Shown: piece after piece, positions 1 through 64,000 of the stretch
How positions within the stretch are numbered: position 1 is the stretch's first letter
Layout: every line of letters begins with the position of its first letter
From: Nannobrachium achirus
Taxonomy: Eukaryota > Chordata > Actinopteri > Myctophiformes > Myctophidae
Direction: 5' to 3'
Assembly: GCA_963921795.1 (NCBI GenBank)
Contig: OY997659.1
Location: 20,247,734-20,311,733, forward strand
DNA length: 64,000 nt
Notes under the pieces: model-generated
What the model was told of the DNA's origin: nothing
Seen by the model: the letters and a program-made list of their open reading frames with translations, nothing else
Database searches by the model: none
Made by a program: the position numbers and the translations under genes

Positions 1-131
1 GTTGATTGGCCAAGTTTCGTCACAATGACGTTGCATATACAATTTAAGCTAAGAGCCTGGATGAAACCAGATGAAACCAGAATCCCGGCAAGGGACAATT
101 CATTGTGTTTCCCCTTGAACACGTGTTGGAA
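1..131 (+). promoter_or_regulatory. Probable core promoter and 5' UTR of the kpna2-like gene
   Basis: The sequence shows an inverted CCAAT box (GATTGGCC near position 4), a CRE-like inverted pair (CGTCACAATGACG, about 19-31) and a TATA-like CATATACAATTTAA (about 34-47), all within 130 bp of the ATG at 132. A direct repeat ATGAAACCAG occurs at 61 and 71. The same combination of CCAAT, CRE-like and TATA-like sites recurs upstream of the other intronless genes in this window. The left edge of the module is cut by the window. Promoter function is inferred from motif arrangement only. Confidence 0.45.
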
Positions 132-1664
132 ATGTCTGAGATAGCTTCGCGTCTTACCAAGTTCAAGAACAAGGGAAGAGACGCCAACGAGCTTAGGAGC
201 TGCAGAGTCGACATTGTTGCCCAACTTCGCAAAACTAAGAGAGATGACCAGATCTTGAAAAGAAGAAATGTGTCAACTCTCCCAGATGAGCAAACTTCAC
301 CTCTTCAAGACATTGTTACTGGAATAAACAGCAACATCTTTGACAAACAACTCCAGGCTACCCAAGCTGCGAGGAAGCTGTTGTCACGTGAGAGTCCTCC
401 TCCCATTGACCACATCATCAAAGCTGGCCTGATCCCCAGGTTTGTTGGTTTCCTGGGTCTGGACTCCGCTCCCATCCAGTTTGAGGCCGCCTGGGCTCTG
501 ACCAACATCGCTTCTGGGACACGAGAGCAGACGGCTGCAGTCGTGGAGGGCGGAGCCGTTCCTGCTTTAATTAACCTGGTCGGCTCCCCCTACCGTCACA
601 TCAGTGAGCAGGCCGTGTGGGCCCTGGGAAACATCGCCGGTGATGGATCGGCTCTCAGAGACAGGGTCATCAATCACGGAGCCGTAGAACCACTGCTTAA
701 TCTTCTGGACGTTCCCGACCTATCCACGTTCACTCCCGGCTACCTGAGAAACGTCTCATGGATGCTGTCGAACCTTTGCCTCCACAAGGACCCCTACCCG
801 CCCACGGCGGCCATAAAGCAGATCCTGCCCGCGATCGTTCGTCTGCTCTGCCATGACGACAAGGAGGTGCTGGCCTATGCCTGCCGGGCCGTATCCTACC
901 TGACCGATGGCGGCAAAGATCGCGTCCAGGAGTGCGTGCTTCAGACCGGTCTCATCCCTCGCTTAGTACAGATGCTCGGTTCTGAACAGCTGTCCGTCGT
1001 GACTCCCTCGCTGCGCGCCATCAGCAACATTGTGAGTTGTACACATGTTGAGCAGACTCGGGCAGTGCTGGATGCCGGAGTGCTGGCCACGTTCCCGCGG
1101 CTGCTGCGCCACTACAAGCTAAACGTCCAGAGGGAAGCGTCGTGGGCCCTGTCCAGCATCGCAGCAGGAGCGGACACCCAGATTCAGGAGATCATCAACG
1201 CAGGTCTAGTCCCGTGCCTGATCGACGTTCTCAGACACGGTAACTATGAGACCCAGAGAGGGGCCGTGTGGGCCATTACCAACATCACCCACAAGGGCAC
1301 CGTTGAACAGGTGATGTACCTTGTTCAGGCAAACGTGCTAGAGCCTCTCCTTAATCTGCTCTCCACAAGGGACAGTACAATAATCTTCATCTTGGAAGCT
1401 ATCACCAACATCTTACTATCTGGAGAGAAAATTGGTGAATTAGACAAGCTTTGCCTGATGATTGAAGAATGTGGTGGGCTGAGCACGATCGAGGCCCTGC
1501 AGTCCCATGAGAGTGAGAAGGTCTACAGAGCTTCTCTCAACCTTATCGAGAAATATTTCCCGGGTGAAGAGATCTTTGAGTTGGTACCCCCGGAAGCAAA
1601 GACTGAAGGCTATGCATTCCAGAGCAGTGAAAACCAAAGCACTTTAAACTTATTGAATACCTAA
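132..1664 (+). CDS. kpna2: Importin subunit alpha (KPNA2 clade), intronless copy
   Basis: This is a nuclear import adaptor: its armadillo (ARM) domain binds classical NLS cargo and its N-terminal IBB domain binds importin beta. The 510-aa product starts with a basic IBB (RFKNKG-like, [14 protein letters not shown]), followed by ARM repeats with the WALTNIASG and WALGNIAGD signatures and a C-terminal ARM10/CAS-binding segment (MIEECGG...IEALQSHES). It follows human KPNA2 over its whole length. ATG 132 is chosen because the open frame upstream begins only with non-ATG codons and MSEIASRL aligns with the family start. Oddities: no introns; the linker between IBB and ARM1 is about 14 residues shorter than in KPNA2; the usual Trp of ARM5 is Arg252; the Asn of ARM7 is Ser342 (Trp338 kept). 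The frame is fully open, so it is probably a functional retrogene with altered cargo binding. Identification is certain at family level; the KPNA2 subclade is very likely. Confidence 0.9.
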
Positions 1665-1820
1665 TATACTATACCTAATATTACCGGTTTATTGAGCGGT
1701 GCTCCTGGAAGGAGCTAAGCTCCAACATCTGGCTTTGTCCAGTCCCCCAACATTTCCAGGCTCTGAAGCGTGGCCTACATCTAGTCATAGACGGCTCAAA
1801 GTTTGTTGTGCGCCCAGGGT
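1665..1820 (+). other. 3' flank of the kpna2-like gene
   Basis: This is unique-looking sequence after the stop codon. It has no canonical AATAAA signal and no poly(A) remnant, so a recent LINE-type retroposition cannot be shown from this end. Confidence 0.4.
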
Positions 1821-1920
1821 CCCATTGGCCAGGCTTCTGTTCTCAGTGACGTCACCACCAACATGTGCGACCTGATATAAATAACAGCAAGTTGGCACCT
1901 CGACAGAGCGCAGTCTAGTT
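1821..1920 (+). promoter_or_regulatory. Promoter-like/terminal repeat module, orphan copy after kpna2
   Basis: Read on the + strand it contains an inverted CCAAT box (CATTGGCC, 1823), a perfect CRE (TGACGTCA, 1847-1854), a TATA box (GATATAAATA, 1874) and then CAAGTTGGCACCTCGACAGA (1889-1908), ending in GTCTAGTT. Its reverse complement matches the start of the module upstream of the uck2-like gene (3511-3590), including TTATTTATATCAGGT and GTTGGTGGTGAC. It sits in the opposite orientation to that copy, as terminal inverted repeats or the right end of a cassette would. No ORF follows it on the + strand. Confidence 0.6.
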
Positions 1921-1950
1921 AGTCTTTTTTTTACAATAAGAGTAGACCTA

Positions 1951-2265
1951 TTAAAAAGGTGGTGCCATAGTTGTGTACTTTTTCTGTTATGTATGTGTCT
2001 ATGGAGTTAACATTACTCTAAAAGACCACTGGGGTGTGGTAATATTATGTAAATTTGCCTTCCTGTATATTTTTGGTTTCTTCCTGAAAGCCGAAAACCT
2101 CAAAGTCAAAAGGCCTGATCGAAAAACACTGAGTTAATGTCATCATAGAAACACTGTGGGTGTGGCTAACCTCAGCTGGGTCACCATTCACCTGACAACC
2201 AGGCATACTTAATGAACTGATGGGTGTGGCCACATAAAAACATAATTTTAAACACTTTCTTCACA
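1951..2265. mobile_element. TTAA-type MITE, one end
   Basis: It begins TTAAAAAGGTGGTGCCATAG and is similar throughout to the complete copy at 42538-42982, including the later stretch GTGGCCACATAAAAAC. The right terminal repeat seen in that copy is missing or degraded here. Confidence 0.65.
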
Positions 2266-2369
2266 CTTATTCTTTGAACTTGTCTGGTCACAAGTGGATG
2301 ACAGGAACTGGATAAACACTGATTTTCTCCCAAAACAATTGAGAAAGACTTTTTGTACTGGATGAGGAG

Positions 2370-2594
2370 CAGTGGTGGAAGGTAAGTAATTACATTTACT
2401 TAAGTACTGTAATGTACAACTGTGAGATATTCTTTACTTTAGCTGAGGATTTGCAATTTTCAATACTTTTACTTCTACTTCACTACATCTCAGAGGCAAA
2501 TATTGTACGTTTTACTCCACTAGAACTTTTACAACTAAAACATTTATTACAAAATGTTTAGATTTGAATTATTATTACAAAACAATAACATACA
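2370..2594. repeat. Dispersed teleost repeat rich in 'acttttact' motifs, left part
   Basis: The text CAGTGGTGGAAGGTAAGTAA and the repeated ACTTTTACTTCTACTTCACT-type words match a very common fish DNA-transposon-derived repeat. Its continuation (TTGTAATTTTTACTTGGTCA) resumes at about 3222-3255, so the TTAA element and the hairpin at 2595-3176 are nested insertions. Confidence 0.6.
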
Positions 2595-3048
2595 TTAAAG
2601 GGCAAGACCACTTTGGTAAGATTTGTGTTGTGTAGTTGCCTTGCCGTGATGTAACTCCAATGGTGGGCGAGAAATCATGAATAATTTCTCCATTGACTAG
2701 AAAAATAAGTAAAGAATGTCAACTTCCTTTAGATTTTGTACTAATTGAAGATCCGGATCTGCGGATCCAGTCAGGGTTGTCTTCCTAATAAAATAGCTAA
2801 ATCAACAGAAAGTTGACATTTAAAAATCAAACTGTACTGGGTTTGGTGATGTTCTATATTGTCATAATCAGCTTAGTTTGAGTTTGTTTTCAGGCTAAAA
2901 GAGTGCCTCCTGAGCCCAGTGGGAGCTGCAATGTACAGTAAGTCAATGAGGAACATATTAAATGATCAAACCATTGGAGTTACGGTACATTATGTTGTTG
3001 TGGCAACTACACAACCCGAACCTCTACCAAAGTGCTCTTGCTCTTTAA
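2595..3048. mobile_element. TTAA-bounded MITE with long terminal inverted repeats
   Basis: The left end TTAAAGGGCAAGACCACTTT is mirrored by AAAGTGCTCTTGCTCTTTAA at the right end. The inverted similarity continues inward (TGTTGTGTAGTTGCC / GGCAACTACACAAC; GTAACTCCAATGG / CCATTGGAGTTAC). There is no coding capacity. TTAA at both ends fits the target-site preference of piggyBac or Kolobok transposases. Confidence 0.8.
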
Positions 3049-3064
3049 CCAAAGTTTAACTTTG

Positions 3065-3176
3065 GCTATTTGAAAATGTCTGATCTAAAAGCTCACAACA
3101 AGTCGCATTGCGATAGCAGATCTACAAGATCACAATTTGTGACGCATTGTGAGCTTGTAGATAGGCTATTTTCAAA
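3065..3176. repeat. Hairpin repeat 'GATCTACAAGCTCACAACG', copy 1
   Basis: This copy reads GCTATTTGAAAATG...GATAGCAGATCTACAAGATC...ATTGTGAGCTTGTAGATAGGCTATTTTC. It is an imperfect palindrome of the family that recurs about 17 times in this window. Confidence 0.75.
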
Positions 3177-3378
3177 TGGCAGAAATGTATATACTTATAC
3201 ACCACTAATATATTGTAAATATTGTAATTTTTACTTGGTCAAAGTTACTTTGTAGATTATGATTACAAGACATACATTAACCTTGTAGATCTTTGTTGTA
3301 GAAACTTGTGAAATGGGACAACCTGCATAATAACTGTTTTTGTTTGGGTAAAGATCACGCCATAAATAAATATAGTGG

Positions 3379-3484
3379 AAACAAGACCGCACTCTGTCGA
3401 GGTGTCAACTTGCAAACTTGTGCACTCGTGTCCATATGTGGCCTACTTGTGTGCCAGCAGAGCACGCAAGTACTGTGATTGGTG
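3379..3484 (+). repeat. Shared terminal-type repeat, first copy upstream of uck2
   Basis: It starts GGAAACAAGACCGCACTCTG and continues GTCGAGGTGTCAACTTG. It then carries GTGGCCTACTTGTGTGCCAG and CAGAGCACGCAAGT. The inner part is the reverse complement of 61598-61635. The same order appears, inverted, at 35483-35564. It lies head-to-tail with the next copy at 3505. Confidence 0.65.
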
Positions 3485-3504
3485 CTGTCTGTGTGTATGT
3501 GGGT

Positions 3505-3723
3505 GGGCAAGTTGGCACTCTGTCGAGGTGCCAACTATCACCATGTTATTTATATCAGGTTGCATTTGTTGGTGGTGACTTGGCTAAAGCCATATACGGG
3601 AAAGCCATATATAGTTATATCCTGTCCTCACATGATTGGCTGAGAGGTGTAACCTATGTCATGCCTCATTGGACAGACTGGATACTTAAGGTGTGTCCTT
3701 CGAGAACTCGTAGCATAGCAGGT
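3505..3723 (+). promoter_or_regulatory. Shared promoter module and 5' leader of uck2
   Basis: A hairpin GTTGGCAC (3511-3518) / GTGCCAAC (3528-3535) encloses TCTGTCGAG. It is followed by TTATTTATATCAGGTTGC, a CArG-like CCATATATAG (about 3608), two inverted CCAAT boxes (GATTGGC at about 3634; CATTGGA at about 3668) and a TATA-like GATACTTAAG (about 3680) 35-45 bp before the ATG. The stretch 3545-3700 resembles 7704-7840 upstream of pi4ka, for example GATTGG...ATCATGCCT...GATACTTAA. On the minus strand the TATA-like GATATAAATA points away from uck2, so the module could be bidirectional. Confidence 0.6.
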
Positions 3724-4485
3724 ATGGCTGAGGACAGTGACCTTGGCGAGCACGTCAGTGTTGTCCACCAACCTTTCCTCATCGGTGTGTCCGGAGGCAC
3801 TGCCAGTGGCAAGTCCTCTGTGTGCGACAAGATCATGGAGCTGCTGGGACAGAACGAGATCGACCACCGCCAGCGGCAGGTGGCCATCCTCCGCCAGGAC
3901 AGCTTCTACAGGGAGCTCACCCCGGAGGAGATGGCCAAGGCACTGAAGGGCCAGTTCAACTTTGATCACCCAGACGCCTTTGACAACGAGCTGATCGCCA
4001 AGACACTCAGACAGGTGATGCGGGGCGAGGCCGCCCTGATCCCCGTCTATGACTTTGTCACAAATTCCAGGAAAGAGGAATCTGTGACGGTGTACCCAGC
4101 CGACGTGGTGCTGTTTGAGGGAATCTTGACATTCTACTCCCAGGAGATCCGGGACCTCTTTCAGATGAAGCTGTTTGTAGACACGGACGCAGACACGCGG
4201 CTTGCTCGCAGAGTTCTAAGGGACATCAGCGATCGAGGGAGGGACCTGGCACATGTGCTGACACAATATTTAACCTTAGTTAAACCATCCTTCGAGGAGT
4301 TCTGTTTGCCCACAAAGAAGTATGCAGACGTTATCATTCCACGAGGAGTAGATAACCTTGTGGCTATCAACTTGATAGTACAGCACATCCAAGACATTCT
4401 AAATGGCGGCTTCAGCAAGCGCCACAATGGCTGCGTGAACGGCAACAGCACTCGGGCGTCCGAGTCCAGCAGCCGCCCACACTGA
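3724..4485 (+). CDS. uck2: Uridine-cytidine kinase (UCK2 type), intronless copy
   Basis: It phosphorylates uridine and cytidine to UMP and CMP in cytosolic pyrimidine salvage. The 253-aa product follows human UCK2 (261 aa) end to end. The P-loop is [12 protein letters not shown] (residues 21-32), the catalytic Asp is in QDSFYR (Asp59), FDHPDAFD (80-87) is intact and [20 protein letters not shown] forms the lid region. The C-terminus SESSSRPH is typical of UCK2. The open frame extends upstream to 3418, but only through promoter sequence and from a non-ATG codon; ATG 3724 (MAEDSDL) matches the family. The usual nucleoside-contacting His in YDFVSHSRKEE is Asn114 here ([11 protein letters not shown]). 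A few residues near the C-terminus (the TPSRKRQ region) are missing. Parent genes have several introns and this copy has none. AATAAA follows at 4543. Confidence 0.9.
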
Positions 4486-4542
4486 CCATGCCACACTCGT
4501 CGATGGGTTAACGCTGTGGGGGAGGGGGCATGTAGCACAAGC

Positions 4543-4548
4543 AATAAA
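4543..4548 (+). terminator. Polyadenylation signal of uck2-like gene
   Basis: AATAAA lies 58 bp after the stop codon, the spacing expected for a short 3' UTR. No poly(A) tract follows. Confidence 0.6.
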
Positions 4549-4559
4549 GCAGGAATAAG

Positions 4560-5435
4560 GAATGTTATTACTAGATGCGTTTAAGGCTTGGCTGTAAAAG
4601 AGGTGCTAGCCGTCTATGAGAGGGTCTGTCTGTGTGTCTGTCTGTGTCCAGAGTTAATCTCATGAACCTCTGGACTGATTAGCACCAAACTTGGTTTGCA
4701 CACTGCTAGGAGGTGACAAGTACCAACACCAGGCCTGGAATTTTGACACATTAGGGGCAAGGCCACCAGGCCTTTGGTGTTGTAATGTTTTTGAGGGCAC
4801 AAAGGCAAATGCCAGGGCATAAAGGCCATCAAATAGAAAAGTGGTTTTGAAAAATAATTAAATGCATAGCTATCAGTGTTATCAGTATCACTGTTTCACT
4901 GAACAGTATTTCTAGTTTCACATAATAATTTACAAATTAGTCAACTCCTGAGTCAAATGTTCGAACATGCTCAGCCTTGGACAAATCAGAGTCACTAGAT
5001 TAATTTGAAGATGGGGAGGTGTGTGGTTAAGAATTAAGAATCTCAACAAAAGAGATCAAAAGCGGTTTGACAGGAATGAGCCACAGGAGAAAACTCTGAA
5101 ATCAGCTGGGGCATTGTAGCCTCAGGGCATGTCATGTTTTGAGAGGCAGATGTCCAAACTGAGGGGCCAAAGATTCCTGACCTGACCAATATTTTTTTTC
5201 ACAATGTTTTTGAATCTGGTCACATGATGTCTGATATCCATTTTGTGACAAAACCATGGATATGAGTCTGACCATGGAATAACACTGTTTGAACATTATG
5301 TTTATATTTATTAATTTGGTCCTAATACCTTTACAAGAGTGCAATCCTAGCATGAAGTGACCTTTCTATCCACCTGGTTCCTGCAAGGATTTTTTACTGT
5401 AGAATTATAGGCTATGTGGGACACATTCGGAGAAC
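4560..5435. other. Intergenic, no gene seen
   Basis: It contains short TCTG-rich text (4620-4650) and otherwise unassigned AT-rich sequence. The small open frames have no recognisable protein similarity. Confidence 0.4.
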
Positions 5436-5493
5436 AGCAGACATACAAGCTCACGTCGAGTCGCAGATGCAACCGTGTGAGCTTGTAGATCAC
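5436..5493. repeat. Hairpin repeat, copy 2
   Basis: Imperfect palindrome CAGACATACAAGCTCACG ... CGTGTGAGCTTGTAGATC of the window-wide hairpin family. Confidence 0.7.
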
Positions 5494-5613
5494 TCAGCTG
5501 CGATGCTAGAACTGCCGCACACCTTATGCACGATGGGACGTTGGAAACGTGTGGATACTGTACATGCTCAAAATGTCCTGCGAAGCTTGGCCAATACCAA
5601 GCAGGACAGACAT

Positions 5614-5676
5614 AAAAATAGCAGATCTACAAGCTCACAATGCATTGTGATGCCACATGTTGTGAGCTTGTAGAAT
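5614..5676. repeat. Hairpin repeat, copy 3
   Basis: AAAATAGCAGATCTACAAGC ... TTGTGAGCTTGTAGAA. This is one of the clearest copies of the hairpin family. Confidence 0.8.
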
Positions 5677-5900
5677 TTGTGCGACCTCCGTGTGACAGGA
5701 TTACACCGAATGGGGCATTCATTTACAAAAGAAACATAAAAAGTTTAAATATGGAGAGACAAGGCTTCTGCCCAACAGCGCTGGCAATATAATAGCGTTG
5801 GCAATAATTCATTATCATTATATAGTATTGTTAAATCAATTGCATGTGGGGTTTAGTTTAAACAGTTAACGATATGAGTCATAGAAAGAAGACATTGAGT

Positions 5901-6009
5901 TGACTGAAGGTTCTGCACAACATATTTTATGAAATAAATAAAAAAGGCACAGCTTGATGTGTCATATTTCATAAAATATGTTGTGTTCTAAATCCAGAAC
6001 CTTCAGTCA
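5901..6009. repeat. Inverted repeat with approx. 40-bp arms
   Basis: TGACTGAAGGTTCTG...CACAACATATTTTATGAAAT is mirrored by ATTTCATAAAATATGTTGTG...AGAACCTTCAGTCA. It is a MITE-like hairpin without coding capacity. Confidence 0.7.
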
Positions 6010-6041
6010 AAATTAGAATGAGCTCTTTGTGAATGTCCACA

Positions 6042-6260
6042 TTAAAGGAGTAGTTCACCCCCAAAATGACTTTTTTCTATTGATTGACTCATGCCATGGA
6101 GAGTAGAGTTCAATAATATTTTTTGGTTTCTGTCACATTCCTAAGACAAAGATTTGATTCGAGTAAATTTACCCCCATTGATTCCGGATGGGGACCCGTT
6201 TCGAAACGGGTCCCCATCCGGAACGAATTATTGTTATCAAAATTGCAGGGGTAAGGCATG
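6042..6260. mobile_element. TTAA-type MITE fragment with a perfect 42-nt palindrome
   Basis: The left end TTAAAGGAGTAGTTCACCCC is typical of TTAA MITEs; no matching right end was found. At 6182-6223 a perfect palindrome occurs (left arm TTCCGGATGGGGACCCGTTT, then C, then its complement). Confidence 0.55.
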
Positions 6261-6540
6261 GACGCAAATAGAGCCCTATATCTTTCTTCCTCTGTCCCTC
6301 TCTCTTTCTCTCACACACATTTTTTGTCTCTTCTTTTCCATCTCTCTCTGTTGTAGTTCTATAACTCTACGTCTTTGTACAATGTTTAGTTGTACTGTAT
6401 ATGGCATACTTTGTAAAGCTGTTCACCTGTGTCTGTCTGTCTGTCCATCCATCCAGACTGTGACCAGTGTAAGGAGTTCTTAGAGCCAGGAAGACCCTGC
6501 CTAAGAGATTTCAGGTACGAGTAACTGTGTGCACTGTACG

Positions 6541-6705
6541 GTGACGGGTTTCCTTTCCGACACATCCCCATTCGGAACACCAGGTTACCATTCACCAGTG
6601 TCGGCCGGTTAACATTCACCAGCGTTAGTTTTACTGAGGTTAGGGTTAGGGTTAAGGTTAGGTTTAGGTGGTCGGAATAGCGATGTGTCGGAGTGCCGAT
6701 AATAT
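6541..6705. mobile_element. Inverted-repeat element with telomere-like core
   Basis: CCGACACATCCCCATTCGG on the left faces CGATGTGTCGGAGTGCCG on the right, with GGTTAGGGTTAGGGTTAAGG between them. Related cores lie at 33745-33800, 48960-49188 and 53165-53300, so this is a dispersed element rather than a relic telomere. Confidence 0.55.
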
Positions 6706-6717
6706 GTAACCGCTCTG

Positions 6718-6830
6718 TACTAGAGCTGTCTCAATACGCCTGATCCACGATTCGATTCAACTTTCGATTTTAAGCTCACGATTCCTTTTGATTTTCGATA
6801 TATGATTTTTTTAATCTGCTTTTTCCAGCA
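6718..6830. mobile_element. hAT-like MITE fragment
   Basis: The text AGAGCTGTCTCAATACGCCTG followed by repeated CACGATTCGATT-type words resembles the ends of fish hAT MITEs. Only one end is clear. Confidence 0.35.
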
Positions 6831-7300
6831 CTGAGGCCTATCTGATTATTAATTTAGGCTATTATCTTGATTTGTAAAGAAAAAACACTTGTGTATTTCA
6901 TTATTTGAATAATAACAAATGAAAATGAGAATAACAAAAAGTTTAAAATCAACAATATAAACTTGTCATTAATGTAGTGAGCTGTTATAGTGAGTGATGT
7001 AACTCTTTGTTGCTGGAGGTCCAGCCATCTGTTGTTAAGCAGCCCTTCAGTAATTCATGCCTAATTCAACCCTTGCACTGCTCATAATATGAGCCCATCT
7101 ATATCAAGTGATGCTTTTAATTATTATGGTTAGTGCCATTATTACTGTTGTTGACATATAAGCCTCATATGCATCTGCTTGTTAGTTTGTAACGTGGTTC
7201 CAGAACGCTGATCAAATGGTTAAACCCAGTGTTCTCTACCACTGAAAGGGCTCTAATGCTATTAATACAACTGTGCTCCTTATTTCCTCATGTCAATGCC
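6831..7300. other. Intergenic, nothing identified
   Basis: AT-rich sequence without a recognisable gene, repeat boundary or RNA. Confidence 0.4.
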
Positions 7301-7303
7301 TCC

Positions 7304-7304
<1 letters not shown>

Positions 7305-7360
<56 letters not shown>

Positions 7361-7362
7361 CG
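7305..7362. repeat. (TG)n microsatellite
   Basis: Near-perfect TG run ending in GCGCGCGTGCG. Confidence 0.95.
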
Positions 7363-7534
7363 TAGCCAATGAGGAGCAGCCAAAGGGTAGATTTTGTGCC
7401 CATACATGGTGTTCCATGCAAGCCCATACTGTTTTGTAGGAAAAGTATTTCTTGTATAATCTTCTTCTTTCGTGTATCATCGGCATTGATGATTGGTTGA
7501 CGACATTTTATTTCACAAGATTTCTTGTTACTTA

Positions 7535-7660
7535 GGGGAGGCCATGGGGCTGGCTGTCGTCTTCTGCCCCTTGCTGACGTCGGCTTAGGCAGGGTTTGAA
7601 CCACTCACCTTCCGAATGAAGGGCAAATGCACTAACCACTACACCAACGTCGCGCCCCTC
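7535..7660 (-). mobile_element. tRNA-derived SINE, minus strand
   Basis: The reverse complement carries an A box (GGTGTAGTGGTTAGTGC) and a B box (GGTTCAAACCC) at tRNA spacing, then a non-tRNA tail. The body does not fold as an obvious complete tRNA, so it is called a SINE rather than a tRNA gene. Confidence 0.6.
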
Positions 7661-7703
7661 TTGTATAATGATGACATGCTATTGCCTTTATGTGGACTGA
7701 AAT

Positions 7704-7873
7704 TTGTATTATATCCTCATATTTGCTCATTATGTCTGGCAAAGCCAAATATGGTTATTAGTTCTGACCTCACAGTGATTGGCGTAAACTACATCATGCC
7801 TTGATGCACAGATTGGATACTTAATTGTGTGTAGATTAGACCTGAGTTTCATGTCAGGGCACATATCTCTGCA
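7704..7873 (+). promoter_or_regulatory. Shared promoter module and 5' leader of pi4ka
   Basis: This segment resembles the uck2 upstream module over about 130 bp. The shared landmarks are a TTATAT-type start, CTGGCAAAGCC, a CArG box (CCAAATATGG, about 7745), CCTCACAGTGATTGGC (inverted CCAAT), ATCATGCCTTGATGCACAGA and the TATA-like TGGATACTTAATTGTGTG, about 50 bp before the ATG. The GTCGAGGTGCC core found at other copies is absent here, so this copy is truncated or diverged at its outer end. Confidence 0.6.
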
Positions 7874-10800
7874 ATGCTAGCTGGATCAAGAGACTTTTAT
7901 TTCAATACGGTTCTTTCATTAGCCCGCTCTTTAGCTGCCCATCGTCCTGTGCCTTTTGAAAAGGTCCAGAAGCTACAATGCATGTGCCCTTTGGAAGTTC
8001 AGGGTGTGTTCACCTTGGATGTACGTCGCAGAGGTGCTGTCATAGCACTAGCTGTGTTTCTAGTGGAGTCTGACTTACAGAACAAAGACACACTTGTGTC
8101 TTACTTCCTGAGCCTGTTAAGAGGGCTACCACGGATCCAGTGGATCGAGGAAAGCTCCAGAAAGAAATGGGGAGAATCTCTCCCCATTTCAGAAAACTTC
8201 AGCTTCTGTTTAGTAACCCTGTTGTTAGATGTGGCCCAGAGGGACCCAGACTCCAGACAACAGGTATTAGACACCATCATGGAAAGTATGGAGGAGATGC
8301 AGGCGATGTGCCAGACGCCTGAAAAACATAACAAAGTGTACCTCTGCAAGTACATTGTTCCCTGCCTACTGGGGTTGACGAGGGCTTTTGGTCGCTATAG
8401 CAACACGGACAAGGCTCTTCTGTCCAAGCTGTTTCCTGGGAATTCACCTCAGACACAATGTTTTACGGAGGAGGAGGTGTGGCAGAGGTCCTTCCATGAC
8501 TTCCACTCCATTATGCCTTCCTCACTGCTGATAGTGTGCCAGAGAGACAGTCCACGTACACACATTGGAACCAACTCGGATACCTCCTCGCCGGTCACTT
8601 CTGATGCCAGAGGCCACTCGCCCTGCTCCCCTACAGCTCCAGGTCCACACTGCTTTGAAGGGGCCCACTTGCCTGCCAGCAGTGACGTGTATCCTGACTA
8701 CTTCTTCTCCAAAGTCAGCTCCAGCTTCTCCATGTCTCCTCTCTTCATGGGAGGAGGGGAAGGCAAGATGGAGGTGCCAGTTGACCTGCTGAGACAGCTC
8801 CTCAGCGTGGTGAGGAAATGTGTTAATGACTCCTTTCTAAAAACTCTGGACGCCACGCTGTTGGAAGTCACGGAGGCAAATGCTGGAATCAGCTTACATT
8901 ACAACATCTTCAGTGACCCTCTCTATGCCTGCATGTTCAAAATGCTGAGAGACACTCTGTACTACTTGAAAGGCTTGCAGCCAGAGTTTGTGCTTGAAGT
9001 GCACAACTTTGTCCTGGAGCAGTGCAGCAGCAGCCGGTCTGAGCTGCAGTGCATCCTCCATGACACGGGGCCAGGGGAACCTGGCCTCTTCCAGCTCTGT
9101 TGCCAAGCCAGTGCCGCCTGTGTGGACCTCATGGTGTGGGCCATCAATGATGAGCAAGGAGCAAATGAGTTGTGCACCAAGCTGTCAGACAAGCTGCAGT
9201 CTAAAACCTCCAGTAAAGTTATCGTAGCTCACATGCCCCTGTTCATCTGTTACCTACAGGGACTTGGACATCTGTGTGAGAGATTTCCAGGATTGGCCCG
9301 CTCTGCCACCACCTCTCTCAGGGATTTCCTGATGGTCCCCTCCCCTGTCCTGATAGAGCTCTACAAATACCACAGCCAGTACAACACAAGAAGTAATGAC
9401 ACCAGGATCAATGTAACCAACAAGCACTGCCAGCCAACTTTCAACACCCTGTCCAACAGGAAGAATCGGCCCTCTATGTATGAGCAACTCAGAGATATCT
9501 CTATCGACAACATCTGCAGATGTCTCAAGGCCGGTTTGACACTGGTTCCTGTGATAGTGGAAGCCTTTCTGGACAGCCTGTCCAATTGTCTCTACATCTC
9601 ACAGGAGAGTGAAAAGGATGCACATCTGATCCCAGATCACACCATCAGAGTGCTGGGTCACATCGCAGTGGATCTGAGGGACACGCCCAAGGTCACAGAA
9701 CCCATCTTGCAGATCCTACAGGAGAGGTTCTGCCAGCCTCCTTCGCCACTGGATGTGCTGATCGTAGACCAGCTTGGTTGCATGGTCATTACTGGAAACC
9801 AATACATCTACCAGGAGGTGTGGAACCTGTTCCAGCAGATCAGCGTGAAGGCCAGCTCAGTGGTTTACTCAGCCACTAAAGACTGTAGAGACCATGGATA
9901 CAGACACTGCTCCCTGGCTGTGATAAATGCACTGGCCAATATTGCAGCCAACTTGCAGGGGGAGCCACTGGTGGACAATCTGATGGTGGACCTACTGAAG
10001 TTGTTTGTTCAGCTGGGCCTGGAAGGAAAGAGAGCCAGCGAGAGGGCCTCAGACAAAAGGCCTGCCCTTAAGGCATCAAATAGTGCTGGCAACCTTGGCG
10101 TCCTCATCCCAGTCATTGCTGTGCTGACTAGACGCCTTCCACCAATCAAGGAGGCCAAGCCCCGTCTACAGAAGTTGTTCCGTGACTTCTGGTTGTACTC
10201 TGTGGTCATGGGATTTGCAGTAGAGGGAAGTGGTCTGTGGCCAGAGGAGTGGTATGAGGGAGTATGTGAAATCGCTACCAAGTCTCCCCTCCTCACCTTC
10301 CCCAATGGAAAGCCTCTCCGCTCAGAGCTGCAGTACAACTCGGCCCTTAAGAATGACACAGTCACCCCGGCAGAGCTGAGTGAGCTGCGATCCACCATTA
10401 TCAACCTCCTGCATCCATCACCAGAGGACTCTGCGCTCATCAATAAGCTGGACTTTGCCATGTCCACATACCTGCTGTCAGTCTACAGATTAGAATACAT
10501 GAGGATACTGCATTCTAATGACCCCGAAAGGTTCCAAGTGATGTTCAGATACTTTGAAGACAAAGCCATTCAAAAAGACAAGTCTGGCATGTTGCAGTGT
10601 GTTATTTCTGTTGGGGATAAGATATTTGATGTCTTCCTGCAAATGATGGCTGAGAAGCCCAAGACCAAAGAGCATGAGGAGGAGCTGGAATGTCATGCCC
10701 AGTTTCTATTGGTCAACTTTAACCACACTGACAAAAGGATCCGTAGAGTTGCAGACAAATACTTGGCAGGTTTGGTCGAGACTTTCCCCCATCTGCTGTG

Positions 10801-13800
10801 GAGTGGCCGTGTGTTGAAGACCATGCTAGACATCTTGCAGACACTCTCTCTGTCACTCAGTGCAGACATCCACAAGGATCCGCCATACTATGACATTCCA
10901 GATACTGCCTATATGATCACTGTCCCAGATACGTATGAGGCCAGAGAGAGCATAGTGAAGGACTTTAATGCTCACTATGGTCAAATCCTGAAAGAGGCCA
11001 TGAAATGGGCACCCTCTATCACCAAGTCCCACCTCCAGGAGTACTTGAATAAGCATCAGAACTGGGTTTCAGGATTGTCCCAGCACACAGGCCTGGCAAT
11101 GGCCACAGAGAGTACACTGCACTTTGCTGGCAACAACAAACAGAGTTCCACACTAGGTGCTGCTTTTCCTCAGACCATCCAGCTGACCGCGAGGCCAGCC
11201 TCTGTGAATAAGGACTACTCAAACTTCATGGCTTCCCTCAACTTACGGAACCACTACACTGGAGAAGTGGCAGGTATGATCCAGTTCTCCAGGCAGACCC
11301 ACAGTCGGTCAGACCTGACCAAACTAATGGTCTGTTTGACAGCTGACGCTCTGGACAGAAAAGACCCAGAATCCTTCACTCAGGCCATGTTCAAGATGAC
11401 CGCCCTGTTAATCAGTAGCAAAGACTCTGATCCTCATCTCTTGCATCATCTGTGCTGGTCTCCTCTGAAGATGTTTACTGAACATGGTATGGAGACAGCC
11501 ATTGCCTGCTGGGATTGGCTGCTGGCTGCAAACAAGGGAGTAGAAGTCCCATTCATGCGTGAAATGGCAGGGGCTTGGCAGAATACAGTGGAACAGAAGA
11601 TGGGGTTGTTCTCGGAGACTAAGGTAGAAGCAGACCCTCTGGCCGCCTCAGAGGACAGCCAGCCCGTAGCCTGCCCCCCTGACATCATGCCTCACTTCCT
11701 CTGGATAGAGTTCCTGGTGCAGAGATTTGAGATAGCCAAGTACTGCAGTGCTGACCAGGTGGAAATATTCACCACAATCCTCCAGAGGTCATTGTCGCAC
11801 AGTGTCGGAGGAGCCAACAGCGGTCTCAACAAACACGTTGGTGCCATAGGGCCGAGATACAGACTGCTCACCCTGGGCCTTATGCTGCTGCACTCTGATG
11901 CCATGACAAATGCCACCATCCGCAATGTGCTGAGGGAGAAGATTTACTCCACAGCCTTTGATTACTTCAGCGTTGCTCCTAAGTTTCCCACGCAGAAAGA
12001 GAAACGTCTGAGAGAAGACATCAGCATAATGATCAATTTCTATGCCAGCCTCATGTCAGACAGAAAATATCTGGCTGCCTACCAGCTGGTATCCCCAGAC
12101 CCTCAGGATAGCCTGTCTGTGGTCACGGTGACAGACAGTCGCAGTAATCTGGATGTGGTTGTAGGTCAGAGGCAGCAGGTGGCTCAGGGATGGATCAATA
12201 CTTACCCTCTGTCCTCTAGCATGTCCACCACATCCAAGAAATCTGGAACAAGTAAGAAAAACAGCAAAGGCCCTCAGCTGCCCAAGTACTACACCAAACG
12301 TAGAACTCTACTACTAGCACTGCTGGCCAGTGAGATTGAGCGCCTGACAACGTGGTACAACCCTCTGTCAACCCAGGAGCTGGCAATCCCCACAGAGCAG
12401 TCAGTGGAGACCAGCATCACTAACTGTAGGTACAGATCCCTCAGCCTAACTGAGAAACAGTGGAAGGACAATGTGAACCTAGCCTGGAGCATAGCACCCT
12501 GTCTAGCCCTGCAGCTACCTGCCAGGTTCAAGAACACAGAAGCCATTGTATCAGAGGTGACTCGTCTAGTGCGCGTGGACCCAGCTGCCGTATGTGACAT
12601 CCCAGTGGCCGTCAAGTTCTTAGCAACATGGCAATGCATTGAGGCTGACTCTCCAGAGCTGAGTCACATCCTGTGCTGGGCCCCCGCTGACCCCCCCACC
12701 GCACTCTCCTATTTCTCCTCCATGTACCCCCACCACCCCCTGACTTCCCAGTATGGGGTCAAAGTACTCCGTTCCTTCCCACCAGATGCCATTCTGTTTT
12801 ACATTCCTCAAATTGTACAAGCGCTTCGATATGACAAGATGGGTTATGTGAGAGAATACATTTTGTGGGCCGCTCAGACATCCCAGCTACTGGCTCACCA
12901 ATTCATCTGGAACATGAAGACCAACATCTACCTGGATGAGGAAGGACATCTCAAAGACCCGGATATAGGTGAGCTGTTGGAGCGCATGGTGGAAGAGATC
13001 ATTGGCTCTATGTCTGGCCCGGCCAAGGACTTCTACCAGAGAGAGTTTGACTTCTTCAACAAGATCATCAATGTGTCTGCCATCATGAAGCCTTTGCCTA
13101 AAGGGGAGGACAGGAAGAGAGCCTGCCTGGAGGCCATGTGTAAGATAAAGGTCCAACCCGGCTGTTACCTCCCCAGTAACCCAGAGGCTGTAATCCTGGA
13201 TATAGACTACAAGTCTAGCACACCAATGCAGAGTGCTGCTAAAGCCCCATACCTGGCCAAATTCAGAGTGAAGAGATGTGGCATTAGCGAACTGGAAAAA
13301 CATGTTCTGCAATGTCACTCAGATTCTCCTGACGAGGCTAAGAGTGAAGAGGAGGCCAAGAGAATCTACTGGCAAGCAGCCATTTTTAAAGTGGGAGATG
13401 ACTGCAGGCAGGACATGCTGGCTCTCCAGATCATTGGCCTGTTTAAGAACATCTTCCAGTTGGTGGGTCTTGACCTTTATGTGTACCCTTACAGAGTGGT
13501 GGCCACTGCACCAGGGTGTGGCGTGATTGAGGTCATCCCCGACTGCAAGTCTCGTGACCAGCTGGGCCGGCAGACAGACGTCGGTATGTACGACTACTTC
13601 AGGAACCAGTATGGTGACGAGTCAACACAGGAATTCCAGAAGGCGCAATACAACTTCATCCGCAGTATGGCTGCCTACAGTCTGCTGCTCTTCCTTTTGC
13701 AGATAAAGGACAGACACAATGGCAACATCATGCTGGACAGTGAGGGCCACCTACTTCACATTGATTTCGGCTTCATTTTTGAGAGTTCTCCCGGTGGTAA

Positions 13801-14149
13801 CCTGGGCTGGGAGCCGGACATCAAGCTGACAGATGAGATGGTGATGATCATGGGGGGCAAGATGGAGGCCACACCATTCAAATGGTTCACGGAGATGTGT
13901 GTGAAGGGGTACCTGGCTGTCAGGCCCTATATGGATGCAGTGGTCTCCCTTGTCACCCTCATGCTGGATATTGGTCTTGCCTGCTTCAGAGGACAGACTG
14001 TCAAGTTGCTCAAGCAGCGATTTAACCCAAGCATGAGTGAAAAGGAGGCAGCAGCCTTCATCATCAAAGTCATCCAGAACTGCTTCCTCAGTAACAGGAG
14101 CAAAACCTATGACATGCTCCAGTACTACCAAAACCAAATCCCATGCTAG
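7874..14149 (+). CDS. pi4ka: Phosphatidylinositol 4-kinase III alpha, full-length intronless copy
   Basis: It makes PI4P from phosphatidylinositol and ATP at the plasma membrane, where the family works with TTC7, FAM126 and EFR3. The 2091-aa product aligns with human PI4KA (about 2100 aa) from near the N-terminus ([13 protein letters not shown]) to the very end ([13 protein letters not shown]). In order it has the long helical N-terminal scaffold, the lipid-kinase helical (PIK) region and a C-terminal PI3/PI4-kinase domain. Kinase landmarks are [16 protein letters not shown], catalytic loop DRHNGN (Asp1946 to Asn1951) and the metal-binding Asp1964 in IDFGF. The ATG starts MLAGSRDF; the low-complexity Gly/Ser leader of mammalian PI4KA is missing. 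A vertebrate PI4KA has over 50 exons, so an uninterrupted 6.3-kb frame is striking and argues for retained function. It shares an upstream module with uck2. Confidence 0.95.
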
Positions 14150-14254
14150 ACTTCTGTGCCTGTAGCTACAGACACTCGTGTGTGGATGCGTTGTAGATGT
14201 CACGTCGACGAACCTGTTTCATTTTCTATGGAGAGCATCTGATGCAAGGTCTTC

Positions 14255-14260
14255 AATAAA
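14255..14260 (+). terminator. Polyadenylation signal of pi4ka-like gene
   Basis: AATAAA 106 bp after the stop, followed by T/G-rich GGTTTTCAAAGCCAGGTTTT. No poly(A) tract follows it. Confidence 0.6.
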
Positions 14261-14279
14261 GGTTTTCAAAGCCAGGTTT

Positions 14280-15035
14280 TCGTCATATCTGAAATGTGCA
14301 TTTTAATTTGGTTGAATTGAACTTTATGCAAATAAGGTCTTGGGAATCTCTGGTTATTGTCAAACTAAAGTAACGTTGTTTGTCCTGCACCTTGACACTC
14401 AGGTGTACTTTTTCATGCAAACTATCAAACTAAGCAATGCTGATCAAATATGAATGAAGGTTATGTCACTGCTCTGCTTATTTCTCGCCACAAATGTTTT
14501 CATAAATTCTGTATACTGTAGCACGGTTACAAATTCACTCTATTTATATTGAGTTTGCAAGCGAACGTTTAAGGTGTTCCTTTGGCTCCCAGGCACAACA
14601 GAGATCACTAACTATATCTCTGTTCAAACCATGCCCTTGTCTTTTGTATGTGTTATGTATGTGTACGGATTTGTTACATACACAAAGTGTGTTATTTGTG
14701 CATGTGTACGGTAACTTGTTTACTAAAGTTACCATTCTTATTGAAGCCCTACCTGTAGGGTGAGAACTTCAAGGGGAGACAAACAATGTGACACAGCAGC
14801 ACAGTGTTGTGAATACTTTTCTCCTGGTTTTGCTGTCTTTTTTTACCACTATATTGTTTTTGCTCTGCATACTAATGTTGAGTTTTGTTATTTTAGTTTT
14901 GGTTGGGAGATCTTACAAGTTAATATGGATGTTTAGGCTAGGGTCCAGCGGCCCGTTGCATGGTTGGCCCAGCAGTTGCTTCACATTATTTTGTTCCTAT
15001 TGGACCCCTTTTACTGGGATTAGTTTACACTTTAT
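14280..15035. other. Intergenic, no gene seen
   Basis: AT-rich sequence. A hydrophobic open frame at 14788-15060 starts at GTG and has no family resemblance, so it is not called. Confidence 0.4.
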
Positions 15036-15560
15036 TAGGGCCCAAGCACAAAGTGTGTAGCTCCTATTAAGATTCGCTTCATTATTATTCAGCTGTTTTA
15101 CGAATAAAGTGTTGTATTATCTCTACGGTGCTGTCGGTTTTTACGAAACTAAGCAATATGGTAGACACGAAGCCCATGACCATTGGCCAAAGAGTGGCAC
15201 TGTAGCGATCAATTGAATGCAACACATATGTATATATATATATTTTATATAAATATATTTTAAATATATTTTATTTCATATTACTGGTAGAACCGTGCAG
15301 TCACTTTTTATGAAACGTGGTAGAATGGTAGAGGGTCATGCATGCAAAACGTCCAAGAAATGAAATTCACAAACATTGGCCAAAGGGTGGCGCTATAGCA
15401 CCCAATTGAAAATCCAAACTTTTAACAGGTATAACTTATGCCCTGTTTGACCTACAGCCATGAAACTTCTTTATTACACATGTGTGTCTCCTCATGCTGA
15501 ACAACTTTAACGCTGTGACTTTTGACCTCTGACCTTTAGATCTTCCACCATTTTGAATTA
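15036..15560. repeat. Dispersed fish repeat of the 'gggcccaagcac' type, with AT-rich insert
   Basis: It starts AGGGCCCAAGCACAAAGTGT and has two related blocks, CATTGGCCAAAGAGTGGCAC (15181) and CATTGGCCAAAGGGTGGCGC (15375), each followed by a 'CAATTGAA' word. A TATATA-rich stretch (15225-15280) lies between them. This layout is known from many teleost genomes as a non-coding repeat. Confidence 0.55.
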
Positions 15561-16130
15561 CAGTATATGGAAAACAGTTAATCTATCTTCAGGCCAGGGT
15601 CCAGTATTCACAGCCATAGGGCAACAGACTCTACAGTCGCAGAGAAGTTGATATGTCGGTGCCGGTGGAGGCTGTATACTTACACATGCTGACCATGACA
15701 TTCAGAGCTCTCCAATGCGAGCGCTTTCCTCACTTTAAGGTCGTCTCACTCTGTTGAGCCATGAGCCCAGCTATTTAAACTCATTCTTTCAGGGCAGTGC
15801 CTCCTGTTGTCATTAGAGGTGGATGATCTGGAAGGATGTTGTAAGTAAGTGATAACTTTGGTTTTCTTGGCACGTAACTGATAGATATGGATTATGATCC
15901 ATAAATGTATGATCCATGCATGAGGCTCATATGACCATGAAGTTATATTCTGTGATCTACTGTTTAGACTTACAGGTCATTGCGACTGTGGTTACCCTGA
16001 CTACGAGATCATGTTTGGGTTATACTGTGTTATACTGTAGGGTCTGGCTAGACCCTATACGGGTGTCAAGGAACCAATCAAAGAGTTCCACGGTTATACT
16101 GTATCATTTGATATACAAATATAACTATGA
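15561..16130. other. Intergenic, nothing identified
   Basis: Unassigned sequence. GTTATACTGT occurs three times (about 16020, 16030 and 16093). Confidence 0.35.
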
Positions 16131-16384
16131 GGGGCGGCATAGCTCAGGGGTAGAGAAACCATTATTAGAGCATGAAGGGTTCCCGAAGGGTTCCCAGTTC
16201 GAATCCGGGTTCCCCCTGAGTTCATGTCGAAGAGTCCTTGAGCAAGACTCTGAACCCCTAATTGCTCCCGGTGAGTAGGTTGGTGCCTTGCATGGTTTCC
16301 TCCGCCACCGGTGTATGAATGTATGGGTGAATGTAATGCACAATCTATGTAAAGCGCAATATAAATGCACCATTTACCATGGAA
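16131..16384 (+). mobile_element. tRNA-derived SINE, full-length
   Basis: The A box TAGCTCAGGGGT (16140-16151) and B box GTTCGAATCC (16197-16206) form a tRNA-like head. The body contains GTCCTTGAGCAAGACTCTGA and the tail reads TGTAAAGCGCAATATAAATG. The same family lies in reverse at 56308-56535. The tail resembles the L2 3' end in this window (AAGTGCTCTATAAATAAAG). Confidence 0.85.
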
Positions 16385-16760
16385 ATGGAATATGGAGATC
16401 GCTGATGTCATCACGAGTCACACTTGCATCACGCTCTGGCTTGATGTCCCTTTTATGCCCATATATGGAGATCGCTGATGTCATCACAAGTCACACTTGC
16501 AAATTAATTACGGCCTTGTCCGTTTTATGCCCATATATGGATATCCCTGTCCCGATGTCAGCATATTAAGGGCATATCTGGGAATGCCCATGTTTGGTAA
16601 TGCCCATATATGGGTATGTTCTGACATCACATTGCTGACTATCATGCAGGGGTCTCCATATATGGGTAACTGGTCCGATATACATCACTGGCCAGGTGGC
16701 CGAGAATTGGTGTGACCTCTGTGAGGTCACATGTCGCCCTGAGGCGTCTTACCAGGTTAT
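16385..16760. repeat. Minisatellite built around CCATATATGG (short array)
   Basis: Copies of CCCATATATGGAGATCGCTG, GCCCATATATGGATATCC and variants recur about every 50-75 bp. The last part, CTCCATATATGGGTAACTGG followed by CATGTCGCCCTGAGG, is repeated at 29366-29450. Confidence 0.7.
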
Positions 16761-17228
16761 TATTGCTGAGTCAATTGGTTGATTGACACAAATGAGTTAA
16801 GAAGCTTAAACAATATTCAATAATAAACCCCATTCGCATTCTTCACGCCAAGTCTGGCACGAATGTCAGCCAAAAACCTGCCTATCACTCAAAGAGTCTG
16901 ATAGAGAAGCCTAGAACTGATGCCTCCACCCAGACCTCAGGGTTCAGGAAATCCTGTGCCTCCTCCTCAGGCCTGTTTTGGGATTTTACCCCTCCCAATT
17001 GCTGTTTGGCACATTCCATCAAGGGCTCACCTGAAGCTCACACCCCAAATCTGGGACCTTTGGTCTATTTCTTCCGCAGACTGAGATTTGGAGGCTTATA
17101 TGATGATGATGATGATATGTCTATATTTGGTGACATTGACAATGACTCACAGTCACAGCTAATCACAAAGCGAGGTTAAAAGTAACTGTGATGTCACTTG
17201 TCACTATAAAAGAGAAATAGTTCATTGT
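16761..17228 (+). promoter_or_regulatory. Upstream region and promoter of the taxilin-like gene
   Basis: A TATA box TATAAAA lies at 17205-17211, about 20-90 bp before the candidate start codons. It is preceded by CRE-like GTGATGTCAC (about 17188) and a CCAAT-like TAATCACAAAG. A (GAT)n run is at 17101-17116. The region does not resemble the uck2/pi4ka module at the sequence level, only in motif content. Confidence 0.5.
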
Positions 17229-18815
17229 ATGAACAAAGAAGGAGAGGGTATTAAAACAAGGATTTTTATAGTTAAGCTTGAGATCAGGTTTGGACCAGTA
17301 CCAATGGAGGAGACAGATGTGAGTCAGATAGATGTGGTTGAAACAAGTGGAATTGTTGGAGGTAACGAGTCACCACCCGGCTTCAGCCCTGGGGTGTGCT
17401 GCTCAGAGGAAGTAAGAGTAGAGACACCAGGCAGGGATGAGGACTGTCCCAACAACCTTAGAGAGCCAGAGCTGGACCCTGTAGTAGTAGATGCCAAGAC
17501 AGGGGACAACAAGGCCATCACAAAAGAGGTTATTCTACTGACGCAGACCCTGAACACCCTAGCCACTCCAGAAGAGAAACTGGCTGCCCTGAGGAGAATG
17601 TACGCAGACCAGCTGGAAGAGAATCGCTATGTGCAGAAACAGCTGAAGGCCCTGCAAAAGATGCAGTCCCAGATTGTCAAGGAGAAGGCTCACCTGCAAC
17701 GGGAACATGGCAAGGCTGTCCTGGCCCGCAGCAAGATGGAAAGCTTGTGCAGGGAACTGCATACACAGAACAAGACATTAAGGGACGAGTACGCTCAGCG
17801 GTCGAGGGAGTACGAAGAACAGCGCAAAGAGGACATGCAGCGCCTCCAGGTGACAAGGAGTGAAATTGAGGTGCAGATGAAGCAATATAGCTCCCAAAAT
17901 ACCATGCTGCGTCAGGATAACCTGGAGCTGTCCGAGAAGCTCAAGAAGCTCATTGAGCAGTATGAACTCAGAGAGGAGCACATGGACCAGGTGCTCAAGC
18001 ACAAGGACCTGCAGCAAGAGCTGATGACAAACAAGTTCCAGAGAAATGCCGAGTTGATGAAGGAACTGGGGGAGAAGCATCAGAGGGAGAAGGAGTTTCT
18101 GCTGAAGGATGCCACAGAGTCCAGACACAAATGTGAGCTGATGAAGGAGCAGGAGACATATCACGAGCAACAGCTGTCCCTATACAAGAACAAGTTTGAG
18201 GAGTTTCAGAGCGAACTTAGCAAAAGCAACAAGGTCTTCACCACCTATAGACAAGACATGGAAAAGATGACCAAGAAGACAAGGAAGCTGGAGAAGGAAA
18301 CAGCTCAGTGGAGGACCAAATCACTGAGCGATAACCAGGCTCTGCTGCAGATGATGGAAGAGAAAATGTTGCACAACAAGAACCAACAAGAGAAGCAGGA
18401 ACGCCTTGAGAAGCTATGCAGAGCCCTTCAGCAAGAGAGAAATGACCTCAACAAGCAGCTCACCCTCTTCCGGGAGCAAGGTGGGGAGCAGAATGGGGCT
18501 GCAAACCTCCTCCAGGAAGGGCAAGGAGAGGAGAAAGGGACTGCAAACTCCCAGGAGCAAGGTGGGGTGAAAGGTGCTGCAAACCCTCTGGGACCACCCC
18601 AGCTGAACGAGACCTCGCCTGCAGAGGGCATTGGTTTGATGCCAGGTGAGAGGGTGGCTGAGGCGGAGGGGGTTCACCAGGCCTCCAGGCCCCCTGCACT
18701 AGAGGAGGAGCTATCAGCTACTACTGATCTAACTACCACCACCAGCCTCCCTACAGCCCACGCCACAACAGCTGCAGCTGAAACTGCTGATGCGGCTTCT
18801 GCTTGCCTGCTATAA
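17229..18815 (+). CDS. txlna: Taxilin (alpha-taxilin-like), intronless copy
   Basis: Taxilins are coiled-coil proteins that bind syntaxins and take part in vesicle traffic. The product is 528 aa from ATG 17229, or 503 aa from ATG 17304 (MEETDVSQ), which may be the better start because the first 25 residues are unlike the family. After an acidic, poorly conserved N-terminus comes the taxilin core with family signatures TLNTLATPEEKLAALRRMYA, KAVLARSKMESLCRELHTQN, EQYELREEHMDQVLKHKDLQ and RLEKLCRALQQERNDLNKQL. It is one long coiled coil of roughly 300 residues. The C-terminal tail is rich in Gly, Gln, Ala and Thr and contains imperfect repeats of EQGG. The parent genes have introns and this copy has none. 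A partial tandem copy follows downstream. Confidence 0.88.
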   Translation: MNKEGEGIKTRIFIVKLEIRFGPVPMEETDVSQIDVVETSGIVGGNESPPGFSPGVCCSEEVRVETPGRDEDCPNNLREPELDPVVVDAKTGDNKAITKEVILLTQTLNTLATPEEKLAALRRMYADQLEENRYVQKQLKALQKMQSQIVKEKAHLQREHGKAVLARSKMESLCRELHTQNKTLRDEYAQRSREYEEQRKEDMQRLQVTRSEIEVQMKQYSSQNTMLRQDNLELSEKLKKLIEQYELREEHMDQVLKHKDLQQELMTNKFQRNAELMKELGEKHQREKEFLLKDATESRHKCELMKEQETYHEQQLSLYKNKFEEFQSELSKSNKVFTTYRQDMEKMTKKTRKLEKETAQWRTKSLSDNQALLQMMEEKMLHNKNQQEKQERLEKLCRALQQERNDLNKQLTLFREQGGEQNGAANLLQEGQGEEKGTANSQEQGGVKGAANPLGPPQLNETSPAEGIGLMPGERVAEAEGVHQASRPPALEEELSATTDLTTTTSLPTAHATTAAAETADAASACLL

Positions 18816-18954
18816 GGAGGAGGAGGTCAGGGTTGAAGTCTGAGAAAGGAATGTGATAAAAACAAAGACAGCATTCATCCTGAACAATCAGGCTGCTCCA
18901 TCTATGCTGGTAAGCAACAGAAACATTGACACCCCCTGTCTGACAACATCCAGA

Positions 18955-19035
18955 AACTAGACTGCACTCTGTCGAGGTGCCAACTTGCGACAATTTCGTC
19001 ATTTCAATGGCATAGCCAAATATGGCCACATACAT
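18955..19035 (+). repeat. Shared terminal-type repeat after taxilin copy 1
   Basis: AAACTAGACTGCACTCTGTC followed by GAGGTGCCAACTTGCGACA, then AATTTCGTCATTTC and a CArG box CCAAATATGG (about 19015). It has the same orientation as the copies before uck2 and the opposite one to the copy after kpna2. Confidence 0.65.
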
Positions 19036-19184
19036 TACATACCCACATACATACCCACACACAGACAGCTATCATCACCCTACTTGTGAGCTCTACTGGT
19101 GCAAGTAATAATAGTCCAGGGTTTGATTCGAAAGAGTATGGGTTATTTTCTTGATCACCTAAGCTCTCTATTTTGTACTTTGTC

Positions 19185-20085
19185 AAGGAGTGAAATTGAG
19201 GTGCAGATGAAGCAATGTAGCTCCCAGAATACCACGCTGCGTCAGGATAACCTGGAGCTGGCTGAGAAGCTCAAGAAGCTCACGGAGCAGTATGAACTCA
19301 GAGAGGAGCAGCTCAAGCACAAGGACCTGCAGCAAGAGCTGATGACAAACAAGTTCCAGAGAAATGCAGAGTTGATGAAGGAACTGGAGGAGAAGCATCA
19401 GAGGGAGAAGGAGTTTCTGCTGAAGGATGCCACAGAGTCCAGACACAAATGTGAGCTGATGAAGGAGCAGGAGACATATGACACGCAACAGATGTTACTA
19501 TACATGAACAAGTTTGAGGAGTTTCAGAGCGAACTTGACAAAAGCAACAAGAACTTCAGTACCTATAGACAAGACATGGAGACGATGGTCAAGAAGACAA
19601 GGAAGCTGGAGAAGGAAACAGCTCAGTGGAGGACCAAATCGCTGAGCGATAACCAGGCTCTGCTGCAGATGATGGAAGAGAACACGTTGCACAACAAGGC
19701 CCAACAAGAGAAGCAGAAACGCCTTGAGAAGCTGTGCAGGGCCCTTCAGCAAGAGAGAAGCAACCTCTACAAGCAGCTCACCCTCCTCTGGGAGCAAGGT
19801 GGGGAAAAAGGTGCTGCAAACCCTCTGGGACCACCCCAGCTGACCGAGCCCTCGCCTGCAGAGGGCAGTGGTTCGATGCCAGGTGAGAGGGCAGCGGAGG
19901 CGAAGAGGGGATCCATCAGGCCTCCAGGCCCCCTGCACTAGAGGAGGAGGTATCAGCTACAGTACTACTGATCTAACTTCCACCACCAGCCTCCCTACAG
20001 CCCACATCACAACAGCTGCAGCTGAAACTGCTGATGCTGCTTCTGCTTTGTCTGCTAAGGAGGAGGAGGTCAGGGATGAAGTCTA
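19185..20085 (+). pseudogene. Truncated tandem copy of the taxilin-like gene
   Basis: From CAAGGAGTGAAATTGAGGTG (19184-19203) onward it repeats 17855-18830 at high identity. The protein frame stays open for about 250 codons, from RSEIEVQMKQ to the C-terminus. It lacks the whole N-terminal half. It has in-frame losses (HMDQV missing after REE; a block of the EQGG tail missing) and an extra base near 19906 that shifts the frame, so the end reads RGSIRPPGPLH instead of the Ala/Thr tail. No start codon or promoter matching copy 1 is present. A short non-homologous leader (19099-19183) is open but looks random. Confidence 0.75.
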
Positions 20086-20186
20086 AGGAAGGAATGTGAT
20101 AAAAACAAAGACAGCATTCACCCTGATCAATCAGGCTGCTCCATCTATGCTGGTAAGCGACAGAAACATTGACACACCCTGTCTGA

Positions 20187-20245
20187 CAAACTAGACTGCA
20201 CTCTTGAGGTGCCAACTTGTGCCAATTTCGTCATTTCTGAATATT
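20187..20245 (+). repeat. Shared terminal-type repeat after taxilin copy 2
   Basis: AAACTAGACTGCACTCTTGA followed by GGTGCCAACTTGTGCCAATT. It was duplicated together with the taxilin 3' half, so the repeat was already in place before the tandem duplication. Confidence 0.65.
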
Positions 20246-21272
20246 TGCCCAAAACAAGGGATGGGCGGGGTTAAATTGATATCAAACAAAGTGTGAAGGC
20301 ACTCTATATTTCCCAAAAGGAAAATATACTGTTTTCAGTCTGCCCAGAAGCATGAATAAACATTATCCAGAGATACATATTTGAGGAGGGGGGATATCAA
20401 AGCATCATGGATTCCCCCCACACCCCCAACAAATTGAACCCTGAATATAGCCATCCTCCGTATTGTTCTTTGAGGGGAGGCCAGTAAATTATTCAACAAT
20501 AATCTTTTTTCCCTCTTTCTTTTGTTTCCCACTCCTGACTCCACTTCATCCTTTTCCCACTTCCACAGATGTTCATTATCTAACACATTGAAATTGTATA
20601 AATGTATTTTTGAGTGGCTGTGCCTGTGTCTGTAGCCTTTTTCCTCAGCGTTTTGCCATAGCAAAACGTGTGTGTGTAGCATAGCCTGTACATCCTAGAC
20701 TCAAATCCTAGTCTGAAGACGTTATGCAAGCACGACCACCGCTCACTTCACATTGGGTGTGATTTCTTTGTGTGTGTGTGTGTGTGTGTCATCTGCTAAG
20801 ATTTGCACACATGGCACTCATTAGGCCCTATAGCCTACTCACATGAACTTAAAGGTTCACAACATTTTACTGTTGTATCCTTTTGACAGATGTTCATTCA
20901 CATGTACATTTGCATTTTGTCAATAAAAACTATAAAATAAAGAAACAAACAAATAAATAAATAGATAATCAAAACTCGGTCAATTGATTGCAGAAACAAA
21001 GGCAATATAGGTGTAAAGAAGGCTTTCTTATCATCCCAGCCTTAGTCCTGATGGATACTGTACCACCATGAGTTTGACCGTGTCACAGGATGCGTGGATC
21101 TCCATATATGGAGATAACCGAGAAATTCAGACAACCCAAATACTCTGGTGACTACAGAGCCTTTCCCACATCCTCAAACCTCTCTCAGAGAGCCTATTAT
21201 GTATTAGCCAGGGTATCTGGCCTTCCAACCCAGATACTCTGGCGACTACAGAGCCCTTCCCACTGATTCTCT
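20246..21272. other. Intergenic, no gene seen
   Basis: It contains a short (TG)n run at 20769-20788, A-rich (AAAT)n text at about 20930-20965, one isolated CCATATATGG (21108) and a direct repeat CAGATACTCTGGCGACTACAG / AAATACTCTGGTGACTACAG (21139 and 21231). No coding region is recognised. Confidence 0.4.
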
Positions 21273-21622
21273 TAGCCTCGCGTAGCCAGACAAATCTGCC
21301 ATTGCAAATTGCCCATGGTGTAGATCAGGTCTGGCCCCGCTCAGTTATTCAAATATTTCAGGTTCGTGAGGAACCAACCAGGGGCCCAGTATGCAAATAT
21401 AGGGCGGGCTTTAGCTTGTGAGAAACCAACCAGGGCCCAATACTGTATGCAAAGATAGGGCGGGCGTATGACCTTTTCGCTACTCTGGTTGTAGGTTTCA
21501 ATCTTTGTAACCGCCCTTGGAGAAAATAATAACACTGACACCAACCAGGGCCCTGTATTCAAATGTTCGGTATCACCTTTGCGCTAATAGTCTGTTTTAA
21601 TCTGTCTGGCAATGCGAGGCTA
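21273..21622. mobile_element. MITE with TAGCCTCGC terminal inverted repeats
   Basis: TAGCCTCGCGTAGCCAGACA on the left is mirrored by TGTCTGGCAATGCGAGGCTA on the right. Internally, AACCAACCAGGGCCC-type words repeat three times. Confidence 0.75.
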
Positions 21623-21879
21623 TGATTCTCTTGCACCCAGGCCTCTAGTACTACTTCACCTTGTGAACCACATAGGTTGAACATTAGGATGCAAAGATGT
21701 TATGCGATAAATGTTTGCTGATAATAAAAATGAGCAGTGAGCAGTGCTATTAATGAGTTCATTTATGAGAATTGTGGGTCCCCAATTTATATTTACTAGA
21801 AGCTGGGCCGCCCAGCGTCTAGTCGGCGACCTGGCCAACTCGGAACAATGTAAATAGGGAATGAATGCCCCGCCCTTTA

Positions 21880-22440
21880 ATGCAAACCCCATTATACCTG
21901 TTTTCATAGGACCCGTTTTGACCATCTGTCTGCCTGTGTCCATTTATGCCCATATATGGAGATATCTGTATCTGTCTGTCTGTCTGTCGGCGTCCATTTT
22001 ATGTCCATATATGGAGATCACTGCAGTTATAGTTCTGGGTCCATTTTATGCCCATATATGGAGATATCTGTCTATCTGCGTCCATTTTATGCCCATATAT
22101 GGAGTATCTGTCTGTGCCTCCAACTGTGTTGCAGACACAGTGCCGGTTCCCCCTTTAATGCAAACCTCATTATACCTGTTGTCATAGGACCCGTTTTGAA
22201 CATCTGTTTGCCTGTGTCCATTTATGCCCATATATGGAGATATCTGTATCTGTCTGTCTGCGTCCATTTTATGCCCATATATGGAGATCTTTGACCATCT
22301 GTTTGCCTCTGTCCATTTATGTCCATATATGGAGATATCTGTATCTGTCTGTCTGCAATCCATTTTATGCCCATATATGGGGGCATTCATTTTATGCCCA
22401 TATATGGAGAACGCGCGTGCCCGTGGGACGAACGGTTCTC
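21880..22440. repeat. Minisatellite of CArG-box (CCATATATGG) units, long array
   Basis: About nine copies of CCCATATATGGAGATATCTG-type units are separated by TCTGTCTGTCTGCGTCCATT-type spacers. A higher-order duplication is visible: TTTAATGCAAACC...CATTATACCTGTT...CATAGGACCCGTTTTGA occurs at about 21878 and again at 22155. CCATATATGG is a perfect match to the SRF consensus CC(A/T)6GG. Confidence 0.8.
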
Positions 22441-22700
22441 GAGATACGCGGATTACATACATACATACACAATCACATCCGGAACAGCCTGATGTCAACA
22501 ATCAACCCCGCATAAGGAGATTCCGAACGTTTCGCGCCGGTTCGGGAAAACCGCGCGTCGGGTCGGGTCGAGACCCGGCACTGCACTCCGTGCCGCGGCG
22601 GGGAACGCGCGTGCCGAATCTGAAGCCGGTGGGACGAACGGTTCTCGAGATACGCGGATTACAGACACACACACAGACAGACAGACACACACGCAGAGAC
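22411..22700. repeat. CpG-rich duplicated block with (ACAG)n tail
   Basis: GTGGGACGAACGGTTCTCGA followed by GATACGCGGATTACA occurs at 22424 and again at 22629, each preceded by GAACGCGCGTGCC. The second copy runs into ACACACAGACAGACAGACAC and ATTTATAGATAGATT, the usual tail of a fish transposon family. Base composition is far more CpG-rich than the surroundings. Confidence 0.6.
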
Positions 22701-23247
22701 TTCTCGCATTTATAGATAGATTATTCCACCACTTTTTTGGGCATCCCACTACTTCCAAATTGTTTTTGCTTGAAATTTCGTTCAGACTTCAACTTGCTCA
22801 GCCTTACGCAGTTATTATTGCTTGTATTTATTTATTTTCTTTGCAAAATGTTATACTTTTGGAGATTTAAAAAAAAAAAGTTTCCCAGTGGATTCCTCTA
22901 GCAAATTAATTCTGTCTTACCATTACTACTTGGGAAATTAGGTAGTGGCAGAGGCGGTATCCGGCTTGAAGGATTATACTTAAAAATAAAAATAAAGATA
23001 CGCGTCCAATATTGTTATTAATGGGTGCCATTATTGTGTGTAGACTGTAGTGTAGAGCATTAATTTCAACCAATAGAGAGAAACCTTTCTGTTATTTTCC
23101 TCACTTGGCCTAACTATTTGCCAGGCCTATATGCGGACCACAGTTTCTCTGCAGTTATCTGGTCTCTGTTTGGTTTCCTAACATTAAAAGGCGGTGAAGC
23201 CCTGCAGACTGCTGAGGTAGTGTATAGTAGGCTGTGGTGTTGCCTGT
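22701..23247. other. Intergenic, nothing identified
   Basis: AT-rich sequence without a gene or clear element boundary. Confidence 0.35.
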
Positions 23248-23652
23248 AGCCCAGGGGTCTTCAACGTTTTCAGGCCAAGGACCCCCTAGTTGAGAGAGAG
23301 ATGAAGCAGGGGCCCCCACAACCTTTTCATAGATTCCATATAGTTTCATTGTTTGACAGCACCATCATCAGTGTTTTTTGGATTCATGTCAATTTGTGTT
23401 TTCAGATTTTTAACCACTTGAACCGTCATTTAATAAACGTAATAATCTTGACCTTTGACTCTGTACTTAGTCTGCTTTTTTCCCCCTCTACACCAAACTT
23501 CTTTGCAAAAAATAGCCGATCTACAAGCTCAGAACGCCTCGCAGCAAAAAAGGAGGAAAAAGGTTTCTATCGCACAAAGATTTGGAGGACCCCCTGTAGT
23601 AACTCTGAGGACCCCCTAGGGGTCCCAGACCCCCTGTTGAAGGCCCTTGCTG
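23248..23652. mobile_element. hAT-like MITE with nested half hairpin
   Basis: The ends CAGGGGTCTTCAACGTTTTC and GACCCCCTGTTGAAGGCCCT are imperfect inverted repeats of the hAT 'CAGGGGTC' type, with GGACCCCCTAG words near both. An AAAAAATAGCCGATCTACAA half hairpin sits inside at about 23507-23545. Confidence 0.65.
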
Positions 23653-24246
23653 TAGCCTATACCTACAAACTATGTACGAATGATTCATTCATAGTTTATT
23701 TCTACTTCTCTAATGTTTTGCTTTATTTAGAGTGGATGACAGGAATCTTAAATTAACATTCCTTCCGACTCTGTCATTGGTTGCCTGGTTGGTAGTAATG
23801 CTAGTAAATAATGCTTTTTCACTTGTTGATTTGATTTCATATGTTGGCCACAGGGAGGCAGTGTTGTTTGTGAAACAGCAACATAAACTTTAGATATTGG
23901 AGTAGGTTGGGGCTCAATTTGAAGTTACCTGGAGGGTATATGCACATGGTGAAATTTGATCTACTGACACAACTGGATCATGAGGAGGCCATGATTTGTA
24001 TCATATTGAACTAACTGTAGGTCACAAACTGAAAAGTAGAGATTGGGGAGATGCAATACATGCCCCCGCTCTCTATTTGAATAAATCTTATCACACTCTT
24101 GAAAACAATTTAAAGGACATCTTGTTTTTTTTTACAACAAGGGTTCATATTTTAGATTGTAATTAGAGAAAATAAAAGATGAGTGTCAAAATGTTTTCAT
24201 TTACTGCTTTCTATTGCGATTTTAGTATTTTGATTTCAGTGGGTGG
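23653..24246. other. Intergenic, nothing identified
   Basis: AT-rich, no coding similarity seen. Confidence 0.35.
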
Positions 24247-24421
24247 GGGCATGCATACAAGTGGCTAAATATGTATTTTTAGACATAATAAGCTGGCAAT
24301 TTCGTTGTAACTATTTACACCAGCCCCCATAAGTCACATCTGCCCATGAAAGATTGCAGTGCATCTTGGGAATGGGCTTATTGTGTCTAAAAATACATTT
24401 AGCCACTTGCATGCATGCTCC
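24247..24421. mobile_element. Palindromic MITE
   Basis: GGGGGCATGCATACAAGTGG-CTAAATATGTATTTTTAGACA is mirrored by TGTCTAAAAATACATTTAGC-CACTTGCATGCATGCTCC. Arms are about 40 bp with a non-coding centre. Confidence 0.75.
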
Positions 24422-24579
24422 ACAATAACTAATCTACAAGATCAGTATAGATCTTTTGTGACACACATATAAATTAAGCTTTACCTTTACAGTGTGTGAG
24501 GCCTCTGGGATTGATTTATTCTAGCCCCTTCAATCAATAAGCCAACCTGTCACCTGTATCTCATACTGTGTGGATCACA

Positions 24580-24845
24580 GGTTCTCAAAGTGGGGGTTGG
24601 GGGTTGCAAATCGGGAACAGTTTAAACACTTGAGCCCTATTTCATTTTTCGGCTAATCTGAAATAGCTGAGTTCACAGTGCATCGTATCGCAATGCGTTG
24701 TGAGCTTGTAGATCTGCTGTCTTTACAGATCTAGTGTTTACAGATCTTGACAAAATCACCTCAAAATGAATGTTTGACAAATCCGCTCTTATGGGGGTCC
24801 CTGGCAAAACGGAACCTTTTCAAATACTTTTGGGGCCCTTGACAT
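24580..24845. mobile_element. hAT-like MITE fragment with nested hairpin copy
   Basis: CAGGTTCTCAAAGTGGGGGT at the left and CCTTTTCAAATACTTTTGGG at the right fit the hAT 'CAGTGGTTCTCAAA' class. The hairpin family copy at 24660-24722 (AAATAGCTGAGTTCACAGTG ... GTTGTGAGCTTGTAGATCTG) is inside. Confidence 0.55.
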
Positions 24846-25024
24846 GAAGAAAAGAACCGCAATGAGTTCTCTGAGCTCGCTGAGGTCTCTAGACCAGGGG
24901 TGTCACACCAAATTCTGGGCCCTGGGTACCAGGATTCACTGCGGGCCCCCCATGAATGTTCTTATAGAGGGAGGGGGTTTAACCTATTTAGACTGGGAAC
25001 GCATTATGCACTATTTTGTGCTTT

Positions 25025-25098
25025 AGCTATTGAAAAACAGCAGATATACAAGCTTACAGCAGTGCCGTGCTGCGAGCTTGTAGATCTGCTATTTTTTT
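25025..25098. repeat. Hairpin repeat copy
   Basis: AGCAGATATACAAGCTTACA ... TGCGAGCTTGTAGATCTGCT with AGCTATTG / CTATTTTT flanks. Confidence 0.75.
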
Positions 25099-25177
25099 TA
25101 ATATATCTATATTATATTGTATATTGAATATTTCAAATCCTTCTAAGGTTTTTTTGAAAAACCTATGTTTCTATGTC

Positions 25178-25515
25178 AGTGGTGCTCAAACCTTTTCATG
25201 TGAAGGCCCCCAAAATGATATGTATTTGGCCACGGACCCCCATCTCAAAAAATGTTGTTCCAGGGACCCCCCAGAAGCAACATTTGAGTTACAAATGTTT
25301 GCTTAAAAAAATACATTATATTCAAAGATTTGCACACATTTTCACGACTTTTAAAAAATAGCAGATCTACAAGTTTGCAGCGTGGCACTCGGTGCCGCGC
25401 TGTGAGCTTGTATATCTGCTATTTTCTAATAGCCAAAGTAAAGAATAATTAAGGCCCCTCCACCTTCTTAGGCCCTAGTAACTCAGTCCCACTCCCCCCC
25501 CCTTGTGACGCCCCT
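25178..25515. mobile_element. hAT-like MITE with nested hairpin
   Basis: The left end CAGTGGTGCTCAAACCTTTT and internal GGACCCCCATCTC are hAT-type. The hairpin copy at 25352-25425 (AAAAAATAGCAGATCTACAA ... GAGCTTGTATATCTGCTATT) has a GC-rich loop with GGCACTCGGTGCC. Confidence 0.65.
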
Positions 25516-25842
25516 GCTCTAGACTGTCCCAATCCTTTACCTGTGGAAACAGGTTAATGTATGGATTAGACATGCAAGCCGCCACATGTGACATACTGTA
25601 GGCTAGAGGAAGAACCGGTTAGGTCCATCTCAACCCAACGATAACAGTTTGGTGTCTGCGCTGTTGTGGGAACGACAAGTCATGGTGTTACACCCACCTC
25701 TGACCTCCTACAGTATAACACGTTGAGGAAGGTGTGGTGTCCATGTATGCCCGTGCCTTAATTCATTAAATAGTAGAGAGCCACTTTGTAGTGCTGGCTA
25801 TTCTTTTCGTATTGTCTCCTATAACACCTGACACAGCTATTA
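25516..25842. other. Intergenic, nothing identified
   Basis: Unassigned sequence without a gene. Confidence 0.35.
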
Positions 25843-25957
25843 CACACACACACACGCAGATACACACACATACACACACGCACACACACACACACACACA
25901 CACGCACGCACGCACGCGCACGCACGCACGCATACCGCGCGCACGCATGCACGCACG

Positions 25958-26024
<67 letters not shown>
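25843..26024. repeat. (AC)n compound microsatellite
   Basis: Long CA runs interrupted by CGCACGCACG-type variants. Confidence 0.95.
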
Positions 26025-26026
<2 letters not shown>

Positions 26027-26117
26027 AAGTGAACTCACTTGACTAGCCTGATGTTGACTAATGTGCTTTTTCAAGATCTGACACACATCAACAATGTTTT
26101 AGTCTGTAGGCCTACCT

Positions 26118-26119
<2 letters not shown>

Positions 26120-26172
<53 letters not shown>

Positions 26173-26232
26173 CGTGCATGCGTTGGGTGCGTGCGCGCGT
26201 GCTTGCGTGTGCGCGCGTGCATGTGTGTGTGA
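26120..26232. repeat. (TG)n compound microsatellite
   Basis: TG run passing into GTGCGTGCATGCGTTGGGTG and GCGCGCGTGCATG. It lies about 95 bp from the CA array on its left, in opposite phase, so the two could pair as an inverted repeat. Confidence 0.95.
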
Positions 26233-26466
26233 GTACATGTGTTTTCATGTGATCCTGACTCAAGCAGATGAGTCAGGATCAGGCAAGTCTGTGATCTCCA
26301 GAAGCATGTGTGTGTGCGTGCATGCGTGCGTGCGTGCGTGTGTGTGCGTGTGTGTGCATGCACGTCTCTGTGTTTCTGTTGTGTTTGGACCAGTCCTGAA
26401 CAAACACAGTATGTTTGTCTTTGATATGCCACAGGTTCCTCATCCCTGCAGCATAGCTCTGTACCA

Positions 26467-26920
26467 GCGTTGCCAGATTATGTGAGAGAAATAAGCAACC
26501 AGGTCTATGAAAACAAGTCCAAAAAAAGCCACTATTAGGCCACATGAGCTCTTTAAACCTACCTGTATGCATTGGATATTTGAAAATAGACGATCTACAG
26601 TACAAGCATTCGCTTGTGAGCTTGAAGATAAATATTTGTAATATTATTTGAAACATTTTAACAACACAATTCTTGTAAGGGAGTCCCTGGCGCAAAATAT
26701 TTGCATATGGGGGGTCCGTGGACAAATACATAGGCCTAGTCTTTGATTTGAAATTTTTTTGAGAACCAAGGAGAAAGCACACCCAAAATAAGCAACTGTA
26801 CTTTAAAAACAAGCCCAAAAAACCACAACCCTCTTCCAATATTTACAAGCAACTTTACAGAAAAACAAATGCAAAGTCGCTGTGGTCCACTATAATAAGC
26901 AGACATGGCAACACTGCTCT
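26467..26920. mobile_element. Inverted-repeat element with nested hairpin
   Basis: AGCGTTGCCAGATTATGTGA at the left faces AGACATGGCAACACTGCTCT at the right. Words such as AATAAGCAACCAGG and AATAAGCAACTGTAC recur internally. A hairpin family copy (GAAAATAGACGATCTACAGT ... TGTGAGCTTGAAGAT) lies at 26581-26637. Confidence 0.5.
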
Positions 26921-28500
26921 GTACCTAGCCAAGGGGGAAGCTGCGTATTTGTCTGTATGCACGTGTGTCTGTGTGTGTTTGCATATGTATGTTATTATAC
27001 GCACTTGGTTCCGGATATATGTCACTATGTGCGTGTCTGAGTGCCAGTTGCAATATTAGTGTAGCACATTGTCTTTGTGGCCTAGGCTATACCGTAAATG
27101 ATAGGCCTATGAGTATGAAATGGCTTATAGAATGTCCACAACACTTCATCACTTTGAAAGATATCACAGCTGTTCTCTGAAATATCTGTAAAATAAGATA
27201 TGGTAAAAGGTCAATGTTGATTTAACTCAGAGAGAGTGCAAATCTATAACCAGATGGACCCATAAGGATACATTTGTGCACTCATGGATTAACTGGATAA
27301 ATTGTTGAGGATTTTAGTGTGTGTATCCTTTGAGTTCATTTCATGTCATATGATTTCACCAATCATTATGTGCAGACTGGCAAATGCATATGCATATACT
27401 CACATAGCCTACTTGCACCTCACAACTCACAAACAAAACCTTGCCATGCTCACCATGTAAATCAGTCATGTGTTTCTGTACAAGCTGATTTTCCCACAAG
27501 TCAGTAATGTAGTCTATAACAGTCCTGACCAGACCAAGGCACACTGATCATGTCAATGCTATAGTCAATCTATTTATGTCTGCCAGAGAGAGAGGTGACT
27601 TCACAATCTTTCGTTGTCACTCCTCCCATTATGGTTGCGTCTCCCTCGAAAACCACTGGAAAGTGCTCTAAAAACGTCCCGTGGCAGGCCTCTATTAGGG
27701 GCCCACATATCCTGAAAACGTTTAAGAATCTCAGCTATAGATAACACATGAAAGCAGGGCACACCCCGCTGAGTGTATACTTTGATGTCTGTGGTGTGTC
27801 CCCCCTCTCCCCTTGCCACGAAAAAGGAAAAAGACTCCAGATCTGTAGCACAGCCCAAGCAACATGACTGAGCTAGTTTGCTGTATAGTCACTAGTCATG
27901 TTTGTATTTTTGCTGTCAACAATAGAAGAACCAACATCCAAAAGTCTGCACTTTTTGTTGTGTTGAAGTTGAATCCACATTACTGATTCAACGCTAGAAC
28001 AAGAGTTGCTTTAGCTGGCTTTCCCAGGCATTTCTGGATGAAACAATAGATGATTCATGAATTGAGAATGGGTTCATTTTTCTCTTTGTCATTACAACCA
28101 TATTTTGACCCCAACTCGTTGCTTGTAGAACGCCCTTATTTGGAAATAATAATAATAACCTGGGGTCATGTTTTGTCAATGTATTGTGATTGTTATGTGA
28201 TTGTATCATGTCATTGTTTGTGTGTTGAGCCTGAGGACACTCTGGAAGACGAGATGCTGCATCTCAAGTGTTTAATCCTCCAATAAAATTTTCAAATCAA
28301 AACCTGGGGCAGCTACGGCAAGGACTATGCTCTGCACTCTTCCGGGTGAGCCACTCAGGTGCTCCATGCGGTGAGCCTATCTTTATGGTTCTCAACGTTC
28401 AGTCCGGGGACACAGAAGTACCACTATTCCCTCACACAAACATACCTGTATAAGTAAGTTTAATTTGATAATGGAAGTCAAGGGGCTTGGATCGGGCAGA
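26921..28500. other. Intergenic, no gene seen
   Basis: About 1.6 kb without recognisable coding sequence or element ends. Short open frames on both strands lack family features. Confidence 0.4.
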
Positions 28501-29190
28501 AACCTTGTTCAAATTTGGATTTGGGTCTCAACCTGAAAAGTGTGGGAACCACTGTAACATAGAAGACTGATTTCATAGATGACAGACAACTCAGAGTGGC
28601 CACATGAAGTCAGAGATCCACAAAGGAGCCACGTCGTTCCCATGTGTGGATCCTGACATTCACATGATTCAGTTTTTTCTTTCACATGCTCTCTCTCTCT
28701 CTTCTGAGGAGGGATGGACAAGGAGGGTAGGAAAGAGAGGGGTGTGGGGGGGGGGGGGGGGGGGAAGAATCAAGGAGAATGGCAGGGGAAATTACAGTAA
28801 TAGTAGTGAGGGTAGTAACTAACCTAGCTGCAGCTATACTATCATCCACCCATGTTAAAACAAGGATACTGCAGTTAGTTAGCTAGATGCATTAGTATCT
28901 AGGCTGTTTATACCAGGCTAAGCGGTAACAGTAGTAGTAACATACCAGTAATGGTAGTGGTGGTAGTAATAGTATAGCTGTAGTAGTAGTACTAGTAGTT
29001 TACTATTAGTCGGGGGCCTTAGGGAGATAGAATGGTAATTTTGTACTAATCAGTCTAAAAGCGCCAAATTTTGCACAGATGTAGCCCAGGGCATGCTCTA
29101 ATGATTTAGCTAGAGCGCCCGAGTCGGCGACCTTCGGGGTCGCCACAGCGGCCAAATCAAGTTGGGCTCCCATCGACTTTTTAGGAGGAA
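28501..29190. other. Intergenic with poly(G) and (TAG)n tracts
   Basis: It contains a poly(G) run (about 28747-28763), TAGTAGTAGTACTAGTAGTT-type trinucleotide tracts (28930-29000) and a hAT-type end AGTGTGGGAACCACTG (28539). No gene is recognised. Confidence 0.5.
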
Positions 29191-29455
29191 AATACCCAGA
29201 AAAACTTTTTTTTTCTGGGTAGCCTATTTAAGTAGGATGTGAGGGGTCTAACTAGGGGTTTGTCATGATGCTGAATCCATTGCAAGCATTTGTTTTGCAC
29301 AAAAAAAACATTCCTTGGGCTATAAATGGCCCCAGAAAACGATGGTTTAGTGATGAAATTAGGGTACCAGGGGTCTCCATATATGGGTAACTGGTCCAAT
29401 ATACATCCCTGGCCAGTTAAGAGCGAGGTTGCATGTCGCCTTGAGCGTCTTACTA
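29191..29455. repeat. Fragment related to the 47-kb palindromic element, plus CArG unit
   Basis: GATGTGAGGGGTCTAACTAG, GCTGAATCCATTGCAAGCAT and ACATTCCTTGGGCTA match the arms of the palindrome at 47039-47696. It continues into CTCCATATATGGGTAACTGG shared with 16655. Confidence 0.65.
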
Positions 29456-29710
29456 GCAGTAGTAGTATTAATAATGATAGTGGTAGTAGTAGTAGTAGTG
29501 TCTAGAAGCAATCAAATTGTGTTCACAGTGTAATGTTTATTCTTTAGCATCCTCAATGTGTCTATTGTTCAGTGGCTCATTGTAGGCACTCAACAAACTC
29601 AATACAACCACTGCATTTCCTTTTTTGTGAATGGCTGACAAACTGTCATTGTTAAGACTCTGATAAGAACCAACTGACCCCAAAGCCTTATCACACACTC
29701 ACTCCCAGCA
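29456..29710. other. (AGT)n tract and unassigned sequence
   Basis: AGTAGTAGTATTAATAATGA and GTAGTAGTAGTAGTAGTGTC form short trinucleotide arrays at 29457-29500. The rest is unassigned. Confidence 0.6.

Positions 29711-29774
<64 letters not shown>
29711..29774. repeat. (GA)n microsatellite
   Basis: Perfect AG run of about 60 bp. Confidence 0.95.
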
Positions 29775-29775
<1 letters not shown>

Positions 29776-30229
29776 GGAGAATGATAATGACAGGTTTATG
29801 TATTTCCCCCGCAATAAAGTATAGTTAAACATTAAATAGTATTATTCTCTGTCAGCGATTGGTGGAGGCTAATGCAACTTTATTGATACTCCAGGAGTGA
29901 ATGGGTAAATGGCAGCTGTGTGTAACTACAATATAATTTTGTACAGTAAAGTGTACTGTAGCATGCAGTATACAGAACCAACATTGAAAGCGCTTGGATA
30001 ACTGCCACAGTGCCACGCCCATTCCATAGGTTCAAATACAATCTTTTCAAATGAAGACAAAAATGATGTTCACCGTGAAATAAAATTACAGCTGAAGTGA
30101 ACGCATGATGTAAGCTTGGTAATGCATTGCAATTGTATTTTGTTCTCATTTCAACTGATGGAGATAGCCTCAGGGAGCCTTTCTTCAGTTCATTGCAGTC
30201 AATCCATTCCCCTGCAGTCTCTCTCTCCC

Positions 30230-30232
<3 letters not shown>
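29775..30232. other. Upstream flank of map4k4, nothing identified
   Basis: Unassigned sequence between GA tracts. Confidence 0.35.
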
Positions 30233-30306
<74 letters not shown>

Positions 30307-30414
30307 CCAGGGAGGGGGGAGGATACACTGTAACATCACGGGTCCCTTTGGTTCCATGTGTATTGTGTACACTGTCAAACTCAGAGATAAATTAACACTC
30401 AGGATTTCACAGTG

Positions 30415-30499
<85 letters not shown>

Positions 30500-30609
30500 A
30501 GGGAGGGGGGGGGGAGAGAGCAAGAGGGAGAGAGGGAGAGAGAGAAGTAGAGATAGGGAGAGACTCGAGGAGGGAGAGAGAGAGGGGGAGATAGAGAGAG
30601 AGAAAGAGG

Positions 30610-30660
<51 letters not shown>
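30233..30660. repeat. GA-rich polypurine region upstream of map4k4
   Basis: Three long GA runs (30233-30302, 30416-30497, 30617-30660) are joined by purine-rich GGGAGAGAG text. The plus strand is almost pure purine from about 30415 to 30660. A CACTCAGGATTTCACAG word (30397) is also found at 36824, a fragment of a dispersed repeat. Confidence 0.9.
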
Positions 30661-30661
<1 letters not shown>

Positions 30662-30949
30662 CAGGGCTGTGGCAGCAGCAGCAGCAGTTCTATCAGCCAG
30701 CAGCAGCAGCAGCTCAGTGTCGGTAGTATGGAGGAGTAGCAGCCCAGACCCACCCGGGTTTACAGCAACGTTGTGCGGACTGGAGTACAAAGAAAACCGC
30801 GCCTTTGGATGAAATTATCTCCAGCAGGAATCTAATTGACCTCTCAACGATGAGATTGTGCATGGTTGCGAGCACACGTTCAGCTTGAGAGGAGAGGAGG
30901 ATCAAAGCCTAAGCGACACGGCGAATTCTATTTATTATTATTGGGAAAA
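30661..30949 (+). promoter_or_regulatory. Probable 5' UTR of map4k4 with CAG runs and three short uORFs
   Basis: It contains CAGCAGCAGCAGCAG runs (about 30672-30715) and three small upstream ORFs: ATG 30728 (3 codons), ATG 30809 (8 codons) and ATG 30850 (12 codons), all ending before the main ATG. The true transcription start is not visible from sequence, so part of this could be promoter. Confidence 0.5.
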
Positions 30950-31006
30950 ATGGCGAACGACTCTCCGGCTAAAAGTCTGGTGGACATAGACCTCGCATCG
31001 TTGCGG
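30950..31006 (+). CDS. map4k4: MAP4K4 kinase, coding exon 1
   Basis: MAP4K4 is a cytoplasmic Ste20-family (GCK-IV) Ser/Thr kinase acting upstream of JNK and in cell migration and Hippo signalling. The exon encodes the MANDSPAKSLVDIDLASLR segment (19 aa), nearly identical to the start of human MAP4K4; TNIK and MINK1 start differently. It ends at a consensus donor (CGG|GTGAGT). The ATG has a strong context (AAAAATGG). The 5' flank is the GA/CAG-rich region described above. Confidence 0.92.
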
Positions 31007-31289
31007 GTGAGTGGTGTGTTTATAGAGCAACGCTGTCGTTTCATTTCATTTGATGGATCATGTGTACAGTATGTTGCACACAAACGAGCCAAGAAAAACA
31101 GTGTCGTTATGGCCATTATTGTTGACATAATCCCACGGTGTTTTCTTTGTCTATCTATGCACTGGCATGTGATGGGAGATGCATGGGGCGCAACCGCCTC
31201 AATCTGACTTCCACAATCAATATGATTATGATTGTTTTAGGTATTAACACAATAGCCAAACGCTCGTGTTTGTCAACCGTTGGGTTTGA

Positions 31290-31692
<403 letters not shown>

Positions 31693-33369
31693 AATATGCA
31701 ATCTGGCCTGGCTAGCCATCGTCAAAGCAAAGGGAAAAACAACCACGATGAAGCAACGATGATGATAGCCTTCATCCATTCTCCACTCTTGGACTGGATT
31801 ACAGTATATCTCATTGCTTTTTTGCTTTGTGCATTGTCCAATTTGATTGGCATTTGTTAACCTTCCTTTATTTTACAAGCTCACCCTGCAATTCAAATGT
31901 CAGTATCTTTACAATACATAGGCTATTATTTCTTAGTTCTTACATGGAGAGATCATCACATTTTACAAGCGCCTGATAATCGTTACCCATGCTGACCGAC
32001 TTTTGTTGGCTACAATGCTACCACTAGCCTAGTACATGCGCCATTGATTGAGTGCATGGGTGGTGTTTCATTATATTGTTTATCATTATTAGGCCTTTTA
32101 AAGGACCATCCGAGAGCAGGTGAAAATGTTCGTGTGTCTGCGCGTTTTAATTGAGACGTTAATGTATGCATGTACATGATGCTGGCTAGTATCTAAATGA
32201 CTCTGGCAATGACATCATTCTGGTGTTTAACCGTTCAGTCAGTGCCACACGCCCAATGTGGAGGGGCTGGCACAGCTGTCTATGTGGGGCAAATGCACAC
32301 AGCCTACAGTAGGCCCAAATAAATGTGCCAGTAATGCCATGTATTTGTCCTGTTGTCTGTATGCATTTTTTCCTCTATATTATGTTTAGATTGTGTAGTG
32401 TTGTCTTGTCTTGACCGTGAATTGATTGATTGAAGAATGTATTAGAAGGTTGCATAGGGAAAAGTACAGTTTCGTTCGTCACACAAATCACTTGTACAAG
32501 GTCAACTTAAAGGAGATCCTTGTAAGCTTTTCGGCTTATTTACACTGGAAACACTTTGTAGGCCTATCTCATATAACATTGAAAGACAGATGGATAGAAC
32601 ACAGTAATTTACATAAGATATCCTCATTAAAGTTATATAAGAAGCATACAGTGTGTATAATACAGCCTTATAGAAATCATGTGGTTGACTGTGTGTCTCT
32701 GTAGCCCAGATTTCATCTCCTTTCCACCGGCTGTAGCCTAGCCTACATCACATCCTGTTGTGGGAGTCTTGAGTTCCCATAGCCCAGCTGGCCGGGGCTG
32801 TGATTTGCCTGCTGGTTGTCGGGCAACAAACCAGTGATTTTGGCTTACTCCTTTTGCTACTATGACTATATAAACATGGGTTACACAAATGCATCTAATT
32901 AGTAAATATATCAGATATTATGTGATTTTGAAACTCATTCTTAAGGTGAAACTAGTTGCAGTTACAGTTAATGGTGGAGTTGAGGCAACAACTTCAGTCT
33001 CTCAGACATTGCGTTGTTTTGTTTTTAAATACTCTCATTGCAGCTGCTGTCCCTCTATTGCAGTTCATACACTGATTGATGGGGATTGTATTGCCGTCAG
33101 TGATTTATGTAATTATAAAACTATTAGGTTATTTAGTTAAAAGTGAGCCGTTGCCGTGACAACCAATTACAATTGACCATCTCCCTGGGATATGGGATCC
33201 CTACTCTGCTGTTGCCTGGTAGAAATTGGAGGCAAGGAGGTGTGTTCATGTAGATGTGTCCAGACTTGTCCTGAGCAGGAGTTCAGATGTCACTCTAGCT
33301 AGTTGTTATGGCTGAAATGATGGCGGACACAATTCATGCCATGTCATTCGCTAACTGTCCTACATATTG
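31693..33369. other. map4k4 intron 2, nothing identified
   Basis: About 1.7 kb of AT-rich intronic sequence without clear element ends or coding exons. Confidence 0.45.
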
Positions 33370-33660
33370 GTAGATCTCAAACGTATTCGTTTTGAAGGAC
33401 TCCCAAATGATTATATTTTGCTGTGGACCCCCATCTGAGAATGTTTTGTGCCAGGAACCCCCAGAAGAGAGGATTTGTTAGAAAATAGCAGAGGTACAAG
33501 TGAGTGTAGATCTGCTATTTATGAATAGCCAACATATAAATGGATAAAGTGGTTATCAAAATGGTCACAAAATAATTGTGATGCTACATCAACTATTGTT
33601 TGCTCGGGACCCCCTGGAACCCCCTTAAACCCCCCAGGACCCCTGGGGGTCCCTGGACTG
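33370..33660. mobile_element. hAT-like MITE with nested short hairpin
   Basis: It contains TGTGGACCCCCATCTGAGAA and CCCTGGGGGTCCCTGG. A shortened hairpin family copy, GAAAATAGCAGAGGTACAAG / GTGTAGATCTGCTATTTATG, lies at 33481-33522. Confidence 0.6.
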
Positions 33661-33734
33661 TAGATTAATTCTAATATGAATGAATGAAGATTTAATTATT
33701 AATATTGAATCAGACCAATTGTGGGCACTGGGCT

Positions 33735-33835
33735 AACCTGCTGACACTGGTGAATGTTAACCACTATGTCTAAACCTAACCCAAACCCTGACCCTAACCT
33801 CAGTGGGGCTGAGGGAACATAGGGTCGAGGGAACA
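33735..33835. mobile_element. Element fragment with telomere-like core
   Basis: ACTGGTGAATGTTAACCACT followed by CTAAACCTAACCCAAACCCT, the same association as at 6580-6660 and 53205-53260. Confidence 0.5.
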
Positions 33836-34131
33836 TAGCCATGATACCGAAGTGGACTAGGAGTGATGTGTGTGGTTGTTGATTGGGAATGGATTGATGT
33901 TACACCTGCGATGACCCCGGGAGCAACACCATTTGACAAATTACTCTGTTCCTCTGTTCCCATGGCTTTAAAAAGGAGTTTTCTGTGGCTCGGGGCAAAG
34001 ATAAGAGCCACATGAAAAGGTTTCATTAAGAGGAGGAACAAGTGGCTATGGAAATGTTCATATGCTCGGGAACACAAATTAACCTTGACATTTTGAGTCT
34101 AGCTCCTCAGGATTTGGTGAATCATCTCACT
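33836..34131. other. Intronic, nothing identified
   Basis: Unassigned sequence. Confidence 0.3.
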
Positions 34132-34543
34132 GGTGATGGGACGATAAGCGATATTATCGGTTATCGTGATAAAAAACTCACAATAATTGTATTAAATCGT
34201 AGATTTAATTTATCGTGATATCGTCCTCCGTCATTCACTGGGATCAATTCACTTTTTATTTGCCGAGCTGCATATCCGATACCATAAACCCTCTATAATT
34301 GGTAAAAGGTTCATACTTGATAAAGTGTTTTTTTTTTTCACTCTCTATTAAATATCTTTGCCAAAAAATAGCCAGCACGTTGTGAGCTTGTAGATCTGCT
34401 ATTGTAGATCTTGTAGATCTGCTATTTTTGACAAATGTTCCGCCCCAGGATAATGGATTTTGATTATCACGATAATATCGTAAATCGCGATTTCTTTTGT
34501 CATAATAATCGTGATATGAAATTTCATATCGTCCCATCCCTAC
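34132..34543. mobile_element. hAT-type MITE 'GATGGGACGATA' with nested hairpin
   Basis: The left GATGGGACGATAAGCGATAT is mirrored by ATATCGTCCCATCCCTA, with many TATCGTGAT words in both halves. The hairpin copy at 34364-34430 (AAAAAATAGCCAGCACGTTG ... GTAGATCTGCTATTTTTG) splits the element. Confidence 0.75.
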
Positions 34544-35482
34544 ATCTCACATGCCCCAACTTTGGTACAGAAGGAACAAGTCTCTCGCTCTCTCTCTCGC
34601 GGACATTTAGGTTTGCACACTCATGTACATTTGATCCTCAGCTTTTCCTCATTGGTTGGGGTTCCCTTCAAATAGCGAATAGCTCCAGAGTGTGACTAAC
34701 AAGGGCTGCTGCAGCTGTGAGCTCCAACAACTGCAGCTGTTGGGATGGAAAAAGAGGGGAGGAGTGGGTGAGGGAGAGATGGGGTGAGGCAGACTGAGAG
34801 AAAGGCTCGCCTCTAACCCCTCCCATTCACAAAGGTGTTTTTGTTTTAGTGGCTTGAAAGCCCAGCGGGAACGTCCCTCTCACTGTAAGGGTCTTAAAAC
34901 ATACAGCCTGAACCGCAAATCCCAAAGTCAGCATGTACAGTGGGAATCCCCACTACAAATTCTCAGCGGAAATTGTTTAACTCGATTAAGAATTGCTGAG
35001 GGGGATTTAATCAACTTCTCCACTTGATTCTACAACTGTCATTGTCAAATACATTCTTTTTCTAAATGAAACAAAATGTTCATTGTGGTATTCGTGGCTT
35101 GCTTATTGTACAGAGGTGCTGTGCTGTAGCTGTAGTGGAGGGGGGCGAGGGAAGGCATTGTTAGATGTGAGGAAGTCACAGAATTGCAGAAGTCATTAAT
35201 GTAGAAGTTGGTGGCTTGGCATTGCTCCCCAGGTTACAGACCACAGACTTGTTCCTCTATCTTTTTTCAATCAGGGACCAGCATCTCTGGTAACGTTATC
35301 ATTACCAGGCAATGAGGGACCAGTATTCCTGGTGATGCCAGTGTCTCTACTTCAATCCCAAAGAGGATTTAGACTAGCAGTTGTACCAGGTAGTCTCAGC
35401 ATTTAGAACAGCAGTTGTACTATAGTCGTAATGTACAGGGTTTTTCTTTGGAAGCGGTGATGCCAGTGGTGAGCACACCTCA
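34544..35482. other. map4k4 intron 2, no gene seen
   Basis: About 0.9 kb of unassigned sequence, with TCTCTC text near 34585 and repeated CCAG/GGACCAG words near 35275-35330. Confidence 0.4.
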
Positions 35483-35564
35483 TGGCGTGCTCTGCTTGCG
35501 CAGAAGTAGGCCATACTTGTGCGCAAGACGCAAGTTGGCACCTCGACAGAGTGCATTTCTAGTT
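35483..35564 (-). repeat. Solo copy of the shared terminal-type repeat
   Basis: On the minus strand it reads AAACTAGAAATGCACTCTGT-CGAGGTGCCAACTTGCGTC, then GCACAAGTATGGCCTACTTC and GCGCAAGCAGAGCACG. The order matches 3379-3484. No intronless gene lies beside it. Confidence 0.65.
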
Positions 35565-36054
35565 TCTCGCTGCAAAGAGTTGGGCCCATGTGGAACACAA
35601 AGGTACAGGCCGTCCGCGTACTGCAGGAATGTCTTTGCAGTGCTGGCGTCTTCTTAGCTAATTAATGACATGCCGTTTCCATCATCCCAACAGTGAGTTA
35701 AAACCAGCTATAAATTAGCCTAATCCCTGATGCCTCAAATCAATGGTTTACTGTACATCATTAACATTTAAAAAAAGAGAAACACGCTTTATAATAGGTT
35801 TATAATAGCCCTACACAGTAAAATCCTCAAAGTTAATTCATCCATTTGTACACAAGGAACCAAATGTACACATTTGAGAGAATTTTATAGTACATGTAAA
35901 TATATCAGCAGCAAAAATCTTTTACTTGCTAGCTTGTCTAACATCTGTCGTAAAAAGCAAACAATAAACGTCTACTTTGTGGACAAAGTATACATTTGTC
36001 TTTGTTCTCTTTGTTTCCTTACTGGGGTTATGATTGGGAAGATGAGAGTTCTTC
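35565..36054. other. Intronic, nothing certain
   Basis: It includes CTACACAGTAAAATCCTCAA (35811), part of a common fish repeat, and otherwise unassigned sequence. Confidence 0.35.
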
Positions 36055-36381
36055 AATAGGGACTTTAAGCCACGCCGGTTTTCAGTACGGCTCCGCTAGG
36101 CGGAAGTACAGCTACTATGACGCAATCACCGTATCAGTCAAAATTGCTAAGCAAACAGCCGTCGGCGACGGGTTCCACTTCCCACCCCTTTGACTGAAAT
36201 CTTTGGTTCCCATGGTGACGTGTCTATGTCTATGCAGAAGACGTTGTAGACGCTAGGTGGAAAGGTAGCTTCTGCCGGTGTAGGATGGGCTGCGACGGCA
36301 AGCAGGTCTATCTATCGAGCACTGATCCATTTCCGGTTAAAGTTAAAGTCCCTATTTTGAAGAGAAAAAATAGGGACTTTT
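36055..36381. mobile_element. MITE with AATAGGGACTTTAA ends
   Basis: AATAGGGACTTTAAGCC at 36055 is mirrored by TTAAAGTCCCTATTTT ending at 36358. A second forward copy of the terminus (AAAAATAGGGACTTTTA) follows immediately, as if two element ends abut. Confidence 0.65.
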
Positions 36382-36431
36382 ATAGGAATTACTTTTCTGC
36401 ATTCACCCAGCAGATGGCCTGCTCAGATAAG

Positions 36432-36546
36432 CGCTTGGTGGGGAGCTGTTAGGATCAAGTGTTGTCTTGCTCTGGGAAACTTGGACACTTTGATGGGCCA
36501 GCCGAGGGTTGAACCTGTGACCACCACTCGGCTATGGCTGCCCGTA
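36432..36546 (-). mobile_element. tRNA-derived SINE fragment
   Basis: The reverse complement has CATAGCCGAGTGGTGGTCAC (A-box-like) and AGGTTCAACCCTCGG (B box), then CAGAGCAAGACAACACTTGA. Confidence 0.55.
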
Positions 36547-36597
36547 TGAATTGCTTTTTCTACCGATTTACACGACTGTTGGCTATGTGAGCTCAGA

Positions 36598-36715
36598 GGG
36601 GGAGCTGTTAGGGGTTAAGTGTCTTGCTCAGGGACACCTTTTGACTGGGTCACGGCAAACGGGCAAGCCTTGTGATTCGCAGACGGCTTCTCTACCCACT
36701 CTGCTACTGCCGCCC
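36598..36715 (-). mobile_element. tRNA-derived SINE fragment
   Basis: The reverse complement has GCAGTAGCAGAGTGGGTAGA (A-box-like) and a body CCCTGAGCAAGACACTTAAC shared with the other SINEs in this window. Confidence 0.55.
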
Positions 36716-37313
36716 ATGAATCATGAAGCTTGTCTGTTTTTGGTGACGGCGACTTCTACACCCAAAAACAGCTTAAGAACACAGTATTTCCTTACAGGTC
36801 CATTTGTATGTACACAGTTAAATTAACACTCAGGATGTTTCAGCGTATCCTTTATATCCATCCTAGTTCTATGATGCGTGAAAGGCTCTGTCTTACATGG
36901 CATTTTAATGTGTTTTTAACCTTGTTTTAAGGCCTAATTTTAACAGCTTCAGACTGTGGATGATTCATCCATTTATTTTAATCCAGCCTTTGATCACCGC
37001 CATCAATGCCACAATCACTGGTGCTTCCCGACTACTGCTGATGACTACAGACGTTGCTTGATCTACACCGGACTTTCGCACTGGGCTCCACTTGGAGCCC
37101 CTGTGTGTAAGTATTGTTCTGTGCAATAGAATACCATACCATCTATACCTGATCAAACAATTTCTACACCAGATCACAGCAGTGGGCACCGTAATGGTGC
37201 CCATGTTTGTACGTACTGCTCTACACACTTCAGCTAACGTTAGCCATTGATAACAACAACAACAACTTCCTAGCCTAGTGCTGTGTACTGGCAATTATTT
37301 TCTTTTCCATAGG

Positions 37314-38549
37314 ATGGCATCATCGACTCCACTCACCCCAGGGTCCGAGCTCTCCAACCTGAGGTCCCAGCTACACACCATTGAAGAGCTCCTGGCAGAT
37401 ATCCTCCAAAGAAAATCTTCGGTCCTCTCCCAGCTGAATGAACTGGAGACGGGCAAACTCCGCAGGTCAAAGAAGACTATTCATGGTGGTGCGTCCAACT
37501 CTCCCTCCTGGTCAACGGTTGTGAAGAAGGGGAGAACATTTTCTCTCCCGTTGTTTTCCCCTGTCCCTCTTTACAACTGCTTCTCTCCGCTGGCCATTGC
37601 AGAGAAAGCTGTTAGCAGGGAGCTAACGCTAGCTAGCGAGCTAACGCTAGCTAGCGACATGCTAACGGTAGCGTCTGGGGTTGCCATGGACACCCATCCA
37701 CGTGTTGCCACAGACCAACAGCTCCGCTCAACTCCCATATCCACTCGGAAGCGTAGCTGTACCACACTGACCCCCAAAAAAGACCATAAACGCCTCCGAC
37801 TTCGTTCTCCCCCACTTTCTCCATCTCCTCTTGTCGCCAACCTGTCCGAGTCCGAGCGTGCTTCACCTCCGCCGTCCAGCGGAGAAGGGGTAATGGACAC
37901 AGCTGACCCTAATCATGACGTCATCACTCCGGCAGAGACAGTATCTGCCCCCCCTCCTCCACCACCCACACCGGTCAGTGAAGCCACTCCTACTACTAAT
38001 GCAATAGACACCACTGCAGCCAACGTTGGAACTGAAAACCCACTTAAAATATTACTCCCAAAATACATCCTCGTTGGTGATAGTATAGTAAGACACGTAG
38101 CCATCCCAGATTGCATAACATATTCCTTCTCTGGTGCAAAAATCAAGGACTTGATCACACACCTCCCAGACATTGTCCAACGTCACCAGTCTGCCCATAC
38201 TGTAATTGTGCATGTGGGAGTCAATGATATTAAATCTAGGCCTACCCAATCAGCCGATTTGAGCAAGGACTATGAGACTCTAGCCAATGTAATTGAAAGA
38301 CTTAAAAAACGATGCATGTTCTCAGGTCTGATCCCAACCCTGCATAAATCATCTGAATTATTCAGTCGCATACACAGTGCTGACAACTGGATCCGGAATT
38401 TCTGTGTTGCCTGTGGGTATGGTTACATCGATAATTTCGATTCGGTTTGGAAGATCCCTAAGCTATTTCATGACAAGATCCACCTAAATTATAACGGAAA
38501 AAAAGTATTTGCCACCAACATCATCCGTCAGCTGTCGGTCACTACGTGA
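37314..38549 (+). CDS. LINE ORF1 protein with SGNH-esterase-like domain
   Basis: The 411-aa protein has an N-terminal short coiled-coil-like segment (SNLRSQLHTIEELLADILQR), a basic, Pro/Ser-rich middle (polyproline APPPPPPTPV), and a C-terminal SGNH/GDSL-esterase-like domain. That domain has block I GDSIVRHV, VHVGVNDIKS (the Gly/Asn blocks) and DKIHLNYNGKK (the block V Asp-x-x-His). Such esterase domains are known in ORF1 proteins of CR1- and L2-related LINEs. ATG 37314 (MASSTPLTPG) is used because the upstream open frame begins with a non-ATG codon. A tandem (GCTAACGCTAGCTAGCGA)n stretch near 37620-37660 encodes repeated ELTLASELTLAS. Confidence 0.85.
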   Translation: MASSTPLTPGSELSNLRSQLHTIEELLADILQRKSSVLSQLNELETGKLRRSKKTIHGGASNSPSWSTVVKKGRTFSLPLFSPVPLYNCFSPLAIAEKAVSRELTLASELTLASDMLTVASGVAMDTHPRVATDQQLRSTPISTRKRSCTTLTPKKDHKRLRLRSPPLSPSPLVANLSESERASPPPSSGEGVMDTADPNHDVITPAETVSAPPPPPPTPVSEATPTTNAIDTTAANVGTENPLKILLPKYILVGDSIVRHVAIPDCITYSFSGAKIKDLITHLPDIVQRHQSAHTVIVHVGVNDIKSRPTQSADLSKDYETLANVIERLKKRCMFSGLIPTLHKSSELFSRIHSADNWIRNFCVACGYGYIDNFDSVWKIPKLFHDKIHLNYNGKKVFATNIIRQLSVTT

Positions 38550-38618
38550 CGCCAGTCACTAATTTCCAATAACCCTCCTCCACCTTGTCATTCTCATTCC
38601 CTACAACCACTATTACCC

Positions 38619-41576
38619 ATGGCCCATAATTATGTCATACCCACCCATATTCCAGTACTTATCAGTGAAAGGCGCTGTATACGCGTTCACCCTGTACATA
38701 CAGTCAATTTCAATAACTTAGTCAGACCTATTATTCAGCACAACCCACCGCCCCCTATTTCACCTGCTACCACCCCAGTTCTAATGTCTCTTTTAAATGT
38801 CAGGGCCTTGACAGAGAAATCTTTTTTATGTCAAGACCTCATTATGTCCAACAACCTGGACTTCTTTTTTATTACGGAGACATGGTTAAAGGATGGCCAC
38901 ATGGCCCCTCTTACAGAGGCCTTGCCACCAGGCTATGCCTATTTTAGTCAGCCTAGAGTGGACTCCCGCCGTGGTGGTGGTCTTGCTGCTATTTTTAGAG
39001 ATAATTTTAAATGCTCATTGAAATCCTTTGGTAGTTTCTCTTCCTTTGAAATTCTTAGTTTTTTAGTGAATAGCAAGTCACTCCCCCTTTTAGTTATTTT
39101 AATCTATAGGCCCCCAAAAAGCACTGGCTTTCTTGATCAATTCTCTGACCTATTGTCGCTCATTATGCCAAAGTATGATAGAATAATTTGTATTGGTGAC
39201 TATAATTTACATGTCTGTTGTCCTTCCAAATCTGTGGAAGCAGCTGACTTCATTACACTTTATCAGTCATTCAATCTGGTTCAATCCGTTAACGTTTCTA
39301 CTCACAAGAAGGGCCACACACTCGATTTGATTCTATCATTTGGTTTCACAGTAGACAATGTAAATGTCACAGACTTTTCTCTATCTGACCACAAAACTGT
39401 GTCTTTTCAGACCCTGCTTCCACATCCTGTTCCCAAGCCCCCTGTATCCTCCCGCTCTCGTGTTTTTAATGTTAATTCTGCCTCTCGCTTCCAAAACGCC
39501 TTCAGAGCTGTCCCACCTTACATCGCAGATCAGTTTCAAGACTCTGTGGATGAGCTAGTGAATCATTTTAACAGTAACAGTATACTTATTTTGGACAAAA
39601 TTGCACCTTTCAAATCTAAACTACAAAAACCAAATGCCCTGCACTGGCTAAATGACCACACAAGTGAAATTAAAAGACAATGTCGTAGGGCCGAACGTAA
39701 ATGGAAAAAGGATAAGCTACTCACATCCCACAACATTCTTAAGCAAACCATGGTTACATATCAGACTGCAGTCAGAGACGCAAGAAATGCATATTTCTCC
39801 CGCTTAATAAGTTCACAAGGTCATAATCCCAGAATACTTTTTCAGACGATAGATTCTGCAATTAGTCCACCCCCCAGTCAACCTCTTGATGCAACCCCGG
39901 AAAGGTGTGAAGAGTTCCTCATCCATTTTACAAGTAAGATTTTAACTATTAGACAACAGATTACCCCTGAGCTCAGAGAACTTGCGGTTTGCCCTGCTGT
40001 CCCTGTTTTACTCACCCAATTTGAACAGGTTTCTCTGTCAACCATGGAGGATATTATATCCCACATGAAATCCTCTACCTGCACCCTGGATCCTATCCCA
40101 ACTAGATTTTTTAAAGAGATTTTACATATAATTGGACCTAATATTTTAACTATTATCAATTGCTCTCTGTCCACTGGTCTGTTCCCTTCCAGTCTTAAAG
40201 CTGCTCTAATCAAACCCCTCCTCAAGAAGCCAACTTTGGACCCCTCAGTTTTAGATAATTTTAGGCCAATCTCTAACTTGTCATTTTTATCCAAAATTTT
40301 AGAAAAGATTGTGTCCAATCAGTTGATTTCTTTTATGAATTTTAATAATGTATTTGAGGATTTTCAATCTGGCTTCCGTGCCTGTCACAGCACGGAAACA
40401 ACTCTTTTAAAGGTCACAAATGACCTTCTTCGTGCTGCTGACGATGGAGACTGTTCGATTTTATTACTTTTAGATCTTAGCTCTGCGTTTGACACCGTGG
40501 ATCACTCTATTTTAATTGACCGCCTGAAAAATTGGGTTGGCATCGGGGATACAGCTCTCGGCTGGTTGCGCTCCTACCTCACCGATAGGAGTTTTTCGGT
40601 GGTGATTGGGGAGGCAAAATCCTCTCAGGTCCCCCTGACCTCTGGTGTCCCCCAAGGCTCCATTTTGGGCCCGTTACTTTTTTCCTTATATATGCTCCCA
40701 CTTGGCCATATCATCCGTAAACACAAGATTAATTTTCATTTCTACGCAGATGACTCACAGCTGTACATCCCCCTCAAACCTGGCAGCACAGACAATATAA
40801 CCCAAATACTTACCTGTCTCTCTGACATCAAGTGCTGGATGTCCCAGAACTTCCTCCAGCTCAATGAGGCAAAAACCGAAATCCTCCTCTTTGGCCCCCC
40901 ACATTCCACCCCCTTTTTTCAGTCACAGCTTGGCAATTTGTCACAAAATGTTAAAAGTGCTGGCCGTAACTTAGGCGTTATGTTTGACTCTAATTTATCT
41001 TTTAATGTTCAAGTGACCAAGGTAGTACAATCATGTTTTTTCCAGCTTAGAAATATTGCAAAAATTAAATCTTTTCTCTCATATTCAGACCTGGAGAAGG
41101 TCATTCATGCTTTCATTTCATCACGCATAGATTATTGTAACTCCCTGTATTCTGGTCTCAGCAAAAAAACAATCTCCCGTCTTCAACTAGTGCAAAATTC
41201 CGCAGCCAGATTATTGACCAACACCAGAAGACGTGACCACATTACACCTGTCCTTGCCTCCCTTCACTGGCTGCCTGTAAGTTTTAGAATAGATTTTAAG
41301 ATTTTATTGATTACTTTTAAAGCACTACATGGCCTAGCCCCCAGCTATATTGTTGATATGCTGGAGGACTATAACCCAGGGCGCAGCCTCAGGTCCTCAA
41401 ACAAGGCTCTACTAAAAGTCCCAGAAACAAATCTTGTCACCATGGGTGACCGTGCTTTCTCGGTCCGGGCACCCAGGCTCTGGAATGCCCTGCCTGAGGC
41501 TCTAAGATTAGTTACGACACTGTATTCTTTTAAGACACAACTGAAAACTCACCTGTACACCAAGGCTTTTAATTAG
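38619..41576 (+). CDS. LINE ORF2: endonuclease and reverse transcriptase (L2 clade)
   Basis: The 985-aa protein starts with an APE-type endonuclease ([35 protein letters not shown]) and continues with a reverse transcriptase ([48 protein letters not shown] and the catalytic box YADD at Tyr709 to Asp712). It ends with the thumb/C-terminal region [10 protein letters not shown]...LHWLPV...YTKAFN. The length is typical of L2 ORF2 and no stop or frameshift is visible. It would copy its own RNA by target-primed reverse transcription. It begins 69 bp after ORF1. Confidence 0.93.
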
Positions 41577-41781
41577 CCTTTTATGTATTATGTTCTATTT
41601 TCTTTTATTATTTTATTTTACTTATTTTGTTTAGTTGTTTATCTTTTAAATGCTACTGTTTACTGTTGTCTTATCTCATTGAATTTTATTGCACTGTATT
41701 TTATTCTGCCATTGGAAAGCACTTTGTAACCTTGTTTTGAAAAGTGCTCTATAAATAAAGTTTATTATTATTATTATTATT

Positions 41782-42074
41782 ATGATAAGCTATTTATAAC
41801 CATGCCTGCCTAGCCCCCACTCAACAAAGAGGAAGAACTACTGTACAAGCCTGTCAAAAGGAATAGTCTCATGCAAAACTGGCTGGCCAACCTTCCGGCC
41901 ATTCAAACTGGAATGTTAGTCCTATCTACTATGGCCTTTCAAAAACAGAGGAAGTATAAAGTACCGCCACGGCCGACAACAACAACCAGAACTGTGTGAG
42001 AACCTATCTCTAGTCTTAACCACTTTGAACCTGTGGTCTCCCTGTTTTGGGCATGTCATTATTGGTGACATTTT
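41782..42074. other. Intronic, nothing identified
   Basis: Unassigned sequence after the L2 tail. Confidence 0.3.
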
Positions 42075-42136
42075 AAAAACATAGTTTACAAGCTCACAAG
42101 ATGCAACAAGCGTTGAGCTTTTGATCAGCTATTTTC
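42075..42136. repeat. Hairpin repeat, diverged copy
   Basis: ATAGTTTACAAGCTCACAAG ... CGTTGAGCTTTTGATCAGCT. Confidence 0.6.
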
Positions 42137-42537
42137 ACAGAGCGATATCATTGTATGGTGTTTAAGTGAACAAACAGCCATTGGCTTCTGTTTCTCACTG
42201 TTCTCAATCAAAATTGGAAGGGTCCATTTGGTTCTATTTGTTCAACACAGAGGAATGACGCCGCATTATCTTTTTGAGCCACATTATCTGTTGGTGTGTG
42301 TGTATGGGAGACTTGTTGACAGTGTTGGTCATACTCATTGTCTGTTCTGGAGGCAGTTTTTGAGGTGTGTGCTCACAGGTGGCCTGTAGGTCCAGGGGTG
42401 GTGGTGTTAAATGCTACTTACTACATGCTCTTACCCAAGTACATCCCACTTTCTGCTGCATGTTACCAGCTTGTTTGGATCAAGCTGGATTGGGACTCAT
42501 AACAAGCTGTAGGTGTGTCATATTTGTGCCTTAGCAC

Positions 42538-42982
42538 TTAAAGAGGTGGTGCCATAGTTTTGTACTTTTTCTGTTTTTCATGTGTCTAGGAGGTTGAAAG
42601 TACTTCATTAGACCCCCTGATGTGTTTTTTTTTTAAATGGTGTATTCTCTTAGTATTTGTTTGTTTTCTCTTGGAGGCTGCCACCTTGTGGCCAAAAGTG
42701 TCAGTTAAAAAACACAGATACTAAGGGTGTCACAGTATTAACTCCTCCCCAATTGCCATTCACCCAACACTGTGGGGTGTGGCTATATCAGCTGGGTCAC
42801 CACCCACCATGCCATCCATGCATACTTAATGAACTGGGGGCGTGGCCACATAAAAACCCAATTTTAACTCTTTCTGTATACTTTTTTGGAAAAAATCTTC
42901 CTCCTAGTATAATCATAATACCTGATAATCATGTTTTAGAGGGGGGGGGGGGGGGGGGGGGATCATGGCACCACCTCTTTAA
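42538..42982. mobile_element. TTAA-bounded MITE, complete copy
   Basis: TTAAAGAGGTGGTGCCATAG is mirrored by ATGGCACCACCTCTTTAA. A poly(G) run (about 42942-42960) lies near the right end. It is the complete relative of 1951-2265. Confidence 0.85.
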
Positions 42983-43565
42983 GGAACACACTGATATTTG
43001 GACATTATTACACAGTACAGCTTAAAGGGAAACTTAGCCAATATACAACCTAATGTGTTTCTCCGTCAAATGTTGACATTGCAAACTCATTAGTGTCAAA
43101 CGACGGGTTTGACACCAATTAACACATTCGGCAGAGAGATGCACCAGAAGACATAGGGTATTTTTTGCTACACTTTGTATTATTAATCTCGTATAAGAAC
43201 AATGGCATTTAGGTTGAACATGGTGAAGGTTTCCTTGAACATACAGCCAAAACACCAGGTCACTCCATTAGACATTACTGTTTTTATCGAGAAAATAGGA
43301 CCCTCTCCTCTCCTCTCCCCTGTGTGTCTTTCCACTTCCCACCCACCAGCCCACCCAGGCATTCAGGCCCTGAGCCTAGCCTAGCCCTCCTAACAGCCTG
43401 CTGCGAACACAGAGCTGCAGCCAACGCAGGCATCTACTCATTTTAACTACAGTCAACCCAACATAGCCTGACCTAACCCATGCAGCAAACAACCCCCCAA
43501 CTCTGGCTGCTTCGGACTGATCCTCACTGTGTGGAATGCAAGGGTTGGGCTGAGTCCACTGGAGG
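42983..43565. other. Intronic, one TTAA-type end
   Basis: CTTAAAGGGAAACTTAGCCA (43022) looks like the left end of another TTAA element; no right end was found. Confidence 0.35.
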
Positions 43566-43567
43566 TG

Positions 43568-43654
<87 letters not shown>
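43566..43654. repeat. (GTGC)n/(TG)n compound microsatellite
   Basis: GTGCGTGCGTGCGTGC passes into a perfect TG run. Confidence 0.95.
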
Positions 43655-43658
<4 letters not shown>

Positions 43659-44035
43659 ATGGGAGGGTGGAGGGGGTGGGGTTAAGGAGGGAAGGGCAGT
43701 GGTCAAGAAAAAGAGAGAGCAGATGACAGTGAGTGCAAAATAGCAGTCAGTGAGTGCAAGAGGTGGAGTAGTAAAGGAACACAGTAAAAACGGTTCTGGC
43801 CCTGTTACAGATGTTGGCCAAAATCATGCAGATCGGTACACAGTATCTCTGTAGCCGTTAAACGAAACGGGTTTCTTACATTGATGCTCCTACATCATGC
43901 AAGCACCAGTTAAAGTTACTTTCCATCCCTCATATATTGTGTGCACAGTGCACATCCCATAACCCACACACTGCACATCATTTTGGAGCTCATATCTTTG
44001 AACGGGTAAGGGCTAGTTTTGTATAACACGGTTCT
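43655..44035. other. Intronic, nothing identified
   Basis: Purine-rich at first, otherwise unassigned. Confidence 0.3.
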
Positions 44036-44147
44036 ATTGTGAAAATAGCAGATCTACATGCTCACAACGCACCACGTTGCGAGGCGTTGTGAGCATATAG
44101 AGCACGCGGCTGTGAGCATGTGATCACATCTATTTTCACTATTTCTG
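44036..44147. repeat. Hairpin repeat, complex copy
   Basis: TTGTGAAAATAGCAGATCTA-CATGCTCACAACGC ... GCGTTGTGAGCATATAGAGC, then a second right arm GGCTGTGAGCATGTGATC and ATCTATTTTCAC. It looks like one copy with a duplicated right arm. Confidence 0.75.
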
Positions 44148-45010
44148 ACTCTAATATTTGACAATTTGGCCAATGTTTAATTAGTCATTTTAGAGGTAGT
44201 CCTTAAAATGTCACTTTAGAAATGTGCATATACCCTCTATACACTTAAACTTTAGGTTGGTTTGTTTACTGTTGAGTGAGAAAACAATGTTGCACATTAA
44301 GCTAATCATCTGGGGACCTCGACCCACAGGTTGAGAATCACTTAATTATAACGCGTATAACAATAAGGATTTTACTGTGGTGGTCAGTCACATGACAGGC
44401 TGAGTCGCAGGTGGTCTGTGTGGAGAAAACATGATGCTAAGCATCATGGCTGCCTTAATCCCCCGTCCTTGAGCCGACACACGCTGTTAAGCAGACGAGG
44501 ACGTGATAATGACATATGACAGCACAGGGGGAGCAAAATAATAGAAAACTATTTTTGTTTTAATACTCAAACCACAGAAGTGTCGCAGATTAATAAAATG
44601 CTCTCTGAGCAAGTGGAAGAGCAAGATGCTGGGATAAAGCAAAGTTTTGGTTTACATCGGCCTATAGTTTCTTTTTTTCTCTCTCCCTTTAGCTTCTGTT
44701 TCATGTTATTTTCTCAGTCAGGTGTATTAAAAAAAAAGTGCCGTTTGTGTCGTCAGGCACCTTCCTACATGAAAGCCCCCTGTACCCCCAGACACTGCCA
44801 GGTCTCTTCCAAACTGTCCCTGTCACCTTGGACTGTAATCTATAAGGATCATGTATTTGTATTTGTATATGTGTAAGCAGCAATTTAGAGGACAAGTGGT
44901 CTGCTATGAGACATCGGACAACCAATAATAAACCCATACCGTCTATTTCTGCATTAAAGTCGGTGGCTGATTCCCCTTATGCGTGATTTAAGTTTAGTGG
45001 TGTCACCCGC
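44148..45010. other. Intronic, no gene seen
   Basis: No coding exon or clear element recognised. GGTTGAGAATCACTTAAT (44328) resembles a hAT end. Confidence 0.4.
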
Positions 45011-45090
45011 CGAAAATAGCAGATCTACAGGCTCGCAACACGACACGTCGTCATGATTGCGACGCGTTTGTCAGCTTGTAGATCCGTTTC
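45011..45090. repeat. Hairpin repeat copy
   Basis: CGAAAATAGCAGATCTACAG-GCTCGCAACACG ... GCGTTTGTCAGCTTGTAGATCC. Confidence 0.7.
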
Positions 45091-45374
45091 CGGCATGCAG
45101 CACCGCTGTACACGATCAAGTGTAAACAAGGCTTTATTCTGACGATGTGCAGACTCCACCTCCACGTCCGCTCAGGACTGATGTGAACCGTGTGCCGTGC
45201 GTGACGTCTTCTCGCCCTTCTCCTTAAGACCCTTCCCCCCATGACCTACGACCCCCCTCTCCCAAAGCCCTGTGGTCTGGGGGATATAAAGGTCACACCC
45301 ACTATCTCTGGGCAGTGCCTAATGAGCAGCTTGTGGCCATGATGCGATTGCCTCTTTTCCCCTCCCCAATAACA

Positions 45375-45375
<1 letters not shown>

Positions 45376-45440
<65 letters not shown>
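45376..45440. repeat. (AC)n microsatellite
   Basis: Perfect CA run of about 65 bp. Confidence 0.95.
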
Positions 45441-45444
<4 letters not shown>

Positions 45445-46028
45445 AATTGTGTATTCTTGACCACATAAATACAGTACAAGCGTTCAAACGAGAGGTGCGC
45501 ACACGCACAGAAAAGCATGCGCTCCCTCCCACACCCTGTTCAATAGAATTTATTACAATATAATATTGTTCCTGGAATCAGCGTTCAACTCGTTTGTGTT
45601 AAAAGAGAGGAAATGGAACCTTCTGAACATGTCCAATCTAATCACACTCTGTGCCCCTCCCAGGCAGCATTGAGCCCATGGGCTGTACAGAGCTGATCAT
45701 AATGGGATTAATAAACACAATGAAGAGGGACAGACAGGCTTGGTGGACAATATGGATACATCTTATGGTCACTCATCATGTGACACACAGACAGACACAA
45801 GTCCTTGTGCTGTGCTTGCAGATGGCAATTGCCATCATGCACCATTCTTAACATTTGCATTCCATAATGTCAGTTTTACTGTCTATATAAGTTATGATGA
45901 ACCATCTCATTTCGCTGGTAGCTTATATCATTGGCTGCTCCGAAAATGATCTTCACTAACGGCGTGTCTTCTACAGTACAATTACTCCAATTTATATTTT
46001 GTTGTGTGCCAGACGGTGTCTCGTGCCC
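45441..46028. other. Intronic, nothing identified
   Basis: Unassigned sequence. Confidence 0.35.
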
Positions 46029-46100
46029 GAAATAGCCGATGTTCAAGCTCACAACGTGCTGCCCCATGACGCGTTGTGAGCTTGTAGATTGGCTATTTAA
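46029..46100. repeat. Hairpin repeat copy
   Basis: GAAATAGCCGATGTTCAAGC-TCACAACGTG ... GACGCGTTGTGAGCTTGTAG-ATTGGCTATTT. Confidence 0.8.
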
Positions 46101-46352
46101 ATCGACTATTAACCACAAGACAAGACAGTTGGTTAAATGATGCACTGATGTTGCTGCAGTGTGGGGGTGTGGAGACGCTACTGCTCACACAGACAATTGA
46201 AACAGACTACAGAGGAACTCAATTTAACAGTGAGATATACTATAGACTATAGAGAAATTTGAAACGAACTGCTAAAAGCGCAGCAGGAGAGTGTGAGACT
46301 TGTGTGTCTGTCTGTGAGACTTGTGTGTCTGTCTGTGTCTGTCGGTGTCTAT

Positions 46353-46353
<1 letters not shown>

Positions 46354-46420
<67 letters not shown>
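46354..46420. repeat. (AC)n microsatellite
   Basis: Perfect CA run; it follows TCTGTCTGTGTCTGTCGGTG text and a duplicated GTGAGACTTGTGTGTCTGTC. Confidence 0.95.
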
Positions 46421-46421
<1 letters not shown>

Positions 46422-46777
46422 CTTCGTAGTATACTTCACTTTTAGATTCTATTGTGTGTTCGTTCTAGATAACAGAGTCAGCAAAGTGCCTTAAATGTAA
46501 TTTGGGTGAACAATATGTGTGTGTTTCTGTGCCACTTCCTGAAAAAGAGTATTGTATTGCTTTGGAGAAACGTAAAGGCTTCATTATGTTCCTCATGAAG
46601 ACTCTGCTTTTATTTTGCTGCCATCGTATCAATCGCAGTGTAATCACATTGGCGAGCACTGAGCAGAATTGATAACGTGCATGTTGCTATTGTTCTATGG
46701 TTACAGACTGAGCTGAACACAACCTTCTACAGTAAGCCCGATGTATACTTTGCTGTACAACGGAAAATCCAATACAA
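46421..46777. other. Intronic, nothing identified
   Basis: Unassigned sequence. Confidence 0.3.
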
Positions 46778-46806
46778 GCGGGGAGCTTGTAGATCGGCTA
46801 TTTTGG
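46778..46806. repeat. Hairpin repeat, right arm only
   Basis: GGGGAGCTTGTAGATCGGCT-ATTTTGG with no left arm. Confidence 0.55.
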
Positions 46807-46923
46807 GCAGCTATAAATTAAGCATTAGTTGGCATTGAGATGTTAGACGATGAGAGAGTTGCGATTCGGGACATCCCCACCACTTGGAGGTCTTGCTATC
46901 GCCACCAGAGATCAACCATTCTC

Positions 46924-47038
46924 GTGTGGCTTAGTGGGTAGAAACTTAAGGCTGTCTGGTAATCAGAAGGTCACCACCCGGGCCCACCCATGTCTACGAC
47001 ACGTATCCACTAACGGCTCCCTCTCCGAGTGCTCACCA
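46924..47038 (+). mobile_element. SINE-like fragment, tRNA-type head
   Basis: GTGTGGCTTAGTGGGTAGAA (A-box-like), then TCTGGTAATCAGAAGGTCAC and CGTATCCACTAACGGCTCCC, a degraded SINE head abutting the palindrome to its right. Confidence 0.45.
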
Positions 47039-47696
47039 TAGCCGGGGAGCCACTGGGCCAAAATGAGAGAGGACCTGTGATGTCATGACATGCTCCAAAT
47101 TTGTTTTTGTCCTATTAATTTGGTCAATAAGGTACACAGAATGAGAGGCCTGCTCTGCCGGAAATCCTGCGAAAAAAAGTTTCCCATTGACTTCACTATA
47201 CTGGAAAAAAACACACCAAAAAAAGTAGCATGTGAGGGGTCAAACTAAGGGTTCTTCATGATTCTGAATCCATGCAAGCATTTGTTTTGCATGAAAAACA
47301 TTCCTTGGGCTAGATTTCAGCCTCTCAAACCTGTGAAAAGTGATGACTCATCACTTTTCACCGTTATTTTGGTCCGTTTTCTAGCCCAAGGAATGTTTTT
47401 CATGCAAAACAAATGCTTGCAATGGATTCAGAATCATCAAGAATCCCTAGTTTGACCCCTCACATGCTACTTAAAGCATATTTTATTTGGTGTGTTTCTT
47501 TCCTTTATATTGAAGTCGATGGAGTGAATATACAAATGGCCATAACTTTTTTTCGCAGGATTTCCGGCAGAGCAGGCCTCTCATTCTGTGGACCTTGATG
47601 ACCAAATTAATAGCAAAAACAAAAATTAAAAGTATGTCATGACATCACAGGTAACGTCCTATTCTTTGAGCTTTTGGGCCTGTGGCTCCCCGGCTA
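47039..47696. mobile_element. Large palindromic MITE with arms of approx. 300 bp
   Basis: TAGCCGGGGAGCCACTGGGC is mirrored by GGCCTGTGGCTCCCCGGCTA. The inner arms match over most of their length (TGTGATGTCATGACAT / ATGTCATGACATCACA; GAGGCCTGCTCTGCCGGAAA / TTTCCGGCAGAGCAGGCCTC; TTGTTTTGCATGAAAAACAT / ATGTTTTTCATGCAAAACAA). The centre is AAAAGTGATGACTCATCACTTTT. A partial relative is at 29191-29370. Confidence 0.85.
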
Positions 47697-47986
47697 CCAG
47701 GACCATCTGAGCAACCATCAGCTGGTTGAGGCTGAAACATTATTTTCCCCTCGGTATTAAGACATGTGTCCCGTCCCTTCCTTTCTCACTACTACAACCC
47801 ACATCGTGATGTATCATCATGGTCATTGTGCTTGAATCTTTCAGCTTGACACACTGATGATGTTTTTCTATGGTAGATTATCAACAATAGCTTGTTTACC
47901 CAGTGACTCAGAGTGAGTGACAGGTTATTTTCATGCCATTAGTCCTGCAACACTGTCTACATTTCATACACATGTACTGAACATAC

Positions 47987-48895
47987 TAGGGATGTTAATC
48001 GACGCATTATTTGTGAATTGACGCGTCGCGGCCGAAAATCGACGCGCCGATCGACTTTTTTCACTCCCCCCCCCCCCCGCTAAGCTGCAGCTGAGAGGAG
48101 ACCACAACGGCGCATTACTTTAAGCAACACAACTTGCAGCAGCACCCACCAGAACTGGCATCAAAGCCCTAATAATAATTATAATAAACAATTGCTCTTC
48201 CTTGCGTTGGCATGGAGTCTGTTCTCTAATCTCTATAGACTAGAAGCGGAGTGACAAAGTCCATGGAACCGTTCCGTTAAGGGAGCGCTCAGGCTGGCAC
48301 TCCAGAATAGTGTATCAAATGTGGAGCTTTGTTTGGTCTGCCTCGCTGGCTCGCTCTACCTCCCCGACCGTGTCCACGGGTGTGTCGCATTAACGGCGAG
48401 TAGTGTATTTATTTTGTGTTGTGTTTTATTGTCAATCTTGACAAAATCACTGCACACAAGGCGACGTTGCCATTAAATAAGCGAGCTTTCGTGTCAAGCA
48501 TGCATGCAAAGGCAGGAGGTAAACAAAACACATCCAGTCAGCGCGCACTGCTATGACGCGGCACACAAACAGACCAGCAGTGTTTCTCAACCAGTAGTCC
48601 GCATACCTGACCAGCGCCGCATGCATGCGAATCTGCGACAGACATTCACTCGTCCCCGACACAGACACACACACACACACACACACACACCGGTCCTCTC
48701 ACATTTGGAAAACATTGACGCTTATAACGAACAAGCGATTACATTTTTTTTGAGGGAAAAACTTTAGAAAAAAATAAATAAATAAAAAACCTTTTTGATT
48801 TTTCGTCTCATACTTTTTGAGTCGCGGTGACGGTGAGCATGAGTTGATTTTCGAGTAGATTTTCGACTGTTTGATTTTCGACTGTCACAAACCTG
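47987..48895. mobile_element. hAT-like element, non-coding, with poly(C) and (AC)n
   Basis: The left end TAGGGATGTTAATCGACGCA and the right-hand text GATTTTCGAGTAGATTTTCG share the 'TCGACGCGTC/ATTTTCGAC' words of fish hAT non-autonomous elements. Poly(C) lies at 48066-48078 and an (AC) run at 48664-48690. No transposase ORF is seen. Confidence 0.5.
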
Positions 48896-48959
48896 TTTGA
48901 GTGCACTCTGTCAGTCAGTGTATCACACAGTACAATCCTCAGTTAAAATTCAACCAAAT

Positions 48960-49188
48960 TATGGACGGTTCATGTCTCCATTCCGACATGTCTCCTTTCC
49001 GACATGTCTCCATTCCGACACTAACCCTATCTTAAACCCTAACCCTAAACCTAACCTCTATGGAAGTGCTGCCACTCCGACAACCCTAACCCTAAACCTA
49101 ACCTCTATGGAAGTGCTGCCACTCCGACAATAAGAAGTCACTGTCGGAGTGCGACATGTCGGAATGGAGAGCAGTCACCATTATGGAC
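48960..49188. mobile_element. Inverted-repeat element with telomere-like tandem core
   Basis: TCTCCATTCCGACATGTCTC on the left faces CGACATGTCGGAATGGAGAG on the right. Inside, ACCCTAACCCTAAACCTAAC-CTCTATGGAAGTGCTGCCAC-TCCGACA is repeated twice. Confidence 0.7.
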
Positions 49189-51654
49189 TCTCTGGGTATT
49201 TATTTTGTTATACCTAGTAAAATTGACACGGGTGATCTTACTGTGCAGTGTGCAGGTGTGTATGTTCATCGTGTTCCACAACTAATGCAGTACTGCCTGT
49301 GTCAGTAGTGCCTGTGTCAGTCAAATTCTCTCTCCCTCTCTCCCTTCCGGTCACTCTGCCTTCCTTTCAAGTCAATGGTATTGATTTTTCCACAAGAAGT
49401 CTTTGCTGAGAGTTGGCTGCTCAGATGATGTCCTGCTACAAGGCTAGCTCGCATCTGAGAGACAAGAGCCCCTTCATTCACTTATCTTTGACCTCTCCCT
49501 GACTGATAAAGCACACTGAAAGTCTCTTGTCTAGAGTCAAAATGGCCACTGCTGGCTGGTTGCTAGTGTGGTCCACATGTGGTCAGGGTCGGGATGACTT
49601 AAAGTGAAGTGAGGAATCACTAGGAAATCTTTTATGCATTTCCTTAATCCTGCTTGTAATTAATATTTGGGCACTAATCACATTTGCAGAGGAATAACCA
49701 AAATTTGGTTATTAATGTGTGGACTGTGTGGTCAGTTTTGTCTCTTGATATGTCTATGATAATGTATCACTATATTAAAAAAACAACACAGGGAGGTAAT
49801 ATACTGTAATGTGCAGAGGTGTATACAAAATCTGCTTTGCAATGTCCGATGTGTTTATTAGAAGTGCTGTTTTACTCGTTTGATGTTGGGTTGTCGCAGC
49901 ATCAATGGGCAAATGCCTTGACACCAAACCTAATTACAAACCAAACTTGGCAAAAATGGGTCATTGTTTAATTTAGATTATTCGGCTTTTGTATATTTTC
50001 GACAAATCAGATTGATTTGTATAGATTGGACTTGGTGTTTTCTTTAATTTAGACACACAATTCCACTGTCCACGCATCTTTTCCACTCATTACGTCTTTA
50101 CTCTTCTCGTGTGTTGTTGATGTGATAACAGTCTAGTCCTGGCCTTAATCCATGGCTGTGTCTCCCGTCCCCAAAGAATCCAGCGACAGCCAATGAAGCA
50201 CTAGACTAACACAGCTACATAATTACAAAATAAGTACTAGACAGACCGATGTGCCTTATAAAGTGCAACCCAATCTGCAAAGGAGGCTTATAGGGTCTTG
50301 AAGAGTCCAGCCCCCTCTTTCTCTCCATGTCTGGAGAGTTAATAATGACAGTTGTTGGCTTGTCTGAGCCTCTCCGCCCGGGTTTAGTAGAAGGGAGGTG
50401 GTGTTAGGGTGGGGTGGAGATGGAGGGGTACTGCATGGGTGGCCATCTGGCCTGGAGAAACGGGGAAAACAAGGTTGCACTATGTGGGTGCATAGAACCT
50501 TCATGGAGAGAGATCTTAGGGGATAAGGAGTGGTAGAACTTTGTTGTTTGTTTTTGAGAAACTACTTTGTTGAACAGTCTATAGCGGAGGGTGGCAGGAA
50601 AGGGGTGCGTGTGTGTGTTGTGTGTGAGTGAGTGAGTGACCCCCATATGACCATGCATGCACGTGTGTGGGTCATACTCGTTCAAGCTCACACTGTCACA
50701 GACATCATGGTATTTCTGCTAAAAAAAACACAGTCATACAAACCCAAGGAACACATTTTGATTTGTCACACTACTAGACTCATTGTTAATGACAGTTCAG
50801 TGCAAACACAGCAACATCACACAATGTGAATTCATTGGAAGCTCAATTCAGCCAGAGAAACAGTGCTGCTAACAATACAGATTTTAGGCATGTAGTAGTT
50901 TTGCACTTTGCTGAGCCTGGAGAACTACTGAACAGTCCCGACTCCAACCCTAGAATCCTTTTAAAAGAAGGAAGGTAATTAGTGAGTCTTTTTTTGGTGC
51001 CTGGTATTGATATACAGTATGTGAGACCTCAGTGTTAGACTTCTACAATAACTTTCTGCAGCGGAGTGAAGTCTCATGCCGTCATGCACGCAAAACAAAT
51101 GCATACACAGTAAAACACTCTGAGTATTGTGTATGTTTCTTTCATTTGATCTGTCTCTTCTCCTTCTCTCTCTGTCTCTATTCTCCCTCCCTCGGTCTCT
51201 CTGTCTCTTCATCACATTCCTGCCAACAATTCCCCCCTCCCCGCCGCCCACTTGTTGCCAGGCGCTCCATCTGCCCAGCAGCATCGTGTTAAACTCGTGT
51301 TTTTCTTTTCCATGGCAGTGCTGTTGTGGTCTCTGTTCTCGTAGAGCCAGACAGCTGCTGGAGCTGCCTGACGGAGTGTCAGCCTCATTATTAGCTTTTG
51401 TTTTCATCTGGTTCAAAACACCGGGAGCGCACACTGTGACTGTGTGGTCATTCACCTGACCCAAACGCAGCCCCGCGATTGGTTGGGCTGCATGTGTGCC
51501 CTCTAGTCACCTGACCGGAAACCCACGTCCCTGATTGGACCAGAGTTAAGTCGAAAGCACTTCCTCTTGTAGCCAGGCAGACTCGGTATAAACCCCTGTG
51601 AGAACGGAGAGCTTCAAACGCACATATGGAGTTGAAAGAGAGACGCGTGTACGT
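49189..51654. other. map4k4 intron 2, no gene seen
   Basis: About 2.5 kb without a recognised exon or element end. Pyrimidine-rich text occurs at 51150-51240. Confidence 0.4.

Positions 51655-51739
<85 letters not shown>
51655..51739. repeat. (AC)n microsatellite
   Basis: Perfect CA run of about 80 bp. Confidence 0.95.
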
Positions 51740-51742
<3 letters not shown>

Positions 51743-51865
51743 TGCTTAGCAACTTGCACCAATGCATGTTCACACAAATTACACAAAAACACCCGCTCAA
51801 TTGTCTTACTGTACGTACACCATTTTGTGCACACAAACCCACCATTGTCAAGTTATAACTTTAAC

Positions 51866-52120
51866 TTAAAGGAGCTATAGTCAGCTTTTTGATTGTAGGG
51901 CCGACACTTTGTTTACATCCTAGTCTATTGACTAGGATGTAAACAAAGTGTCGGTCTGACAATGGCCAAAATGATTATTTTATCATTATTTTACGCTTTT
52001 TGTGGTCATTTTTGAATAGAAACACATATATGAAGCTTATTTTTTTATAAAATATTTTCGAAACATTATTTTTATTTTAGCATCCGTTTTTCAAGAAAAA
52101 GTTGACTATAGCTCCTTTAA
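51866..52120. mobile_element. TTAA-bounded MITE with a 25-bp-arm perfect hairpin
   Basis: TTAAAGGAGCTATAGTCAGC is mirrored by TTGACTATAGCTCCTTTAA. At 51901-51954 a perfect hairpin has arms CCGACACTTTGTTTACATCC-TAGTC and a TATT loop. Confidence 0.88.
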
Positions 52121-52393
52121 TATAGTGGTCTATTATAATTTGAATACCTGACTTGAAGAACTGTTTATTTTTTTACTTGATTTGTTTGCAAGCGATTGCA
52201 AGATTGTCATTGTTTGGGCGTACAGAAGGATAAACCAAGCCCACTTTGGGAAAATCAACGTTCAACAATACTCTGTTCGTGTAAGCACCTAGTTATCAAG
52301 CTAAATGACTGATGAAGTAGTTAAGAACCAAATGGACCCTTACTGGTTGCTTTGTTAAAGTAGAAGCACTATATAACTAACTTTTAGAGTATG

Positions 52394-52682
52394 TTAAAGG
52401 GACATTCACTAAAAAAAAACTTTTGGTAATTTTATCGTCTAATCAGGCTTTTATGAACACCCTGAACAGTTTTTAATTTGCTTGATTCAATATTTAGATA
52501 ATTTGATGACGCCTCCCCATACACACCCATTGTAACTTCAAACTCCATTTTAACCATGATGAATTCATCAGAAACACACATTATTTTTTTCTGGTGACTC
52601 ATACTACCCTCCTAATATGTGAGCATTTATTTTTAATAATTATTTAGAGAGGAAAGAGGAAAGTTACATAGTGCTGCTTTAA
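52394..52682. mobile_element. TTAA-type MITE, relative of 57099-57607
   Basis: TTAAAGGGACATTCACTAAA at the left and TTAA at the right. Internal words CAGGCTTTTATGAACACCCT, CCATTGTAACTTCAAACTCC and TTTTAATAATTATTTAGAGA are shared with the 57-kb element. Confidence 0.75.
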
Positions 52683-52707
52683 GTTACATAGATCTATAAT
52701 ATTTCAT

Positions 52708-53055
52708 TAGCATTATAGCAATCATTGCTGTATATTGTTTGTCTTCTGGTCTCTCCAGCTCTTTAGTTAACTAAAAATACATTTTCAGGCCAGGATGCCA
52801 ATTTTATCCAATCAGAAGAGACGAATCATAGAGGATACAGGATAAACTGTAAATGAAACTGTAAGTGATGAAACCAAACAATGAGCAGACAACATTGGAA
52901 CTGGAACACTATAAGAATGAATTAAATTATTGTTGTAGGGTGCTCCTGATTGGATAAAAGTGGTATCCCACTCTGACTATGTATTTTATTAAAGAGTTGG
53001 AGAGACCCCTGTTACTGAACAAGCACTCTATAGCAATGATTACTATCGGAATATA
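52708..53055. mobile_element. Inverted-repeat MITE
   Basis: GGTCTCTCCAGCTCTTTAGT...AATACATTTTCAGGCC...TTTTATCCAATCAG is mirrored by CTGATTGGATAAAAGTGG...ATGTATTTTATTAAAGAGTTG-GAGAGACC. TAGCAATCATTGCT / TAGCAATGATTACT lie just outside. Confidence 0.7.
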
Positions 53056-53164
53056 GAAGCCTAATGCATATAAATGTGGGGGTCCTTAAAAGTAAAAGGT
53101 TTTGAGACTCACTGATGTGAGCGGGAGCGTGTCGATATTGCGACATAACATCTGTTCGATGTTT

Positions 53165-53325
53165 CATTCTTTTTACGTGGGTGAATGTTTACCTGGTGAA
53201 AAGCTAACTTGCCGACACGGGTGAATGTTAACCTCTAACCTAACCCTAACCTCAGTACCTGTGACACGGGTGAGTAGCTAACCTGCCAACGCTGGTTGAC
53301 AAAAGAATGACACATCGAAAGAGCG
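53165..53325. mobile_element. Element fragment with telomere-like core
   Basis: GGGTGAATGTTTACCTGGTG, CACGGGTGAATGTTAACCTC and TAACCTAACCCTAACCTCAG. It is the same association of gap-like words and telomere-like core as at 6.6 and 33.7 kb. Confidence 0.5.
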
Positions 53326-53741
53326 AGATTTCCCCGATGTGAGCATGTCAGTTACACAGGTTCAGTTCCCAGACTCGCTGGCACATACGAGCACCTTTCT
53401 GGTATTGCACTGCACTGCAGGCGTTTAGTTGTTGGATGTCGGCTGCACTGCTTGAAGCATTTAGCATTTCAAATAGGGGTTATTCTGAGGTCATTAACAG
53501 CCATGATGCCAAGCCACCACTCCTTGTCTGCCAGCCTGCCCCCCCCCCCCCTCCTTGGACAGCTGCAGGGAAAGGTGAGTGACATGCCAATGAGAAAGAG
53601 GAAAACGGTTGTGTTCTGTTTGGATGTGATGGTGGTGGGGTCACAAATTCAGTTTGTCCTTTCGATTTCAAATGACTATTTCCTACGTTTTCATTTTGAG
53701 CATTGAAGATTGTAGTATTTTTCAGCATAATGTCTGTCACC

Positions 53742-54267
53742 TTAAAGGGACTACACCATGAATTTTCATTTTTCCAATTTTTATGTATTTTCTTGGTGTC
53801 CCACCAGCAACTTCTATCCTCACAAAGTCCTATTTCTGACCATTGTGTCTTTCTCAGTTTATGGGCAGATCTATGTTAGCATGTCTCAGAACGGTCCTGA
53901 TTGTGAAATGTCAGATTTGTGATGTCACAAGGCCTGAGAAGGAGGCAGGAGGAGCTGGGAGAGGGTTGGGGAGGGGTGGGCAGGCCTGAGAAGGAGGCAG
54001 GAGGAGCTGGGAGAGGGTTGGGGAGGGGTGGGCAGGCCTGCTGAGCAGGAGGTGGGGAGGAGTGTGGGGCCAAAACTGGCTCAATAGCGCAGTCCTCCCA
54101 CTCAGGACAAGGTGGTACTGCAGCTGAAAATGCTCTGAAAGCCAGGCAGAAATGACGGGCTCTGTATTCAGGAGTGGTAATTTAGCCTCAAACCTTTTCA
54201 AAAACGTTTTTGGGACACAAACAGTGTTATATAAATTATTTTTAAATGCATGGTGTAGGACCTTTAA
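53742..54267. mobile_element. TTAA-bounded MITE containing a 52-bp tandem repeat
   Basis: TTAAAGGGACTACACCATGA is mirrored by GCATGGTGTAGGACCTTTAA. Inside, a 52-bp unit starting GGCCTGAGAAGGAGGCAGGA occurs at 53931 and 53983, with a partial third at 54035. The tandem is G-rich on the + strand. Confidence 0.85.
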
Positions 54268-54676
54268 TGTTACAGCCCTACTGACTGTAACCTTAATGTT
54301 ACAGCCCGCTGGGGCAGAAGTAGTAAATCGTTTTCAAACTGGGCCTTGCCTCTCCTCACCCACACTCCACAATTTATTGTATTGTGTATGTTCAATTAAT
54401 GAATTTCATGATTTAGACCTAGTGCTGTCATTTTCTGACTTAACTTGCACTCTTTTTAGTTTTAGTTTTAGATTCCCTGGTTTGTATGTTATATAGTTAC
54501 AGAGAACAAATGAAACAAACTGACATGGCGTGCGATTTGTCAGTAAAACAGCCAGTGCTGTGGACTCGGTGGAAAGAGACTTTTGAGACGTGTTTAAACT
54601 TTTAACCACATTGATCGGTGCTCTCATGCAGTGCGGTCGGTATTCTGGCTGACGGAAAGTGGGAACCGCATGCGCG

Positions 54677-54677
<1 letters not shown>
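54268..54677. other. Intronic, nothing identified
   Basis: TAATGTTACAGCCC is repeated at 54265 and 54293. Otherwise unassigned. Confidence 0.35.

Positions 54678-54734
<57 letters not shown>
54678..54734. repeat. (AC)n microsatellite
   Basis: Perfect CA run of about 55 bp. Confidence 0.95.
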
Positions 54735-54738
<4 letters not shown>

Positions 54739-55009
54739 CAGGGCAGGTGTTGGTGGTAGATATGTTAACCATGAGGGAACAACAGAGAGAGGGGAGGGGT
54801 GCGTGCGGGGCAGGGCATGGCTGGTTGCCATGGCGAACAGTGTTTGGGCCGTGGGTTTCAGCAGAGGGTGGTGAATTTCTACTTTCGTGTCCTTTAGTGC
54901 TATTCTGTTTTTTTCTGACTGCAGAAAAGGCGTTTGGTAAATGTCTAAGTAAATCTGGCGAAAGGACCAGTTTTATTACACACATACTTTTGTTTTGATT
55001 ATTAGGGTG

Positions 55010-55675
55010 AGAAGTTCAGTCACCCCGATAGAGACTATGCTTGGAAAGGAGCCGGATAGGTGGTTCGGGACATCTAGTAGGGACGCCTCCCGTGCATCTC
55101 CCTAGGGAGGTCCTCGAAGCACGTCCCACTGGGAACAGACCCCCTGGAAGACCCAGATGGAGGGATTACATCTCCACACTGGCCTGGGCATAGACATAGA
55201 AAGGTAGACGCCTCCTTCGGCTCTGGGGCATATGCATCGGGGGGCCAAGGGAATCTGTGCGTCACACATACGGAAGTTGCGAGGCCAATCAGAGGCAGGC
55301 GGGTCTTTACGTGTGCAGCCTGTAAGAACAGCTGAGCCGCGCAACTGGCTCTCGCATCGGAACTGGCTCTGTTACGTTGAATTGATAAGTCCCGGAGAAG
55401 ACGCGTTGTGATTGGCCAGTAGTCACTTGACTGGCACCAGTCCCCTCGTTTTTCCAGGAAGTCCGGACTATTGTTGCACGTCGCTCCAATGAATTGCAGA
55501 GGCGAATGAGGCATCTATCTTTTTATATCTGTGGGCCTGGGAACGCCTGGGGGTCCCCCAGGAGGAAGTGGCTAATGTTGTGCAGGAGAGGGAACACTGG
55601 AAATCTCTGTTGGAACTGTTACCCCTGCAATCCTCTTTCGGATAAGTGGTCGAAAGATGGATGGATGGATACTTA
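55010..55675 (+). mobile_element. 3' end of a degraded Rex1-like LINE, interrupted
   Basis: GAAAGGAGCCGGATAGGTGG, CCTAGGGAGGTCCTCGAAGC and CCCTGGAAGACCCAGATGG match the conserved 3' coding end of a common fish LINE. The match resumes after about 340 bp of unrelated DNA (55190-55530) with GCCTGGGAACGCCTGGGGGT-CCCCCAGG and GAAGTGGCTAATGTTGTGCA. It ends in GGATAAGTGGTCGAAAGATG-GATGGATGGATA, a (GATG)n tail. Reading frames are broken. Confidence 0.65.
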
Positions 55676-55823
55676 CTTTGTTTTGATTATTAGCAGAATG
55701 GGGAAACTGCCACCAGCCAGCAGCCAAATAGTTATGGGTTGCTGCCTGCTACACACATATTATAGCCTATATGACAGGCTTCAATACTAAGAACCAAAAG
55801 CATGCCCAACAAATGCTGTTGCG

Positions 55824-55976
<153 letters not shown>

Positions 55977-56212
55977 TGTGCCGTATATATCAAACTCCAT
56001 GGGAGTTCGGCTGTGTTCCCAGCTCACCTGTGTTCTGCAGCCAACAGCAGTGAAAGTGCAGCCACTTGGAACTAAATGACCTGTAACTAGCTCTTCTCTT
56101 CTCTCTCAACCCTGTCAGAAACACACTCTCAGCCATCAGCTTTACACTGCTCCCCAATGCAAGCCCAGACACAAAGCACCTGTCTGTCTTCCTCTAAGGT
56201 TAAGCCCCCCAG

Positions 56213-56213
<1 letters not shown>

Positions 56214-56284
<71 letters not shown>
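56214..56284. repeat. (AC)n microsatellite
   Basis: GCGCGCGCACAC followed by a perfect CA run. Confidence 0.95.
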
Positions 56285-56286
<2 letters not shown>

Positions 56287-56307
56287 CGCCTGTGAGTTTG
56301 TGGTAAA

Positions 56308-56535
56308 GTGCCTTTATCCAAGGCACTTTACAAAGATTGTGCATTACATTCACCCATTCACACACACACATTCATACACCAATAGCGGAGGAAACCATGC
56401 AAGGCACCAACCTGCTCACCGGGAGCAACTAGGGGTTCAGAGTCTTGCTCAGGGACTCTTCAACACTAACTCTGGGGGAGCCCGGATTCGAACTGGGAAC
56501 CCTTTGGGAATCCTCTGTGTTCTAATGACAGTTTG
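56308..56535 (-). mobile_element. tRNA-derived SINE, reverse copy
   Basis: The reverse complement carries B box GTTCGAATCC (56484-56493), the body AGTCCCTGAGCAAGACTCTG-AACCCC and tail GTAATGCACAATCTTTGTAA-AGTGCC. It is the same family as 16131-16384; the A-box side is truncated. Confidence 0.8.
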
Positions 56536-56605
56536 CCCCGCAACAAAGCTGTGTTTGTATTAGTGAGTGTACATGTGTGAGAGAGGAAGACAAGGAGTCA
56601 GACAG

Positions 56606-57098
<493 letters not shown>

Positions 57099-57607
57099 TT
57101 AAAGGGATATTTCACAGTTGGAATAACTTTTGGTCATGTTATCATCTACTCAGGGTCTCAGGCTTTTGGGAACACCCCAGACAGTTTTTAAGTTGCTTGA
57201 TTCAGTATTTATATATTTTATCAGCCCCCCCCCTTCCTATACAAACCCAGTAACTTCAAACTCCGTTTTAACCAAATGAATTAATCAAAAACACCCGTTC
57301 TTGGTTCTGGTGACTGATACTGTCCTCCAAATACGTGAGCTGGTCGTGTTTTACTTTTTTCATTTATTTTTAATAATTAAAAAATACGGCCAGCTCATGT
57401 ATTAAGAGTTACCAGAACCAAGAATGGGTGTTTTTTTTTATGAATCTATCATGGTTAAATGGAGTTTGAAGTTACAATGGGTTTGTAACCCATTGATAAA
57501 ATGAATACCAAATATCAAAATATTGAATCAATCAACTTAAAAACTGTCCAGGGTGTTCCCAAAAGCCTGAGTAGACGATGAAATGACAAAGTGAAATATT
57601 CCTTTAA
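57099..57607. mobile_element. TTAA-bounded palindromic MITE
   Basis: TTAAAGGGATATTTCACAGT is mirrored by AAGTGAAATATTCCTTTAA. Arms of about 200 bp include CTCAGGCTTTTGGGAACACC / GGTGTTCCCAAAAGCCTGAG and CAGTTTTTAAGTTGCTTGAT / ATCAATCAACTTAAAAACTG. The centre has TTTATTTTTAATAATTAAAAAATA. Confidence 0.88.
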
Positions 57608-57910
57608 CCATACCGTACCTGTTGCTATTCTTATATGCTGGGTATATTCTCCATTGTATGCAACGCTAGTTCTTCTTATCGAGCACCTTTATGTGTATAT
57701 TAGACTTTGTATATATTAGACTTTGTATATTGTTTTGACTGTGCCTTCCTGTTATTTGACTTTCTGAGTTCCTATCTTCCCTGCTCTAACTCTTACTGTA
57801 ACTGAAAATGTTGATCTTGAGAGCTTGCACCAATCTTACAGCTGTATTCGTGTGGTGTACAGTAATTCTGATTCTGTGATCGTCTGCGTGTGTTTAAGTT
57901 TGACATACGC

Positions 57911-57911
<1 letters not shown>
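57608..57911. other. Intronic, nothing identified
   Basis: TATATTAGACTTTGTATAT is repeated at 57697-57730. Otherwise unassigned. Confidence 0.35.

Positions 57912-57982
<71 letters not shown>
57912..57982. repeat. (AC)n microsatellite
   Basis: Perfect CA run of about 70 bp. Confidence 0.95.
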
Positions 57983-57985
<3 letters not shown>

Positions 57986-58289
57986 CTGTTTCAAACGTAT
58001 TATTATCTTGCGACTAAGCAATGTGGAGGTGTATTGCAGCAAGGGAATATCAGGTATTAACTTGGAACTGAATCGGTGTGTGTGGAGTGCCCTTTCGAAA
58101 TAGCTTTCCTTGACCTCTAGTGCCATTCTCTACCGATGTTCCTCACTCTTTTCTTGCTGCGTTTTGATTGAAGCATCAACCAATGCTAGTATGTATTTTA
58201 CGCCTCCCTACCTCTCCATTTAAAACGTTGGGAGAAGATTAGATATTGTGTGTCTGTCTGTATGTATGTATGCATGTATTTTTTTTTCT

Positions 58290-58333
58290 CTCACGCACGC
58301 ACGCACGCACGCACTCACTCACTCACTCACTCA

Positions 58334-58417
<84 letters not shown>
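58290..58417. repeat. Compound (CGCA)n(CTCA)n(CA)n microsatellite
   Basis: CACGCACGCACGCACG, then CACTCACTCACTCACT, then a perfect CA run, suggesting stepwise conversion of repeat units. Confidence 0.95.
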
Positions 58418-58418
<1 letters not shown>

Positions 58419-58948
58419 TTATATACAGTATATTTAGTCGTCTCCTGTATACATTTTGTATTCGTGGTTCAAAATGACCACGAACCAGGCAGCCAACAAA
58501 GTGTACTGTAGGTCAATTTTAGCCTGGGCTGGTAAGTTTACCTACTCTACTGGCCTCTTTGGCAAGTAACCAGCCGTGATTGTGGAGTCCCTGTTCTATT
58601 CTGAACGTCGTTTGGCCAAGATTGGAGACATGGTTGTTTGTTAATTCTGGACTCCATCAAGCATGCAGTGGCTGGCTTTTGGATTCAAAGAAATTAGTGC
58701 ATTTCTTCCCTGATTACATACATAGCTCTGTGTTGTTTCTCTCTAGTTTTGTTCTCGCCATCTCTGTTTATGTAATCCATTGTTAACCCTCTCATCATGA
58801 CATTCACCCATATTCATGTTTGAAATAAAGACCTATTCTCCTTTTCTCTCTCCCTGACATTCATTGTCTCACCCTCCTTGTCTGTCTCCTTCGCTTGTGT
58901 TGCACAAGACTGGCATTTAACCACATCCATGTGTGTGCGTGCGTGTGT
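58418..58948. other. Intronic, nothing identified
   Basis: Unassigned sequence with AAATAAAG near 58824. Confidence 0.35.
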
Positions 58949-59010
58949 GATCTACAAGCTCAAAATGTGTTGGGAATCACGATGTGACATATGTTGAGCT
59001 GTAGACCGAC
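58949..59010. repeat. Hairpin repeat, diverged copy
   Basis: TGATCTACAAGCTCAAAATG ... CATATGTTGAGCTGTAGACC. Confidence 0.65.
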
Positions 59011-61517
<2,507 letters not shown>

Positions 61518-61650
61518 TGGGAAAACCCTCAGAAAAACACAGGGTGACGTCATCCACTGGGAAAACCCTTGAAATAACACATGGTGACGTCACCACTTGG
61601 ACTTGCGTGCTCTGCTGGCGCACAAGTAGGCCATATATGGCCACCCCTGG
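61518..61650. repeat. Tandem CRE unit joined to the shared terminal-type repeat
   Basis: Two 40-bp units, each CTGGGAAAACCCT...ACAC...GGTGACGTCA, end with perfect CREs (TGACGTCA at about 61544 and 61584). They are followed by CTTGCGTGCTCTGCTGGCGC-ACAAGTAGGCC and a CArG box CCATATATGG. The latter part is the reverse complement of 3436-3480. Confidence 0.6.
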
Positions 61651-62124
61651 TATAGGACGAGGACCTAACTGGTTTTAAGGCATGCAGGATAGGGCGATAA
61701 CTAAACCAGTGGAACATTCAACACTGGAACATTTTATCACCTCTTCAAAGACCTGGGAGAGTAATGGGGGGTTAGGAAGACTGGATGGGGCGCGTGCTCT
61801 GGTAAATATAGGCCCTCAAGACGGCATGCAGGAGGGTAAAGACTCTTGGCTTCAAGGAGGTTCCACGTTCACAGTGTAGTCGTAATAAAAGAGTGACTCT
61901 GGGTGTTTTCCTCTTTTTGGGGGGGGCCGGGGAAGGGCGAGGTGCGGTTAATTAAGATGGGGTTGTTTTAGCCAGGCAGTAAAAACAAACGTCCGACCCA
62001 AAAGAAGAAAGAAATGGGAGCGACTAGGTGAGGTGAGCTGGGGGGGGAACACTACGCCGTTGACTCCAGGAATAACACAGTCGTTCTCTCTGTCGTTGCA
62101 CGGAGGAGACACACAATGAGTGAC
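61651..62124. other. Intronic, nothing identified
   Basis: G-rich tracts at 61918-61935 and 62038-62050. Otherwise unassigned. Confidence 0.35.
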
Positions 62125-62410
62125 TTCAGTTCAGAGCATAGACTGTAAAAAATATGGACGATGGGAAGCCATTGGTTTCTATGCTGTGAAAATGACGCTT
62201 TTTTGGCCCTTGTATGGGTGCCACCATCATTGTAGAAATCAACATTCATCGGTAGAAATGGTACCATCTTGATTGCTATTGGCTGCCAACGGTCACATAC
62301 AACCGCAGGGATACTTGGGAGAATGAGAATGTGGTGTTGAGCTTGCCGAAAATAAAGCACACGAAGAAGAATCATCTCAAGTCTATGATCACAAGCCCCT
62401 CCTACAGCAA
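62125..62410. repeat. Dispersed repeat, 'atagactgtaaaaaatatgg' type
   Basis: CATAGACTGTAAAAAATATG-GACGATGGGAAGCC, followed by CCACCATCATTGTAGAAATC and ATTGGCTGCCAACGGTC, matches the layout of a common fish non-coding repeat. Confidence 0.45.
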
Positions 62411-63192
62411 TTTCATCAATTATAACATAGATAACATAGACAGGAACCATAAAGTATTTATGACAATGTTTATTAACTAAGGTAAGAAAATCAAATGTAA
62501 AAGTTTGGGGGAAATTAATGGAATCCTATGGAGAATATGTTGCTTTTGGAACCAGAACAGCGCAACTAGCGGCCAATCATAGGAACTTTCCTTTTTAAAT
62601 TCGGGACAACTGGCCCCCTGCATGGTTCAGAAAAGAGCTTAAACCTCTATTCCCCTACCAACACACTCACACACACACGCACATAAAATGTAAGTGAACA
62701 CAGGCAGGCACAAACTGGGTGATGAACACATGCATTTGCAAATACGTGTACATGTAAATAATAAATACTGTATGTACCTTGTGTTGTGCGTGTCATGCAC
62801 TCCAACACATAAGCAGTGGCACACAACAACACCAAAGCACAGCAGCTGCAGTGGAAGATGAGTTCATCTCGGCATCACCGTGAAAAGCCCTCAGGGCAAA
62901 TCTGACCGATTCAACTTTCAACTTCAAGCTAACAAACTAGTGCATGCACAGAGTTAAAGTTATGTGTTTCCCAGTCAGGGGGAGAAAGGTAACTAGCTTT
63001 ATCCTCAGGCAGCAGCTTGGATCACAAAAAAAAAACATGTAGTTGTAGATCACCAGCATCTTCTGAGCCTGTGAACCCCAGGTGCAAACCAAGAGAAGGG
63101 GTTGAAAAAGAGAAACATTTTGAATGTGAATGAAGCAGTGCTGCCGCCCTGCTGTTCAACTGGAGCATGATAACAGGGGCATCAATATGTCA
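62411..63192. other. Intronic, nothing identified
   Basis: Unassigned sequence. Confidence 0.35.
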
Positions 63193-63524
63193 TAGGGCAT
63201 TCCCCAACTATTCGAATATTCGAATATCAAAGTCACTATTCGATGTTGTTCACCGAAGTCGACCCTGACAAGCCCTTGGAATTGTAGGTATTAATGTGAC
63301 TCTGTTCCACTGATAAATATTGTGAAAATAGCAGATCTACGACATGCTCACAACGCCTCGCAACGCAAGGCATTGTGAGCATGTAGATAGGCTATTTTCA
63401 CAATGTTTGCCTCTTGCTTACTTAATATTTGACAGTTTGGTCAGTCCTGTCGAATATTCGACTATTCGAATACTTTGAGGTTGAATAATTCGAATACTAA
63501 AAATCACTATTCGTGAATGCCCTA
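63193..63524. mobile_element. Palindromic element TAGGGCATTC with nested hairpin
   Basis: TAGGGCATTCCCCAACTATT is mirrored by ACTATTCGTGAATGCCCTA, with ATTCGAATATTCGAAT words in both halves. The hairpin family copy at 63318-63405 (ATTGTGAAAATAGCAGATCT ... AGATAGGCTATTTTCACAAT) is inserted between them and is itself palindromic out to the flanking ATTGTG/CACAAT. Confidence 0.75.
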
Positions 63525-63639
63525 ATATGTTATTATTCAAAGGTTTTTCAAATGCTGCGTAAAGCAGTTTTTTCCCCGACCCAAACAGTGGACAGTGCTG
63601 GCTCTGTTGGTGTTCTCCACCACAAGGGGGGTTTCCTCG

Positions 63640-63850
63640 TTTTTCCTTGTGACTGCCATTATGCAGGGTTGGCATAATGACGCCAAGGGTCAGAGTAGTA
63701 ATGACGTATAATCTCTCCCTATAAATCACCCACATATATACCATACCAACATGTCAGAGGAGAAGGATCTAACTCCATCGAAATCTCGCCTGGCTGGGAG
63801 CTTATCCGTCCCTTACATCTACTGAGAAAATAGTTAACTTATTTGTTTAG
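63640..63850 (+). promoter_or_regulatory. TATA/CRE-like promoter with a 24-codon ORF
   Basis: GTAATGACGTATAA (CRE-like) and CCCTATAAATCACC (TATA, about 63718) lie just before ATG 63751, whose frame reads MSEEKDLTPSKS... and stops after 24 codons at 63825. The layout resembles the starts of the intronless genes at the left of the window, but no protein family is recognised. Confidence 0.3.
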
Positions 63851-63855
63851 TTGGA

Positions 63856-64000
63856 GTTCCGACAAGATGGCGACCGAGTAGGACGCGTTTGTTGAGCTCT
63901 GTGGAGGTGCATAGTTTTCACATTTTTTAAGCCCATTTTTTACTGCCTTTATAGTTCTTTTGAGACTTTAAACGCCCAAAACACTGGTGAGCGTCTGTTT
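63856..64000 (+). mobile_element. Possible 5' end of a LINE, cut by the window
   Basis: AGTTCCGACAAGATGGCGAC-CGAGTAGGACGC carries an AAGATGGCG (YY1-type) motif typical of L1-like 5' ends. The rest lies outside the window, so the family cannot be settled. Confidence 0.3.

Follow-up and report, generated by a model that had tools for sequence, protein, structure and literature searches.

How do unrelated genes without introns come to stand side by side? Retrocopies arrive without a promoter, and how such copies become genes is an old question. In Nannobrachium achirus, we analyzed a stretch of 64,000 nucleotides (the window) in which positions 132-18815 hold copies that resemble KPNA2, UCK2, PI4KA and TXLNA. 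Each copy is intronless, each is a single open frame, and all are on the + strand. The initial annotation proposed that one mechanism, such as a mobile element carrying cDNAs or an insertion hotspot, had brought them together. We asked if the four are genes, what they share, and which mechanism could account for both.

Identity and constraint of the four genes

The KPNA2-like gene (importin alpha; 132..1664, +) begins at the ATG at 132 within the open frame 75-1664, and its 510 amino acids include the IBB domain and Arm repeats of Pfam. The UCK2-like gene (3724..4485, +; 253 amino acids) forms the end of a longer frame, 3376-4485, whose portion upstream of the ATG at 3724 is not UCK2. The PI4KA-like gene (7874..14149, +; frame 7835-14149, ATG at 7874, 2091 amino acids) is full length and retains the kinase domain. 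The TXLNA-like gene (17304..18815, +; frame 17163-18815, ATG at 17304, 503 amino acids) has the Taxilin domain of Pfam. Pfam supports the identity of all four. The PI4KA-like product also matches the solved structure of PI4KA at 3567 bits (residues 16-2103), and solved structures of importin-alpha-1 and uridine-cytidine kinase 2 back the identity of two more; for the TXLNA-like product, the structure search gave no match to a solved structure.

Multi-exon relatives of all four, whose presence the initial annotation had suggested checking, are in the same genome: at C4:23840400-23843326 for KPNA, C5:27825081-27828649 for UCK2, C7:5695468-5704531 for TXLNA, and C12:44.12-44.17 Mb for PI4KA. A second PI4KA gene, on C15, is more distant (dS = 1.33 over 705 codons). 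With these relatives, the single open frames, and the domain and structure matches, the description of four unrelated intronless genes on one strand is borne out. The common strand is a weak sign by itself, as it would arise by chance 1 time in 8. We rejected C3:8312784 as the parent of the PI4KA copy: it is an intronless fragment, and of 33 sites that differ, it sides with the retrocopy at 30.

The synonymous distances between the four genes and these relatives overlap (0.42-0.57). They are 0.531 for KPNA (interval 0.43-0.66), 0.532 for UCK2 (0.35-0.78), 0.565 for TXLNA (0.42-0.73), and 0.418 for PI4KA (0.34-0.50). The corresponding dN/dS ratios are 0.255, 0.138, 0.252 and 0.160, with upper 95% limits of 0.35, 0.23, 0.35 and 0.20; the PI4KA values, against C12, are for 870 codons in the C-terminal half of the gene. 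Ratios of 0.14-0.26 at these distances indicate old genes under constraint. Ratios near 1 in all four copies had been named as a result that would refute the initial proposal, and the observed values of 0.138-0.255 do not refute it. Also, when we simulated neutral evolution in which 19% of the sites in the PI4KA frame change, the 200 runs gave 38 stop codons on average and never fewer than 25, while the actual frame has none. The four genes are retrogenes derived from housekeeping genes whose parents are on four chromosomes, both intronless and constrained, with intact frames that are under purifying selection.

The initial annotation did not include a truncated tandem copy of TXLNA at 19090..20237 (+; frame 19090-19941). 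This is a DNA-level duplicate that includes the 3' flank: 17851-18507 matches 19181-19822 at 91% identity, and 18554-19005 matches 19791-20237 at 89%. Its dS is 0.123.

A promoter-like block before unrelated retrogenes

Upstream of UCK2 is a promoter-like block (3598..3696, +) with a CArG-like box, a CCAAT box, and the TATA-like ATACTTAA. It ends 28 nt before the ATG. Another such block precedes PI4KA (7738..7832, +), with the CArG box CCAAATATGG, a CCAAT box, and ATACTTAA, and ends 42 nt before the ATG. The two align over 103 columns with a score of 87, against a maximum of 30 from 200 shuffles, and four control stretches had no match to either block. Upstream of KPNA, the block was not clearly above chance (scores of 23, 20 and 32 against null maxima of 33, 40 and 31). 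Upstream of TXLNA, we found only a partial match (51 vs. 36 and 39 vs. 35; E = 0.0028), 650 nt away within a repeat. This match is doubtful, and the TXLNA upstream sequence also scored above its null maximum with one of the controls (51 vs. 46). Because KPNA has no clear block and the TXLNA match is doubtful, the block explains at most half of the cluster. We also considered the KPNA upstream region as a sequence family of its own and rejected it: besides itself, the best 40 of 1202 matches cover just its first 88-103 bases, which are the end of a high-copy repeat.

We then turned to the rest of the genome. The search with the UCK2 block returned 11 rows, or 10 places besides itself, and the search with the PI4KA upstream region (7700-7873) returned 9 rows including itself. 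Together these give 15 places outside the window. Six of them are at C2:3.04, C9:50.0999, C19:47.10, C19:4.53, C20:3.45 and C8:55.58 Mb, and we examined the other 9. At 6 of the 9 places, a recognized gene starts 49-198 nt downstream in the sense direction: MAN1A in three cases (C1, C16 and C5), EIF3B in two (C1 and C14), and a DnaJ gene (with a frame of 112 amino acids in view) in one. At the other 3 places there are short frames, of 114-115 amino acids on C2 and C10 and of 101 on C11. The C2 and C10 frames have no Pfam match above the cut-off, and frames of at least 110 amino acids, which is near their lengths, appeared in 349 of 4000 random pieces of 437 nt.

An intronless PSMA2 on C2 also carries the block (62 vs. 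a null maximum of 39 and 67 vs. 33 with 100 shuffles; 65 vs. 32 and 67 vs. 34 when rerun with 300). We reached this gene by protein similarity to UCK, independently of the promoter search. A profile of the UCK2, PI4KA and PSMA2 blocks, run over 364 kb, found those three (as it must by construction), the weak partial match before TXLNA, and one more at E = 3.5. We did not find the block before four other intronless genes (L002, L003, L004 and ATP13A1). For the UCK2, PI4KA, PSMA2, MAN1A, EIF3B and DnaJ copies, the block is 28-198 nt from the start of the frame.

Some of these copies are related to each other. The EIF3B copies encode 704 amino acids on C14 and 609 on C1, with a multi-exon gene on C3. 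Two of the MAN1A copies encode 611 amino acids on C1 and 513 on C16, where the start codon reads ATA; their multi-exon relative, on C22, is two exons 78 kb apart that we took as one gene. Both of these MAN1A copies have the block, and upstream of the start they agree at 55 of 55 bases. We count this identity in support of DNA-level copying of units of promoter and gene, which it suggests. Neither the MAN1A copies nor the EIF3B copies are mutually independent, and dN/dS is not low for either the recent MAN1A pair (0.70, interval 0.29-2.60) or the EIF3B pair (0.054/0.063).

The block is probably a real core promoter and probably active in germ cells, and the family marks some of this genome's retrogenes, perhaps in the germline. 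Four LINE-driven retrocopies might instead have landed independently in a permissive region and been kept one by one, with the common block a coincidence between two genes. The window itself contains a LINE that encodes reverse transcriptase and endonuclease, and intact retrocopies can be numerous in a teleost: zebrafish has 652 retrocopies, 440 of them intact (Fu et al. 2010, PMC3091775). Their abstract describes many intact and constrained retrogenes, including chimeric ones, and unlike our results it mentions neither a shared promoter family nor clusters of unrelated retrogenes. In Drosophila, testis neighborhoods have an excess of retrogenes (Bai et al. 2008, PMC2413143), which resembles our proposal in that selection acts on expression at the landing site. 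As summarized there, transposable elements do not substantially supply the regulatory regions, whereas here one sequence family precedes unrelated retrogenes. However, the block also precedes unrelated retrogenes on C1, C2, C5, C9, C14 and C16, six chromosomes besides that of the window, which argues against coincidence, and we consider independent landing quite unlikely.

Candidate carriers of the copies

If an LTR element had switched templates onto host mRNAs, then the cDNAs would have been born with an LTR promoter, and the block would be a selected remnant of the 5' LTR, with the rest decayed. This would account directly for a shared promoter just upstream of unrelated cDNAs and for the overlapping ages. 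As reported for zebrafish and other hosts, LTR-mediated retrocopies bring their own promoter (PMC5408686), and the likeness is that unrelated cDNAs have a common upstream promoter. The cluster differs in that we found no LTR structure or matching 3' end. The 3' ends of UCK2, PI4KA, TXLNA, PSMA2 and UCKL1 have no common sequence above the null maximum, and because the similarity of the blocks stops near the TATA-like site, there is no clear shared transcribed leader. Instead of an LTR on both sides of each cDNA, we found a shared 5' block, with just 1 of 15 pairs of 3' flanks above the null maximum (KPNA and PSMA2, 56 vs. 44). Old age could have erased the 3' matches and the leader. Overall, we think that this origin is unlikely.

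The single matching pair of 3' flanks is due to a weak inverted-repeat-type sequence, 25 nt after the KPNA stop codon (1689..1757, +; SW 40.5 vs. a null top of 31.5; nhmmer E = 0.012). It is related to the sequence after the PSMA2 stop codon (C2, L064) and to the repeats that flank an intronless importin gene on C7 (L003). Those repeats, of about 60 bp and 2.8 kb apart (at about 660-730 and 3403-3474 of L003), enclose the importin gene as in a Pack-TIR transposon, or they might be two separate insertions; we saw no target duplication at L003 by eye. A dispersed repeat that shares end sequence with them carries intronless pieces of ATP13A1 and PI4KA, and the latter are relatives of 10443..10928 (+) within the PI4KA retrogene, by sequence comparison. 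At 48 sites where the retrocopy and its parent differ (not polarized), the dispersed piece matches the retrocopy at 37 and the parent at 7, so the retrocopy most likely existed before the capture. These comparisons indicate that elements in this genome capture processed genes.

Could a DNA transposon or a Helitron-like element have captured the retrogenes, moved them, and assembled the cluster? The L003 importin and the dispersed repeat speak for this, as does a Helitron-like repeat described below. The importin, and perhaps the dispersed ATP13A1/PI4KA repeat (read short of its left end), resemble the animal Pack-TIR transposons described by Tan et al. (2021, PMC8277862). The cluster differs: none of the four genes lies between a pair of such ends, and the one weak end at 1689..1757 is the only match of this type in the window that is clearly above the null. 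Furthermore, the content here is processed and intronless. For KPNA, PI4KA and TXLNA of the window, no further full-length copy is among the matches listed (for PI4KA, the best 22 of 315). The probably late capture of the PI4KA piece also argues against this route, which we regard as quite unlikely.

Helitrons have a 3' hairpin, a CTRR end before T, and a 5' TC end. A Helitron-like repeat with a hairpin and a CTAG end is at four places in the window (1889, 3389/3515, 18964 and 35532; we identified both the hairpin and the CTAG^T end by eye, with one copy reading CTTG). Its 24-mer has 1538 exact copies in the genome. With up to 4 mismatches, the repeat is absent from 64 loci elsewhere, which total 223 kb and in many cases overlap, a count that omits 13 loci that were fetched through the repeat itself (L066-L072) or are inside the window. 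As it is common genome-wide and has no match to the promoter block above chance, we rejected it as the shared mechanism. We also rejected a single mobile element carrying four cDNAs: comparing the first 21 kb to the window revealed scattered repeats and no common enclosing ends. Separately, exact copies of the CCATATATGG boxes occur at 16 window sites and in 6 of those 64 loci, across several unrelated repeats.

A proposed spread of the block and growth of clusters

We favor, with somewhat more confidence than doubt, a reading in which the block, a core promoter for germ cells, spread as DNA; copies made by LINEs that landed beside it were kept; units of promoter and gene were copied again; and clusters grew. 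The spread would have come about through duplication, or through an old mobile element that has otherwise decayed. Ordinary LINE-type machinery would have produced the reverse-transcribed copies. We suggest LINEs by default, since the UTRs of KPNA, UCK2 and TXLNA have no homology to their parents above the null maximum (as expected at a dS of about 0.5) and we saw no poly(A) tract or target-site duplication by eye in the flanks that we read. Copies that landed beside a block could be expressed at once and then be retained by selection, and the promoter-gene units might later be duplicated as DNA. Because the region of an active promoter is open to landing copies and lets them be expressed, clusters would grow.

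Alternatively, a promoter-bearing element might have fused the core promoter that it carried to housekeeping mRNAs that had been reverse-transcribed. The resulting cassettes would be expressed in germ cells, clustered, and moved as DNA, and some would be recaptured by inverted-repeat elements. We see this as fairly unlikely.

Part of what was proposed at the outset holds up, namely that the genes are retrocopies from unrelated parents, that their frames stayed open, that they have overlapping ages, and that UCK2 and PI4KA have a block in common with retrogenes elsewhere. The cDNA-carrying mobile element is not supported, and KPNA lacks the block. This cluster is not unique: on C2, intronless UCKL1 and intronless PSMA2 are head to head, and on C1, an EIF3B copy is about 5 kb from a processed piece of UCK2.

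If the promoter family is real, then such retrogenes could be found by their promoter, one could test if the promoter preceded the cDNA or arrived together with it, and the steps could be dated. Clusters could then be explained with no element that carries genes, and for each of these loci there would be a direct prediction of expression. In the titles and abstract openings that we covered (most subscription journals were outside this scope), there was no description of a promoter family of unrelated retrogenes. A study of single-exon genes in the European sea bass also examined promoter similarity (PMC8207432); as summarized, it compared each copy with its own multi-exon parent, whereas the similarity here is among unrelated copies.

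Four intronless genes in a row

The initial annotation had described four unrelated intronless genes in a row on the + strand, and this is confirmed: the KPNA2-, UCK2-, PI4KA- and TXLNA-like genes at window 132-18815 are each a single open frame (2091 amino acids, counted from the ATG, for the PI4KA-like gene). The gene names are backed by Pfam and solved structures for KPNA2, UCK2 and PI4KA, and by Pfam only for TXLNA. We searched the genome (1.66 Gb in 564 contigs; the window is C22:20247734-20311733) for the multi-exon parents that the annotation expected, and located relatives on C4 (KPNA), C5 (UCK2), C7 (TXLNA) and C12 (PI4KA, with a second gene on C15). Because these multi-exon relatives are on other chromosomes, the four copies are processed. 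TXLNA has a truncated second copy at window 19090-20237, a DNA duplicate that includes the 3' flank (89-91% identity; dS 0.123).

We compared each copy with its nearest relative by the Nei-Gojobori method. Codons in poorly matching stretches were removed beforehand (461 to 427 codons for KPNA, 208 to 199 for UCK2, and 414 to 354 for TXLNA). dS was 0.531 (interval 0.43-0.66) for KPNA, 0.532 (0.35-0.78) for UCK2, 0.565 (0.42-0.73) for TXLNA, and 0.418 (0.34-0.50) for PI4KA, where the comparison covers 870 codons of the C-terminal half only (where exons were fetched). The annotation's reading would have been undermined by dN/dS near 1 in all four copies; the values are 0.255 (KPNA), 0.138 (UCK2), 0.252 (TXLNA) and 0.160 (PI4KA). 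With a zebrafish silent rate of 4.13e-9 (PMC3091775), the copies would be about 51-68 million years old. The dS intervals overlap, so a single period of origin is possible.

Amino-acid change was faster on the retrocopy side for both PI4KA (44 retrocopy-only changes vs. 16 in C12, across 664 codons) and KPNA (34 vs. 9 in C4, across 282 codons). When we simulated neutral change at 19% of sites in the PI4KA frame, all 200 of 200 runs gave at least 25 stops, and the actual frame has 0.

A promoter-like block shared by retrogenes

A promoter-like block of about 100 bp, with a CArG-like box, a CCAAT box and a ATACTTAA site, lies on the + strand upstream of UCK2 (window 3598-3696, ending 28 nt before the ATG) and of PI4KA (window 7738-7832, ending 42 nt before the ATG). 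The two upstream sequences are homologous, with a local score of 87 vs. a maximum of 30 from 200 shuffles. The block was not found upstream of KPNA, which was borderline in one test (32 vs. a null maximum of 31), and tests of three other intronless importins, an intronless ATP13A1 copy on C4 and four control stretches did not find it either.

A separate check comes from a locus on C2 (L064, C2:17315271-17318906) that we reached via UCK similarity. There, an intronless UCKL1-like gene and an intronless PSMA2 are arranged head to head, their start codons 430 bp apart; both genes are multi-exon in vertebrates. The block is present in this gap, in the sense of PSMA2 (scores of 62 and 67 vs. null maxima of 39 and 33; in a repeat test, 65 and 67 vs. 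32 and 34). Across 364 kb, a profile built from these three blocks matches all three, by construction, along with a partial copy lying within a repeat before TXLNA (window 16593-16634, E = 0.0028) and one more stretch (E = 3.5).

Genome searches with the UCK2 and PI4KA blocks gave 11 and 9 matches, or jointly at least 15 places outside the window (two matches on C8 were merged, and two places were common to both lists). This is a lower bound, with limited sensitivity, because each search missed the other gene's block. We looked downstream at 9 of the 15 places, eight of them in 436-541 nt of fetched sequence and the one on C5 by alignment coordinates. At 6 of the 9, a recognised gene follows in sense: MAN1A on C16, C1 and C5, EIF3B on C1 and C14, and a DnaJ gene on C9 (its frame read over 112 amino acids). 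By coordinates, the gap from block to frame start is 49-198 nt (on C5, measured up to the first residue in the alignment). The MAN1A frames on C1 and C16 have 611 and 513 amino acids, with ATA at the start codon position on C16, and there is likely a multi-exon MAN1A gene on C22. The EIF3B frames at the block have 704 (C14) and 609 (C1) amino acids, and the multi-exon gene is on C3. The genome has four long EIF3B open frames (609-704 amino acids), on C14, on C1, at C20:3167289 and at C2:65775122 (700 and 692 amino acids for the latter two). At the C2 and C10 places, the frames reach 114 and 115 amino acids and lack a Pfam match above the cut-off; we did not count these, since random 437-nt pieces attain 110 amino acids in 349 of 4000 cases (479 of 4000 for 541-nt pieces). 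The C11 place shows only a frame of 101 amino acids.

Clustering and proposed spread of retrogenes

In the best-supported reading of these sequences, the retrogenes clustered in the window are functional, and two of them would be driven by a promoter family that also marks retrogenes at other places in the genome. We favour a scenario in which cDNAs would land beside a spreading promoter, and the promoter-gene units would then be duplicated at the DNA level. Both the C1 and the C16 copy of MAN1A have the block; the two are identical over the 55 bases preceding the start, and differ by dS 0.071 and dN 0.049; the EIF3B pair has dS 0.063 and dN 0.054. Since the promoter sits upstream of the transcribed part, these promoter-gene copies probably arose as DNA and not via RNA. 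Alternatively, the promoter might have arrived together with the cDNA (an LTR route), or the block might have been spread by later DNA copying. The kind of gene, together with what holds for retrogenes in general, would suggest germline expression.

Besides UCKL1/PSMA2 on C2, clusters include an EIF3B copy and a processed UCK2 piece (spanning parental junctions) about 5 kb apart on C1, and two block copies 4 kb apart on C9. Around the ATP13A1 copy on C4, we found no second recognised gene within about 3-4 kb; one candidate frame of 162 amino acids lies there. So, clustering of retrogenes occurs, yet it is not universal.

Repeats with processed gene pieces

A dispersed repeat contains all or part of PI4KA residues 870-1038 in 20 of the best 22 of 315 candidates; the remaining two are the PI4KA retrocopy itself and an intronless fragment on C3. 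Nine fetched copies of the repeat are 95.6-99.6% identical to a tenth (L035) over the longest common stretch. The PI4KA piece spans parental exon junctions without introns, and of 48 sites (unpolarised) where retrocopy and parent differ, it is like the retrocopy at 37 and like the parent at 7. In one variant (L033), a processed ATP13A1 piece lies in frame ahead of the PI4KA piece. The ATP13A1 piece alone gave 106 matches; 31 of these, assigned to the element by similarity, span at least 120 of 149 residues, and 26 of the 31 are stop-free. The ATP13A1-like open frame on C4 has 1186 amino acids.

The right end of the repeat is GAGCGGTTAGCACCGCTC followed by A's. Ends of this type recur as inverted repeats flanking an intronless importin on C7 (L003) and adjoin PSMA2, and a weak relative follows KPNA. 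The C7 importin-alpha gene (L003:660-3477) is intact, with a 517-amino-acid frame and inverted repeats of about 60 bp that are 2.8 kb apart. The repeat (copies L033-L042; L035:990-2928) has a CRE/TATA-like stretch and an ATG upstream, and some copies are nearly identical. It also has a duplicated 366-bp unit on its 3' side, which includes a long hairpin, and a hairpin end followed by A's.

Another high-copy repeat, with a Helitron-like hairpin and a CTAG end, is at window 1889, 3389/3515, 18964 and 35532; its 24-mer occurs 1538 times exactly genome-wide, and some copies have CRE, CCAAT and TATA-like motifs. CCATATATGG boxes are at 16 window sites, across several unrelated repeats and minisatellites (window 16459-16656, 21102-22398, 29377 and 61631; also in the fetched loci L004, L017 and L065). 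A LINE at window 37254-41576 encodes an endonuclease and a reverse transcriptase in two long frames parted by one stop, with a GDSL-like region slightly below the Pfam cut-off. The window also has a perfect 42-bp palindrome (6182-6223) and, at 49035-49130, two exact copies of a 47-bp tandem unit with telomere-like AACCCT repeats. Elsewhere in the genome, C10:53.49-53.90 Mb has repeated exon-sized taxilin-like pieces, and C23:17.069-17.093 Mb has three closely spaced importin-like fragments.
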